Source: Mycobacterium sp. SMC-4 (GTDB lineage: Bacteria; Actinomycetota; Actinomycetes; Mycobacteriales; Mycobacteriaceae). From it: a stretch of 64,000 bases of DNA. This document shows, one piece after another, positions 1 to 64,000 of this stretch. The stretch lies in assembly GCF_025263265.1 (NCBI RefSeq), contig NZ_CP079869.1, positions 4,960,001 through 5,024,000 on the forward strand, read 5' to 3'. The notes below the pieces were generated by a model. That model ran no database searches. It was not told the origin of the DNA and saw only the letters and a list, made by a program, of their open reading frames with translations. The number at the start of each line of letters is the position of its first letter. The stretch's first letter is position 1. The position numbers and the translations under genes are program-made.

Positions 1-1
1 C

Positions 2-109
2 GGGCCCGACGTGGCGGGTCCGGGCGAGGCGCTGCTGCTGACGATGACGGGGCGGATTGCCGCGGTGCGCGACGAACTGACCGGCGAGGGCGTCGCCGCT
101 GTGCGCTGA
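2..109 (+). CDS. C-terminal end of a maleylpyruvate isomerase-family (mycothiol-dependent) protein, partial
   Basis: Only the last 35 codons are present; the gene begins before the window and ends at the TGA at 107-109. The visible tail contains the run GPGEALLLTMTGR followed by an Asp-Glu-Leu-Thr-Gly stretch and ends in Val-Arg. This resembles the C-terminal end of actinobacterial proteins of the mycothiol-dependent maleylpyruvate isomerase (MDMPI/DinB-like) superfamily, which use mycothiol as a cofactor in isomerisation or conjugation reactions. The metal-binding N-terminal part is not in the window, so neither activity nor substrate can be stated. It reads toward a convergent tRNA gene. 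The family call rests on a short segment and is tentative. Confidence 0.5.
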   Translation, partial: GPDVAGPGEALLLTMTGRIAAVRDELTGEGVAAVR

Positions 110-168
110 GGGCGCAGAAATGGTGTGGGGTCCCCCCGGCGCACGTTCGGCGCAACGACGAAATTTGG

Positions 169-241
169 AGCCGCCTGGGGGAATCGAACCCCCGACCTAT
201 TCATTACGAGTGAATCGCTCTGCCGACTGAGCTAAGGCGGC
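169..241 (-). tRNA. tRNA-Thr (anticodon CGU)
   Basis: Read on the minus strand, a 7-bp acceptor stem begins GCCGCCT and closes with AGGCGGC, followed by discriminator T. The T arm carries the usual GGTTCGATTCC core. The anticodon loop is CTCGTAA between ATTCA and TGAAT, giving anticodon CGT (Thr, ACG codons). The CCA end is not encoded. Confidence 0.96.
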
Positions 242-333
242 GGTGCCCGGCGGACCAGGCGGGACGAGTCTACGGCAGGGCCTGCCGAGCGCCCAAGTTG
301 AACCCCGGTCGGTGCGCTGCTGCCCGCCGAATC

Positions 334-1548
334 TCAGCCGCGCAGTGCCTGTCCGACGGTACCGACCATCGCGTCGACCGCGAACTTCGGCTTGACGTTG
401 ACCGCCAGCGCCTCCCGGCAGTCCAGCACCGCCTCGATACACCGCAACAGGGCCTCCGCCGAGGCATGGGCGGCCATCGCCGCGACCCGGTCGGCCATGT
501 CCGGATGGTTCGGCGTGACATCGGTGGCACCTGTCGCCACCAGCAGCGCGTCCCGGAAATACGTGGCGAGATCGATCAACGCCCGGTCCAGCGCATCCCG
601 GGAGGCCCTGGTCTGCCGGGACTTCTGCCGCTTCTCCAGATCCTTGAGCGCGCCGGCGGCACCACGCATCGTGCCCGCCGTGCCCTTACCGGTGCCCCCG
701 GCGCCCAGCGCCGTGCGCAGCTCCTCGGATTCGCTCTCGTTGCGATCCTCGGTCAGCGCCTTGGCCTCGGCCTCGGCCGTGGCCACCAACTCCTCGGCGG
801 CGCCATACGCCCGTGCCGGGGTGGCGGCGTCGCGGGCCAGGCTCAAGGCGCGTCGACGCCGTTCCCGGGCCTGCTCGTCGGTGGCCAGCCGGCGCGCCCG
901 CCCGACATGGCCACCGCTGACCGACGCCGCCCAGGCAGCGTCGGCCTCGGGAATCCCGTCGGAGTCGATGAGCACCTGTGCGATGGCCTGCACCGGCGGC
1001 GTGGTCAGCGCGACATGGCGGCACCGTGACCGCAGGGTGATCGCGATGTCCTCCGGGTCGACCGATGGCGCGCACAGCAGGAACACCGTCGACGGCGGCG
1101 GCTCCTCGACCACCTTCAGCAGCGCGTTGGCCGCCCCCTCGGTGAGCCGGTCGGCGTCCTCGATCACCACGATCTGCCATCGCCCGGTACCCGGGCGGCG
1201 TGACGCGATCTGCACGATGGCACGCATCGCGTCCACGCCGATCGACAGGCCCTCGGGCACGATGCGACGCACATCGGCGTGGGTCCCGGCCATCGTCGTC
1301 GAGCACGCCCGGCACTGTCCGCAACCCGGAACACCGTCGGAGGTGCACTGCAGCGCCGCGGCGAAGCACAGCGCGGCCACCGAACGACCCGAGCCCGGCG
1401 GACCGGTGATCAACCAGGCGTGGGTCATGACGCCCGCCTCACCGGCAGCCGCGACGTGAGCCGTATCACCGCGCGCGGCCCGCGCAGCGGCGACAAGCTC
1501 GGCCTCAACTGCGTGTTGGCCGACCAGACGCGCGAAAACCCCGGACAT
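334..1548 (-). CDS. holB: DNA polymerase III subunit delta'
   Basis: This 404-aa protein is a clamp-loader subunit that helps load the beta sliding clamp at the replication fork. An AAA+ P-loop-like segment, GPPGSGRSVAAL (residues 49-60), has Arg where an active ATPase has Lys, as expected for the catalytically inactive delta' subunit. A cysteine cluster at about residues 68-84 fits the zinc module of this family. A later segment, ALLKVVEEPP, is the sensor region shared by delta' and gamma/tau. It is the ortholog of Rv3644c and sits head-to-head with the adenylate cyclase gene, as in M. tuberculosis. Length and position match the family, and the product name is secure. Confidence 0.95.
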   Translation of the reverse strand: MSGVFARLVGQHAVEAELVAAARAARGDTAHVAAAGEAGVMTHAWLITGPPGSGRSVAALCFAAALQCTSDGVPGCGQCRACSTTMAGTHADVRRIVPEGLSIGVDAMRAIVQIASRRPGTGRWQIVVIEDADRLTEGAANALLKVVEEPPPSTVFLLCAPSVDPEDIAITLRSRCRHVALTTPPVQAIAQVLIDSDGIPEADAAWAASVSGGHVGRARRLATDEQARERRRRALSLARDAATPARAYGAAEELVATAEAEAKALTEDRNESESEELRTALGAGGTGKGTAGTMRGAAGALKDLEKRQKSRQTRASRDALDRALIDLATYFRDALLVATGATDVTPNHPDMADRVAAMAAHASAEALLRCIEAVLDCREALAVNVKPKFAVDAMVGTVGQALRG

Positions 1549-1618
1549 TGGCGATAACAGTAATGCTGCGAACCGACACGTCCGTCCCAGAGGCCACGTC
1601 CGCGTCAGCTCGGCCCGT

Positions 1619-1624
1619 TACGGT
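1619..1624 (+). promoter_or_regulatory. Putative -10 box of a leaderless promoter for the adenylate cyclase gene
   Basis: TACGGT fits TANNNT and ends 6 bases before the GTG at 1631, the spacing typical of mycobacterial leaderless mRNAs. No Shine-Dalgarno sequence precedes that GTG, which supports the chosen start. Confidence 0.5.
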
Positions 1625-1630
1625 GAACGA

Positions 1631-3259
1631 GTGGCCACCGACACGACCGAGATGGGACGAATCAGTGCATTCGTCCGCTGGGTCGCACGCACCCCGTGGC
1701 CGGTATTCACGCTGGGCATGCTGCAAGCCGACATCATCGGCGCGCTGCTGGTGCTCGGCTTCCTACGCTTCGGGCTACCCGACGAGGACCGCATCCAGCT
1801 GCAGGACCTGCCCGCCTTCAACCTGGCGATCTTCCTGGGCTACCTGTTCATCTCCTTCACGGTGGCCTCCTATCTGACCCTGCGCATGCTGATCCCGGTG
1901 ATGCGCTGGCAGCGCCGCGAGATGCTGCTGGGCGACCGCGACCCCGGTGACACCGAAGTGGCCCGCATGCGGGCGCTGCGGATGCCCTTCTACCGGTCGC
2001 TGATCAGCGCCACCAACTGGCTGCTGGGGTCGGTGGTGTTCATCGTCGCCAGTTGGCCGGTGGCCAGCAAATCGGCGCCGGTGGTGGCCGTCGCGACCGG
2101 CCTGGGCGCCACCGCCACCGCCATCATCGGTTACCTGCAGTCCGAACGGGTGCTGCGGCCGGTCGCTGTCGCCGCACTGCGCGGCGGCGTACCGGAGGGG
2201 TTTCAAGCCCCCGGCGTCATCCTGCGCCAGGTTCTGACCTGGGTTCTGGCCACCGGTGTTCCGCTGCTGGCGATCCTGCTGGCCCTGATCGCCAGCAAGT
2301 TCGAAGTGCTCACCGCCCCTGCGGACCGGTTGATCACCACGATCCTGCTGCTGGCGATCGTCGGGCTGGTGATCGGGCTGACCAGCACCGTGCTGGTGGC
2401 CATGTCGATCGCCGATCCGCTGCGCCAGCTGCGCTGGGCCCTCGGCGAGGTGCAGCGCGGCAATTACAACGCCCACATGCAGATCTACGATGCCAGTGAG
2501 CTGGGCCTACTGCAGGCCGGCTTCAACGACATGGTCCGGGACCTGGCCGAACGACAACGGCTGCGTGACCTGTTCGGCCGCTACGTCGGCGAAGACGTCG
2601 CGCGGCGCGCACTGGAACGCGGCACCGAGCTCGGCGGCCAGGAACGCGAAGTCGCGGTGCTGTTCGTCGACCTGGTGGGCTCGACCCGGCTGGCGGCCAC
2701 CATCCCGGCCGCCGAGGTGGTCAATCTGCTCAACGACTTCTTCCGCGTGGTCGTCGACACCGTCAACCGGCACGGCGGCTTCGTCAACAAGTTCCAGGGC
2801 GATGCCGCGCTGGCCATCTTCGGCGCCCCGATCGAGCATCCCGACGCGGCCGGAGCCGCGCTGGCCGCATCGCGCGAACTGCACGACGAGCTGATCAAGG
2901 TGCTCGGCGAGACCGAGTTCGGCATCGGGGTCTCGGCGGGCCGGGCGATCGCCGGTCACATCGGCGCCCAGGCCCGCTTCGAGTACACCGTGATCGGCGA
3001 CCCGGTCAACGAGGCCGCCCGGCTGACCGAGCTGGCCAAGCTGGAGGCAGGCCACGTACTGGCCTCGGCGGTGGCGGTCAGCGATGCGCTGGACGCCGAG
3101 GCGCTGTGCTGGGATGTCGGTGAAATCGTCGAGTTGCGGGGCCGCACGGCGCCGACGCAGCTGGCCCGGCCGGTGAAGCTGGCCTCACCCGACGAGGCAT
3201 TCTCCGAACGGGCCCGACTCGACGGTCAGGTCCACGGCGACGTCAGCCACTCGACCTGA
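1631..3259 (+). CDS. Membrane-bound class III adenylate cyclase with HAMP domain
   Basis: The product (542 aa) makes cAMP from ATP at the inner face of the membrane. About six hydrophobic segments occupy residues 20-260, followed by a HAMP linker (about 260-312, starting at ADPLRQLRWALG) and a class III cyclase domain from about 335. Metal-binding Asp347 lies in LFVDLVGST and the second Asp in FQGDAAL (about 391). A Gly-rich segment with TVIGDPVNEAARL follows. It is the ortholog of Rv3645. The cAMP receptor Crp is encoded in the same window (57729-58403), so signal maker and reader lie in one region, although not in one operon. The start is the GTG at 1631, which has a leaderless-type -10 box. 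Confidence 0.94.
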   Translation: MATDTTEMGRISAFVRWVARTPWPVFTLGMLQADIIGALLVLGFLRFGLPDEDRIQLQDLPAFNLAIFLGYLFISFTVASYLTLRMLIPVMRWQRREMLLGDRDPGDTEVARMRALRMPFYRSLISATNWLLGSVVFIVASWPVASKSAPVVAVATGLGATATAIIGYLQSERVLRPVAVAALRGGVPEGFQAPGVILRQVLTWVLATGVPLLAILLALIASKFEVLTAPADRLITTILLLAIVGLVIGLTSTVLVAMSIADPLRQLRWALGEVQRGNYNAHMQIYDASELGLLQAGFNDMVRDLAERQRLRDLFGRYVGEDVARRALERGTELGGQEREVAVLFVDLVGSTRLAATIPAAEVVNLLNDFFRVVVDTVNRHGGFVNKFQGDAALAIFGAPIEHPDAAGAALAASRELHDELIKVLGETEFGIGVSAGRAIAGHIGAQARFEYTVIGDPVNEAARLTELAKLEAGHVLASAVAVSDALDAEALCWDVGEIVELRGRTAPTQLARPVKLASPDEAFSERARLDGQVHGDVSHST

Positions 3260-3270
3260 CCGACCTTTTG

Positions 3271-6081
3271 TCAGGTCTTCTTGGCAGCCTTCTTCGCGGG
3301 AGCCTTCTTCGCCGCCGTTTTCTTCTTCGCCGGCGCCTTCTTGGCCCGCTTCACCGGACCCCGAGCCCGGCGATCGGCCAACAGCTCCGAGGCGCGCTCG
3401 TCGGTGATCGACATGACGTCGTCGCCCTTGCGCAGGCTGGCGTTGGTCTCGCCGTCAGTGACATAGGGCCCGAACCGACCGTCCTTGATCACCATCGGCT
3501 TCTCCGAGACCGGGTCGACGCCGAGCTCGCGCAGCGGTGGGGTCGCCGCACCCTGGCGGCCCCGGCGCTTGGGCTCAGCGTAGATCTTGAGCGCCTCGTC
3601 GAGGGTGACGGAGAAGATCTGGTCTTCGGTGGCCAGTGAACGCGAGTCGGTGCCGCGCTTCAGGTACGGGCCGTAGCGACCGTTCTGCGCGGTGATCTCT
3701 TCGTTGGTATTCGGGTCGGTGCCCACCACTCGCGGCAACGACAACAGCCTCAGCGCGTCCTCCAGCGTCACCGTCTCCAAATCCATGCTCCGGAACAGCG
3801 ACCCGGTGCGCGGTTTGGGACCGGTCGGCTTCTTGCCCTTCTTCGCGGTCGTCCCGGCATCCCCGTCGTCGGGCGGCGGCGGCAGCACCTCGGTCACGTA
3901 GGGCCCGTACCGGCCGTCCTTGGCCACGATCTCGTGACCGGTGTGCGGGTCGACACCCAGCGAACGACCCTCTTGCGGTGTCGCGAAGAGCTTTTCGGCC
4001 AGTTCCAGCGTCAGCTCGTCGGGAGTCAGCTCGTCTTTGAGGTTGGCGCGCTGCGGCTTGAGCTCACCCGGGTTGTCCGGGTCGGCGATCATGCGCTCGA
4101 GATAGGCACCGTTGCGGCCCACCCGGACGTTGATCGGGATTCCCTCAGAGTCGTCGAAGAGCTTGATGGAGTTGACTTCTCGCGCGTCGATCTCCTCAAG
4201 GTTGCCACCGACCAGCTTCTTGAGTCCGCCGGCGCGCGCAATCGAACCGTCCACTCCGTGCTCGCCGCCGAAGTAGAAGTTGGACAGCCAGTTGGTCCTT
4301 CGCTCGTTACCCGCGGCGATCTCGTCGAGTTCGTCTTCCATCGCGGCGGTGAAGTCGTAGTCCACCAGCCTGGCGAAATGCTGCTCGAGCAGACCGATCA
4401 CGGCGAAGGCCACCCACGACGGGACCAGCGCGCTGCCCTTCTTGTGGACGTAGCCGCGGTCCTGAATGGTCTTGATGATCGAGCTGTAGGTCGACGGCCG
4501 GCCGATGCCGAGGTCCTCCAACGCCTTGATCAGCGAGGCCTCGGTGTAGCGCGCCGGTGGCGAGGTGGTGTGCCCGTCGGCGGTCAGCGCCTTGGCGTCG
4601 ACGCGCTGCCCCTGGGTCAGGTTCGGCAGCCGGCTCTCGGCGTCGTCGGCCTCACCGCCGGCGAGGTCGTCGATGCTCTCCACGTAGGCCTTGAGGAAGC
4701 CGGGGAAGGTGATGGTGCGGCCGCTGGCATTGAACACCACCTGTTCACCGGCCTGGGCGGCTCCGGCGATGCGCAGGCTCAGCGTGGTGCCACGGGCATC
4801 GGCCATCTGCGAAGCCACCGTGCGCTGCCAGATCAGCTCGTAGAGCCGGAACTCGTCGTTGTCGAGCTGGCTGTGCAGCTGGCCCGGGGTCTGGAAGACA
4901 TCGCCGGAGGGACGGATCGCCTCGTGGGCCTCCTGGGCGTTCTTGACCTTGCGGGTGTACTGGCGCGCCGTGGGGTGCAGGTATTCCTCGCCGTAGAGCT
5001 GGCGGGCCTGGTTGCGGGCGGCGTCTATGGCCGACTGCGACAGCGTCGTCGAGTCGGTACGCATATAGGTGATGTAGCCGTTCTCGTAGAGCCGCTGCGC
5101 GATGCTCATCGTGCGCTCCGAGGAGAAGCGCAGCTTGCGCCCGGCCTCCTGCTGCAGCGTCGAGGTCATGAACGGTGCGTACGGCCGACGTGTGTAGGGC
5201 TTGTGCTCGACCGAGGTGACCTGCAGCTGCGCCCCGCGCAGCCCGGCAGCGAGCGCGTCGGCGGCGGCTTCGTCGAGGACGAGCACCTCATCGGGCTTCT
5301 TGACCGCACCGAGTGAATCGAAGTCACGTCCGGTGGCGACGCGGCGCCCGTCGACGGTGTTGAGTTTGGCGAAGAACGTGGGCGGCGTGGCCTGCGCGTC
5401 GGAGACGCTGGCGTCCAGCTCGGCGGTGACGTCGTAGTAGCCGGCGCTGCGGAACGCCATGCGTTCGCGTTCGCGCTGCACGATGATGCGGGTGGCCACC
5501 GACTGCACACGGCCGGCCGAAAGTTTGGGCGCGACCTTCTTCCACAACACCGGCGACACTTCGTAGCCGTAGAGGCGGTCGAGGATGCGTCGGGTCTCCT
5601 GCGCGTCGACCAGGGCGCTGTCGAGGTCCCGGGGGTCCTCCGCGGCGGCGCGGATGGCCGGTTCGGTGATCTCGTGGAACACCATCCGTTTGACCGGTAC
5701 GCGCGGCTTGAGCGTCTCGAGCAGGTGCCAGGCGATGGCCTCACCTTCGCGGTCGCCGTCGGTGGCCAGATAGAGCTCGTCGACGTTCTTGAGCTTGTCC
5801 TTCAGCTCGGCGACCGTGCTCTTCTTTTCCGGGCTGATGATGTAGAGCGGCTCGAAATCGGCGTCGACGTTGACCCCGAGGCGCGCCCACGGCTCGGATT
5901 TGTACTTGGCCGGCACGTCGGCAGCTGCCCGCGGAAGGTCGCGGATGTGTCCGCGCGACGATTCGACGATGTAGTTGGAGCCCAGGTAACTGGCGATTTT
6001 GCGCGCTTTGGTGGGCGACTCGACAATGACGAGTCGCCGGACAGTTCCGTTTCCGCCGCTGCCGCGGTCGCCGTCAGCCAA
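3271..6081 (-). CDS. topA: DNA topoisomerase I (type IA)
   Basis: The enzyme relaxes negatively supercoiled DNA through a 5'-phosphotyrosine intermediate. The Toprim domain starts with RRLVIVESPTKARKIASYLG and contains the DGDREGEAIAWHL metal motif. The active-site Tyr is in GYITYMRTDSTTLS. Repeated domains with GRYGPY or GRFGPY motifs follow, and the protein ends in a Lys/Ala-rich tail, as in other mycobacterial TopA; the zinc-ribbon cysteines of the E. coli enzyme are absent. I chose the TTG at 6079-6081: a GGAG lies 10 bases upstream, and the N-terminus LADGDRGSGGNG then resembles the M. tuberculosis protein (934 aa, recalled; here 936). An in-frame ATG at 6133-6135 would add 18 unlikely residues. 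Confidence 0.95.
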   Translation of the reverse strand: MADGDRGSGGNGTVRRLVIVESPTKARKIASYLGSNYIVESSRGHIRDLPRAAADVPAKYKSEPWARLGVNVDADFEPLYIISPEKKSTVAELKDKLKNVDELYLATDGDREGEAIAWHLLETLKPRVPVKRMVFHEITEPAIRAAAEDPRDLDSALVDAQETRRILDRLYGYEVSPVLWKKVAPKLSAGRVQSVATRIIVQRERERMAFRSAGYYDVTAELDASVSDAQATPPTFFAKLNTVDGRRVATGRDFDSLGAVKKPDEVLVLDEAAADALAAGLRGAQLQVTSVEHKPYTRRPYAPFMTSTLQQEAGRKLRFSSERTMSIAQRLYENGYITYMRTDSTTLSQSAIDAARNQARQLYGEEYLHPTARQYTRKVKNAQEAHEAIRPSGDVFQTPGQLHSQLDNDEFRLYELIWQRTVASQMADARGTTLSLRIAGAAQAGEQVVFNASGRTITFPGFLKAYVESIDDLAGGEADDAESRLPNLTQGQRVDAKALTADGHTTSPPARYTEASLIKALEDLGIGRPSTYSSIIKTIQDRGYVHKKGSALVPSWVAFAVIGLLEQHFARLVDYDFTAAMEDELDEIAAGNERRTNWLSNFYFGGEHGVDGSIARAGGLKKLVGGNLEEIDAREVNSIKLFDDSEGIPINVRVGRNGAYLERMIADPDNPGELKPQRANLKDELTPDELTLELAEKLFATPQEGRSLGVDPHTGHEIVAKDGRYGPYVTEVLPPPPDDGDAGTTAKKGKKPTGPKPRTGSLFRSMDLETVTLEDALRLLSLPRVVGTDPNTNEEITAQNGRYGPYLKRGTDSRSLATEDQIFSVTLDEALKIYAEPKRRGRQGAATPPLRELGVDPVSEKPMVIKDGRFGPYVTDGETNASLRKGDDVMSITDERASELLADRRARGPVKRAKKAPAKKKTAAKKAPAKKAAKKT

Positions 6082-6219
6082 TTTGGTCTTGCTCCACTTT
6101 CTACTGTTGCCCGAGGGCTGGACATCTGAATCCATGCACCCACGCCGGCAACTGACAATTTGGCACCCCGGGCCTGGCGACGCAAACCGGCCTCCCCCGC
6201 CGCACCCGGCTCGACGCGG

Positions 6220-6810
6220 CTATATCCGGGGCCATTGGGCCACCGCCTCCGCGCTCTCCGGCGGCTCTCCCACGTTCTCTACCAGGCGAGACAGCCGGCG
6301 CCGGCCACTGATTCGCAGGGCCGGGCGGGAGCCTCTGGTGCCGATGAGCGTCGGCGCGATTCCCACCCGCATCATCGCCGAGGCCAGTGCCGAGTGGGTG
6401 TCCGGCGCGTGCGGGTCCAACCCCAGCAGATAGCGATCATCCTCGGTTCTGCCGGCCGCCAGCGTCCAAGCCCGCAGTTCCCGGGGGCCGGGCAACCATT
6501 GTGGAGGCACCGTCTTGACCGCTCCCCGGGTCCACGCGGTGGCGATGGCGACCAGCCGGACGTCGACCGCGGTGCGCACCAGCGGGCTGCCCTCCTCGGT
6601 GCGGCCGATCTCGGGCGCCAGGCCCGCATCGGCGATCATCTCGGCCAGCCCCTCGGCGCGCCAGAGCTGCTCGACCACCACCGACAACCGCGCGCCCTGC
6701 TCACCAGCGCCGCTCACCAGCACCACCTGTCCCGGCGCGGCCAGAACGCCCGTCAGGTCGGCGATCGCCGGGGGCACCGACTCCGCCGAGAAGAAGGACA
6801 GCTGGCTCAC
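6220..6810 (-). CDS. Conserved mycobacterial protein, Rv3647c-like, unknown function
   Basis: This 196-aa protein has the same position (between topA and cspA) and nearly the same length as M. tuberculosis Rv3647c. It begins MSQLSFFSAESVPP and has a hydrophobic, glycine-containing segment (QVVLVSGAGEQGARL) near residues 28-42. There is no signal peptide and no recognisable catalytic motif. The C-terminal third is rich in Arg and Ser. It lies downstream of cspA on the same strand but is separated from it by a strong terminator, so it probably has its own promoter. I do not know its function. Confidence 0.85.
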   Translation of the reverse strand: MSQLSFFSAESVPPAIADLTGVLAAPGQVVLVSGAGEQGARLSVVVEQLWRAEGLAEMIADAGLAPEIGRTEEGSPLVRTAVDVRLVAIATAWTRGAVKTVPPQWLPGPRELRAWTLAAGRTEDDRYLLGLDPHAPDTHSALASAMMRVGIAPTLIGTRGSRPALRISGRRRLSRLVENVGEPPESAEAVAQWPRI

Positions 6811-6883
6811 ACCCCAGACACTAGGCCAGCACGCCGGTACAGAGCGGGCACCCGGCCGGTCTGAGCGTGCCCGGCCGAAAGCA

Positions 6884-6922
6884 ACGCCCCCGCGTCGTCC
6901 GTGGTGGACAGCGCGGGGGCGT
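6884..6922 (-). terminator. Rho-independent terminator of cspA
   Basis: A perfect 11-bp inverted repeat, ACGCCCCCGCG (6884-6894) and its complement (6912-6922), encloses a 17-base loop. On the minus strand the hairpin is followed by TTGCTTT. It lies 19 bases beyond the cspA stop. Confidence 0.85.
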
Positions 6923-6941
6923 CGTGAGGTCTTAGGTGGTC

Positions 6942-7145
6942 TCAGACGGCGCGGACGCCGGTGGCCTGGGGACCCTTGGGGCTCTGGCCGACCTCGAACT
7001 CGACCTTCTGGTTCTCTTCAAGGGTGCGGAAGCCGGAACCCTGAATCTCCGTGTAGTGGACAAAAACGTCAGCGGAGCCGTCCTCGGGGGCGATAAAGCC
7101 GAAGCCCTTCTCCGCGTTGAACCACTTCACAGTTCCCTGTGGCAT
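6942..7145 (-). CDS. cspA: Cold-shock-domain protein CspA
   Basis: A 67-aa single cold-shock domain that binds single-stranded nucleic acid and acts as an RNA chaperone. The RNP1 motif [10 protein letters not shown] and the RNP2-like motif DVFVHYTEI are both present, after the canonical start [14 protein letters not shown]. The length equals that of other actinobacterial CspA proteins; it corresponds to Rv3648c. A strong terminator follows. The ATG is preceded at close range by GAAAG, with a further GAAGGA upstream. Nearly 300 bases separate it from the divergent helicase gene, leaving room for the long structured 5' leader typical of cold-shock mRNAs. Confidence 0.96.
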
Positions 7146-7442
7146 CTTTCGTACATTCCTTCTCTATATTCACCGGGCGGTCCGCCGTCTTTCGGTAGAC
7201 CGGGCCCGTTCCGACCGCCATACCTTCGTGGAGTGCTCGGAACTCGACCCGACCTACAACCCTCGCAGGAACCGCGATCGCAACGTCGTTCCTGCGAGTG
7301 CTGATACACGAACACAGAAGCTGCGACCGCCGTAAGTCAATCATGTTCGGGGCCGCTGCGACAGTCTGACGAGCGGTTCTGCCGATCCTGTAGTGAACAA
7401 TTCACATAGGACAGTTCCTACGTGGCATGCGGGAGGGCGAAT
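7146..7442. promoter_or_regulatory. Divergent cspA/helicase intergenic region
   Basis: Nearly 300 bases without a convincing gene. It probably holds the cspA promoter and leader (minus strand) and the helicase promoter (plus strand). A small palindrome, GTGAACAATTCAC, sits at 7393-7405, where it could bind a regulator of the helicase gene. No riboswitch class is recognisable. Confidence 0.45.
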
Positions 7443-9806
7443 GTGGCAAATCCGATAGCCGACTTCGGCCGGGAACTACTGGCGTGCGCGGTCGAGGGGG
7501 CCTCGCCGGCCGGTGCCACCGCGCACCCGCCGCTGCGCCACGTCGCCGAACTGCCGCCGCGCCGGGCGCAGCTGCGCTCGTGGCCGTGCTGGGCCCACTC
7601 AGATGTGGTGCGTGCCTTTCTTGATCGGGGCGTGGCTGCACCGTGGTCCCATCAGCTGTCCGCCGCGCAGTTCGCTCGCGACGGCCGCCACGTCGTGGTG
7701 AGCACCGGCACCGCATCGGGCAAATCACTGGCCTACCAGCTACCGATACTGACGGCAATGGTTGAGGATCCGCGGGCCCGCGCGTTGTATCTGTCACCGA
7801 CCAAAGCGTTGGGGCACGACCAGTTGCGGGCGGTGACGGAGTTGACCACGGCGATCCCGGGGCTCGTCGACGTCGCACCGGCGGCCTACGACGGCGACAG
7901 CCCGACCGAAATCCGCCGCTTCGCCCGGGAGCGTTCGCGGTGGATCTTCTCCAACCCGGACATGATCCACCTGTCCCTGCTGCGCAACCACCCGAAATGG
8001 GCCGTGTTCCTGCGCCACCTGCGCTATCTGGTGGTCGATGAATGGCACTACTACCGCGGTGTTTTCGGATCGAATGTCGCCATGGTGCTGCGTCGGCTGC
8101 TGCGACTGTGCGCCCGGTACTCACCCACCGGTCAGATGCCGACGGTGATCTTCGCCAGCGCGAGCACCGCCGAACCCGGGCGCACCGCGTCCGAACTCAT
8201 CGGCCAGACCGTCGTGGAAGTGGCCGAGGACGGTTCACCACAAGGGGCACGAACCGTCGCGCTGTGGGAGCCGGCGCTGATCGAGGAGCTGGTGGGCGAG
8301 AACGGTGCGCCGGTACGGCGTTCGGCCGGCGCCGAGGCGGCCCGCGTGATGGCCGATCTGATGACCGAGGGAGCCCGCACCCTGGCCTTCGTGCGGTCCC
8401 GCCGGGGCGCCGAGCTGGTCGCCCTGAGCGCACGAGCCAGATTGGCCGACACCGCACCGCATCTGGTCGAGCAGGTGGCGTCCTACCGCGCCGGCTACCT
8501 GGCCGAGGACCGTCGCGAACTCGAAGCCGCGCTCGGTGACGGACGACTGCGCGGAGTGGCCACCACCAATGCCCTCGAACTGGGTGTGGACATAGCCGGT
8601 CTGGATGCCGTTGTACTGGCTGGGTTCCCGGGGACGGTGGCATCGTTCTGGCAGCAGGCGGGTCGTGCCGGCAGACGCGGCCAGGGCGCGCTGGTGGTGT
8701 TGATCGCCCGTGACGACCCGCTCGACACCTATCTGGTGCACCATCCCGCCGCGCTGTTGGACAAGCCGATAGAACGGGTGGTGATCGACCCGACCAATCC
8801 GTATGTGCTTGGTCCACAACTTCTTTGCGCTGCCACCGAATTGCCGATCACCGACGCCGAGGTGCGGTTGTGGGACGCCCAATCGGTGGCGGAGACGCTG
8901 GTTGACGATGGGCTGCTGCGGCGTCGGCCCACCGGTTACTTCCCTTCCCCGGGAGTCGATCCGCATCCGGCGGTGGACATTCGCGGCGGTTCGGGCGGCC
9001 AGATCGCGATCCTGGAGTTCGGCACCGGCCGGATGCTGGGCAGCGCCGGAGCCGGGCAGGCGCCGGCCTGCGTCCACCCCGGTGCGGTGTACCTGCACCA
9101 GGGCGAAAGCTACCTGGTCGATTCTCTGGATCTCGACGACGGCGTCGCGTTCGTGCACGCCGAGGATCCCGGTTACACCACGTTCGCGCGCGAGGTGACC
9201 GACATCAAGGTCACCGGGGAAGGCCGGCGCAGCCGTCACGGCGAGGTCACCGTCGGACTGGTGCCGGTGTCGGTGAACAACACCGTCACCGGATATCTGC
9301 GCCGCCGGATGGACGGCGAGGTCATCGATTTCATCGAGCTGGACATGCCCACCCGCACCCTCGACACCATGGCGGTGATGTGCACCATCACACCGGAAGC
9401 GCTGCAGCGCAACGGGATCGACCTGCTGCGCTTTCCGGGTTCTCTCCATGCCGCCGAGCACGCCGCGATCGGCCTGCTGCCATTGGTGGCCAGCTGCGAT
9501 CGCGGCGACATCGGCGGGGTGTCCACCGCTGTGGGGCCGGTCGACGGACTGCCCTCGATCTTCGTCTACGACGGGCACCCGGGCGGGGCGGGGTTCGCTG
9601 CCCGTGGTTTCGACACCATCACCGAGTGGTGGCGGGCCACCGCCTCGGCAATCGAAGCCTGCGAGTGCCCGTCGGGCTGCCCGTCCTGTGTGCAGTCCCC
9701 GAAGTGCGGCAATGCCAATGATCCGCTGGACAAGGCCGGGGCGATCGTGGTGCTACGAACGGTGGTGCGGGCGGTATCGGGACACCCGGATAGGATCTCC
9801 CCATGA
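7443..9806 (+). CDS. DEAH-type helicase of the helicase/secretion neighbourhood (Rv3649 family)
   Basis: A 787-aa superfamily 2 helicase. The N-terminal RecA-like domain has a Q-motif-like HQLSAAQF segment, Walker A in STGTASGKSLAYQ and a Walker B variant, VVDEWHYYRG (DEWH instead of DEAH). Motif VI, QQAGRAGRRGQGAL, lies in the second RecA domain. The C-terminus has a four-cysteine cluster (CECPSGCPSC and KCGN), typical of the MrfA/DUF1998 group of repair helicases. Family names from the literature (TIGR03817) place it beside Tad-like secretion genes, as here. I chose GTG 7443 because GGGAGG lies 6 bases upstream; GTG 7422 is an alternative. Its stop overlaps the next start (ATGA). Confidence 0.92.
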   Translation: MANPIADFGRELLACAVEGASPAGATAHPPLRHVAELPPRRAQLRSWPCWAHSDVVRAFLDRGVAAPWSHQLSAAQFARDGRHVVVSTGTASGKSLAYQLPILTAMVEDPRARALYLSPTKALGHDQLRAVTELTTAIPGLVDVAPAAYDGDSPTEIRRFARERSRWIFSNPDMIHLSLLRNHPKWAVFLRHLRYLVVDEWHYYRGVFGSNVAMVLRRLLRLCARYSPTGQMPTVIFASASTAEPGRTASELIGQTVVEVAEDGSPQGARTVALWEPALIEELVGENGAPVRRSAGAEAARVMADLMTEGARTLAFVRSRRGAELVALSARARLADTAPHLVEQVASYRAGYLAEDRRELEAALGDGRLRGVATTNALELGVDIAGLDAVVLAGFPGTVASFWQQAGRAGRRGQGALVVLIARDDPLDTYLVHHPAALLDKPIERVVIDPTNPYVLGPQLLCAATELPITDAEVRLWDAQSVAETLVDDGLLRRRPTGYFPSPGVDPHPAVDIRGGSGGQIAILEFGTGRMLGSAGAGQAPACVHPGAVYLHQGESYLVDSLDLDDGVAFVHAEDPGYTTFAREVTDIKVTGEGRRSRHGEVTVGLVPVSVNNTVTGYLRRRMDGEVIDFIELDMPTRTLDTMAVMCTITPEALQRNGIDLLRFPGSLHAAEHAAIGLLPLVASCDRGDIGGVSTAVGPVDGLPSIFVYDGHPGGAGFAARGFDTITEWWRATASAIEACECPSGCPSCVQSPKCGNANDPLDKAGAIVVLRTVVRAVSGHPDRISP

Positions 9807-10876
9807 ACCACGACTGGTTGCTCGTGGAGACACTCGGGGCTGAGCCGGTGGTGGTCGCAGAGGGCGTCCATACCAGAAATCTGGTCCCGATCGGCACGGC
9901 GCTGCGCCGCAACCCGCACCTGATGGCCATCCAGACCGCCATCGGCGAGACCGTACGCGCCGGCACCGGGCTGTCCAGCATCACCCCGAAGAACGACTGC
10001 GTGATCCGCACCGATGTCGTGCAGATGTCCGACGGCGTCATCCACGGCGTGCAGATCTGGTTGGGTGCGATCGACCGGGAGCCGCCCCCACGTCCGCTGG
10101 TCGGGCCGCTGATCTGGAATCTCACCGAGGGCACCGCCACCGACACCATCGAATCGCTGCGCGTCGGAGGCTGGGATCCGGCGCGACAGAACCTGCACGG
10201 GCGCGCGTTCGCCGACGATCTGCCCCGGCGCGACCTCAATCCCTACGAGGCCAAGGTGCTGGGGATGGTGATCAAACCCGAACCGGGCGTGGTGATCTGC
10301 AGTACCTGGGACGTCGAGGACTATTTGGGTCAGCCGATCACGGTGGGGTTCGTGTCCCGCTCGCTGGCCGAAAAGCTCGACAACGGGACCGAACAGGTGA
10401 TCTGTCGTGCGATGAACTGGCGCAGCATCAACGAGGGCAACACCATCCAGCAGAATCTGCTCGCGCAGCGCATCCTCGACGGGCTGGCCGAACCCGGTGT
10501 GCACCGGGCGCTGGTCGATCCCACGCACTGGACGTTGCTGAAGTGGCTCGACGACCCGGCCCCGTTCTTCGACTGGCGCGCCGGCATGGGCAGCGACCGC
10601 GTCATCCATCCGCAGGACAAGGACGCGATAGCCGCGATGGCCGACCAATTCACGTCCGGGCCGGCTTCGGGCGTGCTGCGGCTGGTGGATCGCCAGGGCG
10701 GCTGGACCCCGGTGCACGTCACGGTGCACCGGGTCGAGCTCGAGGACGGCGTCGACGCGGCACTGGCGTTGCTGCGCACCCCGACGACCGAAGAACTCGC
10801 AGAGCTGACCGAACGCGACAAGCGCCCGGCGCGAGCGACGTCGGGCTGGAAGATCGGCCCGCGCCGGGGGCGTTAG
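9803..10876 (+). CDS. Rv3651-like PAS/GAF-type protein, unknown function
   Basis: The 357-aa product begins MNHDWLLVETLG, and its start overlaps the helicase stop (ATGA), so the two are probably translated together. Length, start and position match Rv3651, for which I recall a PAS/GAF-like sensor fold (NCBI name DUF5593); this is recall and was not tested here. No enzyme motif, membrane segment or signal peptide is visible. The C-terminus is basic and ends near GWKIGPRRGR. The segment ITVGFVSRSLAEKL (about residues 180-195) resembles a small-molecule-binding beta sheet. It converges on a Ser/Thr kinase gene 4 bases away. Confidence 0.85.
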   Translation: MNHDWLLVETLGAEPVVVAEGVHTRNLVPIGTALRRNPHLMAIQTAIGETVRAGTGLSSITPKNDCVIRTDVVQMSDGVIHGVQIWLGAIDREPPPRPLVGPLIWNLTEGTATDTIESLRVGGWDPARQNLHGRAFADDLPRRDLNPYEAKVLGMVIKPEPGVVICSTWDVEDYLGQPITVGFVSRSLAEKLDNGTEQVICRAMNWRSINEGNTIQQNLLAQRILDGLAEPGVHRALVDPTHWTLLKWLDDPAPFFDWRAGMGSDRVIHPQDKDAIAAMADQFTSGPASGVLRLVDRQGGWTPVHVTVHRVELEDGVDAALALLRTPTTEELAELTERDKRPARATSGWKIGPRRGR

Positions 10877-10879
10877 ACG

Positions 10880-12070
10880 TCAGTCACCACGGCCACGGCC
10901 TTTATTGCCCTTGCCGGTGTCCCCCTTGTTGGGTTTGCCCGGCTTGCCAGCCGTCGGTGGCGCTGCCGGCGCGGACTCCACCGGCGCGACGACGGGTGTC
11001 GTCGGCGGCGGTGCGGGTGCCAGGGAGGGCGAGGGGACGGTAGTACTGGTGCTGACCGGCCGGACAGGTTCGGGAGACGAAGAGAACGGTTGCAACGCCA
11101 ACGCCACCCCGGCGACCAGGAACGCCGCGGCGATCCCGGCCAACACCAGATAGGGGCGCGCCCCCTGGCGCCCCGGGCCGCCCGCCGCCACCGACCCGTG
11201 GGCCGTCGGCAGCACCGGGGCGGGCATGACTCGCGTAGGCGGCCGCGGGCCCATCGGCACCTGACCGGCCAGCGCGGCACGCATCTGGTCGGCGCCGGCG
11301 AAGCGCTGCTCCGGCGACCGCGCCATCGCGCAATCGATGACACCGGCGAGAACCGGATCGATGTCGAAGGAACTCAGCGGCGGTGGGGGCGCTACAAGGA
11401 TGGCGTGTACCACCGCCCCAGGGTTGTCCTGCGGAAACGCGCGACGTCCGAGCAGGGCCTCATATCCGATGACGCCTACCGCGTACAGATCGTCGGCGAC
11501 CGAAGCCGCGGCGCCGGCAATTCGCTCCGGGCTCATGTAACACATCGTTCCGATGATCTGGCCGGTAGCCGTGGCTGCACAGTCGGCGGTCTTGGCAATG
11601 CCGAAATCGGCGACCTTGAGCCGGTCGCCGCTCGCGGACACCAGAATGTTGCCCGGCTTGACGTCACGATGCAGCACACCGGCGCGGTGCGCGACACTCA
11701 GCGCCGCGAGCACTTCGTCGAGCATCGATCGCACCTGCCCCGGGCTCATCGGGCCCTGGGCCATCACATCGCTCAACGTGGTGCCCGGAAGGCGTTCCAT
11801 CACGATGAACGGACTGCCGTCGTGCTCGCCGAAGTCGTGAACTGCGACGATGTTCGGGTGCTCCAGGGCCGCGGCGGCACGGGCCTCCTGCTCGAATCGC
11901 CGGCGGATGTCGGGGGCCTCGCCCAGACCGGGATGCAGCATCTTGACCGCCACCGGTCGGTGCAACAGCGTGTCGAAGGCGTCGCGGACCTCGGCCATGC
12001 CGCCGCGGCCCAGTACTGCGCCCAGTTCGTAGCGGCCGGCGAGAACATCGGGGACGTCGTGGCCGGTCAT
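10880..12070 (-). CDS. PknB-family serine/threonine protein kinase, membrane-anchored
   Basis: This 396-aa protein has a complete N-terminal kinase domain: glycine loop GRGGMAEV (21-28), catalytic Lys43 in VAVKML, HRDVKPGN (134-141), DFG (155-157) and a YMSPERIAG activation-segment end. A single transmembrane segment (about 300-318, YLVLAGIAAAFLVAGVALAL) precedes an extracellular Pro/Thr-rich tail ending in Gly-Lys-Asn repeats; no PASTA domain is seen. I used the ATG at 12070 (MTGHDVP) because the kinase domain starts a few residues later; the reading frame extends 68 codons further upstream but that part looks non-coding. In M. tuberculosis PE_PGRS genes occupy this place, so the kinase is lineage-specific here. 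Confidence 0.93.
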   Translation of the reverse strand: MTGHDVPDVLAGRYELGAVLGRGGMAEVRDAFDTLLHRPVAVKMLHPGLGEAPDIRRRFEQEARAAAALEHPNIVAVHDFGEHDGSPFIVMERLPGTTLSDVMAQGPMSPGQVRSMLDEVLAALSVAHRAGVLHRDVKPGNILVSASGDRLKVADFGIAKTADCAATATGQIIGTMCYMSPERIAGAAASVADDLYAVGVIGYEALLGRRAFPQDNPGAVVHAILVAPPPPLSSFDIDPVLAGVIDCAMARSPEQRFAGADQMRAALAGQVPMGPRPPTRVMPAPVLPTAHGSVAAGGPGRQGARPYLVLAGIAAAFLVAGVALALQPFSSSPEPVRPVSTSTTVPSPSLAPAPPPTTPVVAPVESAPAAPPTAGKPGKPNKGDTGKGNKGRGRGD

Positions 12071-12117
12071 GGTTATCTGCGTAGCCTCCCTGACCGGGCG
12101 ATAAACCCGTTCGCTGC

Positions 12118-12420
12118 TCACAGCGGACCGGCTCTGGCGACTGCTCGTGCGGGTCCGACCGACCACGGCAGATGCACCGGAACAGACACCTGCACCGTGA
12201 CGTCGAGGCCCTCGATCCGGCAAACCGACAAGTCGGCGCCCACCGCCTCGGTGACCGTCTGCGCCGTTGCGCACGCCGCGTCGGGGCCCGCTGTCAGGCG
12301 CACCGCGGCGCTGAACGCAGCCAGATCCGCGGCGGCCTGGGCTCGGTGCCGAGCGATCGCCGCCGAACCGAGGTGCGCACCCGCTGCGGCCACCGCCAGC
12401 ACAGCGACGATCATCGCCAC
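12118..12420 (-). CDS. TadE-like pseudopilin of the helicase/secretion neighbourhood (Rv3654c type)
   Basis: A hydrophobic N-terminal helix (MIVAVLAVAAAGAHLGSAA) is followed by a region rich in Ala and charged residues (RHRAQAAADLAAFSAAVRL) and a beta-rich C-terminus. This is the layout of TadE/TadG-like minor pseudopilins (compare TIGR03816). The reading frame continues upstream through Asp-Asp-Arg-Gly-Ser-Ala-Ser, the expected prepilin-type cleavage region, but no ATG, GTG or TTG precedes it. The start is therefore uncertain; I give the first available GTG. It overlaps nothing but lies only 28 bases beyond the stop of the next TadE-like gene, so co-translation is likely. With flp disrupted upstream, expression may be affected. 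Confidence 0.75.
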   Translation of the reverse strand: MAMIVAVLAVAAAGAHLGSAAIARHRAQAAADLAAFSAAVRLTAGPDAACATAQTVTEAVGADLSVCRIEGLDVTVQVSVPVHLPWSVGPARAVARAGPL

Positions 12421-12448
12421 GGCGATGATGCTGGCCGAACCCCGGTCG

Positions 12449-12751
12449 TCAGCCGGTCGGCTCGATGACCGAGACGCTGCGCGCCCCGATCCGGATGCCG
12501 GGCAGCACCGACGCCGACGCTGTGGTGGTGGCTTCCACGAAACCGCCACGCCGCTGCACCGCGATGATCGCCCCGGTCGGCGCGAGCTGCCGGGCCGCCG
12601 CGGTGGCGGCGGCATCGTCACCGCGTGCGGCCAGCCTGGCTGCCTCCCGGGCGGCGTCGATACAGCGCAGTTGCATCGACAGTGCGGACAGCCCCGCCAG
12701 ACACACGGCCAACACGGCCACCAGCGCCAGCACCGAAAACGCGGCCTCCAC
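12449..12751 (-). CDS. TadE-like pseudopilin (Rv3655c type)
   Basis: About 100 aa from the GTG at 12751: one N-terminal membrane helix (FSVLALVAVLAVCLAGLSAL) followed by a small Arg/Ala-rich domain. In-frame codons upstream of the GTG read Gly-Asp-Ala-Gly-Ala-Val-Ala-Val-Glu, which matches a class III prepilin cleavage site (Gly, then Glu at +5). The protein may therefore start further upstream at a non-standard codon near 12779. The gene follows the pilin gene (stop at 12775-12777) with almost no gap. In Tad systems such proteins form or prime the pilus together with the major pilin, which is broken in this strain. Confidence 0.8.
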   Translation of the reverse strand: MEAAFSVLALVAVLAVCLAGLSALSMQLRCIDAAREAARLAARGDDAAATAAARQLAPTGAIIAVQRRGGFVEATTTASASVLPGIRIGARSVSVIEPTG

Positions 12752-12774
12752 GGCAACTGCACCGGCGTCGCCGC

Positions 12775-12897
12775 TCAGACGTTGGTGTTCAACGCCCGAC
12801 CGATGATGTTGGTCAACGCACCGACGATCGAGTCGCCGGTGATCACCGTGTACAGAATGGCACCGAACGCCGCGGCGGCAATCGTGCCGATGGCGTA
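12775..12897 (-). pseudogene. flp: 3' part of the flp major pilin gene, cut off by element 1
   Basis: On the minus strand, the codons after the element boundary read Tyr-Ala-Ile-Gly-Thr-Ile-Ala-Ala-Ala-Ala-Phe-Gly and end ALNTNV-stop. This is the hydrophobic C-terminal part of a mycobacterial Flp pilin (Rv3656c type). Upstream, inside the element, the frame hits TAG four codons before the Tyr codon, so no start is available. The missing 5' part is at 25415-25495. Confidence 0.92.
12895..12897. other. attL core of element 1 (GTA)
   Basis: The sequence ...gccgatggcGTAgtcatacc... joins flp (left) to the element (right). GTA occurs also at the other junction (25415-25417). Replacing the element by one GTA restores the pilin reading frame exactly. 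Serine integrases cross over at a 2-bp core, which would lie within or next to these bases. Confidence 0.85.
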
Positions 12898-12907
12898 GTC
12901 ATACCGC

Positions 12908-12913
12908 TACGAT
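12908..12913 (+). promoter_or_regulatory. Putative -10 box of a leaderless integrase promoter
   Basis: TACGAT fits TANNNT and ends 7 bases before the integrase ATG; no Shine-Dalgarno sequence is seen. The -35 position falls on the other side of the att core, so in the circular form it would come from the right end of the element, where TCGACA (25404-25409) would lie 18 bp away. Confidence 0.5.
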
Positions 12914-12920
12914 TACAACA

Positions 12921-14534
12921 ATGAAACAGCAGGTCACCGCGACGCGAGCTCTGATCGTAGTCAGGTTGTCCCGCGTCACCGAGGCCACCACTTCGCCGGA
13001 GCGGCAACTACAAGAGTGCCGCGACCTCTGCGCCCAGCGCGGCTACGAGGTCGTCGGCGTGGCCGAGGACTTGGACGTGAGCGCCGGCAAGACAACCCCC
13101 TTCGAGCGTGCAGCTCTGAAGGGATGGATCGGACTCGATGGCCGCGACGACCCCGGTCGATCGCACGAGTACGACGTGATCGTGGTCTGGCGCGTCGATC
13201 GGATCGTGCGGCGGTTGTTCGACCTGGCCGACCTCATCCGGTGGTGTCAGCGGTGGGACGTGGCGCTGGTGAGTGCCACCGAGCAGTTCATCGACCTGAC
13301 CCATTCGTTCGGCGACATGATCGCCTTGCTCGTCGCCAAGGTCGCAGAGATGGAACTGGCCGCGATCAGCGAGCGCAACCGCTCGGCTGCTCGAAGCAAT
13401 CTCCAGGCCGGGAAGTATCGCGGCGGTGTCCCGCCGTGGGGTTACCTCCCCGACAAGATCGACGGCGAATGGCGGCTGGTCCCCGACAAGGTCCAGTCCG
13501 ACGAGATCGCCGGCGTGGTCAAGCGAGTCCTGGCCGGAGACCCGTTGCGGGCCATCGCCCACGACATGACAGAGCGCGGTGTGTTGACCCCCCGCGACCG
13601 GCTGGCCCAGGTGAAGGGCAGAGAGGTCAAGGGCTACGCCTGGCACTCCGGCCCGCTCAAGCGTGCCCTGACGAACCAGGCTCTACTCGGGTATGTGATG
13701 TCAGGAGACGAGCCGATCCGCAACGATGACGGATCGCCGGTGGTTCGCTCTGCACCGATCCTCAGCCGCGAGGTGTTCGACCGCCTCGGCGTCGAGCTGG
13801 CAAGCCGGGAGAACCGCAAGGAACCGACGAAGCGAAGCACGGCGCTGCTGTTGCAGGTGATCTACTGCGGTGTCTGCGGTCGACCTGCCTACAGGCTGAA
13901 AGGCGGCAAAGGACGTACGCCTCGGTACCGGTGCGCGTCGGCGCAGTACAAAGTCAACTGCGGCAACCGGTCGATTCCGCTGTCCGAAGCCGACGACATC
14001 GTCGAGCAACTGGTCCTCGGGATGCTCGGGGAGTCGGAACGGCTGGAACGAGTCTGGGACTCGGGATCTGATCACACAGCGGAGCTGGACGAGATCAACT
14101 CGACGTTGGTGGACCTCACCGGCTTGATCGGCACCGCGGCCTATGGCGCCGGCACCCCGCAGCGTGCGGCGCTTGATCGGCGTATCGAAGGGCTGGCCGC
14201 GAGGCAGGCCGAGTTGTCGGCTGAGGAAGTCAAACCGTCAGGGTGGGCGTGGCAGCCCACCGGGGAGAAGTTCGGCGACTGGTGGGCTCGTCAGGACGTG
14301 GTGTCGAAGAACGTCTGGCTACGGTCGATGAACGTGCATCTCGGGTTCACCTATTCACTGGACGGTGGCAGACGGAGCGCCGACCTAGATCTCGGTGACC
14401 TGCAGACGCTGACTCAGCAGTTGAAGCCGACCGGTGCGGTCGCACGGTGGCAAGAGATTTTCGCGGCGATGACCGATAGCGGCGTTCAAGGTATCGAGCT
14501 CGGGTCAGGTGAGCCCAAGATCGTCCGCGAGTAG
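12921..14534 (+). CDS. int: Large serine integrase, Bxb1 type
   Basis: The 537-aa recombinase has an N-terminal resolvase domain with catalytic Ser17 in VVRLSRVTEATTSPERQ (Ser10 of Bxb1 integrase), a recombinase domain, a zinc ribbon with two cysteine pairs (CGVC near residue 316; RCAS and NCGN near 338-349) and a C-terminal helical region. The start resembles that of Bxb1 integrase, as do RNRSAA, GKYRGG, PPWGYLP and DGEWRLVPD. It catalyses attP x attB integration; excision normally needs a directionality factor, for which I see only unproven small candidates here. The gene begins 23 bases from the att core and has a leaderless-type -10. No disruption is visible, so the element may still be mobile. 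Confidence 0.97.
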   Translation: MKQQVTATRALIVVRLSRVTEATTSPERQLQECRDLCAQRGYEVVGVAEDLDVSAGKTTPFERAALKGWIGLDGRDDPGRSHEYDVIVVWRVDRIVRRLFDLADLIRWCQRWDVALVSATEQFIDLTHSFGDMIALLVAKVAEMELAAISERNRSAARSNLQAGKYRGGVPPWGYLPDKIDGEWRLVPDKVQSDEIAGVVKRVLAGDPLRAIAHDMTERGVLTPRDRLAQVKGREVKGYAWHSGPLKRALTNQALLGYVMSGDEPIRNDDGSPVVRSAPILSREVFDRLGVELASRENRKEPTKRSTALLLQVIYCGVCGRPAYRLKGGKGRTPRYRCASAQYKVNCGNRSIPLSEADDIVEQLVLGMLGESERLERVWDSGSDHTAELDEINSTLVDLTGLIGTAAYGAGTPQRAALDRRIEGLAARQAELSAEEVKPSGWAWQPTGEKFGDWWARQDVVSKNVWLRSMNVHLGFTYSLDGGRRSADLDLGDLQTLTQQLKPTGAVARWQEIFAAMTDSGVQGIELGSGEPKIVRE

Positions 14535-14633
14535 CTGCAGTTCCCACCGGACAAAGTCGATCGCAGCGACGACCGCTGGGTCGTCGGGGTCCAGCCCTTC
14601 GGCGCGGAGCGCGTCTCGCTCGATGTCATCCAT
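14505..14633 (-). CDS. Small acidic protein beside the integrase, unknown function
   Basis: A 42-aa reading frame, MDDIERDALRAEGLD at the start and LLADDLGLT at the end, overlaps the 3' end of int by 30 bases on the opposite strand. The composition (acidic, amphipathic helix, tryptophan in FVRWELQ) looks protein-like, and such small acidic frames are common next to integrases in actinophages. It follows the 61-aa membrane-protein gene by 37 bases on the same strand. No strong ribosome-binding site is visible. An excision cofactor is one possibility, but nothing in the sequence shows it. Confidence 0.55.
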   Translation of the reverse strand: MDDIERDALRAEGLDPDDPAVVAAIDFVRWELQLLADDLGLT

Positions 14634-14670
14634 ATCGGGTTAGACGCGGAGCGGCCACGTCCGGTTCCGC

Positions 14671-14856
14671 TTACGTGTCCCCTCGTTGGCCTCGGAAGAG
14701 CTCCACGACGCACGCGAACACCATCACGGCGTGCTCCCAGTCGGCCAGCAGTCCCGTGCCCGATGCCAAGGCGACGGCGATTGCGAGGACGATTCGGGGA
14801 TCGAGCTGGCTCGGGGGTGCGGGCTTCTGAGGCTCACGTGTCGGATCTATGCTCAC
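14671..14856 (-). CDS. Small single-pass membrane protein, unknown function
   Basis: A 61-aa product from GTG 14856, preceded by GAAGGA 7 bases upstream, which supports a real start. The N-terminus is Pro-rich and hydrophilic (MSIDPTREPQKPAPPSQ), followed by one hydrophobic helix, VLAIAVALASGTGLLADWEH, and a second weakly hydrophobic stretch (VMVFACVVELF). It resembles holin-like or superinfection-exclusion-type small membrane proteins in general shape only. It forms a probable two-gene minus-strand unit with the 42-aa gene, transcribed toward int. Confidence 0.6.
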   Translation of the reverse strand: MSIDPTREPQKPAPPSQLDPRIVLAIAVALASGTGLLADWEHAVMVFACVVELFRGQRGDT

Positions 14857-15264
14857 CGTTGGTTCCTTCGAGTTGTGCTGACGAGACGGGACTGCTGTTG
14901 CTGCCTCGCACCGTTCCAGCGGTGCGGGGCAGTTCTATCTGTAAGCGATGCTGCTGACAGCGGTGTAATTCACCCCTGCCCGGCTCACGTTAGACGTTGC
15001 TGCACTTAACGCAACCTGCCCCTGTGGATGAACCTGTGAGTTGGTGTTTGCAACTTGTGAATGGCACGCCCAAGACCTGGGGATAACCTGTTGGTTGACA
15101 AATTCAGGAAGAAGTATCTAGCCAGTTCCAGCGCCTTTTGCTGCCCCAAATCGAGATTCAGCCGGTGTGTCGCAACGTATCCAGCGCCCGGGCGTGTCGC
15201 TGCCTCGGCTAATGGAGGTGAACGCCAGTCGTCGGCGCCGAGTTGGGACTTTGCCACAACCGGC
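14857..15264. other. Non-coding interval between the small minus-strand genes and the regulator
   Basis: I see no convincing gene. It contains GTTGC-N10-GCAAC (14996-15015) and several similar A/T-richer words (CCTGTGGATGAACCTGTG and GGGGATAACCTGTTGG, about 15020-15095). These could be protein-binding sites (recombination arms, or a weak DnaA-box-like cluster). Confidence 0.35.
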
Positions 15265-15837
15265 TCAGGTCAATTTGCCCCGAACCTCGACTGAGATTGG
15301 CTTGACCTTCTTGGCAAGCTCGCTGACTTCGGCCAGCAGCTCTGCCGCTTTCTCGGTCGGTCGGCCTTCGCGCTTTCCTCGTGTCGTCGGCGTGAGCCAC
15401 CCGTCTGCACGCGCTTGCTTGATGTGGTGACGAACCGTCTCAGCCGGGACGGGTTCGCCGTCGCCACCTAGCGCCGCGCCTAACGTCTCGGCGACGTTGA
15501 CGTTCTGGCCGATGAGTTCGGAGTAGGCCAGGGCCAGCAGCGCCAGGTATTCCTCGGTGACCCTGCCGTGTCCCTCACGGTAGGCGGTTGCCATCCGGTC
15601 AAGCGTGTCGGTGTCTGCCGCCACTTCGGGGAACTGTGCGTTCACCCGCTGACGATTCCGATTCACCATCTCCTCACGTCGGAAATGGTCGAGCAACGAC
15701 CGTGTGGCGTCACGGACCACCTGCAGGTCCATCTCCCCGCCGTCTGCGGCTCGGATGTTAACGCCTACCAGGCGATTCCCGTCGTCGTGAACCAACTGGA
15801 CTCGGTAGGGCTTGACGATGTCGGTGGTCCTCTCCAT
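15265..15837 (-). CDS. Putative winged-helix regulator (candidate repressor of element 1)
   Basis: 190 aa from ATG 15837 (MERTTDIVKPYRVQLV). The N-terminal part is mixed alpha/beta. The middle is helical, with repeated hydrophobic and charged residues (EEYLALLALAYSELIGQNV). The C-terminal part (about 130-175) reads as a DNA-binding winged helix: PAETVRHHIKQARADGWLT followed by a basic Arg/Lys/Gly wing. It is transcribed away from the rightward operon, like repressors of temperate phages and SaPI Stl. Three 8-bp repeats lie directly upstream. In-frame alternative starts exist further upstream (around 15870). The repressor role is inferred from position and shape only. Confidence 0.6.
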   Translation of the reverse strand: MERTTDIVKPYRVQLVHDDGNRLVGVNIRAADGGEMDLQVVRDATRSLLDHFRREEMVNRNRQRVNAQFPEVAADTDTLDRMATAYREGHGRVTEEYLALLALAYSELIGQNVNVAETLGAALGGDGEPVPAETVRHHIKQARADGWLTPTTRGKREGRPTEKAAELLAEVSELAKKVKPISVEVRGKLT

Positions 15838-15884
15838 GCCCTTGACTCTACACCAGATCACCATGTCCATCGGTTCATCTTGAC

Positions 15885-15908
15885 ATACATAGGGACATAG
15901 TGAGATAG
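15885..15908. repeat. Three tandem 8-bp repeats in the divergent control region of element 1
   Basis: ATACATAG, GGACATAG and TGAGATAG follow one another without gaps (shared core A[C/G]ATAG). They overlap a possible rightward promoter: TTGACA at 15880-15885 with GATAGT about 18 bp on. They lie about 50 bases upstream of the regulator start, a likely operator. Confidence 0.6.
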
Positions 15909-16096
15909 TGATTCCGTCAGTGGATGGCGACCACAACAGAAGACGTAGGACCACCGGCCCCCTTCGGAGAGGGATGTCGCAGCCGCCCCGAGGGGGTGCG
16001 GTGTGGGGGTTCGAACAACTACATAGCGGAGACCGTGAGAGATACGGGCCGGGTGAGCGTTGGTTCTCAGATACGCCATGACCCCCGGTAGGGAGG

Positions 16097-16255
16097 GTGC
16101 GGCTACCGCCGCGTCCGACCAGGAACGGCGAGAGCCAGGTAACGGCACGGTCAGTCGAATTGTGGTTCGTCATCGACGGCACAAAGGGCCGGCAGGCCAA
16201 CCCGGAGGCAGCCGTTACTAGCTGCCAGCAACCCATCACCAGGAGAAGAAGTTGA
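16097..16255 (+). CDS. Possible small protein at the head of the rightward operon
   Basis: A 52-codon frame starts with GTG 16097, which directly follows GGGAGG with hardly any spacing. Its product contains ELWFVIDGTKGRQANPEAA and ends ITRRRS. The stop (TGA 16253-16255) overlaps a TTG at 16252 that has a strong AGGAGAAGAAG ahead of it and opens a 9-codon frame, whose own stop overlaps the GTG of the next gene (16278). The linked overlaps suggest coupled translation, but the frame is short and the start spacing is poor, so it may be non-coding leader. Confidence 0.3.
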   Translation: MRLPPRPTRNGESQVTARSVELWFVIDGTKGRQANPEAAVTSCQQPITRRRS

Positions 16256-16277
16256 CCATTCAGACAGTGAGCAGCAA

Positions 16278-16607
16278 GTGATCCCAGCAGCCGAGGCCGC
16301 TCCCGGCCTGTTCCCGATCGAGATCGTCCGACCGCATTGGTTGATCGCCCACGGCGACAGCGACCGTGTCGAAGTCCTGCGGAGTCCGCTCGTCCGCGAG
16401 ACGGACCCGTCCTACGAGCCGGTGCGCCGGTTCATCGCGGACCACGGCCTGGTTCTGGCCGCGCAGCAGAGCTTCCCCGATGAGAGCTTCATGTTCGGGT
16501 CGGTCGAGGTATCGGTGTTCGTCCCGCCGGCTGCGCGGGACGGTGTGCTCGCCGGCGCGGCGTTGTCGTTGCCGTGGCACGGTGCGGCGTTGGCAGGTGC
16601 GGAGTGA
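16278..16607 (+). CDS. Small unknown protein of element 1 (first of a coupled series)
   Basis: 109 aa from GTG 16278, which overlaps the stop of the preceding 9-codon frame. It contains IEIVRPHWLIAHGD and a hydrophobic core (SVEVSVFVPPAARDGVLAGA), and is followed by a GTGA overlap into the next gene. No membrane helix, signal or catalytic motif is recognised. Because it opens the operon that leads to the initiator-like gene, a role in replication or control of the element is plausible but unproven. I do not recognise the family. Confidence 0.6.
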   Translation: MIPAAEAAPGLFPIEIVRPHWLIAHGDSDRVEVLRSPLVRETDPSYEPVRRFIADHGLVLAAQQSFPDESFMFGSVEVSVFVPPAARDGVLAGAALSLPWHGAALAGAE

Positions 16608-17032
16608 GCATCACGATCGTCCAGTTGGCGACCCCGGGCGCCCGCGCCATAGCCAACGCAGACGTCGGCCAGTTGCTCCGCACCCCCGACGTCCCCGAGG
16701 ACCACGGTTTCGCCCGGGTGGCACGTCTGTTCTTCAAGCTGGCAGGCCTTCACCTGTGTCGGTACAACCGGGCTGGCATGAAGCGTGCCTGGCCCAGCGA
16801 CTGGGACGACTCAACCGTGCGGTTGCTCGACAGCGGCCGGGAGCTGATGGCCGAGAACGAGTTTGAGGTTTTCGCTCCGCTGGGGGTGTCGGTTGGGGAG
16901 ATGGGCGAGACGCCGTCGTGGGACGACGAGCTCGGCGACCTTTACGTCGAGATCCCCGGCGTCTGCTCGATCCGAGACGACGACCAGTTGACCGAGTTCC
17001 TGCTGAGGTGGAAGGACGGGGGTGTCGGGTGA
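16604..17032 (+). CDS. Unknown protein of element 1 replication operon
   Basis: 142 aa. GTG 16604 overlaps the preceding stop (GTGA), and its own stop overlaps the next GTG, so three consecutive genes are linked. The N-terminus, SITIVQLATPGARAIANADV, has a beta strand and helix; the C-terminal half is acidic and contains a segment (DLYVEIPGVCSIRDDDQLTE) that looks like a small mixed alpha/beta fold. The frame can be extended upstream to 16574, but that would overlap the previous gene more and lose the coupling. No family is recognised. Confidence 0.7.
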   Translation: MSITIVQLATPGARAIANADVGQLLRTPDVPEDHGFARVARLFFKLAGLHLCRYNRAGMKRAWPSDWDDSTVRLLDSGRELMAENEFEVFAPLGVSVGEMGETPSWDDELGDLYVEIPGVCSIRDDDQLTEFLLRWKDGGVG

Positions 17033-17199
17033 GTCGTCCCGATGTCCAGTCGTTCCGGTCGGACCACGGCAAGACGCTGTACCGCGTCTCGACGCCGACC
17101 AACAGCAAGCGTCTCATTTTCGACGCCGACGAGCTTCGGGCTCTCGGCTGCCAGATTGCAATCGTGCTCGGAGGCACCCGCGTTGACCGACCGACCTAA
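17029..17199 (+). CDS. Small unknown protein of element 1 replication operon
   Basis: 56 aa from GTG 17029 (MSRPDVQSFRSDHGKTLYRV). It overlaps the stop of the preceding gene by four bases and overlaps the start of the initiator-like gene at its 3' end, so it is embedded in a translationally coupled series. The sequence has a short beta-rich part (KTLYRVSTPTNSKRLIFD) and a helix ending in ALGCQIAIVLGG. It is too small for a confident family call. The coupling on both sides is the best evidence that it is a gene. Confidence 0.65.
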   Translation: MSRPDVQSFRSDHGKTLYRVSTPTNSKRLIFDADELRALGCQIAIVLGGTRVDRPT

Positions 17200-17986
17200 G
17201 TTCGACAAGTTCCGTTGGAACGATCACCCCACCCGCGTCGCGCTGACCGGCACAGCGGGAGCACTTGCCACGGTGATGTACAACCGCGCCAGTGCCGACG
17301 GGACCAAGGTGTACGGCTCTCGCAAGTCGCTGGCCGAACAACTGGGCGTCGACGTCAGGACCGTGAGCCGAGCGCGTAAGCGACTGGTCTCGCTGGGGTT
17401 GATCGAGCTCGTCTCCAGTGGATCGAGTTACGGCAAGCAGTCCAACGAGTACCGGCTAACGATGCCCCCGGAGCCTCATAGGACATCGGCACCTGAGGGG
17501 ACATCCTCAGGGGACATTTCGGAGCTGAGGGGACATTTATGTCCCACCTCAGGGGACACCAGTGTCCCCCCAATAGACCCGGGTAATAGACCCGGGTCTC
17601 TAACTACTAGAGGGGACATCCCAGATGCCCCCCCAGCAGTTGCCCCAACCAGATCAGGCTCTGGTGAGTCCGAGCCAGTCCTGTGGCCTGTCTCGTCCTC
17701 AACCAGCAATTGCGTCGAGGACTCCCCAACGGAGTCCGAGACTGGCGTCTCGTCCTCCTGGCGGGACATCTCCGATGTCCCCGCTACGGCGACCGATGAC
17801 GACGGTTACGAGGCATGGGTGCAGTCGCTCGTGGACAAGCACTTCGGTACGTCCGAGCCTGGCGACGGAGACGACCGAAGCCAGGGTTGGTCGCTTCTCC
17901 ACAACACCAAGTGCAGGGACGCCGGCCCGTTCCCCACGGAGCCGGTCGACTGCCCAGCGTGCAACCGATCGAGAGCTGGGCGATGA
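17183..17986 (+). CDS. Putative replication initiator with winged helix and internal origin-like repeats
   Basis: 267 aa from TTG 17183 (MTDRPKFDKFRWND), which has GGAGG 8 bases upstream. Residues about 25-95 form a winged-helix domain (SRKSLAEQLGVDVRTVSRAR then KRLVSLGLIELV) of the kind found in phage and plasmid replication proteins. The middle is a low-complexity linker whose DNA carries the palindromic repeats listed separately. The C-terminus has Cys residues in HNTKCRDAG and DCPACNRSRAGR, perhaps a small zinc-binding unit. An origin inside the initiator gene is the arrangement of lambda O. The stop overlaps the next start (ATGA). Initiator function is inference; a transcription factor is the main alternative. 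Confidence 0.6.
   Translation: MTDRPKFDKFRWNDHPTRVALTGTAGALATVMYNRASADGTKVYGSRKSLAEQLGVDVRTVSRARKRLVSLGLIELVSSGSSYGKQSNEYRLTMPPEPHRTSAPEGTSSGDISELRGHLCPTSGDTSVPPIDPGNRPGSLTTRGDIPDAPPAVAPTRSGSGESEPVLWPVSSSTSNCVEDSPTESETGVSSSWRDISDVPATATDDDGYEAWVQSLVDKHFGTSEPGDGDDRSQGWSLLHNTKCRDAGPFPTEPVDCPACNRSRAGR
17495..17781 (+). repeat. Cluster of GGGGACAT repeats and palindromes, putative replication origin of element 1
   Basis: GGGGACAT-type units occur at 17495-17504, 17508-17517, 17527-17536, 17552-17559 and 17611-17619, with a weaker one at 17479-17486. Three form near-perfect palindromes: GGGACAT-TT-ATGTCCC (17530-17545), GGGGACAC-CA-GTGTCCCC (17552-17569) and GGGACATC-TCC-GATGTCCC (17763-17781). 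All lie inside the initiator-like gene. Confidence 0.7.
17572..17597 (+). repeat. Two tandem 13-bp repeats within the origin-like cluster
   Basis: AATAGACCCGGGT is repeated exactly, head to tail (17572-17584 and 17585-17597), immediately before a short A/T-richer stretch (CTCTAACTACTAG). Origins often pair iterons with such direct repeats and a melting region. Confidence 0.65.
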
Positions 17987-18468
17987 GCACCACAGTCGAG
18001 CCCGAGAACTACGCGGCAATACGTGCCGCCGGAATCGCGGAGACACTCCGCACGAGACCGAGCGGCTACACCGAGCGAGACGCGGCCAACATCGACCGGT
18101 GGCGACAGGCGAACCCCAACGCGTTGCGTACGTGGACGACCACGTACGGCTGTGTCGTGGCCTTCGGCGGGATGCTGGTCTACTACGGCAGGTGCAAGCA
18201 CTGCGGTGATCTCGTGACGACCCGCCGGAAGATGGCCTACCGCCCGAACAACGGACGGTGGCCGTACACCTGCCAGGGCTGTCGCAGCCGGCGCGAGAAG
18301 AAGCACAACGCCGACGCCAAGCACCGCATGAGGGCGCTCCGTAGACGCACCGAGTTCCCGGCAGATGGTGACCCCTACGCCGAGAAGCGGCAGCAATTCG
18401 CATCAGCCGCCCGGGAACGCTACCTGGTTGAGTGCAAGCGGCTGGGCATCAAGCCCAAGCACGCGTGA
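17983..18468 (+). CDS. Small zinc-ribbon-like basic protein, unknown function
   Basis: 161 aa from ATG 17983, overlapping the initiator stop (ATGA). A four-cysteine module is clear: CKHC (about residue 70) and CQGC (about 98), separated by a basic loop (RRKMAYRPNNGRWPYT) and followed by a highly basic helix (RSRREKKHNADAKHRMRALR). This fits a nucleic-acid-binding zinc ribbon or treble clef. In this position it could be a replication accessory or a late-gene regulator; neither is shown. It is the last gene before two terminators, closing the early operon. Confidence 0.7.
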   Translation: MSTTVEPENYAAIRAAGIAETLRTRPSGYTERDAANIDRWRQANPNALRTWTTTYGCVVAFGGMLVYYGRCKHCGDLVTTRRKMAYRPNNGRWPYTCQGCRSRREKKHNADAKHRMRALRRRTEFPADGDPYAEKRQQFASAARERYLVECKRLGIKPKHA

Positions 18469-18580
18469 AATGCATCACCACAGGTAATTTTTTCTGTTCC
18501 TCGTTTTATCTATAACGGTGTAAGGGGTTCGCCTCCTCCTGGGCTGACTTCCTTTCGAGGGGTTGCTTCTCTGGCGAGAT

Positions 18581-18612
18581 CCCCACGGCCTTCGGGTCGT
18601 GGGGTTTCTCTG
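18581..18612 (+). terminator. Rho-independent terminator closing the replication operon (first of two)
   Basis: The stem CCCCACG with inner GGCC pairs to GGTC and CGTGGGG (18581-18604) around a TTCG loop, followed by TTTCTCTG. Confidence 0.85.
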
Positions 18613-18628
18613 TCTCTGGACCCCGCGT

Positions 18629-18658
18629 GAGCCTCAGCGATTCCGCTGGGGCTCTTTT
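18629..18658 (+). terminator. Rho-independent terminator (second of two)
   Basis: The 11-bp stem GAGCCTCAGCG / CGCTGGGGCTC (18629-18639 and 18644-18654; one G-U pair) has an ATTC loop and is followed by TTTTCATTT. Together with the first terminator it insulates the replication operon from the tape measure operon. Confidence 0.88.
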
Positions 18659-18699
18659 CATTTCCCACCCATCCATAAGCAATGGAAGGAGGTTGCTTC

Positions 18700-18870
18700 A
18701 TGGCCTCAAACATGTGCCGCAACGGTCGGCACCCCATCCGAGGACCACAGGACCGGATCGCCTCTTCGGGAGGATGCCGGCGCTGCAACCTTGAAGCTGG
18801 CGCACGATACCGCCAGCGCAACCGCGAAGCGCGGGATCTCGTCCGCGCTCTACAACTGGCAGTGGCCTGA
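18700..18870 (+). CDS. Small Cys-rich protein upstream of the tape measure gene
   Basis: 56 aa from ATG 18700, with a very strong ribosome-binding site (GGAAGGAGG) 7 bases upstream. It has a Cys near the start (MASNMCRNGRHPI), a CRRC pair near residues 27-30 and a basic helix (RYRQRNREARDLVRAL). This pattern of a short zinc-knuckle-like protein beginning CxNGRHP resembles small proteins seen in actinophages. Its stop overlaps the tape measure start (TGATG), so the two are co-translated. The function is unknown; it might serve as a chaperone or regulator of the following gene. Confidence 0.7.
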   Translation: MASNMCRNGRHPIRGPQDRIASSGGCRRCNLEAGARYRQRNREARDLVRALQLAVA

Positions 18871-21149
18871 TGAGCGATTCCGTCGAAGTTGGACGGATCT
18901 CGGTCAAGGTCACCCCCGACACCAAGGACTTTCGTAGGAAGCTGCTGGGCGATCTGAGGAAGATCGAGCAGTCGATCAAGTGTGTGATCGACGTTGAGCC
19001 CAACATAAAGGGCTTCCGGCAGAAGGTGGACGCCGCGACCAAGGGCCTCAAGGCGCAGGTCGACTTGGAGACCAACGCGGCCCACCTCCGACAGCGCGTG
19101 CAGACAGCGACCAAAGGCCTCAAGGCCGAGGTCGACATCGGCGTCAAGAGAGGGACGCTCGATCGGCTCGCCACGTCGCTAGCCAACATGCAAGGCCCGT
19201 CGTTCGGGTCAGGCATCAACCCGGCGGGGTACGCGGTGATCGCCGCCGGCATTGCCGCTATCACCCCGCTACTCTCTGGCGCGCTGGGAGTCATCACCAC
19301 AGCGCTGCTGACGCTCCCCGGAATCATCACCGCCGTAGGTGTCCCGATCGCAGCGTTGACGCTGGGAATCGACGGATTCAAGGCGGCTGCCGAGAGACTC
19401 AAAGACCCGTTTGAAGCCCTCCGAGGGCTGATGTCGGAGCGCGTCGAAGATCAGTTCACTCCTGTGTTCGACAAGCTGGGAGAGGTCTTCCCGATGCTCA
19501 GGTCGTCTCTGCCGTCTGTGACGCAGGGCCTGGCCGACATGGCGCAGTCACTCGTGGACACGATCACCTCACCGGAGAACCTGTCGAAGGTCGAAGCCAC
19601 GATCAACGACATCGCCCAGGCGCTGAAAGACGCGACCCCGGGAGTCAACGGGTTCACATCGGGATTCCTTGACCTCATCAAGGGATTCACCGGCAACCTG
19701 CCCGGTCTTACGGACTGGCTCAACACGACCGGCCAGTCGTTCAAGGACTGGGCGGCAGACTTCACCCGCAGGGACTGGTTTACCGGAAAATCGCAGTTCG
19801 ACCAGGCACTAGGTGGTCTCGGCGACACGCTGAAGATGCTCGGTGACGGGCTGGTCGACATCGGCGGCAAGGCATTGGACTTCTTCTCCGACCCCGAGAA
19901 GATCAAGTCGTTCAAGGCCGAACTCGACGGCCTGATCGCGACGCTCTCGACACTGGTCGACCTGTCGAACAGTCTCGCCGGTGTCATGTCCAAGATCCCG
20001 GGGTTCTCGGACGGTGAGGCCAACAGCCCGATGGACTTCGCGCCGATCCAAATTCAGTTGATCAAGGAACAGCTGAGCAAGGTCGACTGGTCGGGAGTGT
20101 GGGCCGGTCTCACGCACGCCGCCGCAACCGCGTTCGCGGACGTAGCCGCATCGGCTGGTGTCATGATCGCCGGTGTCCGGGAGAAAGCGGGCGAGATTCT
20201 CTCGGTTGTGCAACAGGCATGGGCCGGAATCCCCGGTATCGCAGCCAGCGTCTGGGCACAGGTCGTCACCTCGGTATCGACTTCCATCAGCCAGGCAGTG
20301 CAGTCGGTCGTCACCGGAGGGAGCCAGATCCTCGCGGAGGTCGGCTCGTGGCCCGGGAAGATCACCGGAGCTCTCGGCAACCTCGGCGGTCTACTCGTCG
20401 GCGCCGGCAAGGCGCTGATGGACGGCCTGCTGAACGGCATCAAAGCAGGCGCACAGGCTGTCTACGACTTTGTCAGCGGCATCGCCGGGAAGATCGCGGC
20501 CTTGAAAGGTCCGCTGCCGTACGACCGCAAGGTGTTGATCCCCAACGGTGAGGCACTCATGCAAGGTCTGAGAACCGGCCTGGCGACCGGCTTCGAGTCG
20601 GTACTCGACATGGCCCGGTCGATGGCCGAGCGGATCTCGAAAGCCATGCAAGAGGGCACCGACCTGACCACCATGCTCGGTGGGAAGAAGCTCCCCGACT
20701 TGGCGAAGATGCTCGACACCATCGACGAGCAGAACAAAGAGCTCAAAGTCGAATTGAACTCCACCGAGGACAAGTCGCTGCGGGACACCTTGCGAGGCAA
20801 CCGCGAGCAGCTCCAGTCGATGCGAGATCTTCTGTCGCTGCAGAAAGAGAAGATCGACAACGAGAGCAAGTACGGCGAAGTCGTCAGCGACAACAAGTCG
20901 ATGTACGAGGAGCTCGGACGAGCGGTCTTCGAGGGACCGATCAACGCGATCGAGTCCGTAGCCGGCGCAACCGGCGGTCAGTTCCTGCAGGACTTGGGAA
21001 TCGGCGGTCAGGGTGCGATCTCGCAGGCGCTCCAGCAGGGCCTGCAGTTCGGCAAGCAGTTCGTCTTCAACGTCGCGTCGATGGATGAAGCCCTGACGGC
21101 CCAGAACACCCTCACGGCGAAGGAATCGCTGCAGTACTACCGGCGCTGA
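18870..21149 (+). CDS. Phage tail tape measure protein (short, 759 aa)
   Basis: Tape measure proteins set the tail length of siphophages and are ejected with the DNA. Evidence: a coiled-coil N-terminus with internal repeats (ATKGLKAQVDLET and ATKGLKAEVDIGV), a long hydrophobic segment at about 119-165 (ITPLLSGALGVITTALLTLP), further Ala/Gly-rich amphipathic helices in the middle, and a charged C-terminal coiled coil (about 625-680). The pattern SVEVGRISVKVTPDTKDF at the start is typical of actinophage members. At 759 aa it is short for mycobacterial siphophages. No tail tube, chaperone frameshift pair, minor tail, capsid or portal gene adjoins it, which is odd for a prophage but compatible with a satellite that reshapes a helper's tails. 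Confidence 0.93.
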   Translation: MSDSVEVGRISVKVTPDTKDFRRKLLGDLRKIEQSIKCVIDVEPNIKGFRQKVDAATKGLKAQVDLETNAAHLRQRVQTATKGLKAEVDIGVKRGTLDRLATSLANMQGPSFGSGINPAGYAVIAAGIAAITPLLSGALGVITTALLTLPGIITAVGVPIAALTLGIDGFKAAAERLKDPFEALRGLMSERVEDQFTPVFDKLGEVFPMLRSSLPSVTQGLADMAQSLVDTITSPENLSKVEATINDIAQALKDATPGVNGFTSGFLDLIKGFTGNLPGLTDWLNTTGQSFKDWAADFTRRDWFTGKSQFDQALGGLGDTLKMLGDGLVDIGGKALDFFSDPEKIKSFKAELDGLIATLSTLVDLSNSLAGVMSKIPGFSDGEANSPMDFAPIQIQLIKEQLSKVDWSGVWAGLTHAAATAFADVAASAGVMIAGVREKAGEILSVVQQAWAGIPGIAASVWAQVVTSVSTSISQAVQSVVTGGSQILAEVGSWPGKITGALGNLGGLLVGAGKALMDGLLNGIKAGAQAVYDFVSGIAGKIAALKGPLPYDRKVLIPNGEALMQGLRTGLATGFESVLDMARSMAERISKAMQEGTDLTTMLGGKKLPDLAKMLDTIDEQNKELKVELNSTEDKSLRDTLRGNREQLQSMRDLLSLQKEKIDNESKYGEVVSDNKSMYEELGRAVFEGPINAIESVAGATGGQFLQDLGIGGQGAISQALQQGLQFGKQFVFNVASMDEALTAQNTLTAKESLQYYRR

Positions 21150-21199
21150 GCGGGCAACGGACTGTGTCCGTGCCCTTCGGCGCTCAGATGGACAGGGAG

Positions 21200-21278
21200 C
21201 CCCGGAGATCACCTCTCCGGGGTTGCCCCCCGTCATACACCGCAATACCCGCCGGCGGCCCGGTCAGGCCGCTGTTTT
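21200..21278 (+). terminator. Hairpins after the tape measure gene, including a probable terminator
   Basis: CCCCGGAGA / TCTCCGGGG (21200-21208 and 21214-21222) forms a perfect 9-bp stem. A second stem, GCGGCC / GGCCGC (21255-21260 and 21267-21272), is followed by TGTTTT and is the better terminator. A third GC-rich hairpin lies at 21282-21304, just before the next ribosome-binding site. Confidence 0.7.
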
Positions 21279-21335
21279 CATGCCCTGGGCACCGTGCCCG
21301 GGGCGAGCAACCCCCTGAAAAGGAGAACGCCCCAG

Positions 21336-22127
21336 ATGAACACCTACACCCAACCCCACCACATCGCTGACGATGTCAGCCGCTGGACCAGCCTCGGCGT
21401 CGAGCTGCCCGCCGAGCTTGAGGAGGCCATCGAGGTCTACGAGACACTGAAATACACCGAAGTGGGCCACCGCCCGGTGTTCGAACTAACCGAGGTCACC
21501 ACAGCCAACGCCGAGAAGCTCATCCGCGCCTACGCCGACGAGCTCGTGCTGTCTGCCTCGAATGGCGGGCTATCTCCGCTGGAGAAGGCGAAGAACGCAG
21601 CCGTGGATTCCGCAGCACGCCGGGTCAACACCGTGGCGGGCCAGGCGGTCCGGTCGATCATCGACCAGTTGACCTCGAGATTCGAGAACCACGTCGAGGC
21701 GTACGCCGAAGCGGTGCTGGCGCTGCCGCGTGAGATCACCTCCGAGTCACTGGTGGCAGCCGGTCCTGACGCCGTCGCCTTGTACGGAACCGCACAGCAG
21801 GAAGCCGCTCACCTCAACCAGATTCGGAACTGGGTCGCCGGCCTCAACCAACTGCCAGGCGGCGGTAGCCGTGCTCACGAGAACGTGATCACCATCCTTC
21901 GGCCCGCTGACAGCCGCGAGCTGATCGAGCTCGACAAAGCCAACGTCCGCGTTGACGCGACGCTGGCCGCGCTCAACCCGGTGTGGGTCGCCGCCGTACG
22001 GCTCGGTGTGCAGTTCGCGATCAACACCCCGCGTGAAGCAGCCGAGCTTCGCAAGCGGCTGGAGAAGGACATGCGAGACCAGCTCCGGCAGAAGCATCAG
22101 AACGTGGCCTACCTGCCCACCGCCTGA
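21336..22127 (+). CDS. Unknown helical protein of element 1 (263 aa)
   Basis: The start at ATG 21336 is supported by AAGGAG 10 bases upstream; the frame's earlier codons are not needed. The protein is mostly helical, with Ala/Glu-rich segments (ELEEAIEVYETLKYTE, PREAAELRKRLEKDMRDQLR), no membrane helix, no Cys cluster and no enzymatic motif. It stands alone between terminators, so it is probably strongly and separately expressed. The position after the tape measure gene suggests a structural or assembly role (for example scaffold-like or capsid-size redirecting, as satellites encode), but I have no sequence proof of that and do not recognise the family. Confidence 0.75.
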   Translation: MNTYTQPHHIADDVSRWTSLGVELPAELEEAIEVYETLKYTEVGHRPVFELTEVTTANAEKLIRAYADELVLSASNGGLSPLEKAKNAAVDSAARRVNTVAGQAVRSIIDQLTSRFENHVEAYAEAVLALPREITSESLVAAGPDAVALYGTAQQEAAHLNQIRNWVAGLNQLPGGGSRAHENVITILRPADSRELIELDKANVRVDATLAALNPVWVAAVRLGVQFAINTPREAAELRKRLEKDMRDQLRQKHQNVAYLPTA

Positions 22128-22149
22128 CCAACACCGCACCATCGGGAAC

Positions 22150-22183
22150 AGCCCTCAGCTTGACGCTGGGGGCTGTTCTTCTT
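22150..22183 (+). terminator. Rho-independent terminator after the 263-aa gene
   Basis: AGCCCTCAGC / GCTGGGGGCT (22150-22159 and 22165-22174, one G-U pair) with loop TTGAC, followed by GTTCTTCTT. Confidence 0.85.
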
Positions 22184-22200
22184 CTACCGCAGAGGATCTC

Positions 22201-22548
22201 ATGCACACACGTGCTGAGGACCGGGAACGAGAGTTCCTGGCCTACATCGACTCAACCGCCGGGTACAACGCCGCGATCGTCGAGCGCGGCGGTATCCCGT
22301 GGCACGACGGCGACATCGAACGCCGTCGAGCACTCGCTAGGCAGCTTGGGATAGCTGCCGACGCTTCGGGACTCGACTTCCGTCGAGCCCTGTTCATGCG
22401 CCGCTACCAACGACCAGAGCCACCCAAGGATCTGGCGCCGATCAAGTCCATCAAGTCCTACCAACGAAAGCAGACCGATGAAGCGACAGCCCAGCGCGCC
22501 GAAGGTGTTCATGCAACATGTACGAGCCCGACAGAGCAGGCAGCCTGA
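22201..22548 (+). CDS. Unknown hydrophilic protein of element 1
   Basis: 115 aa from ATG 22201, with AGAGGA shortly upstream. The first 80 residues look folded (DREREFLAYIDSTAGYNAAI, then RRALARQLGIAADAS), while the end is polar and probably disordered. The last 71 bases overlap the next reading frame. No family, membrane or metal-binding signature is visible. It follows a terminator by fewer than 20 bases, so its promoter must lie within or before that hairpin, or it depends on readthrough. Confidence 0.65.
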   Translation: MHTRAEDREREFLAYIDSTAGYNAAIVERGGIPWHDGDIERRRALARQLGIAADASGLDFRRALFMRRYQRPEPPKDLAPIKSIKSYQRKQTDEATAQRAEGVHATCTSPTEQAA

Positions 22549-22882
22549 GCCCGAGCCGATCGAAGGAAGCTTCGAGCAGGCCATCGCCAGGAAGCTGCAG
22601 AGTCGTGGAATCATTGCTGTCCCTGGCCTTCCCAGTGAGCCGGAACCGCAGTGGTACGACCTGGCTATCGAGATGAACCGTCGTCAGGCTGAGTCCGAGG
22701 CGCAGCGTCAGGCCGAACGCGAAGCCGCAGAGGCAGACCAGAACCGACCTCCCAGCCTTCCGGCGCAGATCGTCTCAGCGATCGCCGGCAAGACCGGGAA
22801 CCAGATTCCGCTCAACGGCGCAGCCGTCCTGAAGGCAGCACTTGCCGGCGGTCAGGGCACCGTCAACGGCGCTGCCAGGTAG
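22478..22882 (+). CDS. Unknown coiled-coil protein of element 1
   Basis: 134 aa from ATG 22478; a later ATG at 22511 would give a shorter overlap with the preceding gene. A Pro/Glu-rich linker (QPEPEPIEG) leads into helical segments and a strong coiled coil (MNRRQAESEAQRQAEREAAEA). The C-terminus (PLNGAAVLKAALAGGQG) is hydrophobic. Composition and codon use resemble its neighbours, which supports a real gene despite the overlap. Function unknown. Confidence 0.65.
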   Translation: MKRQPSAPKVFMQHVRARQSRQPEPEPIEGSFEQAIARKLQSRGIIAVPGLPSEPEPQWYDLAIEMNRRQAESEAQRQAEREAAEADQNRPPSLPAQIVSAIAGKTGNQIPLNGAAVLKAALAGGQGTVNGAAR

Positions 22883-22892
22883 GTAGTGGCAG

Positions 22893-23570
22893 CTACTGAC
22901 CTCGGGCCGCTCGCACCTGAAAGGTGATCTCGCCTGACGGCGACATTGTGCCCCCGACGTCAGCGAACCTGTAGCAGCTTTCCATCAGGCCTACCAATTC
23001 GACGTAGCGGACTGGCTTCTCAGCGCCGATGGTCAGCTCATCTTCCCGGGGGTTGATTCCGAATGGATCTCCGGGGCCGAACGGCAGCCTCCCTGCACGC
23101 AGATTGTCGGCCATTAGCCGATCATCGGCGTGTTGCATTGCATCGCGTATGGCGTTAAGGCGGTTGGAGGCATCTTGGTCAGGCAAGTCAGCAGCACTAC
23201 CTATTCCCTTGCCGAAAAGGCGTTTCGCTGCGGTAATCGCGCGGTGAGTCGCATCGACACAGGTATCCAGATGGTCGGTTCCGCACCCAGCGAGGTGAGC
23301 TTTCCGAACCCAGACCGAATCGCCTTCCTCGCTCTCATCGATCGAGTCCGCTTCGGCATACGCATTACGAGCGGCGTTGTACTCGCGGATCGCTTTCTCG
23401 GTCAGGCGAACCATGTGGACATACGTCCATCTGATGCCGTGAGTTTTCAGCTCGTCGGGAATCGCGTTTAGTGCCACAAGTATTGTCCGCTGCAGCATCA
23501 CCGATGGAAGGTGGTCAACGGGAGGCAGTACGGGCGGCGGCAACCGCGTCGCCTGAGAGGTGTCTGTCAC
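22893..23570 (-). CDS. HEPN-like protein in reverse orientation (candidate cargo gene)
   Basis: 225 aa from GTG 23570, with AGAGGGT directly before it. It is one of only a few minus-strand genes in the element and converges on the preceding gene 10 bases away. Helical segments dominate. Around residues 138-150 the sequence LNAIRDAMQHADDRL contains Arg142-x4-His147, the Rx4-6H pattern of HEPN ribonucleases, in a context like the R-N-x-x-E-H-x-D-E-R signature of HEPN-fold proteins. Many HEPN proteins act in abortive infection or toxin-antitoxin systems, so an antiphage role is conceivable. The motif is short and could be coincidental; no partner antitoxin is evident. Confidence 0.55.
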   Translation of the reverse strand: MTDTSQATRLPPPVLPPVDHLPSVMLQRTILVALNAIPDELKTHGIRWTYVHMVRLTEKAIREYNAARNAYAEADSIDESEEGDSVWVRKAHLAGCGTDHLDTCVDATHRAITAAKRLFGKGIGSAADLPDQDASNRLNAIRDAMQHADDRLMADNLRAGRLPFGPGDPFGINPREDELTIGAEKPVRYVELVGLMESCYRFADVGGTMSPSGEITFQVRAARGQ

Positions 23571-23967
23571 ACCCTCTAGGCTATTAGCCTCGGCGAGTCC
23601 CGGCTGTGTTTCGGCTGCACGGCAGACCTTGGCCGGGGTGCGCCAGGGTGGTCGGGGGCGTTGAGCACCGTCAGTGGGACAACCCGGTATGGCCGCGACG
23701 TACATCCGCACCCCCAGGGGGTGACCCCTACCCCCGGGCGTTTGACCGGTTGGTTATGCGGATGAGCCACCGTATGCGAATCGCATAACCGATTTTCCGA
23801 CCACGGCCAGCCAGGAGGCCGCAGCGACTGGCGCAGCCAACTACTCGCCGCCGCAGCGGTATTCACCCGGCGCGGTCGACCAACGACCCACCGGGACCGG
23901 CCGGAATAACCCCTCTGAAAGGCGCTCAAACCGCCTCGAAACACCCTCGAAAGGAAGACAAGCATCG
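23571..23967. promoter_or_regulatory. Divergent control region with palindromes before the terminase small-subunit gene
   Basis: No gene seen. GGTTATGCG (23752-23760) and CGCATAACC (23782-23790) form a perfect 9-bp inverted repeat, and inside it TATGCG-AAT-CGCATA (23773-23787) is a second palindrome that shares the right arm. The nested sites sit between two divergent genes and look like operators. A ribosome-binding site for the terminase gene, GAAAGGAAG, precedes 23968. Confidence 0.55.
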
Positions 23968-24348
23968 ATGAACAAGCCGAAGATGCCACGGGGCGAGTTC
24001 GGTCCCGAAGGCAAGAAGCTCTGGACCGAGTTGACCGAGGTGTTCAACTTCACCGACGAGCCGGCCAAGCTCCGCGTCCTCTACGACGCGTGCAAGCTGG
24101 CCGACACGATCAAGCGCATGGACGACGAAGCGGCGAGCGCGCCGCTAGTGGTCGAAGGATCGACCGGACAGCCGGTGATCCACCCGTGCATTTCGCAGGC
24201 GAACTCAGCGCGGTCACTGATGGCCACGCTGCTGGGCAAGCTCGGACTACCCGACGCCGACCACTCGGTCGCGGAGAAGAAGGCACGACGCACACGGTCG
24301 GCACTCATCGCAGCCCAGGTCAGGTGGGGCTTGGGGACCGGGTCGTGA
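23968..24348 (+). CDS. terS: Phage terminase small subunit (P27-like)
   Basis: 126 aa. The start MNKPKMPRGEFGPEGKKLW, the helical core with ALRVLYDACKLADTIKRMD-like spacing (here KLRVLYDACKLADTI), the conserved central Val-Glu-Gly-Ser-Thr-Gly-Gln-Pro segment and the SARSLMATLLGKLGLPD motif match actinophage P27-family terminase small subunits, which recognise the packaging site on DNA. The large subunit is absent. Satellites of the SaPI/PICI type carry exactly such an orphan small subunit to redirect a helper's packaging machine. GAAAGGAAG lies upstream, and the stop overlaps the next gene's GTG. Confidence 0.85.
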   Translation: MNKPKMPRGEFGPEGKKLWTELTEVFNFTDEPAKLRVLYDACKLADTIKRMDDEAASAPLVVEGSTGQPVIHPCISQANSARSLMATLLGKLGLPDADHSVAEKKARRTRSALIAAQVRWGLGTGS

Positions 24349-24707
24349 CCACCCGTTGGAACGACACCAGGAACCTAACCCTCGCGGAGTCGCTGGCGCA
24401 GCGACTGCCAGACCACCTGCTCGATCTCGGGGAGTACGCCGGCGACGGCATCGCCGGATTGAGCCGCTACCGCAGCGACCTGGCCGCGTGGGTCGCGCAG
24501 GAGACCGGTCTCACCGCAGCCGAGTACTCCCGGACCACCGAGGGACTCCGCGCTCGCAAGGACGACCCTGCTGAGCAGCTCGTCTCGGAGATCATGAACA
24601 TCATCGGCGCGGACGACTTCGCGCGCTGGTACCGAGTGCGGCTGACCAGGGCAAGCAGGTGCTTGCACAACGAGGCCGTCACCTGTGCCTGCTCAGACGG
24701 GGGCTAA
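24345..24707 (+). CDS. Unknown protein coupled to the terminase small subunit
   Basis: 120 aa from GTG 24345, overlapping the terminase stop (GTGA), hence translationally coupled. It is helical and hydrophilic (NLTLAESLAQRLPDHLLDLG; LRARKDDPAEQLVSEIMNII) and ends with a Cys-rich tail (HNEAVTCACSDGG). No family recognised. The tight coupling suggests a packaging- or assembly-related partner of the terminase small subunit. Confidence 0.65.
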   Translation: MTTRWNDTRNLTLAESLAQRLPDHLLDLGEYAGDGIAGLSRYRSDLAAWVAQETGLTAAEYSRTTEGLRARKDDPAEQLVSEIMNIIGADDFARWYRVRLTRASRCLHNEAVTCACSDGG

Positions 24708-24713
24708 TCCCGA

Positions 24714-25310
24714 TCACAGCCGTGATACGACCAATTTGGCCAATGAAACCACTTCGGCCTGACTAGGCTCGGGCCGCAGGAGGGGCGTTACCGTGACACG
24801 GACGTCGTCGTGTTCGATACAGACGGTTCGGTAGCTGTCCATGTCCTCGGTGGAGGGACCGACCCACCACGCGGGTATACCAAGACCGTCGAACGGAATG
24901 AGCGTTGCGTCCATCGGAAAAGCAGCCTCGCCATTCCTGCACCTAGGGTCGACGATTGAGCCCTCAACCACGAAATTTCTGGCCGCGACACTAACTGTCA
25001 ATAAACCCCCACTTGGTTCATTCCAGCTGCATTGCGCCACAAAATTGCTGCCCGCGCGTTCGGGTTGATCGCCCGTCGGTTCTTCTACGGTAGCCCCTGT
25101 GCTTTGCCGTATCTCGGCAGTTGTCAGCAACACGCAGGGGTTAGGCAGCTCCTGCGACGAGCGTTGCGACGTGGATGTTTGGGTAGCGGCGGTCTGGTCC
25201 GGAATCGAGGACGCTTCTGACTGCGATTGAGAACCGCTTCCGCAGCCGGCAGCTACGCAGGCCAAAGCGAACATTACAAAGACGCCACCCCTGAAAAACC
25301 GCCCTTCCAT
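24714..25310 (-). CDS. DUF3558-like lipoprotein (cargo of element 1)
   Basis: 198 aa from ATG 25310. The signal peptide MEGRFFRGGVFVMFALACVA is followed by lipobox AAGC (Cys23), then a Ser/Thr/Gln-rich linker and a domain beginning LPNPCVLLTTAEIRQSTG, the hallmark of DUF3558 lipoproteins of mycobacteria. Cys residues in CSWNEP and RCRNGE could pair. It should sit on the outer face of the membrane. It lies at the right end of the element, in the orientation of the disrupted flp operon, so flp transcription could express it in the lysogen. Surface lipoproteins on phage elements sometimes exclude superinfecting phages; that role is only a hypothesis here. Confidence 0.8.
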   Translation of the reverse strand: MEGRFFRGGVFVMFALACVAAGCGSGSQSQSEASSIPDQTAATQTSTSQRSSQELPNPCVLLTTAEIRQSTGATVEEPTGDQPERAGSNFVAQCSWNEPSGGLLTVSVAARNFVVEGSIVDPRCRNGEAAFPMDATLIPFDGLGIPAWWVGPSTEDMDSYRTVCIEHDDVRVTVTPLLRPEPSQAEVVSLAKLVVSRL

Positions 25311-25381
25311 AGCGAGGAACCTTACTGCGGCGTTCTGGTAACAACGATCGGAAGTGAGGATTCCATCTTTCGATCGCAGAG

Positions 25382-25495
25382 TTACAACCACCGGGTGTAA
25401 CTCTCGACAGTCGAGTACTCGACTGTCGACATCCCGTCGTCGTCGACCGCCAGCACGATGACGCGCGCCTGCAGTTCCCGCAACTGTTCCCTCAT
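25382..25495 (-). pseudogene. flp: 5' part of the flp major pilin gene with element-derived tail
   Basis: From ATG 25495 the frame reads MREQLRELQARVIVLAVDDD then Gly-Met-Ser-Thr-Val-Glu-Tyr up to the junction at 25415. It then runs into the element and stops after ten foreign codons (TAA at 25382-25384; 37 aa in total). It keeps the class III prepilin cleavage motif (Gly then Met-Ser-Thr-Val-Glu) but has lost the hydrophobic pilin helix, so it cannot form pili. The remainder of the gene is at 12775-12897. Confidence 0.92.
25415..25417. other. attR core of element 1 (GTA)
   Basis: The sequence ...ctcgacagtcgaGTActcgactgtcgac... joins the element (left) to flp (right). The core sits inside a near-palindrome, GTCGACAGTCGAGTACTCGA, partly of host origin. 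Recombining with attL restores codons Val-Glu-Tyr-Ala-Ile-Gly of flp. Confidence 0.85.
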
Positions 25496-25520
25496 CCCCG
25501 ACCTGCCCTTTCATTTCGAC

Positions 25521-26093
25521 TCACAACACTCCTGTTTGCAGGACGTCACCGGCCAGGCCGATGACCACGGGCACGATGCCCAGGCAGAGGAAGGCCGGCA
25601 GGTAGCAGAGCCCCAGCGGGCCGGCGATCAATACCGAGGCACGTTCAGCCTTGGCCGCGGCGGTGTCGGCGGCCGCACCGCGCAGCTGCGTGGCGAGGTC
25701 CTCGACGCCGTGCGCCAGCGCGGCGCCCGAGGCCGCCGATCGACGTGCCATCCGCAGGAACGCTTCGATGTGGGCGGGCTGGGAGCCGGCCGGGGTGTCC
25801 CACGCGTGCGCGGGGTCCGCGCCGAGCGCCAGCAGGTCGGCGGCTCGGCGCAACAGTGCCGCCATCGGCTCCGGCGCAGTGGCGGCCACCGCCGCCGCGG
25901 CGGTCGACACCGCCATGCCCGAACGCAGGCAGGCCGCCAGGACGTCCAGTGTCGATGCCGCGCCGAGCGGGTCCTCGGCGCGGACACCCGCCTGCCGGGC
26001 ACCGCGCCGGGGAAGACCGGCCTCCAGGCGGACGCCGCTGCCCGGTGACCTCAGCAGCAGCGACGCCGCCAGCAGCAGGGCGGCCCAGCTCAT
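25521..26093 (-). CDS. TadC-like inner-membrane protein (Rv3657c type)
   Basis: 190 aa from ATG 26093, the same length as Rv3657c. The N-terminal hydrophobic segment MSWAALLLAASLLLRS, a cytoplasmic helical GspF-type part (LDVLAACLRSGMAVSTAAAAV, split by charged loops) and two C-terminal membrane helices (LIAGPLGLCYLPAFLCLGIV) follow the T2SS-F/TadC pattern. Its start overlaps the TadB-like stop (ATGA). In Tad systems TadB and TadC form the membrane platform for pilus assembly. The downstream pilin gene is broken by element 1, and the upstream tadA by element 2, so the platform probably has no working partners. Confidence 0.88.
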   Translation of the reverse strand: MSWAALLLAASLLLRSPGSGVRLEAGLPRRGARQAGVRAEDPLGAASTLDVLAACLRSGMAVSTAAAAVAATAPEPMAALLRRAADLLALGADPAHAWDTPAGSQPAHIEAFLRMARRSAASGAALAHGVEDLATQLRGAAADTAAAKAERASVLIAGPLGLCYLPAFLCLGIVPVVIGLAGDVLQTGVL

Positions 26094-26875
26094 CGGAGGA
26101 CCCCCGAGGTGATGCGGTCCGACCACAACAAACCTGTGCAGATCAGGATCACCCCGACGAGCAGCAGCCATCCCCCGGCAGGGCGGCCCACCAGAAACGC
26201 CAACGGCTCGGCGCCGATCGCGTGCCCGAGGAGTACGCCGAGGATCGGCAGACCGGCCAGGATCACCGCGGTCGCGCGGGCGCCGGCCATTGCGGCCTGC
26301 ACCCGACCGCGGAACCTCTCGCGCTCGGTGATGTCGCGTTGGGCGGCCTGAACCAGCGTGGCGATCGCCAACCCGTGGATCTGGGCCAACTCCCAGCACA
26401 CCGCCAGCCGCTCCCAATGGCCCGGCGCGCTCGACCGCGCCCCCGCACTGCGCAGGCCGGCGGCCACGTCGGCGCCCAACAGCGCGCGGGCAGCCACCAT
26501 GCCCAGCGCGTCGGCGATGCGGCCGGGGGATTCCCGCGCCGCCACGCGCAGCGCTGCGACCGGGTGCGCGCCCACCCGCAACTCCCCGACCAGGATGTCC
26601 AGCGCGCCCTGCAGTACGTCGGCATCTGCCGCGCGGTTCTGCGCCCGCCGCCGCTGGCGCCGGCGGGCCAGGACGGTCGCGGTCAGCGCCGCCGCGGCGG
26701 CCACCACGGTCCACGGCAACCACACGCACAGCGCAAGACCTCCCAGCGCCGCGAGTGCTCGGTGCGGCACCGGCAGCCGTGTCCTGACGGCCGGCTGCAG
26801 TGTGGCGACCCGGTGGCCCACCGATGCCGGTGCTATCAGCAGGGCCATCGCCAACGCCAGCGCCGAGACGATCAC
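26090..26875 (-). CDS. TadB-like inner-membrane protein (Rv3658c type)
   Basis: 261 aa from GTG 26875, which overlaps the tadA stop (GTGA). Two N-terminal membrane helices are followed by a T2SS-F (GspF) domain (about 85-200; DVLQGALDILVGELRVG, RALLGADVAAGLRSAG) and two C-terminal helices (ATAVILAGLPILGVLLGHAI and LLLVGVILICTGLLW). It forms the membrane platform with the TadC-like protein. It is intact, but since it is co-translated with tadA, which is split, it may be poorly expressed. Confidence 0.88.
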   Translation of the reverse strand: MIVSALALAMALLIAPASVGHRVATLQPAVRTRLPVPHRALAALGGLALCVWLPWTVVAAAAALTATVLARRRQRRRAQNRAADADVLQGALDILVGELRVGAHPVAALRVAARESPGRIADALGMVAARALLGADVAAGLRSAGARSSAPGHWERLAVCWELAQIHGLAIATLVQAAQRDITERERFRGRVQAAMAGARATAVILAGLPILGVLLGHAIGAEPLAFLVGRPAGGWLLLVGVILICTGLLWSDRITSGVLR

Positions 26876-27051
26876 CGGTGCCCCCGGGCACGCAGCAACG
26901 AGTCCAGATCGTCGGCACCGGTATCGAACCCGGTCTCGGCCCGCCAGCCAGGCAGCACCGCGATCTGTCCGTCGTTGCCACGCCTGACAACTCCGATCTC
27001 GCTGAGCCGGCGGCGCCCCGACCGGTCCCGCGCGACATGCAGGACAACCTG
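26872..27051 (-). pseudogene. tadA: 3' end of tadA, separated by element 2
   Basis: The last 59 codons and stop of the secretion ATPase: minus strand QVVLHVARDRSGRRRLSEIG to LLRARGHR-stop. It overlaps the tadB start. The remaining 332 codons lie at 44786-45781; joined together they give a 391-aa protein in one frame with the expected family sequence across the junction (SQLAAAI-QVVLHV). Confidence 0.92.
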
Positions 27052-27057
27052 GACTAC

Positions 27058-27068
27058 TTATCTGTAAC
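27058..27068 (+). repeat. Left terminal inverted repeat of element 2
   Basis: TTATCTGTAAC, complementary to 44775-44785. It directly follows the core-like GACTAC. Confidence 0.85.
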
Positions 27069-27464
27069 TAAGACCAAGAACTGAGCTGCCCAACTGTTCA
27101 GGACGAGCGCTACATGTGTACGCAGTGGAAGGACGAGTCGGATCGGGCTGCACATGTGTAGGACGTGGGTGGGTTTGTCATGCCCTTGACCCCGCACTCA
27201 TCAGTCCAGTCGTTGGGTCTCATGCCGACCTCGCATGGCGGTATCACCGCCGGAATTGCCCATGGGTCGGCCAATCACGCCACGTTGACGGCGAGATAAT
27301 AATTTGCCGTGGGCGGCGACTCCTGTGCTGGAAACGCAGATGGCAGTCGTATAGCCTCAGCGAGGCGCAGGAGTTGCCGATAGCTGGGAAGCGTCTCGAT
27401 GTAGCCCGCGCTCAGCCCCGGGAGATACTGGTGCCGCTGCGGCAAGGCTGAACGGGGGATTGGG
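27069..27464. other. Left subterminal region of element 2, no gene recognised
   Basis: No convincing gene. ACATGTGTA occurs twice (27112-27120, 27152-27160), each time downstream of a GGACGAG word, possibly transposase-binding sites. A 111-codon frame here has poor protein character and was not accepted. Confidence 0.45.
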
Positions 27465-28583
27465 GTGCGTGGGGATCTTCGGAGCTTTCGGGTGTTTGGT
27501 CGGCTTGTTGGTGAATGGTGGCGAGAACCGGTCGACTACTCCGCGTACGTGCAGTATTTCGCCAAGCGGTCTATGGCCGGCGCTATTCGGGTGATGATCG
27601 GCGCCGGCATCGGCCTGATTTCGATCATCACCGTGGCCGCGTTGTTGCCTGCGGCCGAGCCCGCGTTGACGACACCGAAAGTTGTCGTCATCGTTTTCGC
27701 AGTCGTGAACTCCTTCTGGGCGGTGATGTGGTGTGTTCGCCCGTGGCCGACGCGTCGGCAGTCACGAGCGTTCATCGTCACCTCAGATGTCGGTATCGCT
27801 GCTGTGGCTCTGACCGGATCGAGTTGGCTCATGGGCCTTTTCGCCCTGAACTGCTTTGCGTTGATATCGGTCTATCTGATGTTCTTCGACGGGCCTAAAG
27901 CGCTGACGCTGCACACCATCTTCATCCTCGCGACAACGGTGGCGTTTATCGCGCTGGCAAGCGCGGACCACGCCCTCGGCGGAGCTGTCGCCGGCAGGAT
28001 CCTCGGGGCCGTGGTCCCGGTGATTGCGACACCGCTGGGGATACAGTTCGGTATCCGCACGCTACGCAATGACGCCAACGAGTCCGCAATCGATCCGTTG
28101 ACTGGTTTGTTGAATCGTCGCGGCCTTCACTTGCACTTCGGTGATCTGCTTGCCTCCGGTGCAGCGGCGAGCGGGGACGCGGTGGTGGTGATTGTTGTCG
28201 ACCTTGACCGGTTCAAGGAGGTCAACGACACCTACGGCCACACTGTCGGTGACCGTGTGTTGGTGCGATGCGCCCGGTTGATCACGGCGGCCGCCGGAGG
28301 GCGGGCCTTGATCGCTCGCGTGGGCGGCGAGGAGTTCGCCGTCGTCGATATCGCCGTTCCTGGCTGTGGCGCACAGAACGCTGAGGCGATCAGGCGTGCG
28401 ATCGCGGCGGGAGGCTCGCCGGACGTCACTGCCAGCGTGGGGGTCACTAGCGCCGAGCACACCCAGTTCATCGTTGCCAACGAGCGCCCGCAGCTGGTGC
28501 TCGACACGCTTATTGCGCGCGCTGACCACGCGATGTTCCACGCGAAACGCAACGGGGGCAACGCAACCCATCAGGTTGAGTGA
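27465..28583 (+). CDS. Membrane-bound diguanylate cyclase (GGDEF)
   Basis: 372 aa from GTG 27465. About six membrane helices (residues 35-195) form a MASE-like sensor, followed by a GGDEF domain from about 205: DPLTGLLNRRGL, the VVVDLDRFKEVND metal site and the catalytic GGEEF (about 287-291) in RVGGEEFAVV. It makes c-di-GMP from two GTP. The inhibitory RxxD site before GGEEF is not present (RALI instead), so product feedback may be absent. It is the first cargo gene of the transposon and converges on the AraC regulator. Confidence 0.92.
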   Translation: MRGDLRSFRVFGRLVGEWWREPVDYSAYVQYFAKRSMAGAIRVMIGAGIGLISIITVAALLPAAEPALTTPKVVVIVFAVVNSFWAVMWCVRPWPTRRQSRAFIVTSDVGIAAVALTGSSWLMGLFALNCFALISVYLMFFDGPKALTLHTIFILATTVAFIALASADHALGGAVAGRILGAVVPVIATPLGIQFGIRTLRNDANESAIDPLTGLLNRRGLHLHFGDLLASGAAASGDAVVVIVVDLDRFKEVNDTYGHTVGDRVLVRCARLITAAAGGRALIARVGGEEFAVVDIAVPGCGAQNAEAIRRAIAAGGSPDVTASVGVTSAEHTQFIVANERPQLVLDTLIARADHAMFHAKRNGGNATHQVE

Positions 28584-28600
28584 ATCTCTTTGTCCGTGGG

Positions 28601-29659
28601 CTACTTAGGTTCAATTCGCGTGATTGAATCGCCACCACCACGGGTGATGCGGTGGGCGGTGGGTGTGGTGTTGAACCAGCGTTTGCAGGATCGGGTGAGC
28701 ACGCTTTGTTCGGAGTAGCCGAGTTGGTTGCATATTTGGTGCAGGCTCAGCTCGGTATCGAGCAGGAGCCGGTGGGCGGTGTCGCGGCGGGATTGGTCGA
28801 CGAGTCGAGCGAAGGTGGTGCCTTCGGCGGCCAGTCGGCGTTGCAGCGTTTTGGGGTGCAGTCCGAATTGGCGGGCGGCCACCTCGGCGGTGAGGTTCCC
28901 GGTAGGGAGCAGTTGGCGGATGACGCTGCACACGGTGCCCGAAAGGCCGCGGGCGGGGTTGTCAAGGGTGGTGGATAGGTAGTTCAGGGCGAGTTGGTGG
29001 GCGAGCGGGTCGTGGCTTAGTGGTTGTTGCAGGTCGGCCGCGCGCATCGTGAATCCTGTGGTCGGTTCGTTGAACTGGGGTGGGCAGCCGAAGTAGCGGC
29101 GGTAATCGGATCTGGTGCCCAGCGGTGGATGGGGTAGGTGCACTGCCACGGGCCGGTAGGTGGTGCCCAGGAATAGGTGCAGGACTCGCAGGGTGACACC
29201 GAGGGCCAGTTCGACTGCCTGGGCGTGTGGGGGTGTCGGGTTGAGTGTGAAGTCGAATTCGAACCGGCTCAGTTCGGGATCGGGATGGGCGCTGATACGG
29301 GTGTGGATCCCGGGACTGTAGGCGCTCATGTAGGTGTCGAGGATCGTGAAGGCGTCAGCGACGGTGGCAGCGGTGCGGGCGGCGACGCCAACCGGGCCGA
29401 GGATGTCGATGTTCTGTCGTATTGCGAGTTGGCGGCCGAAGTCGGCCATGTTGAGGATGGTGGCGGCGTCTTCGACCGCGGCGATGGCGTTGCGCAGCGG
29501 GATGAATCGATCGCGATGTCCGAGGTCGTCGGGGTCGAGGTTGGCCAGTGCCAGCACGGCATCAGGGTCGCCACCATAGGCGGTGACCAGCGAGGTGAAG
29601 CCGGTCAGCGACGACCCCCGGATCAAATGCATGTCCACTACAGTCAATAAGTTGTCCAT
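28601..29659 (-). CDS. AraC-family transcription regulator
   Basis: 352 aa from ATG 29659 (MDNLLTVVDMHLIRG); an in-frame ATG at 29632 is an alternative. The N-terminal effector domain resembles the arabinose-binding-like domain (PF12625) of OruR/ArgR-type regulators. The C-terminal HTH_18 domain is clear: LTAEVAARQFGLHPKTLQRR, then LSLHQICNQLGYSEQSVLTR and a typical end with TPTAHR. It is divergent to the DUF1254 gene and probably controls the DUF1254-membrane protein-sulfatase cluster. A TTGTC-N12-GACAA inverted repeat covers its start, compatible with autoregulation. Confidence 0.93.
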   Translation of the reverse strand: MDNLLTVVDMHLIRGSSLTGFTSLVTAYGGDPDAVLALANLDPDDLGHRDRFIPLRNAIAAVEDAATILNMADFGRQLAIRQNIDILGPVGVAARTAATVADAFTILDTYMSAYSPGIHTRISAHPDPELSRFEFDFTLNPTPPHAQAVELALGVTLRVLHLFLGTTYRPVAVHLPHPPLGTRSDYRRYFGCPPQFNEPTTGFTMRAADLQQPLSHDPLAHQLALNYLSTTLDNPARGLSGTVCSVIRQLLPTGNLTAEVAARQFGLHPKTLQRRLAAEGTTFARLVDQSRRDTAHRLLLDTELSLHQICNQLGYSEQSVLTRSCKRWFNTTPTAHRITRGGGDSITRIEPK

Positions 29660-29788
29660 AAATGTCAAGACAAGGAGGGTGGTGGGCAGCAAAGATGGTC
29701 GCGGCCCGGTTCGGCACCAATGGTGCCATGGGCGGCCGGTCCGTGGTGATCGACGCGCCAGCGGTGTGTGACGTTCGGAGGCAAGGGG
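29660..29788. promoter_or_regulatory. Divergent AraC/DUF1254 promoter region
   Basis: TTGTC (29652-29656) and GACAA (29669-29673) form an inverted repeat around the AraC gene start. GGAGG with 7-base spacing sets the DUF1254 start at 29789. Confidence 0.45.
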
Positions 29789-31237
29789 ATGTGGTTGAGG
29801 ATTCACGGTTCGCGGCGGCGTTGGTCGAATATCGTTGCGGTGGTGGCGTTGTCGGCAGCGATAGCGGCGTGCACTGGTGGCGAGGGATCGTCTGAGTCGG
29901 CCGAGGATACGGGTGAGGTGAGTGTGCAGCAGATTCGTGAGATCGCTAAGCAGGCCTACATTTATGGGTATCCGATGGTCGACAACTACCGGGTGCAGTA
30001 CGCGTATTTCGTCGACGAGCACAGCCCACAGTTTGTGGGGCCGTGGAATCGTCTGCATTCCGATGCCCGGGTGTACACCCCGGCCGATACCACCATTCAG
30101 ACCCCCAACTCCGACACCCCGTATTCCACGCTCGGTGCGGACCTGCGGGCTGAGCCGCTGGTGCTGACTCTGCCGCCAATCGAGAAGGACCGCTATTACT
30201 CGATCCAGTTCATCGACGCCTACACCTACAACTTCGCCTATGTGGGCAGCCGCACCACAGGCAACGGGGGCGGCACTTTCTTGCTGGCCGGTCCCGGCTG
30301 GAGCGGTGAAAAGCCCGCGGGCATCGATGAGGTGATCCGGTCGGATTCCGAATTCGCGTTCGCGTTGTATCGCACCCAGTTGTTCGGGCCCGATGACATC
30401 GACAATGTGAAGATGGTCCAGGCCGGCTACACGATGGAACCGTTGTCGGCATTTCTGGGCCAACAGGCTCCGCAGGCGGCACCGACGGTTGAGTTCCCGG
30501 TCCCGCTGAGCGCCGAGCAGCAACGCACGTCCTCGAAGTTCTTCGAGACGCTGGATTTCATCCTGCGTTATGTGCCGGTGCTGGATTCCGAGAAGGAACT
30601 GCGCACCAAGTTCGCGTCCATCGGGATCGGCGCAGACAGTGATCTGACCATCGATAGCCTTAGCCCGGAGAAACGCGACGCGTTCGAGGGCGCGATCACC
30701 GACGCGTGGAAGGAATTCGACGGGTTGCAGGCCAAGATCGACGCCGGCAAGGTCAGCTCCAATGACCTGTTCGGCACGCGTCAGATGCTCGGCGACAACT
30801 ATCTGTACCGGATGGCCGGCGCGGTCAACGGAATCTACGGCAACACCGCGGCCGAATCGATCTACCCGATGTTCCCCAACGACGCCGACGGGCAGCCACT
30901 CGATGGCGCCAACACCTACATCTACCGGTTCGCACCGGGCCAGTTGCCACCGGTGCGCGCGTTCTGGTCGCTGACGATGTATCGGATGCCCGAGAGCTTG
31001 CTGGTGGCCAACCCGATCAATCGCTACCTGATCAACTCGCCGATGCTGGCCAGTCTCAAGCAGGACCCGGACGGGGGTTACACCATCTACGTGCAGCACG
31101 AGTCGCCCGGTGCGGACAGGGAGTCCAATTGGCTACCCGCGCCGGAGGGCTCGTTTCGCCTCGTCGAACGCCTCTACTGGCCCGAGCAGGCCGCGCTCGA
31201 CGGCACCTGGCATGCACCCAAACCCCAGAAGACCTGA
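29789..31237 (+). CDS. DUF1254/DUF1214 lipoprotein
   Basis: 482 aa from ATG 29789, chosen because GGAGG lies 7 bases upstream; a GTG at 29768 is in frame. Signal peptide and lipobox IAAC (Cys28) point to an outer-face lipoprotein. The DUF1254 domain follows (AYIYGYPMVDNYRVQYAYFV; TPNSDTPYSTLGADLRAEPL; DRYYSIQFIDAYTYNFAYVG), then DUF1214 at the end (PPVRAFWSLTMYRMPESLLV; YTIYVQHESPG). These two domains commonly occur together and their biochemical role is not established. It probably starts an operon with the membrane protein and sulfatase and is likely under the divergent AraC regulator. Confidence 0.9.
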   Translation: MWLRIHGSRRRWSNIVAVVALSAAIAACTGGEGSSESAEDTGEVSVQQIREIAKQAYIYGYPMVDNYRVQYAYFVDEHSPQFVGPWNRLHSDARVYTPADTTIQTPNSDTPYSTLGADLRAEPLVLTLPPIEKDRYYSIQFIDAYTYNFAYVGSRTTGNGGGTFLLAGPGWSGEKPAGIDEVIRSDSEFAFALYRTQLFGPDDIDNVKMVQAGYTMEPLSAFLGQQAPQAAPTVEFPVPLSAEQQRTSSKFFETLDFILRYVPVLDSEKELRTKFASIGIGADSDLTIDSLSPEKRDAFEGAITDAWKEFDGLQAKIDAGKVSSNDLFGTRQMLGDNYLYRMAGAVNGIYGNTAAESIYPMFPNDADGQPLDGANTYIYRFAPGQLPPVRAFWSLTMYRMPESLLVANPINRYLINSPMLASLKQDPDGGYTIYVQHESPGADRESNWLPAPEGSFRLVERLYWPEQAALDGTWHAPKPQKT

Positions 31238-31352
31238 CGACGACCAGGCAGTATGTGGCGTCAATGTAAGGCGAACCAACACAGGGACCGACATCGATGT
31301 CGACTCCTCATGCTTTTGCTTTTCGCGGTGATTGATTGGAGGTCACACGACC

Positions 31353-31826
31353 ATGCCCGGGATTGCTGAGCTGGCAATGGGTGCCGCGCCGATCGCCGGC
31401 GGTGTGTTGCTGGGTGCGGTGGCCGGAAACGTGAAAGGCCCCGACATCCGTGCGGGAATCCTCGCCGATTTCGATCTGCTGGACCGAATTCCCGCTGAGC
31501 AGGCCGACCGGCGCGCGGCGATGTCGCAGATGATCGGCCAGCGCATCGACACGCTGGTCGAGGCCGGTGAACGCAGCCGTCAACTGCGCAACGCCGCGGC
31601 GTCCTATCAGGGCAACTGGCGCGACATTGTCGTGTTCGTCTGCGCGGTGCTGTTCACCATCGTGTGGTGGCACGTCAACCATCACCGCAGCAACTGGCTA
31701 CCGGTGATTGTCATGTTGATCGTGCTGTCGGTGATCACCGGGATCTATGCCGTACGAGGTGTCGGCCGCGTCCTGACTCAACTGTCGCGCCGCACCGGCA
31801 GTACGTCACGGCACCTGGCACCGTAG
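31353..31826 (+). CDS. Small integral membrane protein, unknown function
   Basis: 157 aa from ATG 31353, with GGAGG 10 bases upstream. An N-terminal Gly/Ala-rich segment (AELAMGAAPIAGGVLLGAVA), a charged middle and two helices (IVVFVCAVLFTIVWWHV; WLPVIVMLIVLSVITGIYAV) are visible. It lies between the DUF1254 and sulfatase genes, which suggests a related role at the membrane. No family recognised. Confidence 0.75.
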   Translation: MPGIAELAMGAAPIAGGVLLGAVAGNVKGPDIRAGILADFDLLDRIPAEQADRRAAMSQMIGQRIDTLVEAGERSRQLRNAAASYQGNWRDIVVFVCAVLFTIVWWHVNHHRSNWLPVIVMLIVLSVITGIYAVRGVGRVLTQLSRRTGSTSRHLAP

Positions 31827-31960
31827 CGAACTCAGCAAACGGCCTGACCTTATGGACGGCAGAATGGATTACCCCGCCAAGCAGACACCGTGGACAGGTG
31901 CGCGCGACGGTACTGGTGACAGCCACCACCCGAAACAAAACAACGAAGGAGTCGCGGAGT

Positions 31961-34336
31961 ATGAGCGAACAAGACGTGGTGAACAGAACGCATCTACCGA
32001 TTCCGAGTAAGACCCGTACCGGGTTGATCACCTACGACGCGAAGGACCCGGACTGCGCGTTTCCGCCGATCGAGCCGCTGCGGCCACCGGCGGGCGCACC
32101 GAATGTGCTGTTGATCCTGCTCGACGATGTGGGTTTCGGCGCGTCGAGCGCGTTCGGCGGGCCATGTCAGACACCGGTCGCCGAACGGCTGGCCGCCGGC
32201 GGGCTGAAATACAATCGCTTCCACACCACCGCACTATGCTCGCCGACCCGCCAGGCGCTGCTGACCGGACGCAATCACCATTCCGCCGGTATGGGCGGGA
32301 TTACTGAGATCGCCACCGGCGCACCGGGGTACAGTTCGGTACTGCCGAATACTATGTCGCCGATCGCGCGGACGCTGAAGCTCAACGGATACAACACCGC
32401 CCAGTTCGGCAAGTGCCACGAGGTGCCGGTGTGGCAGACCAGCCCGGTCGGGCCGTTCGACGCGTGGCCGTCGGCAGGCGGAGGTTTCGAGTACTTCTAC
32501 GGGTTCATCGGCGGCGAGGCGAACCAGTGGTACCCCAGCCTGTATGAAGGCACCACACCGGTGGAGGTCGACCGCACCCCCGAAGAGGGCTACCACTTCA
32601 TGGAAGACATGACCGACAAGGCGATCGCCTGGATCGGCCAGCAGAAGGCGCTGGCCCCCGACACACCCTTCTTCACCTATTTCGCACCCGGGGCCACCCA
32701 TGCCCCGCACCACGTGCCCCAAGAGTGGGCCGACAAGTACAAGGGCCGCTTCGATGACGGCTGGGACAAGCTGCGTGAGCAGACTTTCGACCGGCAAAAG
32801 GAACTCGGCGTGATTCCGCCGGACTGCGAGCTCACCGCACGGCATCCCGAGATCCCCGCGTGGGAGGACATGCCCGAGGACCTCAAACCGGTCCTGCGCC
32901 GCCAGATGGAGGTCTACGCAGGATTTTTGGAGTACACCGACCACCACGTGGGCCGGTTGGTCGACAGCCTCGAGCGCCTCGGCGTGCTGGACGACACCCT
33001 GGTGTTCTACATCGTCGGCGACAACGGCGCCTCCGCGGAGGGCACGCTCAACGGCACCTACAACGAGATGCTGAATTTCAACGGCATGGCCGCGATCGAG
33101 ACCCCGGAGTTCCTCACCAGCAAGATCAACGATCTCGGGGGCCCGGACTCCTACAACCACTACGCAGTCGGCTGGGCACACGCGATGGACACCCCCTATC
33201 AATGGACCAAGCAGGTGGCCTCACACTGGGGCGGGACCCGCAACGGCACCATCGTGCACTGGCCCAAGGGCATCACCGCGAAGGCCGAAGTCCGTAGCCA
33301 GTTCCATCACGTCATCGATGTCGCGCCGACGATCCTGGAGGCCGCTGGCATACCGGAGCCGGTGTTCGTCAACGGCATCCAGCAACACCCCATCGAGGGC
33401 ACCAGCATGCTGTACTCGTTCAACGACGGGCAAGCACCCGACCGGCACGAAACTCAGTACTTCGAGATGTTCGGAAACCGCGGCATCTACCACAAGGGCT
33501 GGACCGCGGTCACCAAGCACAAGACGCCCTGGCTGCTGATGGGCGAACAGACGGTCGCCTTCGACGATGACGTGTGGGAACTATATGACACCAGCCAGGA
33601 TTGGAGTCAGGCCAAGAATCTGGCCGAGGAGTTGCCCGAGAAGCTTCACGAACTGCAGCGGTTGTGGTTGATCGAAGCCACCCGCTACAACGTGCTGCCC
33701 CTCGACGACGACACCGCGCGGCGGCTGAATTCCGACCTGGCCGGGCGCCCCCAACTCATCACGGGCAACACCCAAGTGCTATTTGCGGGCATGGGCCGGT
33801 TGTCGGAGAACTGCGTCCTCAACGTCAAGAACAAATCGCACTCGGTGACCGCCGAGATTGTGGTGCCCGACGTCGGCGCCGAAGGGGTGATCGTGGCTCA
33901 GGGCGCCAGCATCGGCGGCTGGAGCCTGTACGCCGCGGGCGGCAAGCTCAAGTACTGCTACAACCTCGGCGGGATCACCCACTTCTACGCCGAATCCACC
34001 GAGGCGCTGCCCGCGGGTGAGCATCAGGTGCGCATGGAGTTCGCTTACGCCGGTGGCGGTCTGGGCAAGGGAGGCGACGTCACGCTCTACATCGACGGCG
34101 AGAAAGCCGGCGAAGGGCGCGTCGAGGCCACCCTGGCCAACGTGTTCTCCGCCGACGACGGCTGCGACGTCGGGGTGGACACCGGCTCCCCCGTCTCACC
34201 CGACTACCCACCGGGCCGCAACGCCTTCAATGGTCGTGTCAAAGGCGTGCAGCTGGCCATCGCCGACGCCGCAGAGGCCGACAATCATCTCGTCTCACCA
34301 GCAGATGCGATCCGGATCGCGCTGGCCCGCCAATGA
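31961..34336 (+). CDS. Arylsulfatase (formylglycine-type, AtsA-like)
   Basis: 791 aa, about the length of mycobacterial arylsulfatases such as AtsA (787 aa, recalled). The metal-binding Asp pair is in NVLLILLDDVGFG, and the sulfatase signature LCSPTRQALLTGRN carries Cys93, which is converted to formylglycine by a separate enzyme. Further family segments follow (GYNTAQFGKCHEVP, FTYFAPGATHAPHHVPQEW, YIVGDNGASAEGTLNG). The C-terminal part is a beta-rich domain. It hydrolyses sulfate esters, probably to release sulfate; the substrate is unknown. No signal peptide is seen, so it should be cytoplasmic. AAGGAG precedes the ATG. The stop is followed closely by the hemophore-like gene. Confidence 0.95.
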   Translation: MSEQDVVNRTHLPIPSKTRTGLITYDAKDPDCAFPPIEPLRPPAGAPNVLLILLDDVGFGASSAFGGPCQTPVAERLAAGGLKYNRFHTTALCSPTRQALLTGRNHHSAGMGGITEIATGAPGYSSVLPNTMSPIARTLKLNGYNTAQFGKCHEVPVWQTSPVGPFDAWPSAGGGFEYFYGFIGGEANQWYPSLYEGTTPVEVDRTPEEGYHFMEDMTDKAIAWIGQQKALAPDTPFFTYFAPGATHAPHHVPQEWADKYKGRFDDGWDKLREQTFDRQKELGVIPPDCELTARHPEIPAWEDMPEDLKPVLRRQMEVYAGFLEYTDHHVGRLVDSLERLGVLDDTLVFYIVGDNGASAEGTLNGTYNEMLNFNGMAAIETPEFLTSKINDLGGPDSYNHYAVGWAHAMDTPYQWTKQVASHWGGTRNGTIVHWPKGITAKAEVRSQFHHVIDVAPTILEAAGIPEPVFVNGIQQHPIEGTSMLYSFNDGQAPDRHETQYFEMFGNRGIYHKGWTAVTKHKTPWLLMGEQTVAFDDDVWELYDTSQDWSQAKNLAEELPEKLHELQRLWLIEATRYNVLPLDDDTARRLNSDLAGRPQLITGNTQVLFAGMGRLSENCVLNVKNKSHSVTAEIVVPDVGAEGVIVAQGASIGGWSLYAAGGKLKYCYNLGGITHFYAESTEALPAGEHQVRMEFAYAGGGLGKGGDVTLYIDGEKAGEGRVEATLANVFSADDGCDVGVDTGSPVSPDYPPGRNAFNGRVKGVQLAIADAAEADNHLVSPADAIRIALARQ

Positions 34337-34368
34337 CCCCGACCCGAACCGACGAAAGGAAATCACCG

Positions 34369-34752
34369 ATGAGGCTGACACTGAACCGACTCAGGGGCGC
34401 CGGAGCGCTCGCGCTTACCGCCGGTGCGCTTCTCGGTGGTGCGGTGGCAGCTGCGGACCCGGCGTCGGATCCGGCCCGCCCACCCCATTGTTCTGCCGCC
34501 GATATGGCCGGCATCGCGTCCGGGGTCGCGGCGGCCACCTCGGCCTACCTGTTCACCCACCCCGAGCTGAACGAATTCTTCACCGACCTGCACGGCCAGC
34601 CCCACGAGGAGGTGCCCGAATCCACCAGGGCCTACTTCGACGCCCATCCGCAGGAGCACGCAGAGCTGCAGGGTATCCGCCAGCCGCTCGTCGATTTCCG
34701 CAACCGCTGCGGATACGGCACCCCGAACGCGTTCGAAGGGCAACAATCGTGA
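34369..34752 (+). CDS. Hemophore-like secreted protein (Rv0203 family)
   Basis: 127 aa from ATG 34369 (GAAAGGAAA upstream). A signal peptide (MRLTLNRLRGAGALALTAGA to AVAA) precedes a mature helical domain beginning DPASDPARPPHCSAADMAGI, with HPELNEFFTDLHG and a C-terminal Cys in DFRNRCGYGTP. This matches the mycobacterial hemophore (MHB) pattern, with one Cys near the N-terminus and one near the C-terminus. Family members bind heme or contribute to heme uptake, but many have other or unknown roles. Its stop overlaps the next start (GTGA), so the two are co-translated. Confidence 0.88.
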   Translation: MRLTLNRLRGAGALALTAGALLGGAVAAADPASDPARPPHCSAADMAGIASGVAAATSAYLFTHPELNEFFTDLHGQPHEEVPESTRAYFDAHPQEHAELQGIRQPLVDFRNRCGYGTPNAFEGQQS

Positions 34753-35066
34753 ACAGATCCCGTCGGTCGATCCGGGCCCGCGCCATGACGGTGGCGCTCG
34801 CGTTCTTGACGTTGCCCGGCGTCATCGTGTTGGCCGCGCCGGCCGGTACTGCCCTTGCCGACGTCTGCGCCAGCGCCGGGCGCCGGATCTCAGTGGGGGG
34901 ATGTGTCAACATCGCCGACGCGGTCGCACCCTACGTCCCGCCACCGGCCTACTACGCCCCGCTGCCCGAAGACCCGCCACCACCGCCGCCGCCACCGCCT
35001 GGCTCGAATGTCAGCGGCTGCATCGGCTACAACGGACGATGGGTCTCCGCCGGGGGCTGCAACTGA
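34749..35066 (+). CDS. Small secreted Pro-rich protein, unknown function
   Basis: 105 aa from GTG 34749, which overlaps the stop of the hemophore-like gene. A basic N-terminus and hydrophobic helix (MTVALAFLTLPGVIVLAAPA) form a signal peptide. The mature part has pairs of Cys (DVCASAGRRISVGGCVN and SGCIGYNGRWVSAGGCN) around a Pro-rich linker. The two Cys-Gly-Gly segments look like a repeated motif. It probably acts with the hemophore-like protein outside the cell. Confidence 0.75.
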   Translation: MNRSRRSIRARAMTVALAFLTLPGVIVLAAPAGTALADVCASAGRRISVGGCVNIADAVAPYVPPPAYYAPLPEDPPPPPPPPPGSNVSGCIGYNGRWVSAGGCN

Positions 35067-35233
35067 CCTCGAAGATGGCCACGGCAAATCCCACTCCCAC
35101 GGACCAGCATGGGAAACCGGACCGCGAGGCCGTAGTCCCCACGACAGCATCGGCCCGGCTCAGGTCGAATCCCCCGGGGTCGTGCAAGCCGTAGGCAAAG
35201 GGCGATACAGGTTTGAGTGAGGCGACCTTTCCT

Positions 35234-37652
35234 GGTGACCGCGCTCGCTGAAATTCCCCACTGACGCTCATCGAAATTCCCCACCCGTGTGGCTCCGCCG
35301 AGAAGGGCGGGCCTCCCTCGATGCTGCTGGTGTCTGACGCCAGTAGCTCGGTCGAAGGAGGCCCGCTTTCTCATGCTCACATGGGAGGACGACATGGAAG
35401 TACACGCCCTACGAAAACGTGGTTGGTCGATCTCTGCGATCGCCCGCCACACCGGTTTCGACCGCAAAACGGTTCGCAAGTATTTGGCCGGTGACGCTGA
35501 GCCCGGGGTGCGGGCGCGGCCGGGCCCGGATCCGTTTGACCCGTTCGTCGACTACGTGTCGGCGCGATTGGTCGAGGACCCGCATCTGTGGGCCCGCACC
35601 CTCTACGACGAACTCGAGGTCCTGGGCTTCGGGCTGTCGTATCAGAGCCTGACTCGCAACATCCGCACCCGTGGTTTGCGCCCGGACTGCCAGGCCTGCC
35701 GCACCGCCACTGACCGGCCCAACGCGATCATCCCGCATGCGCCTGGTGAGGAAACTCAGTGGGACTGGCTGGAATTGCCCGATCCACCGGCATCATGGGG
35801 TTGGGGCAAGAAAGCCTTCCTGTTGGTCGGGTCGCTCGCGCATTCCGGGAAGTGGCGGGCGGTGCTGTCACCGTCGATGGATCAACCGCACCTGGTCGCC
35901 GCCATCGACCGCATCGTGCGTGGCCTGGGCGGGCTGACCCGGGTCTGGCGGTTCGACCGGATGGCCACGGTCTGCGATCCGGGCTCGGGGCGGGTCACCG
36001 CCAGCTTCGCCGGGGTCGCCAAGCACTACGGGGTCTCGGTGGCGATCTGTCCGCCGCGGCGCGGGAATCGCAAAGGTGTCGTGGAGAAGGTCAATCACAC
36101 TGCTGCGCAACGCTGGTGGCGCACTCTCGCCGACGACATGACCGTCGAGGCGGCCCAGGTCAGTGTGGACCGCTTCGCCCGGTTGCGTGGTGACACCCGG
36201 ATCCGGGCCACCGCTGACGGGCGGTCCTCGGTGGCCGTGGTAGCCAAGACCGAGCCGCTGAGCCCGGTGCCGGCGGTGCCGTATCCGGTGATCGTGTCCG
36301 AGACCCGGATTGCCTCGCGGCAGGCGTTGGTGTCCTTCCGCGGCAACCGGTACTCGGTGCCACCAGAGCTGGCCTCCGCCCAGGTGCGGGTCAGTCATCC
36401 GATTGGTGGTGAGCACCTCGACGTCGCGACCACGGGCGGAATCGTGGTGGCGCGGCACCGCATCGCCACTGACGGGTTGGGGGTGATGGTCCGCGACAGC
36501 GGCCACATCATCGCTCTCGATACCGCCGCGATGGCCACCGCAGCGACTGGGCGACCACATCGCCGCAAGGAACGCATCCCACCCGGACCGGACGCCAAAA
36601 CAGCTGCCGCGCAACTCCTTCAACTCCGCCAAGCAGATTCCGGTGTTGCCGAATCCGACGCGCCACCAAATGATTTCACTGTCATCGACTTGTCCGTCTA
36701 CGAGCGGGCCGCCCAGAAAAGGACCCTGCAATGACCCCTACCGCACGCACCCCGAAAACCACCACCGGCACCACCGACAAGCAGACACCGACCGGGACGG
36801 CGAGCCGCTATCAGCAGCTGCGTTCCCATCTCGCCGAGCTCAAACTCACCGCCGCCGCCGAGGCGCTGCCGTCGGTATTGGATCAGGCCACCGCCGAGGG
36901 CCTGTCACTCACGGTGGCCCTGGAACGGCTGCTGGCCGTCGAGGTCGATGCCTCCACCGCCCGCCGTCTGGCGGGGCGCCTGCGGTTCGCGTGCCTGCCC
37001 ACCCCTGCCACACTGGCTGATTTCGATGTCGATGCCGCCGCCGGTATCGACCGCGCCCTGATCGACGAGCTGGGCGCCTGCCGTTACCTCGAATCAGCGA
37101 CCAACGTTCTGCTGATCGGTCCGCCAGGGACAGGAAAGACGCACCTCTCAGTCGGATTGGCAAGGGCCGCAGCCCATGCCGGGTATCGCACCTACTTCAC
37201 CACCGCCGCCGATCTGGCCGCACGATGTCACCGCGCCGCGATCGAAGGACGCTGGGCCACCACCATGCGGTTCTACGCCGGACCGACGCTGCTGGTGATT
37301 GATGAACTGGGCTATCTGCCACTGCCCGCTGAGGCTGCTTCGGCGTTGTTTCAGGTTGTGTCCCAACGCTATCTGAAGACCAGCATCGTGATCACCACCA
37401 ACCGCGGCGTCGGCGCCTGGGGCGACATCCTGGGAGACACCACCGTGGCCGCCGCCATGCTCGACCGACTCCTGCACCGGTCGGTGGTCATCAACCTCGA
37501 CGGCGAGTCCTACCGGTTACGCGACCACCACGCCGCCGCCGACACCCTCCGCCGAGCCACCACCGGCACCCGCGAACCACTACACAGACCGGTGCTCACA
37601 GGTGAGGAATTTCAACGAGCACACCTGAGGATTTTCGGCGAGCGCGATCACC
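35234..37652. mobile_element. IS21-family insertion sequence
   Basis: It encodes istA and istB with ATGA overlap. Terminal inverted repeats are GGTGACCGCGCTCGCTGAAATTCC-like (35234-35257) and a complementary copy (37629-37652) with a few differences. A second inner copy of the GAAATTCCCCAC word lies at the left end (near 35270), as in IS21-type multiple terminal repeats. No clear target duplication is seen. It sits in the cargo region of element 2. Confidence 0.85.
35373..36734 (+). CDS. istA: IS21-family transposase IstA
   Basis: 453 aa from ATG 35373 with GAAGGAG upstream. An N-terminal HTH (LRKRGWSISAIARHTGFDRK then TVRKYLAG) is followed by an rve/DDE integrase core. The first Asp lies in ETQWDWLELPD, a second acidic site in VWRFDRMATVCDP and Glu in KGVVEKVNHTAAQR. 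C-terminal beta-barrel region NRYSVPPELA. It cuts and joins IS ends with the help of IstB. Confidence 0.95.
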   Translation: MLTWEDDMEVHALRKRGWSISAIARHTGFDRKTVRKYLAGDAEPGVRARPGPDPFDPFVDYVSARLVEDPHLWARTLYDELEVLGFGLSYQSLTRNIRTRGLRPDCQACRTATDRPNAIIPHAPGEETQWDWLELPDPPASWGWGKKAFLLVGSLAHSGKWRAVLSPSMDQPHLVAAIDRIVRGLGGLTRVWRFDRMATVCDPGSGRVTASFAGVAKHYGVSVAICPPRRGNRKGVVEKVNHTAAQRWWRTLADDMTVEAAQVSVDRFARLRGDTRIRATADGRSSVAVVAKTEPLSPVPAVPYPVIVSETRIASRQALVSFRGNRYSVPPELASAQVRVSHPIGGEHLDVATTGGIVVARHRIATDGLGVMVRDSGHIIALDTAAMATAATGRPHRRKERIPPGPDAKTAAAQLLQLRQADSGVAESDAPPNDFTVIDLSVYERAAQKRTLQ

Positions 37653-37792
37653 TGGCGCGGAACCCGGCCAAAGACGTATCGAGCGATGTGGGTGGTGTCG
37701 CGCCGCACGAGGGGGGTTCGCCCGGCGCGACACCGGCCAGATGGCATGTCCCGTCCCTGAGGCTAGTCCGGCCGTCCAGGACGCCGCGTTGA
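36731..37792 (+). CDS. istB: IS21-family helper ATPase IstB, with read-through tail
   Basis: 353 aa, overlapping istA (ATGA). Walker A GPPGTGKTHLSVGLA, Walker B LLVIDELGYLPLP and sensor region SIVITTNRGVGAW identify the DnaC-like AAA+ ATPase that activates IstA. Typical IstB proteins are about 260 aa; here the frame continues through the right inverted repeat and 46 codons past the IS end. In the left repeat copy the same position reads TGA (GGGGAATTTCGATGAGC); the right end has CGA, so a lost stop codon probably explains the long tail, which looks non-native. Confidence 0.93.
   Translation: MTPTARTPKTTTGTTDKQTPTGTASRYQQLRSHLAELKLTAAAEALPSVLDQATAEGLSLTVALERLLAVEVDASTARRLAGRLRFACLPTPATLADFDVDAAAGIDRALIDELGACRYLESATNVLLIGPPGTGKTHLSVGLARAAAHAGYRTYFTTAADLAARCHRAAIEGRWATTMRFYAGPTLLVIDELGYLPLPAEAASALFQVVSQRYLKTSIVITTNRGVGAWGDILGDTTVAAAMLDRLLHRSVVINLDGESYRLRDHHAAADTLRRATTGTREPLHRPVLTGEEFQRAHLRIFGERDHLARNPAKDVSSDVGGVAPHEGGSPGATPARWHVPSLRLVRPSRTPR
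37694..37734. repeat. Perfect 12-bp hairpin downstream of the IS21 element
   Basis: GGTGTCGCGCCG (37694-37705) and its complement (37723-37734) enclose a 17-base loop. No T-run follows on the plus strand. It may be a terminator-like structure or the remnant of a repeat end. Confidence 0.6.
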
Positions 37793-37806
37793 TGAGGCGC
37801 TAACGA

Positions 37807-38190
37807 CTAACCGGATCGGCGGTACCGGTCTTGCGCTGCGTGCGGCCCAGGGCCGGTTCGCTCGCCGGCGGCGGGCGCCTGTTGTTGCGACGCAGGCGCG
37901 ATGACCTCGGTGAGAAGCTGACGCAGACGTGGTTCGGCACCCTGTCCGTGGTAGCAGTCCAGCCAGCTGGCGGTGGTGGCCACCAGGTCGTGGTTGAGAG
38001 GAATGGCGTTGCGTGCGATGGCGGTGATCAGGGCCTCGATCGCGGCGAACGTCTCGCCGATACCCAGTGTGATGTAGATGCGGTCGGCGTCGACTCTGCT
38101 GAGGTACGGGCGCGCGTTGGCGGCCAATTCCCAGGCCAAGGCGGCATCATCGGGTGCCTGACGCACCGGCGTTTTGCGCGGCGTGGACAC
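37807..38190 (-). CDS. Conserved unknown protein (cargo of element 2)
   Basis: 127 aa from GTG 38190, with GGGAGG shortly upstream. The N-terminal half (PDDAALAWELAANARPYLS; IYITLGIGETFAAIEALITA) looks like a compact helical domain; the end is Gln/Ala/Pro-rich and probably unstructured. It resembles small hypothetical proteins of actinobacterial plasmids and transposons only in general form. It is the only minus-strand gene in the right half of the element and may regulate the divergent XRE/ImmA-transposase operon. Confidence 0.65.
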   Translation of the reverse strand: MSTPRKTPVRQAPDDAALAWELAANARPYLSRVDADRIYITLGIGETFAAIEALITAIARNAIPLNHDLVATTASWLDCYHGQGAEPRLRQLLTEVIAPASQQQAPAAGERTGPGPHAAQDRYRRSG

Positions 38191-38724
38191 CCGGCCTCCC
38201 TTTCGCCGACGGTCTGGTCTATCCCGTACCTACGGTAGCGGGTGGGCAGGCCGGGCGCGCGGTACTCGACCCGGGTACCGCGCCGACCAGGGACACCGCA
38301 TGGGGCAACGCCGATCTGTTTGCCTACCATTCACTTTCCGTACGATTCACTGGCCGCCAGCGTGACCGAGGTGCGCCGGCCGGCGCACGGGTGATCGCAC
38401 CTGCATTGGCAATCAAGCGCGACACACGTGCACCGGCTCCCGCGCCCGCATCACCCCATGCGTCACTATCGTCACTGTGGTCACAGTGAAGGAACACGCT
38501 CTCCGACCCACACGGACCGACGGCAGCCGTGCCAGTCATCGGGACTCGGGGCGGCAGGCTCGCACCGAGATCCAGGTTCAAGCATCGCGCGACACGCATG
38601 ATATCCGCAGTTCAGGACCACTTATACATGTATAATTTGAGGATGCTAAGCAATGAAACATTGCCGACCCGACACACGGCGCGCCTCCGAAAGGGTGTAG
38701 GAAAAACCGTGCAGTATTTCCGCC
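38191..38724. promoter_or_regulatory. Control region of the regulator-transposase operon
   Basis: No accepted gene. CACTGTG-GT-CACAGTG (38473-38488) is a palindrome. TTATACATGTATAA (38622-38635) is a perfect 14-bp palindrome, and TATAAT (38631-38636), an ideal -10 box, overlaps its right arm. A short leader frame (ATG 38653, 15 codons) precedes the first accepted gene. The design suggests a repressor that blocks the promoter, probably the XRE protein downstream. Confidence 0.6.
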
Positions 38725-39462
38725 ATGGTGGTTCCGGTGGAGCTGGCGAGACAGCTCGTGGCCCTGCACCGTCTCGCGTTGGCGAGACTGCTCGGCGAGA
38801 TCGGCGTGGCATTCGACGCGTCGCTGGCGCGGTGGTTCCGCGTATTCCCCGACCCGATGCAGATTCAGGGCGGGACGTTGTGTCAGGACGTACGCAGCCA
38901 CGTGCTGGCGATGAACGGCATCGACGCGCAGAGCACGAAGGCCCCGACGCCGCGACTGGCGCCAGAGGGTGCCTCCTGCGGACCGGGGTCGACGTTGCGG
39001 ATGTCGACGGGCCCGAGTTCGTCGGTGCGCATCGGCGATGCGGGGATGGCGTGGGCGCGGGTGCGTCACATCAGCCCGCAACGGGCCGCCGATATCGGTG
39101 CGCTGCTCCCGCAGTCGATGCCGCAGTCCAAGCCGGGCAAGCAGATGGCGCTCGACGCCGGCGAGCCCGAGGATCAGCGGGTGTTCGGCCCGGCGGGGAT
39201 CGGCGACGATTACGAGCTGGTTGTGTACTGGTGGGAGACCCCGGGCCGGTTGTCGGTGGGTGGTGGCATTTTGGCGGTGGTGGCCGATCTGGACACCAAC
39301 GAGGAGCGGATTCTGGGGTTCGAGCCGTTACCGCTGGCGATTCGGCCGAAGACCGTTGCCGAGCAGCAGAGCGCGGCCGAGGGCGACGACGAGGATGTGC
39401 GCGAGGACTTCGAGGAATTCTTGCCCAGAACTGCTCCCGAGACCGGGGAAGCCGAGGCGTAG
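38725..39462 (+). CDS. Unknown protein associated with XRE/ImmA-TnpABC
   Basis: 245 aa from ATG 38725. Helices at the start (VELARQLVALHRLALARLLGE), a Met/Gly-rich middle and a beta-rich second half (DDYELVVYWWETPGRLSVGG; ILAVVADLDTNEERILGFEP) with an acidic tail (EGDDEDVREDFEEFLP) are visible. It lies 49 bases before the XRE/ImmA gene in one operon with tnpABC. I do not recognise the family. A role as the cleavage target or partner of the metallopeptidase, or as a control protein of transposition, fits its place but is unproven. Confidence 0.65.
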   Translation: MVVPVELARQLVALHRLALARLLGEIGVAFDASLARWFRVFPDPMQIQGGTLCQDVRSHVLAMNGIDAQSTKAPTPRLAPEGASCGPGSTLRMSTGPSSSVRIGDAGMAWARVRHISPQRAADIGALLPQSMPQSKPGKQMALDAGEPEDQRVFGPAGIGDDYELVVYWWETPGRLSVGGGILAVVADLDTNEERILGFEPLPLAIRPKTVAEQQSAAEGDDEDVREDFEEFLPRTAPETGEAEA

Positions 39463-39511
39463 ACGATGAGCTGGTACCGGCCGGGCGCGTGTGGGGACGA
39501 GGTGGTCGGTG

Positions 39512-40756
39512 ATGGCGTCGGTAGAGGTGTTCGGCACACGGGTCCGCCAGGCCCGGGTGCTGCGGCGACTGTCAGGCACCGCGGTGATGGATCATCTGGG
39601 TTGGCGCTCTCCGCGCCAGACGCGGTTGGAGCAGTCCGAGACCGCGGTCCTCGACGGCGCCGATTTCGATCGGCTGGCGGCGTTGTTGCGTTTCCCGCCA
39701 ACATTTTTCACGACCGCACCGGCGTCGCGGGTGACGGCGCGGGATCTGTTGTTCCGGGCGCCCAAGTCCACCACGGTCACCGAGAAGGAGTACTTGGCGG
39801 TGTTCGCCAACGTCGTCGGTGATCTGCTCGGGCAGCTCAATGCGGTGGCCAAGCTGCCCCCGGTGCTGCTGGAGCCGTTACCGGCGGGCACCGATGTGGT
39901 GACTGCGGCCGCGCAGGCGCGGCGCTGGCTGGGGGTGGCGCCAGGGGTGCCGATCAAGTCGCTGACCTACGAGCTGGAAGCTGCCGGGGTGCCGGTGGTG
40001 ATGCGGATGAAGCACTCACGCTCCACCGGAGTGGTGGACTGGGACACCGATGAGGACGGGCCGGCCGGGTTGTTGACCGAGAAGCATCTGGGTTGCTCGG
40101 CGCGGACCGGGGAGTATCGGGAACGGCCGCTGGTGTTGTTGCGGGCGTTGGATTCTTGGGAGCGCACCCGCTGGACAGTCGCCCACGAGATCGGGCACTT
40201 GTTGTTGCACCGCTACGGCGATGTCAGCGATGACCAGGAGCGCGAAGCCTCCCGGTTCGCCTCAGAACTGTTGGCGCCAGCCGAAGTGCTCGCCAAAGAG
40301 GTGCCGCCGGTTCCCACGCTCAGCGATCTGGTCGATGCGAAGGTGAAGTGGCGTATTTCCCTGGGGGCGTTGATCATTCACCTTCGCGAGTCGAAGCTGA
40401 TCGATGAGGTCCGCGCCGATACGTTGCAGCGCCAGCTCTACACGCGGATCAACTCCGAGACCGGGCACACCTGGGGCAAGACCGAACCGGGCTGGAATGC
40501 CCGCACACCGGAGCGGCCCCGGCTGCTGCGCCGGTGGATGGAGGAATGCTACGGCTCGGTCAGCGTGGAGGCCTTGGCCGCCCACGACCTGATCTACCCC
40601 ACAGACTTGTTGGCCGACATCCTGGCCGGCCAGCGCGACGCTCCCGCCAAGGTTGCCGCGGCCCCGAACACCGCTTCGACGGTGCTCGATGAGGAGGCGG
40701 TCCTGGACCGCGGGGACACGGTGGTGCAGCTACGCCGGCCTCGCCGGCAGGCCTAA
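39512..40756 (+). CDS. XRE-ImmA/IrrE fusion (HTH plus zinc metallopeptidase)
   Basis: 414 aa from ATG 39512 (MASVEVFGTRVRQARVLRR). The N-terminal HTH (residues 10-70) is XRE-like. The C-terminal ImmA/IrrE domain has the zinc motif HEIGHLLLH (about 222-230) with a later Glu (REASRFASELL). ImmA of ICEBs1 cleaves its repressor to induce the element, and IrrE-type proteins control damage responses. Here the gene stands directly upstream of tnpABC, so it probably controls transposition, perhaps through the palindrome at 38622-38635. GAGGTGG lies 6 bases before the start; the frame extends 7 codons further upstream. Confidence 0.9.
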   Translation: MASVEVFGTRVRQARVLRRLSGTAVMDHLGWRSPRQTRLEQSETAVLDGADFDRLAALLRFPPTFFTTAPASRVTARDLLFRAPKSTTVTEKEYLAVFANVVGDLLGQLNAVAKLPPVLLEPLPAGTDVVTAAAQARRWLGVAPGVPIKSLTYELEAAGVPVVMRMKHSRSTGVVDWDTDEDGPAGLLTEKHLGCSARTGEYRERPLVLLRALDSWERTRWTVAHEIGHLLLHRYGDVSDDQEREASRFASELLAPAEVLAKEVPPVPTLSDLVDAKVKWRISLGALIIHLRESKLIDEVRADTLQRQLYTRINSETGHTWGKTEPGWNARTPERPRLLRRWMEECYGSVSVEALAAHDLIYPTDLLADILAGQRDAPAKVAAAPNTASTVLDEEAVLDRGDTVVQLRRPRRQA

Positions 40757-40782
40757 CAGGGAATTGCGGGGGCGGATCGGGG

Positions 40783-41994
40783 ATGGCACGGACACAACGG
40801 ATCGCGCTGACCGGCGCCCCGGACACCTACACCGTGCTGGGCCCCGATCACCTGCCGATCGAGGCAGCCGAGGAGTACCTGCAGTTCCTGCGCGATGACG
40901 GGTCCTCACCGAACACCGTGAAGGCGTATGCGGCCGGCCTGGCGGCGTGGTGGACGGTGCTGGAGCACACCGGCACCGACTGGCAGGACATCAGTACGAG
41001 CCTGTTCGGGCAGTTTCTGGCCTACCTGCGCACCGGGGACCTGCCGGGCACCGCCCGGATCGGCGCACCGGAGGTTTGGCTGGGCACTGCGAGCACCCAG
41101 CTGCGGGCCGCGGCGGTGCTGGCGTTCTACCGCTACCACGCAGACGCGAACGGGTTGGCCGGCCCGTATCAGCGACTGTTCACCAGCCGCGGCAAGCGAT
41201 CACGGTCACGGTATATCCCGATGCTGGCCGGCGTGGGCCGCCCACCACGGTCCAAGGACCGGCCCATCTACACGGTGCGCGGCGGCAACAAGTCCGCCAC
41301 TCCGGTGCTGCTGCCCACCCAAGTTGCTGCGATCCTTGATGGCTGTGCCACCCAGACCGGACAGGACTGGTCGGGGCCGCCCTCAGGGCTGCGGGACCGG
41401 CTGTTGTTCGCGGTGCTCGCCGAGACCGGGATGCGACTGGGTGAAGCGCTGTCGCTGCGGCACCACGATTTTCATATCGGCGCCGGCGGGACACCGTTCA
41501 TCGACGTGGCCGCCCGACAAGACCATCCGCGCGGGGCCCGCGGCAAGACGCTACTGGCCCGGCGCATCTACATCGGTGACGATCTGGAGGCACTGTATTC
41601 GACCTACGTGTGGCACCTGGTCGACCAGGGCGCCGATCTGGACGTGCCCGACCTGGACACTCACTTCGTGTTCGTCAATCTCACCCACGGGCAGCGTTTC
41701 CGGCCCATGCGTGCCGAAACCGTCTACGCCAAAATCGATTCGGTGACCAAACGTGCCGGCGGGGTGCTGCCCGATCGGTGGTCACCGCACTGGCTGCGCC
41801 ACACCCACGCCACCGCGCTGCTGCTCTCCGGGGCCCCGCCGCATGTGGTGATGCGCCGCCTGGGCCACGCCGATATCCAGACCACGCTCTCGACCTACGG
41901 ATGGGTCACCGAGGACGCCGAGATGCGCACCCTGGCCCAATGGCGCAGCTACGTCGCTGGCTGGAAAGGGCTGCACCATGACCACACCGACTGA
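40783..41994 (+). CDS. tnpA: Tyrosine recombinase TnpA of element 2
   Basis: 403 aa. An N-terminal SAM-like DNA-binding domain (YLQFLRDDGSSPNTVKAYAA) is followed by a catalytic domain with Arg in AETGMRLGEALSL (about 216), His-x-x-Arg in PHWLRHTHAT (about 336), His in RRLGHADIQTT and nucleophile Tyr in STYGWVTED (about 371). Tn554 TnpA has the same organisation. It overlaps tnpB by 17 bases (ATG at 41978). It carries out strand exchange at the element ends together with TnpB. Confidence 0.93.
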   Translation: MARTQRIALTGAPDTYTVLGPDHLPIEAAEEYLQFLRDDGSSPNTVKAYAAGLAAWWTVLEHTGTDWQDISTSLFGQFLAYLRTGDLPGTARIGAPEVWLGTASTQLRAAAVLAFYRYHADANGLAGPYQRLFTSRGKRSRSRYIPMLAGVGRPPRSKDRPIYTVRGGNKSATPVLLPTQVAAILDGCATQTGQDWSGPPSGLRDRLLFAVLAETGMRLGEALSLRHHDFHIGAGGTPFIDVAARQDHPRGARGKTLLARRIYIGDDLEALYSTYVWHLVDQGADLDVPDLDTHFVFVNLTHGQRFRPMRAETVYAKIDSVTKRAGGVLPDRWSPHWLRHTHATALLLSGAPPHVVMRRLGHADIQTTLSTYGWVTEDAEMRTLAQWRSYVAGWKGLHHDHTD

Positions 41995-44212
41995 CCCGCC
42001 CGCACCCACGCCGGTCCTCGCCCCCGCACTGGGGTCATGGGCGACTCAATGGGCACAGGTCCCCGAGGCGTGGCGTCGGCCGGTCTATGCGATCTACAGC
42101 GCTCCGTTTGATCAGGTGTTTCTGCGCAACCAGTTCTACCTGCAAGCACACCGCGCCGGAGCCGCCCACGATTTCACCCCCGACGCCCCTACTCGGTTCG
42201 GCGACGAGATCGCCTGGTGGGTCTGGGTGTGCTGGGACCAGCAGCTTCGCAAGATCGAACCCTCCCTGCTGGCCTGGCTGACCCGCACCCTGCCGGCCGC
42301 GATCGCCGAACACCGCACCTGCACCGGAAGGGCACCGGCCAGCATCGCCGACCTGGACCCCAATGCCGTGCTCCGCCAGGCGGTCCTGACCTTTCAGCGC
42401 CGCAACATGCGGCTCCCGTCGGCGGGATCGCGGCGCAACATCCGCCATGTCATCGAGCATCTGCACCTGTGGGTATCGGTGCGCTGCACCGATACCCCGT
42501 GGTGGGAGCACGATATCTGGGATCTGCGCACCGACCCGCGGATCCCGCGCCGCGACCACGAACCCCGCCACGACACCGCCGTGCGGCTGCGCGATATCGA
42601 GCCGGCGTGGCTGCGCGAAGGGCTGCGGTTCTGGCTGCGCAGCGCGTTGACCTACGACCTGCTGGTGTGGTCCTCGGCCGCCGACCGGGCCCGCAACCTG
42701 GGCTCGCAGCTGGGCCGGTTCGCCCACGACTACGGCCATCACGATGATCCGCTGATCAGCACCGATCCCGATCAGCTGCGCACCGTGTTCCTCGACTATC
42801 TCGGGTATCTGCGTTCCCCGGCCGCGGCCAGCCAGTCTGAGCGCCTCACACCGGATACCGTGGCCACCCTGCAAGCCCAAACCCAGGCGTTCTACACCTT
42901 CATGCACGACAACGCCGCCGATGCGGCGACCGCGACGGCCAACCCCCGCTGGCGCGATATTACGCTGACCCACACCGCGCTGTGGTCACCGCTGCACGCG
43001 CCCAAACAGCGGCGCCGCGAACGCGAGCTCACCTGGTATGCCACCGCCGACCTGCAGCGCATGCTCACCTATCTCGACGTCCTGGCAGCCCCCGCCGGGC
43101 GCAAGGTGGTGCTGACCAAAGCCGACGGCACGATCACCGTCGCCGCCGGCCTCGGTGACCCCCAGGCCGCACGGATCTGGCTGCTGCAGGCCCTGACCGG
43201 GCGCCGGGCGTCGGAAATCCTGATGCTCGACCATGATCCGCTGCAGGCCATCCCGGGCCTGGAACGCCCCACCGACGGCGACCCGGACACGTTCGTGGCC
43301 CGGCTGCGCTACCAGCAGACCAAAGTCGATGACGTCATTCCCACCATCCTCGTTGAGCAGGCCATCGTTGACATCATCACCGAGCAGCAGAGCTGGCTGA
43401 AGGCGACATATCCCGACCTGGCGCCCCGATACCTGTTCCTCGGCGTGAAGAATCAGCACCGCGGTCAGCAGCCCCGCTCCTACAACACCTACCGCACAGC
43501 GCTGGCCAAGCTCGACGACTGCCACGATCTCACCGACAGCGCCGGCCGACGACTGCGCTTCACCCAGACCCATCGGTTGCGCCACACCCGGGCCACCGAG
43601 CTGCTCAACGATGGCGTTCCGTTCCACGTGGTGCAGCGCTATCTCGGTCATAAAAGCCCTGAGATGACGGCCCGTTACGCGGCCACCTTGGCGGCCACCG
43701 CCGAGGCAGAGTTCCTCAAGCACAAGAAGATCGGCGCCCACGGCACCGATATCTCGATCAGCCCCAGCGACATCTATGAGATGACGCAGCTCGGTGCCCG
43801 CACCGACCGGATCCTGCCCAACGGGGTCTGTCTGCTCCCGCCGCTCAAACAGTGCGACAAGGGCAATGCTTGTCTGGGCTGCGGTCATTTCGCCACCGAT
43901 GCCACCCACCTCGATGAGCTGCGTCAGCAGCACGCCGCGACCGAGGCGCTGCTGGCCGCCCGCCGTGACCAGTATCGCCGGCGCAGCGGACGTGAACTCG
44001 GTGAGGACAACATCTGGGTGATCGAACGCCGCCGTGAACTGCGATCACTGGAAGCGATCATCGAACGCCTGTCGGCCACCGGAGCCGAAGAGGCGGTATC
44101 CGGTGCCGGCACCGGGGCGGGGAAGCGACTGCCGCTGCTGCAAATCCAAACCCGCGGCGCCCACCAGTCAGCCCTCGACAAAGCCCAGCAACCCCGCACC
44201 ACGGATCAATGA
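41978..44212 (+). CDS. tnpB: Large tyrosine recombinase TnpB of element 2
   Basis: 744 aa. The catalytic residues are Arg in LTGRRASEILML (about 410), His-x-x-Arg in QTHRLRHTRATELL, His in YLGHKSPEMTARYA and Tyr in ARYAATLAAT (about 567). A C-terminal Cys-rich segment, CLLPPLKQCDKGNACLGCGH, is probably a zinc finger. Such long recombinases paired with TnpA and TnpC are characteristic of the Tn554 family. The start overlaps tnpA and the stop overlaps tnpC (ATGA), so the three genes are co-translated. Confidence 0.92.
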   Translation: MTTPTDPPAPTPVLAPALGSWATQWAQVPEAWRRPVYAIYSAPFDQVFLRNQFYLQAHRAGAAHDFTPDAPTRFGDEIAWWVWVCWDQQLRKIEPSLLAWLTRTLPAAIAEHRTCTGRAPASIADLDPNAVLRQAVLTFQRRNMRLPSAGSRRNIRHVIEHLHLWVSVRCTDTPWWEHDIWDLRTDPRIPRRDHEPRHDTAVRLRDIEPAWLREGLRFWLRSALTYDLLVWSSAADRARNLGSQLGRFAHDYGHHDDPLISTDPDQLRTVFLDYLGYLRSPAAASQSERLTPDTVATLQAQTQAFYTFMHDNAADAATATANPRWRDITLTHTALWSPLHAPKQRRRERELTWYATADLQRMLTYLDVLAAPAGRKVVLTKADGTITVAAGLGDPQAARIWLLQALTGRRASEILMLDHDPLQAIPGLERPTDGDPDTFVARLRYQQTKVDDVIPTILVEQAIVDIITEQQSWLKATYPDLAPRYLFLGVKNQHRGQQPRSYNTYRTALAKLDDCHDLTDSAGRRLRFTQTHRLRHTRATELLNDGVPFHVVQRYLGHKSPEMTARYAATLAATAEAEFLKHKKIGAHGTDISISPSDIYEMTQLGARTDRILPNGVCLLPPLKQCDKGNACLGCGHFATDATHLDELRQQHAATEALLAARRDQYRRRSGRELGEDNIWVIERRRELRSLEAIIERLSATGAEEAVSGAGTGAGKRLPLLQIQTRGAHQSALDKAQQPRTTDQ

Positions 44213-44631
44213 CCGCTGCCCGCTCCACCGCCGGACTCAGAAAAGCCAGCACCAAAAGCCGCAACGACGCCCGCCGCAAAATCAAGAAGGCGCTACGCGA
44301 AATGCAGCGCGCCGGAATGAATATCAACCCCCACGCAGTCGCCCGCCACGCAGGGGTCGCCCGCAAAACGATCTACAACCACACCGACCTCTTCGACCAA
44401 ATCCGCGCTGCCTCCGCTACACCACGGCCCCAGATCGCCGACCCTGAACCGACAGCATCAAACTCCCGTTCGCCAGTCGATGCTGCGTTGCGCCAACAAC
44501 TACGCACCCAGAAACGCCAGTACGACGACTATATCGCCGCCCTCAAATCAGAAATCAGAGACCTTCAACAACAGCTCGCCGCAGCCCACGGCGAGATCCA
44601 CCGTCTACGCGGCAACGGCAACAGCGGCTGA
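44209..44631 (+). CDS. tnpC: TnpC-like transposition accessory protein (DUF6262 type)
   Basis: 140 aa, overlapping tnpB (ATGA). A basic N-terminus (KSRNDARRKIKKALREMQRAG), a HTH-like segment (NPHAVARHAGVARKTIYNHTD) and a C-terminal coiled coil (KRQYDDYIAALKSEIRDLQQ) correspond to the small third protein of Tn554-like transposons, which influences orientation and frequency of insertion. It ends about 150 bases from the right end of the element. Confidence 0.85.
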   Translation: MTAARSTAGLRKASTKSRNDARRKIKKALREMQRAGMNINPHAVARHAGVARKTIYNHTDLFDQIRAASATPRPQIADPEPTASNSRSPVDAALRQQLRTQKRQYDDYIAALKSEIRDLQQQLAAAHGEIHRLRGNGNSG

Positions 44632-44785
44632 TGAGCCATACCAATCGAATCGCATGGGGTACCCCCAAAAACGGGCTCGCTCGTCAGTTACACCGTTACA
44701 GATAACACTGTGTTTCTCGTAGATCCCGCGCATTCAAACGCACCTCGGTAACTGTCTTACACACAGCTATTACTGTTACAGATAA
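44632..44785. repeat. Right end of element 2 with duplicated terminal word
   Basis: GTTACAGATAA occurs at 44695-44705 and at the terminus 44775-44785 (80 bases apart, same orientation); related words are CAGTTACAC (44684-44693) and GGTAACTGTCTTA (44747-44759). These are likely transposase-binding sites, or the inner copy marks an earlier end. Confidence 0.65.
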
Positions 44786-45781
44786 GATCGCGGCGGCGAG
44801 CTGGCTGTGCAACGCGGCCCGGTTCAGTCCGCCGAGCGCGGCCAACGCCTCGAAACGGGCCGGCACCTCGGCCGGACTGTTGGCGTGCACGGTGCCGGCA
44901 CCGCCGTCGTGGCCGGTGTTCAGTGCCGACAGCAGGTCAACGACCTCTGCGCCGCGCACCTCGCCGACGACGATCCGGTCCGGGCGCATCCGCAGCGCCT
45001 GGCGGACCAGATCGCGCACCGTCACTTCACCGACGCCTTCGACGTTGGCGGCGCGGGCCACCAGGTTCACCAGATGCGGGTGTCGCGGGGCCAGCTCGGC
45101 GGCGTCTTCCACGCACACGATGCGCTCGTCAGCGGGCACCGCGCCGAGCAAGGCCGCCAGCAGAGTCGTCTTCCCGGCGCCCGTCCCGCCGGAGACCACG
45201 AATGCCAACCGCGCGGCGATGATGTCTCGCAGCAGGGACAGGGCCTCCGCGGCGATTGCCCCGGACCGGGCGAGTTCGTCGAGATCCTGGGTGGCCGGAC
45301 GCAACACCCGCAGGGACACACACGTTCCGGCGGCCGCGATCGGAGGCAGCACCGCGTGCAGACGGACCGTCAGCGCTGCCCCGGAAGGCCCGCGCAGCGT
45401 CCTGAGGTGCCCATCGACCCAGGGCTGAGCTTCGTCGAGCCGCCGCCCCGCGGTCAGCGCCAGCCGCTGCGCCAGGCGACGCACGGCGGCCTCGTCGGTG
45501 AACCGCACCGCGGTGCGCCGCAACCCCGTCCCGTCGTCGACCCAGACCTCATCCGGTGCGGTCACCAGCACGTCGGTGGTCTCCGGTGCCCCCAGCAGCG
45601 GTTCCAGGATGCCGGCACCGATCAGTTCGGTCTGCAGTTCACGCAGGCTGCTGAGCACCTCGGCGTCACCGAGGACACCACCTGATTCAGCCCGTATCGC
45701 GGCGGCCACGACGCTGGGGCGTAGCGCGGCGCCCTCTGCCGCGAGGCGCTCGCGCACCCGGTCTATCAGCGGCGACGTCAT
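44786..45781 (-). pseudogene. tadA: 5' part of tadA (secretion ATPase), truncated by element 2
   Basis: 332 codons from ATG 45781 remain of the Tad/T4SS-type ATPase (compare TIGR03819). Walker A VVSGGTGAGKTTLLAALLG, Asp box RIVCVEDAAEL, Walker B PDRIVVGEVRGAEV and His box GTVHANSPAEV are intact. The frame runs another 30 codons into the transposon (SVTVIAVCKTV to QCYL, stop at 44696). Loss of the last 59 residues, including part of the C-terminal domain, probably inactivates the pilus motor. The start overlaps the CpaE-like stop (ATGA). Confidence 0.92.
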
Positions 45782-46908
45782 GCGGCCGCCTCGACCGGGC
45801 TTTCCAGATGGGGGTTGGCGCGCAACACATCGAGCACGGCGCGAGCCGCGGCGGCCATCGGACTTCGGCGCCGCAACCGCAACCCGCCGTGTTCCAGCGC
45901 CGGATCGAGGCCCGGCTCGGGACGCATCGCGGCCAGCACGGGCAGGCCCACGATGCGGCCCACCTCGGCGGGGCGCAGGCCGCCCGGGGCCGGCCCGCGA
46001 ATCACCAGGCCGGTATTCGGGTTGGCCGCAGCCACCCACCGGGCCGTCGCGGCGGCCGACGCGCTCGAACGCACGTCGGCCACGGTGAGCAGCACCACGA
46101 GGTCGGCCAGCGCCAACGCGACGTCGCTGACTGCGTTGGCTTGCCGCGCGACATCGCAGACCACCGGCACGCCGGCGCGGCTGCCGGCGTCGATGACCGA
46201 TTCGAGTGCAGCGGCGGTGATGTTGGCCGTGATGACGTTGCCGGCTCGGTCGGCGCCGAACATCCGGCTGACGGCGAGCACGCTGACCTCGTGGCGGCGT
46301 GGCAGCGCATCGCGCAGCGCCGGATAGCTCAGCCGTCCGCCGGTCAGGGACAGATCCGTCCAGCGCAGGCCGGGTTCGGTCTCGCTGCCCAACAACAGGT
46401 CCAGCCCACTGCCCAGCGGATCGGCTTCCACCAGAAGGGATTCGGCGGCGACGCGGGCCAGCGCGGTTGCGAAGATCGACGCCCCCGCACCGCCGCGGCC
46501 CGCCAGCACCGCAACCACCGGACCGCGCGTCGCGGCGTCGCGTACCGAATCGGCCGCCTCGGCCAGCACCGCCATCAGGTCGCCGTCCTGGGCGGGCAGC
46601 TGGAGCACCTGCTGCGCCCCGACCGCCACTGCCGCCTGCCAGTGCGTCGGACCGGGCGCCACCGCACTGACCAGCAGAACCCGGGATCGGCGAGCCAGCC
46701 GGCGCGGCGCGCACCGAGCGGCTGCGGCATCGTCGAGCAGGACCGCGGCAGCGCTGGTCCACGCGCGGCGGGTGGGCGGGTCGTCGGCGCGGATCATGGT
46801 CAGCCCGGCGGCAGCCACCACGCGTTCGATGTCGGCGCATAACACGTGGTCGTCGCACAGCGTCAAAATCGCCGCAGCTGACGCGGCGTGGGGGGCGCTG
46901 GCGGTCAT
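45778..46908 (-). CDS. CpaE-like protein of the helicase/secretion neighbourhood (Rv3660c type)
   Basis: 376 aa from ATG 46908 (MTASAPHAASAAAILTLCDD); the frame reaches back to 46998. The receiver-like N-terminal half is followed by a MinD/ParA-like ATPase domain with a degenerate P-loop (VVAVLAGRGGAGASIFATAL) and switch segments (LLVEADPLGSGLDLLLG; VVCDVARQANAVSD). CpaE proteins place Tad machines at the pole. The family is named TIGR03815. It is the first gene of the tad operon, whose later genes are split by both mobile elements. Confidence 0.9.
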   Translation of the reverse strand: MTASAPHAASAAAILTLCDDHVLCADIERVVAAAGLTMIRADDPPTRRAWTSAAAVLLDDAAAARCAPRRLARRSRVLLVSAVAPGPTHWQAAVAVGAQQVLQLPAQDGDLMAVLAEAADSVRDAATRGPVVAVLAGRGGAGASIFATALARVAAESLLVEADPLGSGLDLLLGSETEPGLRWTDLSLTGGRLSYPALRDALPRRHEVSVLAVSRMFGADRAGNVITANITAAALESVIDAGSRAGVPVVCDVARQANAVSDVALALADLVVLLTVADVRSSASAAATARWVAAANPNTGLVIRGPAPGGLRPAEVGRIVGLPVLAAMRPEPGLDPALEHGGLRLRRRSPMAAAARAVLDVLRANPHLESPVEAAA

Positions 46909-47336
46909 GAGGCCAGCCTCGAAGCTGCGCCGCGCGGACGCCACCAACCGCCGGCCGAACCGGGGAAATCTGGGGATGAAGTTCGGTGTGGGGAGCAACC
47001 GGCGGCCCGATTGCCGAAAATACCGTTCCGCAATCTCATTGGCGCGGTTGATCTATCCGCTTTGCGAAACAACCCCCAGAAAAGGGACGACCCCCGCCAG
47101 GGGGGGGAGGAGGCGGAGGTCGTCGTGTATCAGCCCCGGGGGGTCGGGCTGATGCACACCCGGCATAAGCCGAGTGATGCCCACTATACACACGCGGGAA
47201 CGGGCCGGCGCAAGAGTGAAATACCCAAACGTGATGTAAATCTGGGAAAGATTACAGACGCGGACACGTGTCGTGAACTGCCAATTTGTACAGCTGGCGA
47301 GTATTTGTCACATCGGTCGGCTCTATGCTGGCCGAT
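46909..47336. promoter_or_regulatory. Intergenic region before the CpaE-like and HAD genes, with G-rich hairpins
   Basis: No gene. ATCAGCCC / GGGCTGAT (47129-47136 and 47146-47153) forms a hairpin. GACGACC (47086-47092) pairs with GGTCGTC (47118-47124) around a run of eight G (47100-47107) and AGGAGGCGGAGG, which could form a G-quadruplex. The tad operon promoter (minus strand) and the HAD gene promoter (plus strand) lie here. No known riboswitch recognised. Confidence 0.45.
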
Positions 47337-47341
47337 GTGAC
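47307..47341 (+). promoter_or_regulatory. Inverted repeat around the leaderless promoter of the HAD phosphatase gene
   Basis: GTCACATCGG (47307-47316) and its complement CCGATGTGAC (47332-47341) flank the -10 box TATGCT (47324-47329), which ends 7 bases before GTG 47337. A regulator bound here would cover promoter and start codon. Confidence 0.55.
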
Positions 47342-48191
47342 CGCATCCGAGCCGACGACCAGCGACTCCCGGGTTGACGGCGCCACCGGGCCCGACCGCC
47401 ATGTGCGTACCGCAGCGTTCTTCGATCTCGACAAAACCGTGATCGCCAAATCCAGCACATTAGCTTTCAGCAAACCCTTCTTCCATCAGGGTCTGATCAA
47501 TCGCCGGACCGTGCTGAAGTCCGCCTACGCCCAATTCCTGTTCCTCATGTCGGGGGCCGACCACGAGCAGATGGATCGCATGCGCTCCTACATCACCACG
47601 ATGTGTGCCGGGTGGGACGTCGAACAGGTCAAGTCGATCGTCGGAGAAACCCTGCACGACATCGTCAACCCATTGGTGTTCGCCGAAGCCGCCGAACTCA
47701 TCGCCGACCACAAACTGTGCGGCCGTGACGTCGTGATCGTGTCGGCCTCCGGGGAGGAGATCGTGGCGCCGATCGCACGGGCGCTCGGGGCCACCCACGC
47801 GATGGCCACCCGGATGGTGGTCGAGGACGGCCGCTACACCGGCGACATCGCGTTCTACTGCTTCGGCGAGGGCAAGGTGGCCGCGGTTCGTGCGCTTGCC
47901 GCCCGCGAGGGTTACGCGCTCGAACACTGCTATGCCTACTCCGATTCGGTCACCGACATCCCGATGCTCGAGACCGTCGGCCATCCGACGGTGGTCAACC
48001 CGGACCGGGCGCTGCGCAAGGAGGCCACTTCTCGGGGATGGGACATCCTGACCTTCTCGCGGCCGGTGTCACTGCGCGACCGCTTCACAGCACCGTCGGG
48101 GGCCGCGGTCGCGACCACGGCCGCCGTCGGATTCAGCGCGCTGGCAGCCGGGGCGCTGACGTACACGCTGCTGCGCCGATTCGCGTTCTGA
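47337..48191 (+). CDS. HAD-superfamily phosphatase (Rv3661 type, SerB-like)
   Basis: 284 aa from GTG 47337, which has a leaderless-type -10 (TATGCT); ATG 47325 is an alternative start. HAD motifs: FFDLDKTVIAKSST (catalytic Asp pair DLD), VVIVSASGEEIV (motif II), Lys in GEGKVAAVRAL and YAYSDSVTDIPML (motif IV). A C-terminal hydrophobic helix (ATTAAVGFSALAAGALTYTL) suggests membrane association. Homologs are named phosphoserine phosphatase-like; some have been studied as lyso-PA or other phosphatases, so the substrate is uncertain. It precedes the Ms1-type RNA gene. Confidence 0.9.
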   Translation: MTASEPTTSDSRVDGATGPDRHVRTAAFFDLDKTVIAKSSTLAFSKPFFHQGLINRRTVLKSAYAQFLFLMSGADHEQMDRMRSYITTMCAGWDVEQVKSIVGETLHDIVNPLVFAEAAELIADHKLCGRDVVIVSASGEEIVAPIARALGATHAMATRMVVEDGRYTGDIAFYCFGEGKVAAVRALAAREGYALEHCYAYSDSVTDIPMLETVGHPTVVNPDRALRKEATSRGWDILTFSRPVSLRDRFTAPSGAAVATTAAVGFSALAAGALTYTLLRRFAF

Positions 48192-48261
48192 ACTGTACCA
48201 AAGCGAGATAGCTGACCGGTTCCGGTAACAATCCGGGCGCGGCGCCACAATGGGGCCTTGA

Positions 48262-48277
48262 TGTGATCGCGGTCACG
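48262..48277. promoter_or_regulatory. CRP-like site before the Ms1-type RNA
   Basis: TGTGATCGCGGTCACG matches the mycobacterial CRP pattern TGTGA-N6-TCACA except for the last base. It lies directly upstream of the inferred RNA start. Crp is encoded at 57729-58403. Confidence 0.5.
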
Positions 48278-48287
48278 TAGTACAAAG

Positions 48288-48605
48288 GAGATACGGAAGC
48301 CGGGCAAGGCCAAGGTCGAGCCGGAAGAGAAGGCTCTACCTCCCGACCCCGGACTCCCAGCACGGGTCCCGGAACCCACGCGGAGCACATACCGCGGAAT
48401 AGGTAAAAGCGTTGCGGGCCTGCGTACTTGCGAAAAGCGATCGACGGCGACGGCCTTTTGGGTGGGGCTACAGTCGAAGCGCATCGCATCGCGCCGAGGC
48501 CAACCCGCGCAACCCCACACGCACGCTTGGTAACCGGAGGCCAGTGCTTGGCGGGCGGCGCCCGAAGTCGTTTCGAAGTACTTCGGACGCCGCCCGTTTC
48601 TGTTT
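48288..48605 (+). ncRNA. Ms1/MTS2823-type abundant small RNA (ends approximate)
   Basis: In M. tuberculosis the approximately 300-nt MTS2823 (Ms1 homolog), which binds core RNA polymerase, lies between Rv3661 and Rv3662c (recalled); this interval has the same neighbours. It holds no convincing gene for about 400 bases, has GC-rich blocks and purine-rich stretches, and ends in a long terminator (stem 48553-48595, T-rich tail). The 5' end is set near 48288, just after TAGTAC (48278-48283), only by length and pattern; ends are not proven. Confidence 0.7.
48553..48605 (+). terminator. Strong rho-independent terminator of the Ms1-type RNA
   Basis: GGGCGGCG (48553-48560) pairs with CGCCGCCC (48588-48595) and CCGAAGT (48562-48568) with ACTTCGG (48580-48586), followed by GTTTCTGTTT. 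Confidence 0.9.
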
Positions 48606-48622
48606 GCTGACTACACCCCTGA

Positions 48623-49375
48623 CTACACCATCTCCTCGGCGATCGACAGCGCTTCCCGCGCGCCGGCGTGCAACCCCTCGCTACTGAGCACCAGCCACGC
48701 GGTCAGGCCCTGCGGGGTACCGGAGGCGAATCCGCGCGCCGCGGCCTGATAGTCACCTGAACGGCGCATCCAGTGCACCTCGGGCACGCCCAGCCCGTGC
48801 GGATCCAACCCGCTGGCGACCGTGATGAGCCGAGACACCGCCCGCGCCACCACGCCGTCGGCGCTGCCGAACGGCGCCAGCGTGAGCAGCTCACCGTGCG
48901 CGACACCGGCCAGCACCGCCGCGGGCACCCGCGTCGCACCCGTCACCAAGGCGGCCAGCATCTCCAGCCGGGGACCCACGTCGGGATCTGACCGGGGACG
49001 GCCCAGTGCGTCGGCGTCGACCAGGTCGGCCGCGGCCAGCGCGTGCAGTCGCGCGAGAGTCTGCAGCGGCGCCCGCCGCCACACCCCCACCAACGACCCC
49101 TCCCCGCCCTCGAGTGCCTCGGCGACCCGCAACGCACCGGCCAGCACCGGCTCGGTGCCCTCGGCGGGGAACTGCAAGGCTCCGCCGTCGAGCACCGAGG
49201 AAGCCCGCGCCGCGCGCAGTGCGGCCTCGGCAGCGGTCTTGGGCCAGCCGCGCAGATTGGTGCGGTGCCGGTGCGCGCGGCCCAATGCTTCACCGGCCTC
49301 GGCGGCGGCTTCTGCGACCCCACTCAGCTCCGTCAACGGCGCCAACGGATCTCGACCGGAGGTGCTGCTCGTCAC
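48623..49375 (-). CDS. Conserved mycobacterial protein (Rv3662c type), unknown function
   Basis: 250 aa from GTG 49375 (MTSSTSGRDPLAPLTELSGV); the frame extends 13 codons further upstream. Ala- and Arg-rich helices dominate (GEALGRAHRHRTNLRGWPKT; VLAGALRVAEALEGGEGSLV). A Fic-like or other catalytic motif is not evident to me. Homologs in mycobacterial annotations carry vague names such as oxidoreductase, which I cannot confirm. The position matches Rv3662c; the dpp transporter that follows in M. tuberculosis is missing. Confidence 0.8.
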   Translation of the reverse strand: MTSSTSGRDPLAPLTELSGVAEAAAEAGEALGRAHRHRTNLRGWPKTAAEAALRAARASSVLDGGALQFPAEGTEPVLAGALRVAEALEGGEGSLVGVWRRAPLQTLARLHALAAADLVDADALGRPRSDPDVGPRLEMLAALVTGATRVPAAVLAGVAHGELLTLAPFGSADGVVARAVSRLITVASGLDPHGLGVPEVHWMRRSGDYQAAARGFASGTPQGLTAWLVLSSEGLHAGAREALSIAEEMV

Positions 49376-49488
49376 GGTCGCACACGCTAGCCGACCGCTG
49401 GACCGACCAGTCATCGCGTTCGTCGCGGATCACCCACCGCCTGCAGCGCGAGTTGTGAGTTGGCGGTTTCTGTGGGCCTCGTAGTGAC

Positions 49489-49494
49489 TACCCT
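49489..49494 (+). promoter_or_regulatory. Putative -10 box of a leaderless acs promoter
   Basis: TACCCT fits TANNNT and ends 7 bases before the acs ATG at 49502; no Shine-Dalgarno sequence is visible. Confidence 0.55.
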
Positions 49495-49501
49495 CACAAC
49501 C

Positions 49502-51463
<1,962 letters not shown>

Positions 51464-51467
51464 CGCC

Positions 51468-52172
51468 TCAGCGAACCGGCACGAAGCCGCTGCCCGGCCT
51501 GCCCTTTGCGGTGATGTCACCGAGCTGGGTGTTGAACGACATGGTCACCGCGGGGGTGTGCAACGGGATGAACTTGACGACGCACGTCGGCAACGACTCG
51601 GAGAACGCGCCGTGGAGCATGCCGACCAGCCGGTTGTTGACGGTGACGGGGCCGCCCGAGTCACCCGGCCCGCCGCACACCTGGTTGAGGATGGTGCCCG
51701 GTTCCGTGCCCGGTCCCCAGGTGACGCCACACGAATACCCGGTGGTGCGACCGAGTTTGCAGGCCACATCGCCGAATCGGGGGTCCGGCGCCAGCCCGTC
51801 GATCCGGAAGCCGTTGATCTCGCTGACCGGGTTGACCTTGGCTCGGTCGAACTCGATGACCGCGTAGTCGAGGATGTCGTTGCCGGCCACCATCCGCCCG
51901 ACCGGGCCGGCGTTCTCGGCGCCTTCGGCAGCCACCACCGCGCCCGGGCCTCCACAATGGGCCGAGGTGAATCCGACCAGGCTGCCTCGGTTGTCGGTGC
52001 CGATGGCGGTCAGCGTGCAGAACGTCTCACCGTCGATGACCAGTCCGGAACCTCCGCCCAGCGTGACCGTCGGTGCTGCGGCGGCCGGGACCGTGCCCAG
52101 CGTGCACGCCGCCAACACCGCCGCGGCCGTGAGCAGCGCGCGAACAGCCAGACAGCGGCCGTGGATTGTCAC
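51468..52172 (-). CDS. Secreted trypsin-like serine protease (Rv3668c type)
   Basis: 234 aa from GTG 52172 (MTIHGRCLAVRALLTAAAVL). A signal peptide ends near VPAAAA. Catalytic triad: His in GFTSAHCGGPG, Asp in AGNDILDYAVIEF and Ser in GGPGDSGGPVTV; Cys pairs around CKLGRTTGYSCGV and QVCGGPG could form disulfides. Its length is close to that of Rv3668c (232 aa, recalled). It probably acts in the cell envelope or outside. The frame extends upstream another 68 codons without protein character. Confidence 0.93.
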   Translation of the reverse strand: MTIHGRCLAVRALLTAAAVLAACTLGTVPAAAAPTVTLGGGSGLVIDGETFCTLTAIGTDNRGSLVGFTSAHCGGPGAVVAAEGAENAGPVGRMVAGNDILDYAVIEFDRAKVNPVSEINGFRIDGLAPDPRFGDVACKLGRTTGYSCGVTWGPGTEPGTILNQVCGGPGDSGGPVTVNNRLVGMLHGAFSESLPTCVVKFIPLHTPAVTMSFNTQLGDITAKGRPGSGFVPVR

Positions 52173-52309
52173 CAATAACCCCAATCGATGTGCCCGACCC
52201 GCCATCTGTAGAGAACGTCGGCAGTCTAACGTCACGGCGGCGTCGTTTAGCGTTACGCCACGTGGCAACATAAGCCGCAACCGAAGGACCAGGCGGGAAG
52301 GATGATTGC

Positions 52310-52813
52310 GTGAGCGATCGCAAGAACGGCGTGCCGAACACCGTGACGTCGATACCGCTGGTGGACCCGCACGCACCCAAGCCCGACCCGTCGATCGGCG
52401 ATCTGGTCAAGGACGCCACCGCCCAGGTGTCGACGCTGGTGCGCGCCGAGGTCGAGCTGGCCAAGGCGGAGATCACCCGGGATGTGAAGAAGGGCTTGAC
52501 CGGCAGCGTCTTCTTCATCGCCGCGTTGGTCGTGTTGTTCTACTCGACGTTCTTCCTGTTCTTCTTCCTCGCCGAACTCCTCGACCAGTGGCTGTGGCGG
52601 TGGGCGGCGTTCCTGATCGTGTTCGGCATCATGGTGGTCGTCACCTGCCTGCTCGCGCTGTTCGGTTATCTGAAGGTGCGCCGCATCCGGGGCCCCCAGA
52701 AGACCATCGAGTCGGTCAAGGAATTGCCCGAGGCGCTGACCCCGGGCGCGGACAAGAGGGCCGTCGCGACGACCGACGGTAAGCAGGCGACGGCCGACCC
52801 GTCCGGCTGGTAA
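52310..52813 (+). CDS. Phage holin-superfamily-type membrane protein (Rv3669 type, DUF1469-like)
   Basis: 167 aa from GTG 52310 (GGGAAGGA 7 bases upstream). A soluble N-terminus with coiled coil (IGDLVKDATAQVSTLVRAEV; ELAKAEITRDVKKG) leads into two membrane helices (FFIAALVVLFYSTFFLFFFL; AAFLIVFGIMVVVTCLLALF) and a charged tail. This is the Phage_holin_3_6/actinobacterial holin-X pattern, found in mycobacterial genomes as housekeeping protein with no known function. The stop overlaps the ephE start (TAATG). Confidence 0.9.
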   Translation: MSDRKNGVPNTVTSIPLVDPHAPKPDPSIGDLVKDATAQVSTLVRAEVELAKAEITRDVKKGLTGSVFFIAALVVLFYSTFFLFFFLAELLDQWLWRWAAFLIVFGIMVVVTCLLALFGYLKVRRIRGPQKTIESVKELPEALTPGADKRAVATTDGKQATADPSGW

Positions 52814-53769
52814 TGGGCCGACCCGATCCGTCGGTCGTACGTATCGACGGGCCGTGGCGACATCTCGATGTGCACGCCAACGGCATTCGGTTCCACGTCG
52901 TCGAAGCCGAGGGTTCCTCCGGGGCGCTGGACGGTTCGCGACCGTTGACCGACCGGCCGCTGGTCATCCTGCTGCACGGCTTCGCCTCGTTCTGGTGGTC
53001 GTGGCGCCATCAGCTGCGCGGGTTGTCCGGCGCCCGGGTGGTCGCGGTGGACCTGCGCGGGTACGGCAGCAGCGACAAACCACCCCGCGGCTACGACGGG
53101 TGGACGCTGGCCGGCGACACCGCGGGACTGGTGCGGGCGCTGGGGCACAACTCGGCCACGCTGGTGGGCCACGCCGACGGTGGTCTGGTGTGTTGGGCCA
53201 CCGCGGTGTTGCATCCGCGCGCGGTGCATGCGATCGCGGTGGTCAGCTCACCGCATCCGGCGGCATTGCGGGCCTCGGCGTTGCGGCGCCGCGACCAGGG
53301 CGGCGCCCTGCTGCCGTGGATGCTGCGTTACCAGGTGCCGCGCTGGCCCGAGCATGTGCTCACCCGCGCCGACGCCACCGAGGTGGAGCGGCTGGTGCGT
53401 AGTCGCGCCGGTGCCGCGTGGCAGCAGACCGAGGATTTCTCGCACACCATGGGCCAGCTGCGGCGCGCGATCCAGATCCCGTCGGCGGCGCATTCGGCGC
53501 TGGAGTATCAGCGCTGGGCGGTGCGCAGCCAGCTGCGCGGCGAGGGCCGGCGGTTCATGCGCTCGATGAAGCGCCCGATCTCGGTTCCGGTCCTGCATCT
53601 GCGTGGCGAGTCCGACCCCTATGTGCTGGCCGACCCGGTGGACCGCACCCGCGATTACGCCCCACACGGCAGATACGTCTCGATCGGCGGCGCCGGGCAC
53701 TTCGCCCACGAGGAAGCACCGGGTGCGGTCAACGCGCAGCTGTCACGTTTCCTGCGGCAGATCTACTGA
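52813..53769 (+). CDS. ephE: Alpha/beta hydrolase, epoxide hydrolase EphE
   Basis: 318 aa. Nucleophile Asp in VGHADGGLVCW, oxyanion hole HGFASFWWSWRHQ, acid residue in RGESDPYVLADP and His in GGAGHFAHEEAP fit the epoxide hydrolase subfamily. It probably opens epoxides, maybe in lipid metabolism. The start overlaps the preceding stop, so translation is coupled to the membrane protein. It is the ortholog of Rv3670. Confidence 0.93.
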   Translation: MGRPDPSVVRIDGPWRHLDVHANGIRFHVVEAEGSSGALDGSRPLTDRPLVILLHGFASFWWSWRHQLRGLSGARVVAVDLRGYGSSDKPPRGYDGWTLAGDTAGLVRALGHNSATLVGHADGGLVCWATAVLHPRAVHAIAVVSSPHPAALRASALRRRDQGGALLPWMLRYQVPRWPEHVLTRADATEVERLVRSRAGAAWQQTEDFSHTMGQLRRAIQIPSAAHSALEYQRWAVRSQLRGEGRRFMRSMKRPISVPVLHLRGESDPYVLADPVDRTRDYAPHGRYVSIGGAGHFAHEEAPGAVNAQLSRFLRQIY

Positions 53770-54963
53770 TCAGCCCGCGTTGATGCAGGTACCTGTCGGT
53801 ACCGGGTCGACGTTGCCCACCCTGGCCATCTGCCGGGACACCTCCTCGGCGGTCAGCACGAAGCCGGTGTCCTTGTCCTCGACGGCGGCGCCGAAGACCA
53901 CCCCGAGCACCTTGCCGCCGCGGTTGATCATCGGCCCCCCGGAGTTGCCCTGCGCGACTTCGCCGCGAATGGTGTACACCTCGCGGGTCACCGTCTTGGT
54001 GCGGTAGATGTCGGGGCCGTTGAGCTCGATGGTCTCGCGCACCCGGGCCGGCGTCGCCACGAAGTCTCCGCCGCCCGGGTAGCCCATCACGATGCCGTCG
54101 GTTCCCGACGGCGCTTCGTCGTCGGCGAACTGCAGCGGGGCCGAGGGCAGGTCAGGCACGTTGAGGATCGAGATGTCGGCATCCGGGTCGTAGGACACCA
54201 CCGTCGCGTCGTAGGTCTGACCGTCGACTTCCACGGTCACGGTGTCCGAGCCGGCGACCACATGTGCGTTGGACATCACCCGGTTGGGCGATACCACGAA
54301 ACCGGTGCCCTCCAGCATCTTCTGGCAACTGTTGGCCACCCCTTGGACCTTCACCACACTGGACCGGGTCATGCCGACCACCGCGGACTCCTTCAGCGAC
54401 TGGTCGGGTTCGTCGACCGCGACCACCGGGGTCGGCCCGAACGGCTTGAGAACGTCGTGCAGGCCCGCGGTGGCCCACAGCGACGACAGCCGGTCGGGAA
54501 CCGAGCGCAACCAGTCGGGGGCGACCTGGTCGACCTCGGCGATGACCCGGGAGTCGCGCACCGCCGCGGCGAGGTTGGGTTGCGGCGAGGACATCAGCGC
54601 GGTGCCCAGCAGCCATGCGGCGGTCAATACCAACACCAGTTGCACCGCTACGCCGACCACCGAATCGGCCACCCGCAGCGCGGGGTTGCGGATCGCGCCG
54701 CGCACCGCCCGCCCGAGCACCACGCCGGCGATCTCGCCGATCACCACCAGGGTCAGGATCAGGAAGAGGGTGACGAACAGCTTGGTGCGCGGACCGTCGA
54801 TGTGGTCGACGACGTGTGGGGCCAGCAGCACACCGGCCACCGCGCCGAGCGCGACCCCGATCAAGGCCAGCAGGGAACCCGGCGCCCCTGATCGCCAGCC
54901 GGACACGGCGGCAATGAGCGCTACGGCGAGGATGGCTATGTCCAGCCACTGTGACGCGGTCAT
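53770..54963 (-). CDS. marP: Periplasmic serine protease MarP
   Basis: 397 aa with four N-terminal transmembrane helices (about residues 8-150) of CvpA/colicin V type, and a trypsin-like protease domain: His in MSNAHVVAGSDTV, Asp in YDPDADISILNV and Ser in AQGNSGGPMINRG. Cys pair in NSCQKMLEG and PTGTCINAG. MarP of M. tuberculosis is needed for intrabacterial pH control in acid and for cleaving the peptidoglycan hydrolase RipA. It overlaps the NUDIX gene stop by four bases (ATGA). Confidence 0.96.
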   Translation of the reverse strand: MTASQWLDIAILAVALIAAVSGWRSGAPGSLLALIGVALGAVAGVLLAPHVVDHIDGPRTKLFVTLFLILTLVVIGEIAGVVLGRAVRGAIRNPALRVADSVVGVAVQLVLVLTAAWLLGTALMSSPQPNLAAAVRDSRVIAEVDQVAPDWLRSVPDRLSSLWATAGLHDVLKPFGPTPVVAVDEPDQSLKESAVVGMTRSSVVKVQGVANSCQKMLEGTGFVVSPNRVMSNAHVVAGSDTVTVEVDGQTYDATVVSYDPDADISILNVPDLPSAPLQFADDEAPSGTDGIVMGYPGGGDFVATPARVRETIELNGPDIYRTKTVTREVYTIRGEVAQGNSGGPMINRGGKVLGVVFGAAVEDKDTGFVLTAEEVSRQMARVGNVDPVPTGTCINAG

Positions 54964-55754
54964 CGTTGCGCTTCACCGTAGCTGCCGTCGGTGTCCAAGA
55001 GCCTCATTGCCTCGTCGAGTTCGTAGACGTTGTCGGTGTCCCACTCGGTGGCCCAGCCGGCGACATCGAGCATCGCCGAGATGACCTGGCCGGTGAATCC
55101 CCACACCACCATCTGGTTGAGCAAGAATGCCGGGCCCGCGGAGCGTCGAGTGTTTTCCTTGCGATACACCATGATTCGGTTCTCCGGGTTGACGAAAGCC
55201 CGCACCGGGACCCGGGACACCAGCGCCGTCTCGGACTCGTCGACGACGGCGACGGGCCCCGGATCGGGCGAGTAGGCCAACACCGGGACGACGTGGAAAC
55301 CCGAGGGTGGGATGAACATCTTCTCCAGTGTGGCCAGCGGTTGCAGCCGGGTGGCGTCCAGTCCGGTCTCCTCGGTCGCCTCCCGCAGCGCGGTGTGGAC
55401 GGGGCTGCGGTCCTCGGGGTCGGCGGCTCCGCCGGGAAATGCGGCCTGTCCGGCGTGATGGCGCAGCGTCGAGGCCCGGACGGTCACCAACAGGTCGGCA
55501 TCGACGGGCAAGTGGCCGGCCGGGCCGTCGGCCGGTCCGGAAAACAGGACCAGCACGGCGGCGTCGCGGCGGACGCCGGTGACCGCCGCGGTGGCGTTGG
55601 CGGCGGTCAGCGCCGCCAGCACCTCGGCCGGCACCCGGCGCCGGTAGGCGTTGCGCACCGCGTGCGGACGGTCGACCAGCGGCGCAAGCCACCCCGGAGT
55701 CGCGTCCGCGATCAGTTCGCCGGCATCGTTTTCTGGCCGGTCTTCCCAGCTCAC
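54960..55754 (-). CDS. NUDIX hydrolase (Rv3672c type, CoA pyrophosphatase-like)
   Basis: 264 aa from GTG 55754 (MSWEDRPENDAGELIADATP); the frame extends upstream into the preceding gene. The NUDIX box reads GGAADPEDRSPVHTALREAT followed by EETGL; the CoA signature-like HAGQAAFPGGA (NuBi-type) precedes it. It likely hydrolyses CoA or related nucleoside diphosphate compounds. Its stop overlaps the marP start, and it follows the thioredoxin-like gene by 22 bases, so nth, the thioredoxin-like gene, nudix and marP may form one operon. Confidence 0.9.
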   Translation of the reverse strand: MSWEDRPENDAGELIADATPGWLAPLVDRPHAVRNAYRRRVPAEVLAALTAANATAAVTGVRRDAAVLVLFSGPADGPAGHLPVDADLLVTVRASTLRHHAGQAAFPGGAADPEDRSPVHTALREATEETGLDATRLQPLATLEKMFIPPSGFHVVPVLAYSPDPGPVAVVDESETALVSRVPVRAFVNPENRIMVYRKENTRRSAGPAFLLNQMVVWGFTGQVISAMLDVAGWATEWDTDNVYELDEAMRLLDTDGSYGEAQR

Positions 55755-55776
55755 GTCCCAGCTCCCGGGGCCATCC

Positions 55777-56424
55777 TCAAGCCACTCCGATCGTCGGCTG
55801 AACCGCTTCGGCGATTTCGTCAGCGGTCGCAAATGACCGAGGCAGAATTTCGGCCACGCTACCGTCTGCGCGCAGCACAACCGTCGCGGGCATGACGTTG
55901 GGCACACGCAGAGCCGCTGCGATCGTGCGCCGGCCGTCCTGCAGGGTCGGCAAGTGCACCCCGAGTTCGGCCAGCCGCAGCAGCGCGGCCTGCTCGTTTT
56001 CGTCCTGGTGCACGGTCAGCACGGTGATCGCGGACCCGACACGCCGCTGGAACTCGGCCATCGCGGGCAGCTCGTCGGCGCACGGGCCACACCAGTAGGC
56101 CCACAGGTTCAGCACGGCCGGGCGGCCCGACAGCGCGGCGGCGACGTCGACCCGGGAGCCGTCCCCGGCGCACTCGAGGAACACACCGCGCAACGCTTCC
56201 GGTCCGGGCCCGCCCTCGGGTGCCGGACACGGTGCCAGGTCGGCGCGGGCCCGCGGTCCGGCCAGTGCCTCGGGGGTGTCGGCGTCGCGCCGGTCGCGCG
56301 CGGAAACCGAGTCCGAGGACGCGGTGCCGCCGTCGCGGTCATTGCCGAGTTCGCCCCACAGCGCCGCGGCCAGCGCCACGACGACAACCAGCGCGATCAC
56401 ACTCCATCGAACAGACGTACTCAT
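55777..56424 (-). CDS. TlpA-like membrane-anchored thioredoxin (Rv3673c type)
   Basis: 215 aa. One N-terminal membrane helix (SVIALVVVVALAAALWGELG) anchors a periplasmic thioredoxin fold; the active-site CxxC is in LWAYWCGPCADELPAM, and cis-Pro in NVMPATVVLRADG. An additional pair of Cys (APCPAP, FLECAG) near the N-terminal part may form a disulfide. It probably reduces or oxidises exported proteins, for example in cytochrome maturation. Start ATG 56424, 9 bases after the nth stop. Confidence 0.92.
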   Translation of the reverse strand: MSTSVRWSVIALVVVVALAAALWGELGNDRDGGTASSDSVSARDRRDADTPEALAGPRARADLAPCPAPEGGPGPEALRGVFLECAGDGSRVDVAAALSGRPAVLNLWAYWCGPCADELPAMAEFQRRVGSAITVLTVHQDENEQAALLRLAELGVHLPTLQDGRRTIAAALRVPNVMPATVVLRADGSVAEILPRSFATADEIAEAVQPTIGVA

Positions 56425-56433
56425 GACCGCCCG

Positions 56434-57186
56434 TCAGAGCCCGGCCAGTGCCAGCAGATGCTCGGTCTCGGGTCCCTTCACCAGTGGCGCGGCCACCAGC
56501 GGATCGGTCGGTCCGGCGCCGAATGACGGGCAGTCCTTGGCCAGCACACACACCCCGCAGGCCGGCTTACGGGCGTGACACACCCGGCGGCCGTGAAAAA
56601 TCACCCGGTGGCTGAGCAGCGTCCACTCGGAACGCTCGATGAGCTCACCGACAGCGTGCTCGACCTTGACCGGGTCCTCCTCGGCGGTCCAGCGCCACCG
56701 TCGGACCAACCGGCCGAAATGGGTGTCGACGGTGATACCGGGGATGTCGAACGCGTTGCCGAGGATGACGTTGGCCGTCTTGCGGCCCACCCCGGGCAGG
56801 GTGACGAGCTCGTCGAGGGTCCTGGGGACCTCGCCGTCGAACCGTTCGACGAGTTCCTGTCCCAGCCCGATCAGTGAGTTGGCCTTGTTGCGGAAGAACC
56901 CGGTGGGCCGGATGAGTTCTTCGAGCTCGGTGCGGTCGGCCTGCGCATAGTCGAGCGCAGTGCGGTATTTGGCGAACAGCGCGGGCGTGGTCAGGTTGAC
57001 CCGCTTGTCGGTGCTCTGCGCCGACAGGATGGTGGCCACCGTCAGTTCCAGCGGGTCAGTGAAGTCCAGTTCGCAGTACACGTGCGGAAACGCCTGCGCG
57101 AGCGTCCGATTCATCCGGCGGGCACGCCGGACCAGACCCAGTGGGGTCTCCCGGTCCCATTTCCTGCTCGACGCCCGCACGCTCAC
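56434..57186 (-). CDS. nth: Endonuclease III
   Basis: 250 aa. DNA glycosylase/AP lyase of base excision repair. Helix-hairpin-helix [17 protein letters not shown] contains the catalytic Lys; Asp in [14 protein letters not shown]; the [4Fe-4S] motif C-x6-C-x2-C-x5-C is in [17 protein letters not shown]. It is the ortholog of Rv3674c and begins the thioredoxin-nudix-marP gene string on the minus strand. Confidence 0.97.
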
Positions 57187-57291
57187 CAGGCCAGGGTACG
57201 CAGTCGCCCCGACTCGCCGAGCCGAGGATCACTCCTTAACGAGGGCTTTTCGTGATCCTGCTGAGACCTTGAGCGTGTTTACTTCTGCGGT

Positions 57292-57624
57292 GTGTCGTGG
57301 TTGCTCGTCGCGCTGATTCCCGGGTTGCTGATGCTGGCGACCTTCGGTCTCGAGCGCCTTGAGGCCGGCCTGCGTCGGGACACGTTCTCAGCGGCCGATG
57401 TTGCCGAGTTCCTGGACAACGCCGAGGCCGGTGACGTCGACGCGCTGGCCAGGGACGGGATCGACGGCGCATTGCACAACGTGGCGCAGCGCCGCGGCGA
57501 GGTGGACTCGGCCACCGGCGGACTCTCCACCGTGACACCGGCATCTGGTTTGCCCACGCGGCAGTACTTCCATCATCGCGGCAATACTGAATTTCAGCAG
57601 ACCCGGCACGCCAATCCTGTGTAG
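57292..57624 (+). CDS. Small membrane protein (Rv3675 type), unknown function
   Basis: 110 aa from GTG 57292 (MSWLLVALIPGLLMLATFGL): one N-terminal transmembrane helix and a soluble part with EFLDNAEAGDVDALARDGID. The C-terminus is polar (YFHHRGNTEFQQTRHANPV). Position between nth and crp matches Rv3675 (125 aa, recalled). Function unknown. Confidence 0.8.
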   Translation: MSWLLVALIPGLLMLATFGLERLEAGLRRDTFSAADVAEFLDNAEAGDVDALARDGIDGALHNVAQRRGEVDSATGGLSTVTPASGLPTRQYFHHRGNTEFQQTRHANPV

Positions 57625-57728
57625 CGTGGGCTGGTCACCGGGCGCCGTACCTCTAGACTGATCCCGCGATCGCTTCCAGAGGCCGGCTCGCGCATGTCTA
57701 TTCATCGAACACCTATAAGAGGGGCAAC

Positions 57729-58403
57729 GTGGACGAGATCCTGGCCAGGGCCGGAATCTTCCAAGGGGTCGAACCCAGCGCCGTTTCCGCGCTGACCAAG
57801 CAGCTGCAACCCGTCGACTTTCCGCGTGGACACACCGTGTTCGCCGAGGGTGAGCCCGGGGACCGGCTGTACATCATCATTTCGGGCAAGGTGAAGATCG
57901 GCCGCCGCTCCCCCGACGGTCGGGAGAACCTGCTGACCATCATGGGTCCGTCCGACATGTTCGGCGAGCTGTCGATCTTCGACCCGGGGCCGCGGACGTC
58001 GAGCGCCACCACCATCACCGAGGTGCGCGCTGTGTCGATGGACCGCGACGCGCTGCGCGCCTGGATCGCCGACCGCCCCGAGATCGCCGAGCAGCTGTTG
58101 CGTGTGTTGGCTCGCCGCCTGCGCCGCACCAACAACAACCTCGCCGACCTGATCTTCACCGACGTGCCCGGCCGGGTGGCCAAGCAGCTGTTGCAGCTGG
58201 CTCAACGCTTCGGCACGCAGGAGGGTGGCGCGCTGCGGGTCACCCATGACCTGACCCAGGAGGAGATCGCCCAGCTGGTCGGCGCCTCCCGAGAGACGGT
58301 CAACAAGGCGTTGGCCGATTTCGCCCACCGCGGATGGATCCGCTTGGAGGGTAAGAGTGTGCTGATCAGCGACAGCGAACGCCTGGCGCGCCGAGCGCGT
58401 TAG
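57729..58403 (+). CDS. crp: cAMP receptor protein Crp (Rv3676/GlxR type)
   Basis: 224 aa from GTG 57729, preceded by GAGGGG. An N-terminal cyclic-nucleotide domain ([37 protein letters not shown] with the phosphate-binding cassette) and a C-terminal winged helix ([20 protein letters not shown]). It is a global regulator of carbon metabolism, resuscitation and envelope genes in mycobacteria. The membrane adenylate cyclase in this window may supply its ligand. CRP-like sites at 48262 and 62524 could be its targets. It converges on an MBL-fold gene (overlap of 4 bases). Confidence 0.97.
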
Positions 58404-59185
58404 CTCTGCCGCAGGTAGTTCAGCTGGGCCTGCACGCTCCATTCGGCGGCGTCCCACAGTTTCTCGTCGACGTCGGTGTAGACGTGTTCGACCACCGCGC
58501 GGGCGTCGGCGTCATCGCCGAGCGTGGCCAGGGCCGCGCGCACTTGATTCAGCCGCTCGTCGCGGTGGTTCAGGTAGCTCTGGCTGACCGCGACGACGTC
58601 GTCGAGTTCGGGTCCGTGGCCCGGCAAGACCCGCCGGTGCCCCAGGCCGGCAAGCCGGTGCAGCGATTCCAGGTAGTCCCCGAGGTCGCCGTCCTCGGAA
58701 TCGATGACGGCGGTGCCCCGGCCCAGGATGGTGTCGGCGGTCAGCACGGCATCGTCGAGCAGGAACGACACCGAGTCCGCGGTGTGGCCGGGAGTGGCCA
58801 GCACGGTGATCTGCAGACCCGCCGCATCGATCACCTCGCCGTCGGTCAGCGGGCCGCCGAGGCCACGCTGGAATCCGCTGCCCACCGACCGCACGACGGC
58901 GCCGGTGAGTTCCACGATGCGGTCGATGCCGCCGGTGTGGTCGCCGTGCCGGTGGCTGATGAGCACCAGTGGTATCGGGCCGAGCTCGGCGAGCCGCTCG
59001 ATGTGTTCGTCCTTGTCGTCGGGTCCCGGGTCGACGACCACCATCTCGTCGCTGTGGGGTCCGCGCAGCACCCAGGTGTTGGTGCCGTCGAGGGTCATCA
59101 GGCCCGGGTTCTCGCACAGCAGCACCGAGGCGGTCTCGGTCACCGGCCTCAGCAGGCCGTAGGCGGGATGATCCAGACCGCTCAC
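58400..59185 (-). CDS. Metallo-beta-lactamase-fold hydrolase (Rv3677c type)
   Basis: 261 aa from GTG 59185 ([20 protein letters not shown]). Zinc motif [14 protein letters not shown], His in [14 protein letters not shown] and the Asp/His in [13 protein letters not shown] fit the lactamase-B-like hydrolases of the LACTB2 type. The C-terminal helical part ([20 protein letters not shown]) is winged-helix-like, as in that group. LACTB2-like proteins can be ribonucleases; the function here is not established. It follows the RidA gene by 7 bases. Confidence 0.92.
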
Positions 59186-59192
59186 GGCACTG

Positions 59193-59654
59193 CTAGCCGC
59201 CGACCTCGACGATGATCTCCACTTCCACCGGGGCGTCGAGCGGCAACTCCGACACTCCGACCGCGGAGCGGGCGTGTGCCCCGGCGTCCCCGAAGACCTC
59301 ACCGAACAGTTCCGATGCGCCGTTGACGACGCCGGGCTGGCCGTTGAAGCCGGGCGCCGAGGAGACGAAGCCGACCACCTTGACCACCCGCACCACGCTG
59401 TCGAGACCGACCAGCGCATCCACCGCTGCCAGCGCGTTCAGCGCGCACTGGCGGGCCAGGCCCTTGGCCTGCTCGGTGGAGACCTCGGCACCGACCTTGC
59501 CGGTGACGGGCAGCTTTCCCGCCACCAGCGGCAGCTGACCTGCGGTGTAGACGAGGTTGCCGGTCTGGACCGCCGGAACGTAGGCGGCCAGCGGTGCCAC
59601 CACCTCAGGCAGCGCGATGCCGAGTTCGCCCAACCGGGCCGACCAGCGGCTCAC
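59193..59654 (-). CDS. RidA/YjgF-family protein (Rv3678c type)
   Basis: 153 aa from GTG 59654 (MSRWSARLGELGIALPEVVA), which overlaps the stop of the 53-aa gene (GTGA). The domain (NLVYTAGQLPLVAGKLPVTG; ARSAVGVSELPLDAPVEVEI) matches the RidA fold. RidA proteins hydrolyse reactive enamine/imine intermediates from amino acid metabolism, though a distinct subgroup lacks the conserved Arg; here the Arg is in HARSAVGV. Part of an operon with the 53-aa and MBL-fold genes. Confidence 0.92.
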   Translation of the reverse strand: MSRWSARLGELGIALPEVVAPLAAYVPAVQTGNLVYTAGQLPLVAGKLPVTGKVGAEVSTEQAKGLARQCALNALAAVDALVGLDSVVRVVKVVGFVSSAPGFNGQPGVVNGASELFGEVFGDAGAHARSAVGVSELPLDAPVEVEIIVEVGG

Positions 59655-59812
59655 TTCGGCCGTTTGAGGTATGCGACGTGCTGCTCGCCGGTCGGTCCGG
59701 GCAGCACCGAGACGAGTTCCCAGCCGTCCTCCCCCCACTGATCGAGGATCTGCTTGGTCGCATGCGTCAGCAACGGGACGGTGGCGTATTCCCAGCGGGC
59801 CTGATCGGTCAT
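59651..59812 (-). CDS. Small DUF4177-like protein (Rv3678A type)
   Basis: 53 aa from ATG 59812 (MTDQARWEYATVPLLTHATK). The motif GEDGWELVSVLPGPTG followed by VAYLKRPK is characteristic of DUF4177 proteins. Function unknown. It overlaps the RidA start by four bases and forms the head of the operon. The sequence is short but strongly conserved in type, so the call is firm. Confidence 0.9.
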   Translation of the reverse strand: MTDQARWEYATVPLLTHATKQILDQWGEDGWELVSVLPGPTGEQHVAYLKRPK

Positions 59813-59848
59813 GGCACCGAGCCTATCGGTCGCCACCACCGGCTTGGC

Positions 59849-59854
59849 TAGCAT
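59849..59854 (+). promoter_or_regulatory. Putative -10 box of a leaderless promoter for the ATPase pair
   Basis: TAGCAT fits TANNNT and ends 6 bases before GTG 59861; no Shine-Dalgarno sequence is visible. Confidence 0.55.
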
Positions 59855-59860
59855 GCACTG

Positions 59861-60898
59861 GTGGCAACCACACCGAACGGGACAACGACCGGTCCCAGGG
59901 CGGCCGGCTGGCCGTCTCGCCTGACCAAAGCCCGCCTGCACATCGTTTCCGGCAAAGGCGGCACAGGCAAGACGACGATTGCTGCAGCCCTGGCGTTGGC
60001 CCTGGCCGCCAACGGCCGCAAGGTGTTGTTGGTCGAAGTTGAAGGGCGCCAAGGCATTGCGCAACTTTTCGACGTTCCTCCGCTGCCGTACGAAGAGGTC
60101 AAGATTGCCACGGCCGAAGGCGGCGGTCAGGTCAATGCGCTGGCCATCGACACCGAGGCCGCATTCCTGGAATACCTCGACATGTTCTACAACCTCGGTC
60201 TGGCCGGCCGGGCGATGCGGCGCATCGGTGCGGTGGAGTTCGCCACGACGATCGCGCCGGGTCTTCGCGATGTGCTGTTGACCGGCAAGATCAAGGAAAT
60301 AGTCACCCGCAACGACAAGGACCGCACCAAGCACGCCGTGTACGACGCCGTGGTGGTCGACGCGCCCCCGACCGGGCGGATCGCCCGGTTTCTCGACGTC
60401 ACCAAGGCGGTGTCGGAGATCGCCAAGGGCGGGCCGGTGCATTCACAGGCCGAGGGCGTGGTCAAGATTCTGCATTCCGACGCGACCGCGGTGCATCTGG
60501 TGACGCTGCTGGAGGCGTTGCCGATCCAGGAGACGGTCGAAGCCATCGAGGAATTGCGTCAGATGAACCTGCCGATCGGCAGCGTCATCGTCAATCGCAA
60601 CATTCCCGCGCATCTGCCCCCGGACGCGCTGACCCAGGCCGCCGATGGTCACGTCGACGCCGACGCCCTCCGGGGAGAGCTCGAAAAAGCTGGAATCATG
60701 TTGTCGGACAATGATTTTGCTGGTCTGCTGACCGAGACCATTCAGCATGCGACCCGGATCGCGGCACGCACCGACAGCGCCGAACAGCTGGACGAGATCG
60801 ACGTGCCGAGGCTGGAGTTGCCGACCCTGTCCGACGGCGTGGACCTGGGCAGTCTCTACGAACTGGCCGAAGAGCTCGCCCGCCAGGGCGTGCGGTGA
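59861..60898 (+). CDS. ArsA/GET3-like anion-transporting ATPase, first subunit (Rv3679 type)
   Basis: 345 aa from GTG 59861. Deviant Walker [21 protein letters not shown], switch I and II segments ([20 protein letters not shown]), and ArsA/GET3-family fold. It forms a pair with the next gene; in M. tuberculosis Rv3679 and Rv3680 were shown to be a complex involved in glycerol and nitric oxide tolerance (recalled). The start is supported by a leaderless-type -10. Stop and the next RBS GGAGG overlap closely, indicating an operon. Confidence 0.93.
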
Positions 60899-60911
60899 GC
60901 GGAGGACATCG

Positions 60912-62045
60912 ATGAGCACCACCCCACCGGCCCTCGACATGGCCTCGATTCTGCAAGACCGATCCAACCGCGTCGTGGTGTGTTGCGGGGCGGGCGGTGT
61001 CGGTAAAACCACCACGGCCGCTGCGATGGCACTGCGGGCCGCCGAGTACGGCCGCACCGTGGTGGTGCTGACCATCGACCCGGCAAAGCGGCTGGCACAG
61101 GCACTGGGCATCAAAACCCTCGGCAACACTCCGCAGCGGGTGCCCTTGGCGCCCGAGGTTCCCGGCGAACTGCACGCGATGATGCTGGACATGCGCCGCA
61201 CATTCGACGAGATGGTGGTGCAGTACTCCGGCGCCGACCGCGCCGACGCCATCCTGGAGAACACCTTCTATCAGACTGTGGCGACCTCGCTGGCGGGCAC
61301 GCAGGAATACATGGCCATGGAGAAGCTGGGACAACTACTGGCTGAGGACCGGTGGGATCTGGTCGTCGTCGACACCCCGCCGTCGCGCAACGCGCTGGAC
61401 TTCCTGGACGCCCCGAAACGACTGGGCAGCTTCATGGACAGTCGGCTCTGGCGACTTCTGCTCGCCCCGGGCCGGGGCTTCGGCCGGCTGGTCACCGGTG
61501 CGGTGGGCCTGGCGATGAAGGGGATGTCGACCATCCTCGGCTCACAGATGCTTTCGGATGCGGCGTCGTTCGTGCAGTCGCTGGATGCGACGTTCGGCGG
61601 GTTCCGGGAGAAGGCCGATCGCACCTACGACTTGCTCAAGCGTCGTGGCACGCAGTTCGTGGTGGTGTCGGCGGCCGAGCCGGATGCGTTGCGGGAGGCG
61701 TCGTTCTTCGTCGACCGGCTCTCCAGCGAGCACATGCCGCTGGCCGGGTTGATCCTCAACCGCACCCACCCGACTCTGTGCGATCTCGGCGCGCAGAAGG
61801 CCGCCGATGCGGCCGAGGCGTTGACGCAGACGAATCCGGATTCGGTGGCCGCGGCGGCGCTGCGCATTCACGCGGAACGGGCGTCGACGGCCAAACGGGA
61901 GGTTCGGTTGTTGTCACGGTTCACCGGCGCCAACCCGCACGTGGCGATCGTCGGAGTCCCGTCGTTGCCCTTCGACGTCTCGGATCTGGAGGCGCTGCGC
62001 GCGATCGCCGATCAGATCACCGGGGAGGCCGCGCAGGCCGGCTGA
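60912..62045 (+). CDS. ArsA/GET3-like anion-transporting ATPase, second subunit (Rv3680 type)
   Basis: 377 aa from ATG 60912 (GGAGG, spacing 6). Walker [21 protein letters not shown], switch segments [20 protein letters not shown] and [19 protein letters not shown]. Partner of the preceding ATPase, 13 bases apart. An additional helical insertion ([20 protein letters not shown]) may contact the partner. Not a classical arsenite pump; no membrane ArsB is adjacent. Confidence 0.93.
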
Positions 62046-62067
62046 GGTTCGCTGAGGTTCGCTGGAC

Positions 62068-62424
62068 TTAGCCAGCGCTGCGGTGCTTGCGCTGCGCGGC
62101 AAAGAAGTCAGCCCACGACACCACGTCTGGGTGTTGCTTGAGCAGGGCGCGCCGCTGGCGTTCGGTCATTCCGCCCCAGACACCGAACTCCACGCGGTTG
62201 TCCAACGCGTCGGCGCCGCACTCGGCGATCACCGGGCAGTGCCGGCAGATGACGGCGGCCTTGCGCTGGGCGGCGCCGCGAACGAAGAGCTCATCGGGAT
62301 CGGTCTGCCGGCACCGCGCCTGGGACACCCACGCGATACGGGCTTCAGCTTCGGCACCATGGAGAGTGGATTGAGCCGACGGATTCACGGTGGCCTTGCG
62401 CACGGCGGGCTTTGTCACTGACAC
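62068..62424 (-). CDS. whiB4: WhiB4 iron-sulfur redox regulator
   Basis: 118 aa from GTG 62424 (AAGGGG 7 bases upstream; GTG 62418 is an alternative). Four Cys for a [4Fe-4S] cluster are in SQARCRQTDPDELFV and CRHCPVIAECGADAL; the GVWGG motif (FGVWGGMTERQRRALLKQHP) and basic C-terminus bind DNA. It senses oxygen and nitric oxide and controls oxidative-stress and antibiotic tolerance in M. tuberculosis (family knowledge). Divergent from ponA2. Confidence 0.96.
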   Translation of the reverse strand: MSVTKPAVRKATVNPSAQSTLHGAEAEARIAWVSQARCRQTDPDELFVRGAAQRKAAVICRHCPVIAECGADALDNRVEFGVWGGMTERQRRALLKQHPDVVSWADFFAAQRKHRSAG

Positions 62425-62523
62425 CTGCGATCCCCTTCGTTCTGGCCGCGCCCCGACAACGCAGACGAATTAGCACGGACGTCGATCACGGGGTGCGATC
62501 TACGCCACACTGCGAGTACTGGG

Positions 62524-62539
62524 TGTGACCTGTATCGCA
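62524..62539. promoter_or_regulatory. CRP-like site between whiB4 and ponA2
   Basis: TGTGACCTGTATCGCA fits TGTGA-N6-TCACA with one mismatch. It lies 100 bases upstream of whiB4 and 180 upstream of ponA2. Confidence 0.35.
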
Positions 62540-62707
62540 CTGTGCGCTCAATTTAGGTGGTCAGGCGCGGTTTGCGCAATACGTTCGTGACCAGTTTTTT
62601 GGGACGACCGTGCCGTCGTGCCGGTACAGTGTGCGATTCACATATTTGGCACGCGGTGCCGCAACGCGTTGTCGCTGCTCGCGCGGTGGCGGACTTGGCA
62701 GCGTCGC

Positions 62708-62713
62708 TACTCT
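62708..62713 (+). promoter_or_regulatory. Putative -10 box of a leaderless ponA2 promoter
   Basis: TACTCT fits TANNNT and ends 6 bases before ATG 62720; no Shine-Dalgarno sequence is visible. Confidence 0.55.
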
Positions 62714-62719
62714 GTACCC

Positions 62720-64000
62720 ATGCCGGAGCAGTCCGAGACGCGGCCGACACCGCCACCGCCGAAGATGGTGACGGTCATCAAGTTGGCCTGGTGCTGCCTG
62801 CTGGCCAGCGTCATCGCGGCCGCGTTGATGTTCCCCGTCGTCGGTGGCGTGGGGCTGATGTCCAACCGGGCTTCCGACGTGGTGGCCAATGGCTCGGCCC
62901 AACTGGTCGAGGGCGAGGTGCCACAGGTGTCGACCATGGTCGACGCGAGAGGCAACGTCATCGCCTGGCTGTATTCGCAGCGTCGGTTCGAGATCCCCAG
63001 TGAACAGATCGCCAACACGATGAAGCTGGCGATCGTCTCCATCGAAGACAAGAGGTTTGCCGAACACAACGGCGTCGACTGGCAGGGCACACTGACCGGC
63101 CTGTCCGGATATCTCTCGGGAAACCTCGACACCCGCGGCGGCTCGACCATCGAGCAGCAGTACGTCAAGAACTATCAGCTGTTGGTGATCGCGCAGACCG
63201 ATGCCGAGAAGCGGGCAGCGATCGAGACCACCCCGGCGCGCAAGCTGCGGGAGATCCGGATGGCGCTGACGCTGGACAAGACGTTCACCAAGCCGGAGAT
63301 CCTGACGCGCTACCTGAACCTGGTGTCGTTCGGTAACGGTGCGTTCGGCGTGCAGGACGCCGCACAGACCTACTTCGGCATCGACGCTTCGGAGCTGAAC
63401 TGGCAGCAGGCGGCCCTACTGGCCGGGATGGTCCAGTCGACGAGCACCCTGAACCCGTACACCAATCCCGACGGTGCGTTGGCCCGCCGCAACGTGGTGC
63501 TCGACACCATGATCGACAACCTGCCCGAATACGCCGGCGAGCTTCGCGAGGCCAAACTGCAGCCACTCGGGGTGCTGCCGCAGCCCAAGGAGCTGCCTCG
63601 GGGCTGCATCGCCGCCGGTGACCGCGCGTTCTTCTGTGACTACGCGCTGGACTACCTGGCACGCGCCGGCCTGAGCAAGGACCAGGTGGCCAAGGGCGGC
63701 TACCTGATCAAGACGACGCTGGATCCCGACGTGCAGTCCTCGGTGAAGTCGGCGATCGACAATCTCGCCAGCCCGAGTCTGCGCGGGGTGGCCAGTGTGA
63801 TGAGCGTGGTCCGGCCGGGCAAGGAGTCCCATCCGGTGCTCGCGATGGCCAGCAATCGAACCTACGGGCTGAACCTGGACGCCGGGGAGACCATGCAGCC
63901 CCAGCCGTTCTCGCTGGTCGGCAATGGGGCGGGTTCAGTGTTCAAGATCTTCACCACCGCGGCTGCGATGGAGATGGGTATGGGCATCAATGCCCAGCTC
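62720..64000 (+). CDS. ponA2: Bifunctional penicillin-binding protein PonA2, 5' part
   Basis: 427 codons are in the window; the gene continues beyond it. A cytoplasmic Pro-rich start (MPEQSETRPTPPPPKM), one membrane helix (LAWCCLLASVIAAALMFPVV) and the GT51 glycosyltransferase domain are visible: catalytic Glu in AIVSIEDKRFAEHNGVDWQG, GGSTIEQQYVKNY, and ILTRYLNLVSFGNGAFGVQD. The transpeptidase domain begins near the window end (GAGSVFKIFTTAAAMEMGM, with the Ser-Val-Phe-Lys catalytic tetrad). It polymerises and cross-links peptidoglycan in the periplasm; homologous to Rv3682. Confidence 0.96.
   Translation, partial: MPEQSETRPTPPPPKMVTVIKLAWCCLLASVIAAALMFPVVGGVGLMSNRASDVVANGSAQLVEGEVPQVSTMVDARGNVIAWLYSQRRFEIPSEQIANTMKLAIVSIEDKRFAEHNGVDWQGTLTGLSGYLSGNLDTRGGSTIEQQYVKNYQLLVIAQTDAEKRAAIETTPARKLREIRMALTLDKTFTKPEILTRYLNLVSFGNGAFGVQDAAQTYFGIDASELNWQQAALLAGMVQSTSTLNPYTNPDGALARRNVVLDTMIDNLPEYAGELREAKLQPLGVLPQPKELPRGCIAAGDRAFFCDYALDYLARAGLSKDQVAKGGYLIKTTLDPDVQSSVKSAIDNLASPSLRGVASVMSVVRPGKESHPVLAMASNRTYGLNLDAGETMQPQPFSLVGNGAGSVFKIFTTAAAMEMGMGINAQL

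What the first reader, a model, noticed from the sequence alone, without database searches (positions are those of the whole stretch)
12898..25417. A satellite-like mycobacterial element with integrase, regulator, origin, tape measure and orphan small terminase
Element 1 has intact Bxb1-type integrase, a divergent regulator with operator-like repeats, an initiator-like gene containing an origin-like cluster, operons separated by terminators, a complete tape measure gene and a terminase small subunit. Capsid, portal, large terminase, other tail and lysis genes are absent. SaPI/PICI satellites combine integrase, Stl-type repressor, replication module and small terminase. The intact frames and tidy operons argue against a decaying prophage. 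A mycobacterial satellite of this layout is not one I know. Satellite status is inference.
Basis: partly seen in the sequence, partly recalled or inferred. Interest (0 to 1): 0.9.

Follow-up and report, generated by a model that had tools for sequence, protein, structure and literature searches.

The report
Mycobacterial satellite parasitising cluster A phages
A 12.5-kb piece of mobile DNA sits inside a pilus gene of a mycobacterium and carries the packaging signal of a common group of mycobacterial viruses plus a few altered virus parts, so it most likely spreads by hijacking those viruses' particles.

Summary
It does not look like a prophage remnant: eight measured relatives at the same site span 9.8-13.2 kb and show no Peaches-type portal, large terminase, major tail protein or lysin. 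The main new evidence is a cos site at 23705-23790. A profile built only from the ends of three cluster A phages finds it (E=2.6e-7). The cut-site half is phage-like; the right arm is replaced. In 46 such cos loci from same-genus genomes, all 30 with the satellite-type small terminase lack the phage arm; 13 of 16 without it keep it. A small protein (22478-22882) ends in a PLNG motif seen otherwise, in the fetched DNA, only in its relatives and cluster A scaffolds, suggesting a competing scaffold. The 759-residue tape measure is shorter than its closest named-phage homologues (866-937). Best reading: a cluster A satellite that redirects the helper terminase, probably remodels its head, and brings its own tail ruler. 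Mycobacterial candidate PICIs, satellite tape measures and twelve capsid-bearing 11-kb GenBank relatives were on record; this capsid-less type is a new variant. Nothing was tested at the bench.

The parts
12898..25417 (.). Whole element, 12,520 bp, between GTA cores 12895-12897 and 25415-25417
12775..12897 (-). 3' part of the host Flp-pilin gene (DUF4244), outside the element
   Evidence: read, stop checked; same kind of junction in relatives
25382..25495 (-). Start of the host Flp-pilin gene (host part down to about 25415) running into the element
   Evidence: PF14029 0.0018
12921..14534 (+). Large serine integrase, 537 aa
   Evidence: relatives in 26 of 297 genomes at E<=1e-60
14671..14856 (-). 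Small ORF, 61 aa, function unknown
   Evidence: ribosome-binding site and codon use; no family
15265..15870 (-). HTH regulator, 201 aa, candidate repressor
   Evidence: phrog_11473; cluster C4 of 11 loci
16278..16607 (+). GP70-family gene, 109 aa
   Evidence: PF17429 4.3e-11
16604..17032 (+). 142-aa ORF, unknown
17042..17986 (+). Replication initiator (phage O-like); start codon uncertain
   Evidence: phrog_270 9.2e-12; 53% identical to the WillG HTH gene over residues 15-198; my codon model missed it
17496..17782 (.). Candidate replication origin: GGGGACA repeats inside the initiator gene
17959..18468 (+). Small zinc-ribbon-like protein (start 17959 or 17983)
   Evidence: weak matches only
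18700..18870 (+). 56-aa ORF directly before the tape measure
   Evidence: phrog_27003 1.7e-11
18870..21149 (+). Tape measure protein, 759 aa
   Evidence: phrog_305 9.7e-230; 49% identity to Benedictvirus TMPs
21336..22127 (+). 263-aa all-helical protein (o263), hallmark of the capsid-less type
   Evidence: relatives in 8 of 297 genomes; no match in the phage collection; AF2 pLDDT 89
22201..22548 (+). 115-aa ORF conserved in both satellite types
   Evidence: cluster C6
22478..22882 (+). o134: candidate competing scaffold with C-terminal PLNG motif (start 22478 or 22511)
22893..23570 (-). 225-aa ORF, no family; possible cargo
23705..23790 (+). cos site; phage-like core 23744-23761 (phage ends abut at the position equivalent to 23756|23757); replaced right arm with ATGCGAATCGCAT at 23774-23786
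23968..24348 (+). Terminase small subunit, Terminase_4 (P27) type, 126 aa
   Evidence: PF05119 9.3e-7; phrog_1496 1.7e-17
24345..24707 (+). 120-aa ORF overlapping the TerS stop
   Evidence: phrog_8310 0.0023; relative next to TerS in L058
24714..25310 (-). DUF3558 lipoprotein, 198 aa; candidate gene expressed in the integrated state
   Evidence: PF12079 1.8e-8; start re-set

Best explanation
It is a cos-type phage satellite whose helpers are cluster A-like mycobacteriophages. At rest the serine integrase holds it in the Flp-pilin gene and the divergent HTH regulator keeps it quiet. When a cluster A phage infects or is induced, it excises, replicates from its own initiator and origin, and its DNA is cut at a helper-like cos core by the helper's large terminase. 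The element's own small terminase binds the element's own right arm of cos and so directs the motor to satellite DNA. The scaffold-like o134, perhaps with o263, shifts the helper's capsid protein to small heads, and the element's tape measure goes into the tail, giving a chimeric, probably shorter tail. Shown by sequence: the ends, the integrase and other open genes, the cos homology, the terminase-arm link, the PLNG motif, a tape measure shorter than its closest named-phage homologues, and recurrence without most phage virion genes. Inferred: induction, excision, binding of TerS to the arm, small heads and chimeric tails.
For: cos: a profile from three phage ends hits the window at 23708-23777, E=2.6e-7, with no hit at E<0.5 in 2.49 Mb of reversed sequence. 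The core GACCGGTYGGTTATGCGG is found once, with 0 mismatches (0.23 expected at up to 3 mismatches). In all 33 loci with both cos and TerS the two are on the same strand. Terminase-arm link: 46 same-genus loci give TerS+/arm- 30, TerS+/arm+ 0, TerS-/arm+ 13, TerS-/arm- 3; loci not used in setting the rule give 15/0/6/3, p=6e-4. The window and L058 have TerS 80% identical and arms that are the two strands of one near-palindrome. Scaffold motif: PLNG in the last 50 residues of 8 of 8 called o134 proteins and of 0 of the other 721 called proteins, two prophage stretches left out; the extended motif has 40 six-frame hits in 198 loci including the window, every one in an o134 relative or a cluster A-type scaffold and 3-20 residues from its stop, overlapping loci counted repeatedly. 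Size and content. TMP. GenBank relatives of 10.9-11.1 kb.
Against: No induction, excision or particle has been seen for this element, and no helper is known in its genome (own assembly not held). The PLNG motif is short (hhalign probability 1.1%, P 0.048); 7 of 20 distinct phage scaffold candidates lack it, one of them a wrong frame, and bare PLNG occurs 3 times in 517,174 six-frame residues of 13 other loci. o263 matches no known fold, so its head role rests on position and on mutual exclusion with capsid genes (0 of 9 against 30 of 47), which shared ancestry could explain. TMP lengths overlap: satellites 616-759, phages 691-1000, up to 1003; two of the closest TMPs, 770 aa, lie on bacterial or unnamed contigs whose context I did not read. 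L199 has neither detectable TerS nor the phage arm; L196 and L206 fail the strict rule too, by one base each. L052, L060, L061, L063 and L064 share the integrase family but have no recognisable cos.
Confidence: 0.84

Rival explanations
1. A deletion remnant of a cluster A-like prophage that has kept integrase, TMP and TerS.
For: TMP and cos are homologous to those of cluster A phages; most structural genes are absent.
Against: Eight same-site relatives in different species genomes span 9.8-13.2 kb and share genes not found in the phage collection (o263: no match in 50,697 records). Peaches TerS does not match. The frames are open, and the cos arm fits the TerS type.
Confidence: 0.06
2. A satellite of cluster A phages in which o263 and o134 do something other than head-size control (replication, gene control); only packaging and tail are hijacked.
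For: o263 has no fold or family match; the o134 motif is short; elements such as L058 have neither capsid nor o263.
Against: The extended PLNG motif is confined to o134 relatives and cluster A-type scaffolds in the fetched loci; no locus has both o263 and capsid.
Confidence: 0.3
3. The TMP is not a virion part but an inhibitor that poisons helper tail assembly.
For: Tail assembly is a known target of satellite-encoded defence (Rta of PLE11; PMC12987554, section 8 read).
Against: The TMP aligns over 94-100% of its length with several phage TMPs, has moved repeatedly between phages and satellites (at least 4 label changes forced) and recurs in the GenBank 11-kb relatives. In PLE11 the satellite TMP is a virion part (same paper).
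Confidence: 0.12
4. A pilus-gene switch: the element's main role is reversible inactivation of the Tad pilus.
For: It splits the Flp-pilin gene, and unrelated inserts split the same gene in G001, G223 and G152.
Against: It carries packaging and tail genes that such a switch would not need; the target may simply be a conserved sequence.
Confidence: 0.05

Closest known systems
Candidate mycobacterial PICIs (mSystems 2023, PMC10654092; abstract and passages seen)
   Same: Small integrated phage-derived elements in Mycobacterium, some with serine integrases, terminase and scaffold genes
   Different: Defined there as integrase plus major capsid gene; this element has no recognisable capsid. 'Tape measure', 'small terminase' and 'terminase small' do not occur in the text searched; no helper cos is described in the passages seen
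'Mycolicibacterium phages' WillG, Anya, Alyssa1, Maddie1, SarahF and seven others (OR387110-OR387121)
   Same: 10.9-11.1 kb; in the five annotations read: terminase, serine integrase, HTH gene, TMP; cos profile found across the joined ends of four of the five
   Different: Own capsid, scaffold and neck genes; integrase 30% identical (WillG); o263 absent from all phage records; o134 not found in the three searched
PLE satellites of Vibrio cholerae (Nature 2026, PMC12987554; section 8 and passages read)
   Same: Encode a TMP; PLE11's differs from the helper's by 95 residues and gives about 10 nm shorter, chimeric tails
   Different: Different host, helper and packaging context; no sequence comparison made here
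SaPI and enteric PICI redirection (PMC6739421, PMC9026076, PMC5644958; abstracts seen)
   Same: Redirect the helper: Rpp-TerS complex proposed to bind a PICI site placed like the phage site but different in sequence; SaPI1 CpmB competes with the helper scaffold for the capsid protein
   Different: Here the element brings its own TerS with a matching cos arm; the proposed scaffold mimic shares only a short C-terminal motif with scaffolds of a different phage group
Cluster A mycobacteriophages (Peaches, ElTiger69, Herbertwm; cluster label recalled)
   Same: Homologous cos core and TMP; scaffold C-terminal motif
   Different: About 50 kb with virion and lysis genes; TerS of another type; phage right arm of cos

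Membership tests
Phage-inducible chromosomal island (PICI) in the broad sense (features recalled) | Site-specific integrase and discrete att ends | tested here: met
Phage-inducible chromosomal island (PICI) in the broad sense (features recalled) | Divergent regulator and replication module | tested here: met
Phage-inducible chromosomal island (PICI) in the broad sense (features recalled) | No complete virion or lysis gene set | tested here: met
Phage-inducible chromosomal island (PICI) in the broad sense (features recalled) | Packaging signal used by a helper phage | tested here: inconclusive
   present by homology; use by a helper not tested
Phage-inducible chromosomal island (PICI) in the broad sense (features recalled) | Induced, replicated and packaged by a helper | not testable with these tools
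   needs infection experiments
Capsid-forming PICI / published mycobacterial candidate PICI | Own major capsid gene | tested here: not met
   o263 is predicted all-helical
PLE family | Satellite-encoded TMP replacing the helper's in virions | tested here: inconclusive
   TMP present; incorporation untested
PLE family | Sequence relationship to PLE genes | not tested
   no PLE sequence was compared
SaPI | Small terminase of its own | tested here: met
SaPI | Stl-type repressor released by a phage protein | not testable with these tools
   HTH regulator only
Cluster A prophage | Portal, large terminase, capsid, major tail genes | tested here: not met
   the same test finds them in L034 and L035

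The most novel reading that the evidence does not exclude
One 12.5-kb element attacks three assembly steps of one helper group: it keeps the helper's cut site but swaps the recognition arm of cos to fit its own small terminase, diverts the head with a scaffold mimic that copies the helper scaffold's C-terminal tail, and replaces the tail ruler. Cluster A satellites as a whole fall into two packaging strategies ('copy the whole cos' or 'swap the arm and bring your own TerS') and two head strategies ('own capsid' or 'competing scaffold').
Probability: 0.5. Interest if true: 0.87.

Novelty: new variant of a known kind. Interest (0 to 1): 0.78.

Why it matters
Cluster A is among the most heavily sampled mycobacteriophage groups (recalled), and this work gives it a large set of candidate satellites: 46 cos sites at E<=1e-6 in 45 of 297 genomes (19 of those genomes supplied sequences to the model), only two of which adjoin phage lysis or repressor genes in genomes with a structural-gene prophage. 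The terminase-arm pairing can be tested directly in vitro. Satellites that change tail assembly were shown only recently, in Vibrio (PMC12987554). These elements could let tail substitution, head-size control and terminase redirection be studied together in a tractable host. A cos profile also finds elements that a capsid-based search would miss.

Tried and rejected

Dropped or unexamined rows: L204 and L205 (cos beside prophage genes) are left out of the arm and capsid counts; the GenBank satellites and the window are left out of the 46-locus count, while one search's 49 loci include two GenBank satellites and the window. (30 loci, p=4.9e-7) contains near-copies (WillG, Anya, SarahF; L125, L126). 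Of the 64 cos sites listed, 16 weak ones (E>1e-5) were not fetched. Of the 26 integrase genomes, G060 was never fetched and G008 only later. Several loci lie on short contigs. WillG's own joined ends gave no cos hit, because the core is missing from that record; four other records did. L130's TMP length of 616 depends on my choice of start.
Full report
The element. A 12,520-bp insert lies at 12898-25417 between two GTA cores. The host gene on either side is the Flp pilin (DUF4244) of the tad locus: TadC-like (T2SSF) and TadB-like genes follow on one side, a TadE-like gene (named by position and relatives) on the other. Relatives at the same site show the same kind of junction, mostly with GGTGTAA/TTACACC arms on the element side of the core; an uninterrupted copy is seen in L087 and L088. 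Gene order: integrase; divergent HTH regulator; GP70-type gene; O-like initiator with clustered GGGGACA repeats; small genes; tape measure; o263; o115; o134; cos; small terminase; o120; and, on the other strand near the right end, a DUF3558 lipoprotein.

Not a prophage remnant. Of 297 same-genus genomes, 26 have an integrase relative at E<=1e-60 and 8 an o263 relative at E<=1e-5. I fetched 32 stretches of up to 20 kb around these and the TMP hits. Elements of this integrase family lie in the tad site in ten of them (in L053 only one flank is in the stretch), plus L049, where the contig ends. In the eight with both pilin halves recognised (L011, L015, L050, L051, L057, L059, L060, L063) the halves are 9.8-13.2 kb apart. 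Peaches portal, large terminase, major tail protein and lysins give no hit in any of these; the same test finds portal, large terminase and major tail protein in the prophage stretches L034 and L035. Of the 8 genomes with a TMP match at E<=1e-20, six carry it in a locus without those genes and two in such a prophage. A scan of named genomes gave 17 loci with the integrase family, among them M. iranicum, M. vulneris, M. parafortuitum, M. litorale F4 and M. vanbaalenii, and also Tsukamurella and Gordonia; the four loci of the last two genera showed no cos.

Two head types. Many relatives carry an HK97-type capsid gene (PF05065, 1.8e-27 in L059) and a scaffold gene, some also neck proteins. The window and eight others carry o263, eight of these nine also o134; the o263 copy of L016 is frame-broken. 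In 56 loci, two prophage loci left out, none has both: o263 only 9, capsid only 30, neither 17 (Fisher p 4e-4, ancestry and near-copies not corrected). o263 is confidently predicted as all-helical (pLDDT 89) without a structural match. o134 ends in PLNG followed by xx[VILM][LVMIAN]xA; in 198 loci including the window this motif has 40 six-frame hits, every one in an ORF that matches the o134 or the phage-scaffold profile, 3-20 residues before the stop (overlapping loci are counted repeatedly). Of 20 distinct phage scaffold candidates, 13 have PLNG near the C-terminus, six do not, and one (L121) is a wrong frame. A short shared motif does not prove homology (hhalign probability 1.1%), but it is what a SaPI1 CpmB-like competitor for the helper capsid might look like (PMC5644958, abstract seen).

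The cos site. A conserved non-coding stretch upstream of TerS proved to match the ends of cluster A phages: the right ends of Herbertwm, ElTiger69 and Peaches carry a C/G-rich block and GACCGG..GGTWA, their left ends begin TGCG, and the window reads the two halves through. blastn of window 23705-23800 against 50,697 phage records (E limit 10) gave 256 records, 250 of them Mycobacterium phages; of the 60 listed, 56 match at the very right end of 48-54 kb records, three are M. aichiense satellites, and one (terelak) matches inside its record. A profile from only the three phages finds the window (E=2.6e-7) and a site in most satellite loci searched; reversed sequence gives none. Cluster labels are recalled; the records name genera.

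Terminase and arm. Right of the cut, the three phages have YACGGGTTT. Satellite loci that encode the P27-type TerS lack it; those without TerS mostly have it. In the first set of 30 the split was 23 TerS+/arm-, 0 TerS+/arm+, 0 TerS-/arm-, 7 TerS-/arm+. A cos model (R1) then found sites in 59 of 297 genomes at E<=0.01; the 46 with E<=1e-6 lie in 45 genomes. Stretches round the new ones gave, by the rule already fixed, 15 TerS+/arm-, 0 TerS+/arm+, 6 TerS-/arm+, 3 TerS-/arm-. All 46 same-genus loci give 30/0/13/3 in that order. The exceptions are L196, L199 and L206; the first and last miss the rule by one base. I read this as a swap of the TerS-binding half of cos (cosB in lambda-like phages; naming recalled). 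The enteric PICI model is close in logic: same cut site, different binding site (PMC9026076, abstract seen).

The tape measure. The closest named-phage TMPs by identity are 937 aa (ElTiger69, UnionJack; 49%), and by tree those of Peaches and PP, 866 and 1003 aa (98/95 support). Proteins of 968 and 770 aa of about 50% identity also exist on contigs I did not examine. Satellite TMPs measured 616-759 aa and phage TMPs 691-1000 (PP 1003), so the tendency to be shorter is not absolute. The tree forces at least four changes between phage and satellite labels, i.e. repeated exchange. In PLE11 the satellite TMP is in the virion and the tail is shorter (PMC12987554, section 8 read); that paper's Extended Data Fig. 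10 legend lists PLE-like elements and cf-PICIs with putative tmp genes, and neither 'mycobacter' nor 'actinobacter' occurs in it. Putative E. coli satellites with capsid and tape-measure genes are also in print (PMC10448857, passages seen).

Known relatives. Twelve GenBank records (OR387110-OR387121) are 10.9-11.1 kb 'Mycolicibacterium phages' from M. aichiense. The five annotations I read list terminase, head-tail adaptor and stopper, serine integrase, an HTH gene, capsid, tape measure and hypothetical proteins, and no portal, large terminase by that name, major tail or lysis gene. I take them to be satellites sequenced from lysates; the records do not say so. One search for M. aichiense phages in the held library found no paper on them. 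Herbertwm, isolated on M. aichiense in the same town, has an 807-aa TMP against WillG's 651. Ten literature searches were made; no title or abstract start shown was about cluster A satellites using cos, or about this insertion site.

Judgement. That this is a cluster A satellite is well supported by sequence. The head and tail steps are inference. It is a new variant of a known kind.

Noticed in passing
window 26878-44695: A second stretch separates tadB from a tadA-like ATPase gene (T2SSE, 44699-45781): an IS21-type pair (35373-37792), an IrrE/M78-type regulator, two tyrosine recombinases and a DUF1254/DUF1214 protein, plus GGDEF-like, AraC-like and sulfatase-like genes judged by eye. The tad locus thus seems interrupted twice.
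   Followed up: partly
L084 (G001), L085 (G223), L086 (G152): Inserts of about 9.3, 7 and 4.3 kb without any of the profiled genes split the same Flp-pilin gene: it looks like an integration hotspot.
   Followed up: partly
L011:4963-5487: An o263-type satellite carries a homologue (58%) of the Peaches immunity repressor, so it may affect immunity to cluster A phages.
   Followed up: no
L065:3254-5203 and L201 near 7200: Two capsid-type satellites carry a homologue of the cluster A minor tail protein gp27 (66% in L065), hinting at further tail substitution.
   Followed up: no
L054, L055, L181, L182, L184, L193, L198: Loci with a full phage-like cos and none of the profiled structural genes: possibly minimal cos-only satellites; several lie on short contigs.
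   Followed up: no
L010:6576-7181, L012:11662-12204: Satellites without TerS have an endonuclease VII/HNH-like gene just after cos, where Herbertwm and ElTiger69 have an HNH gene.
   Followed up: no
window 24714-25310: DUF3558 lipoprotein at the right end; lipoproteins of some other temperate phages block DNA injection (recalled), so superinfection exclusion is a testable role.
   Followed up: no
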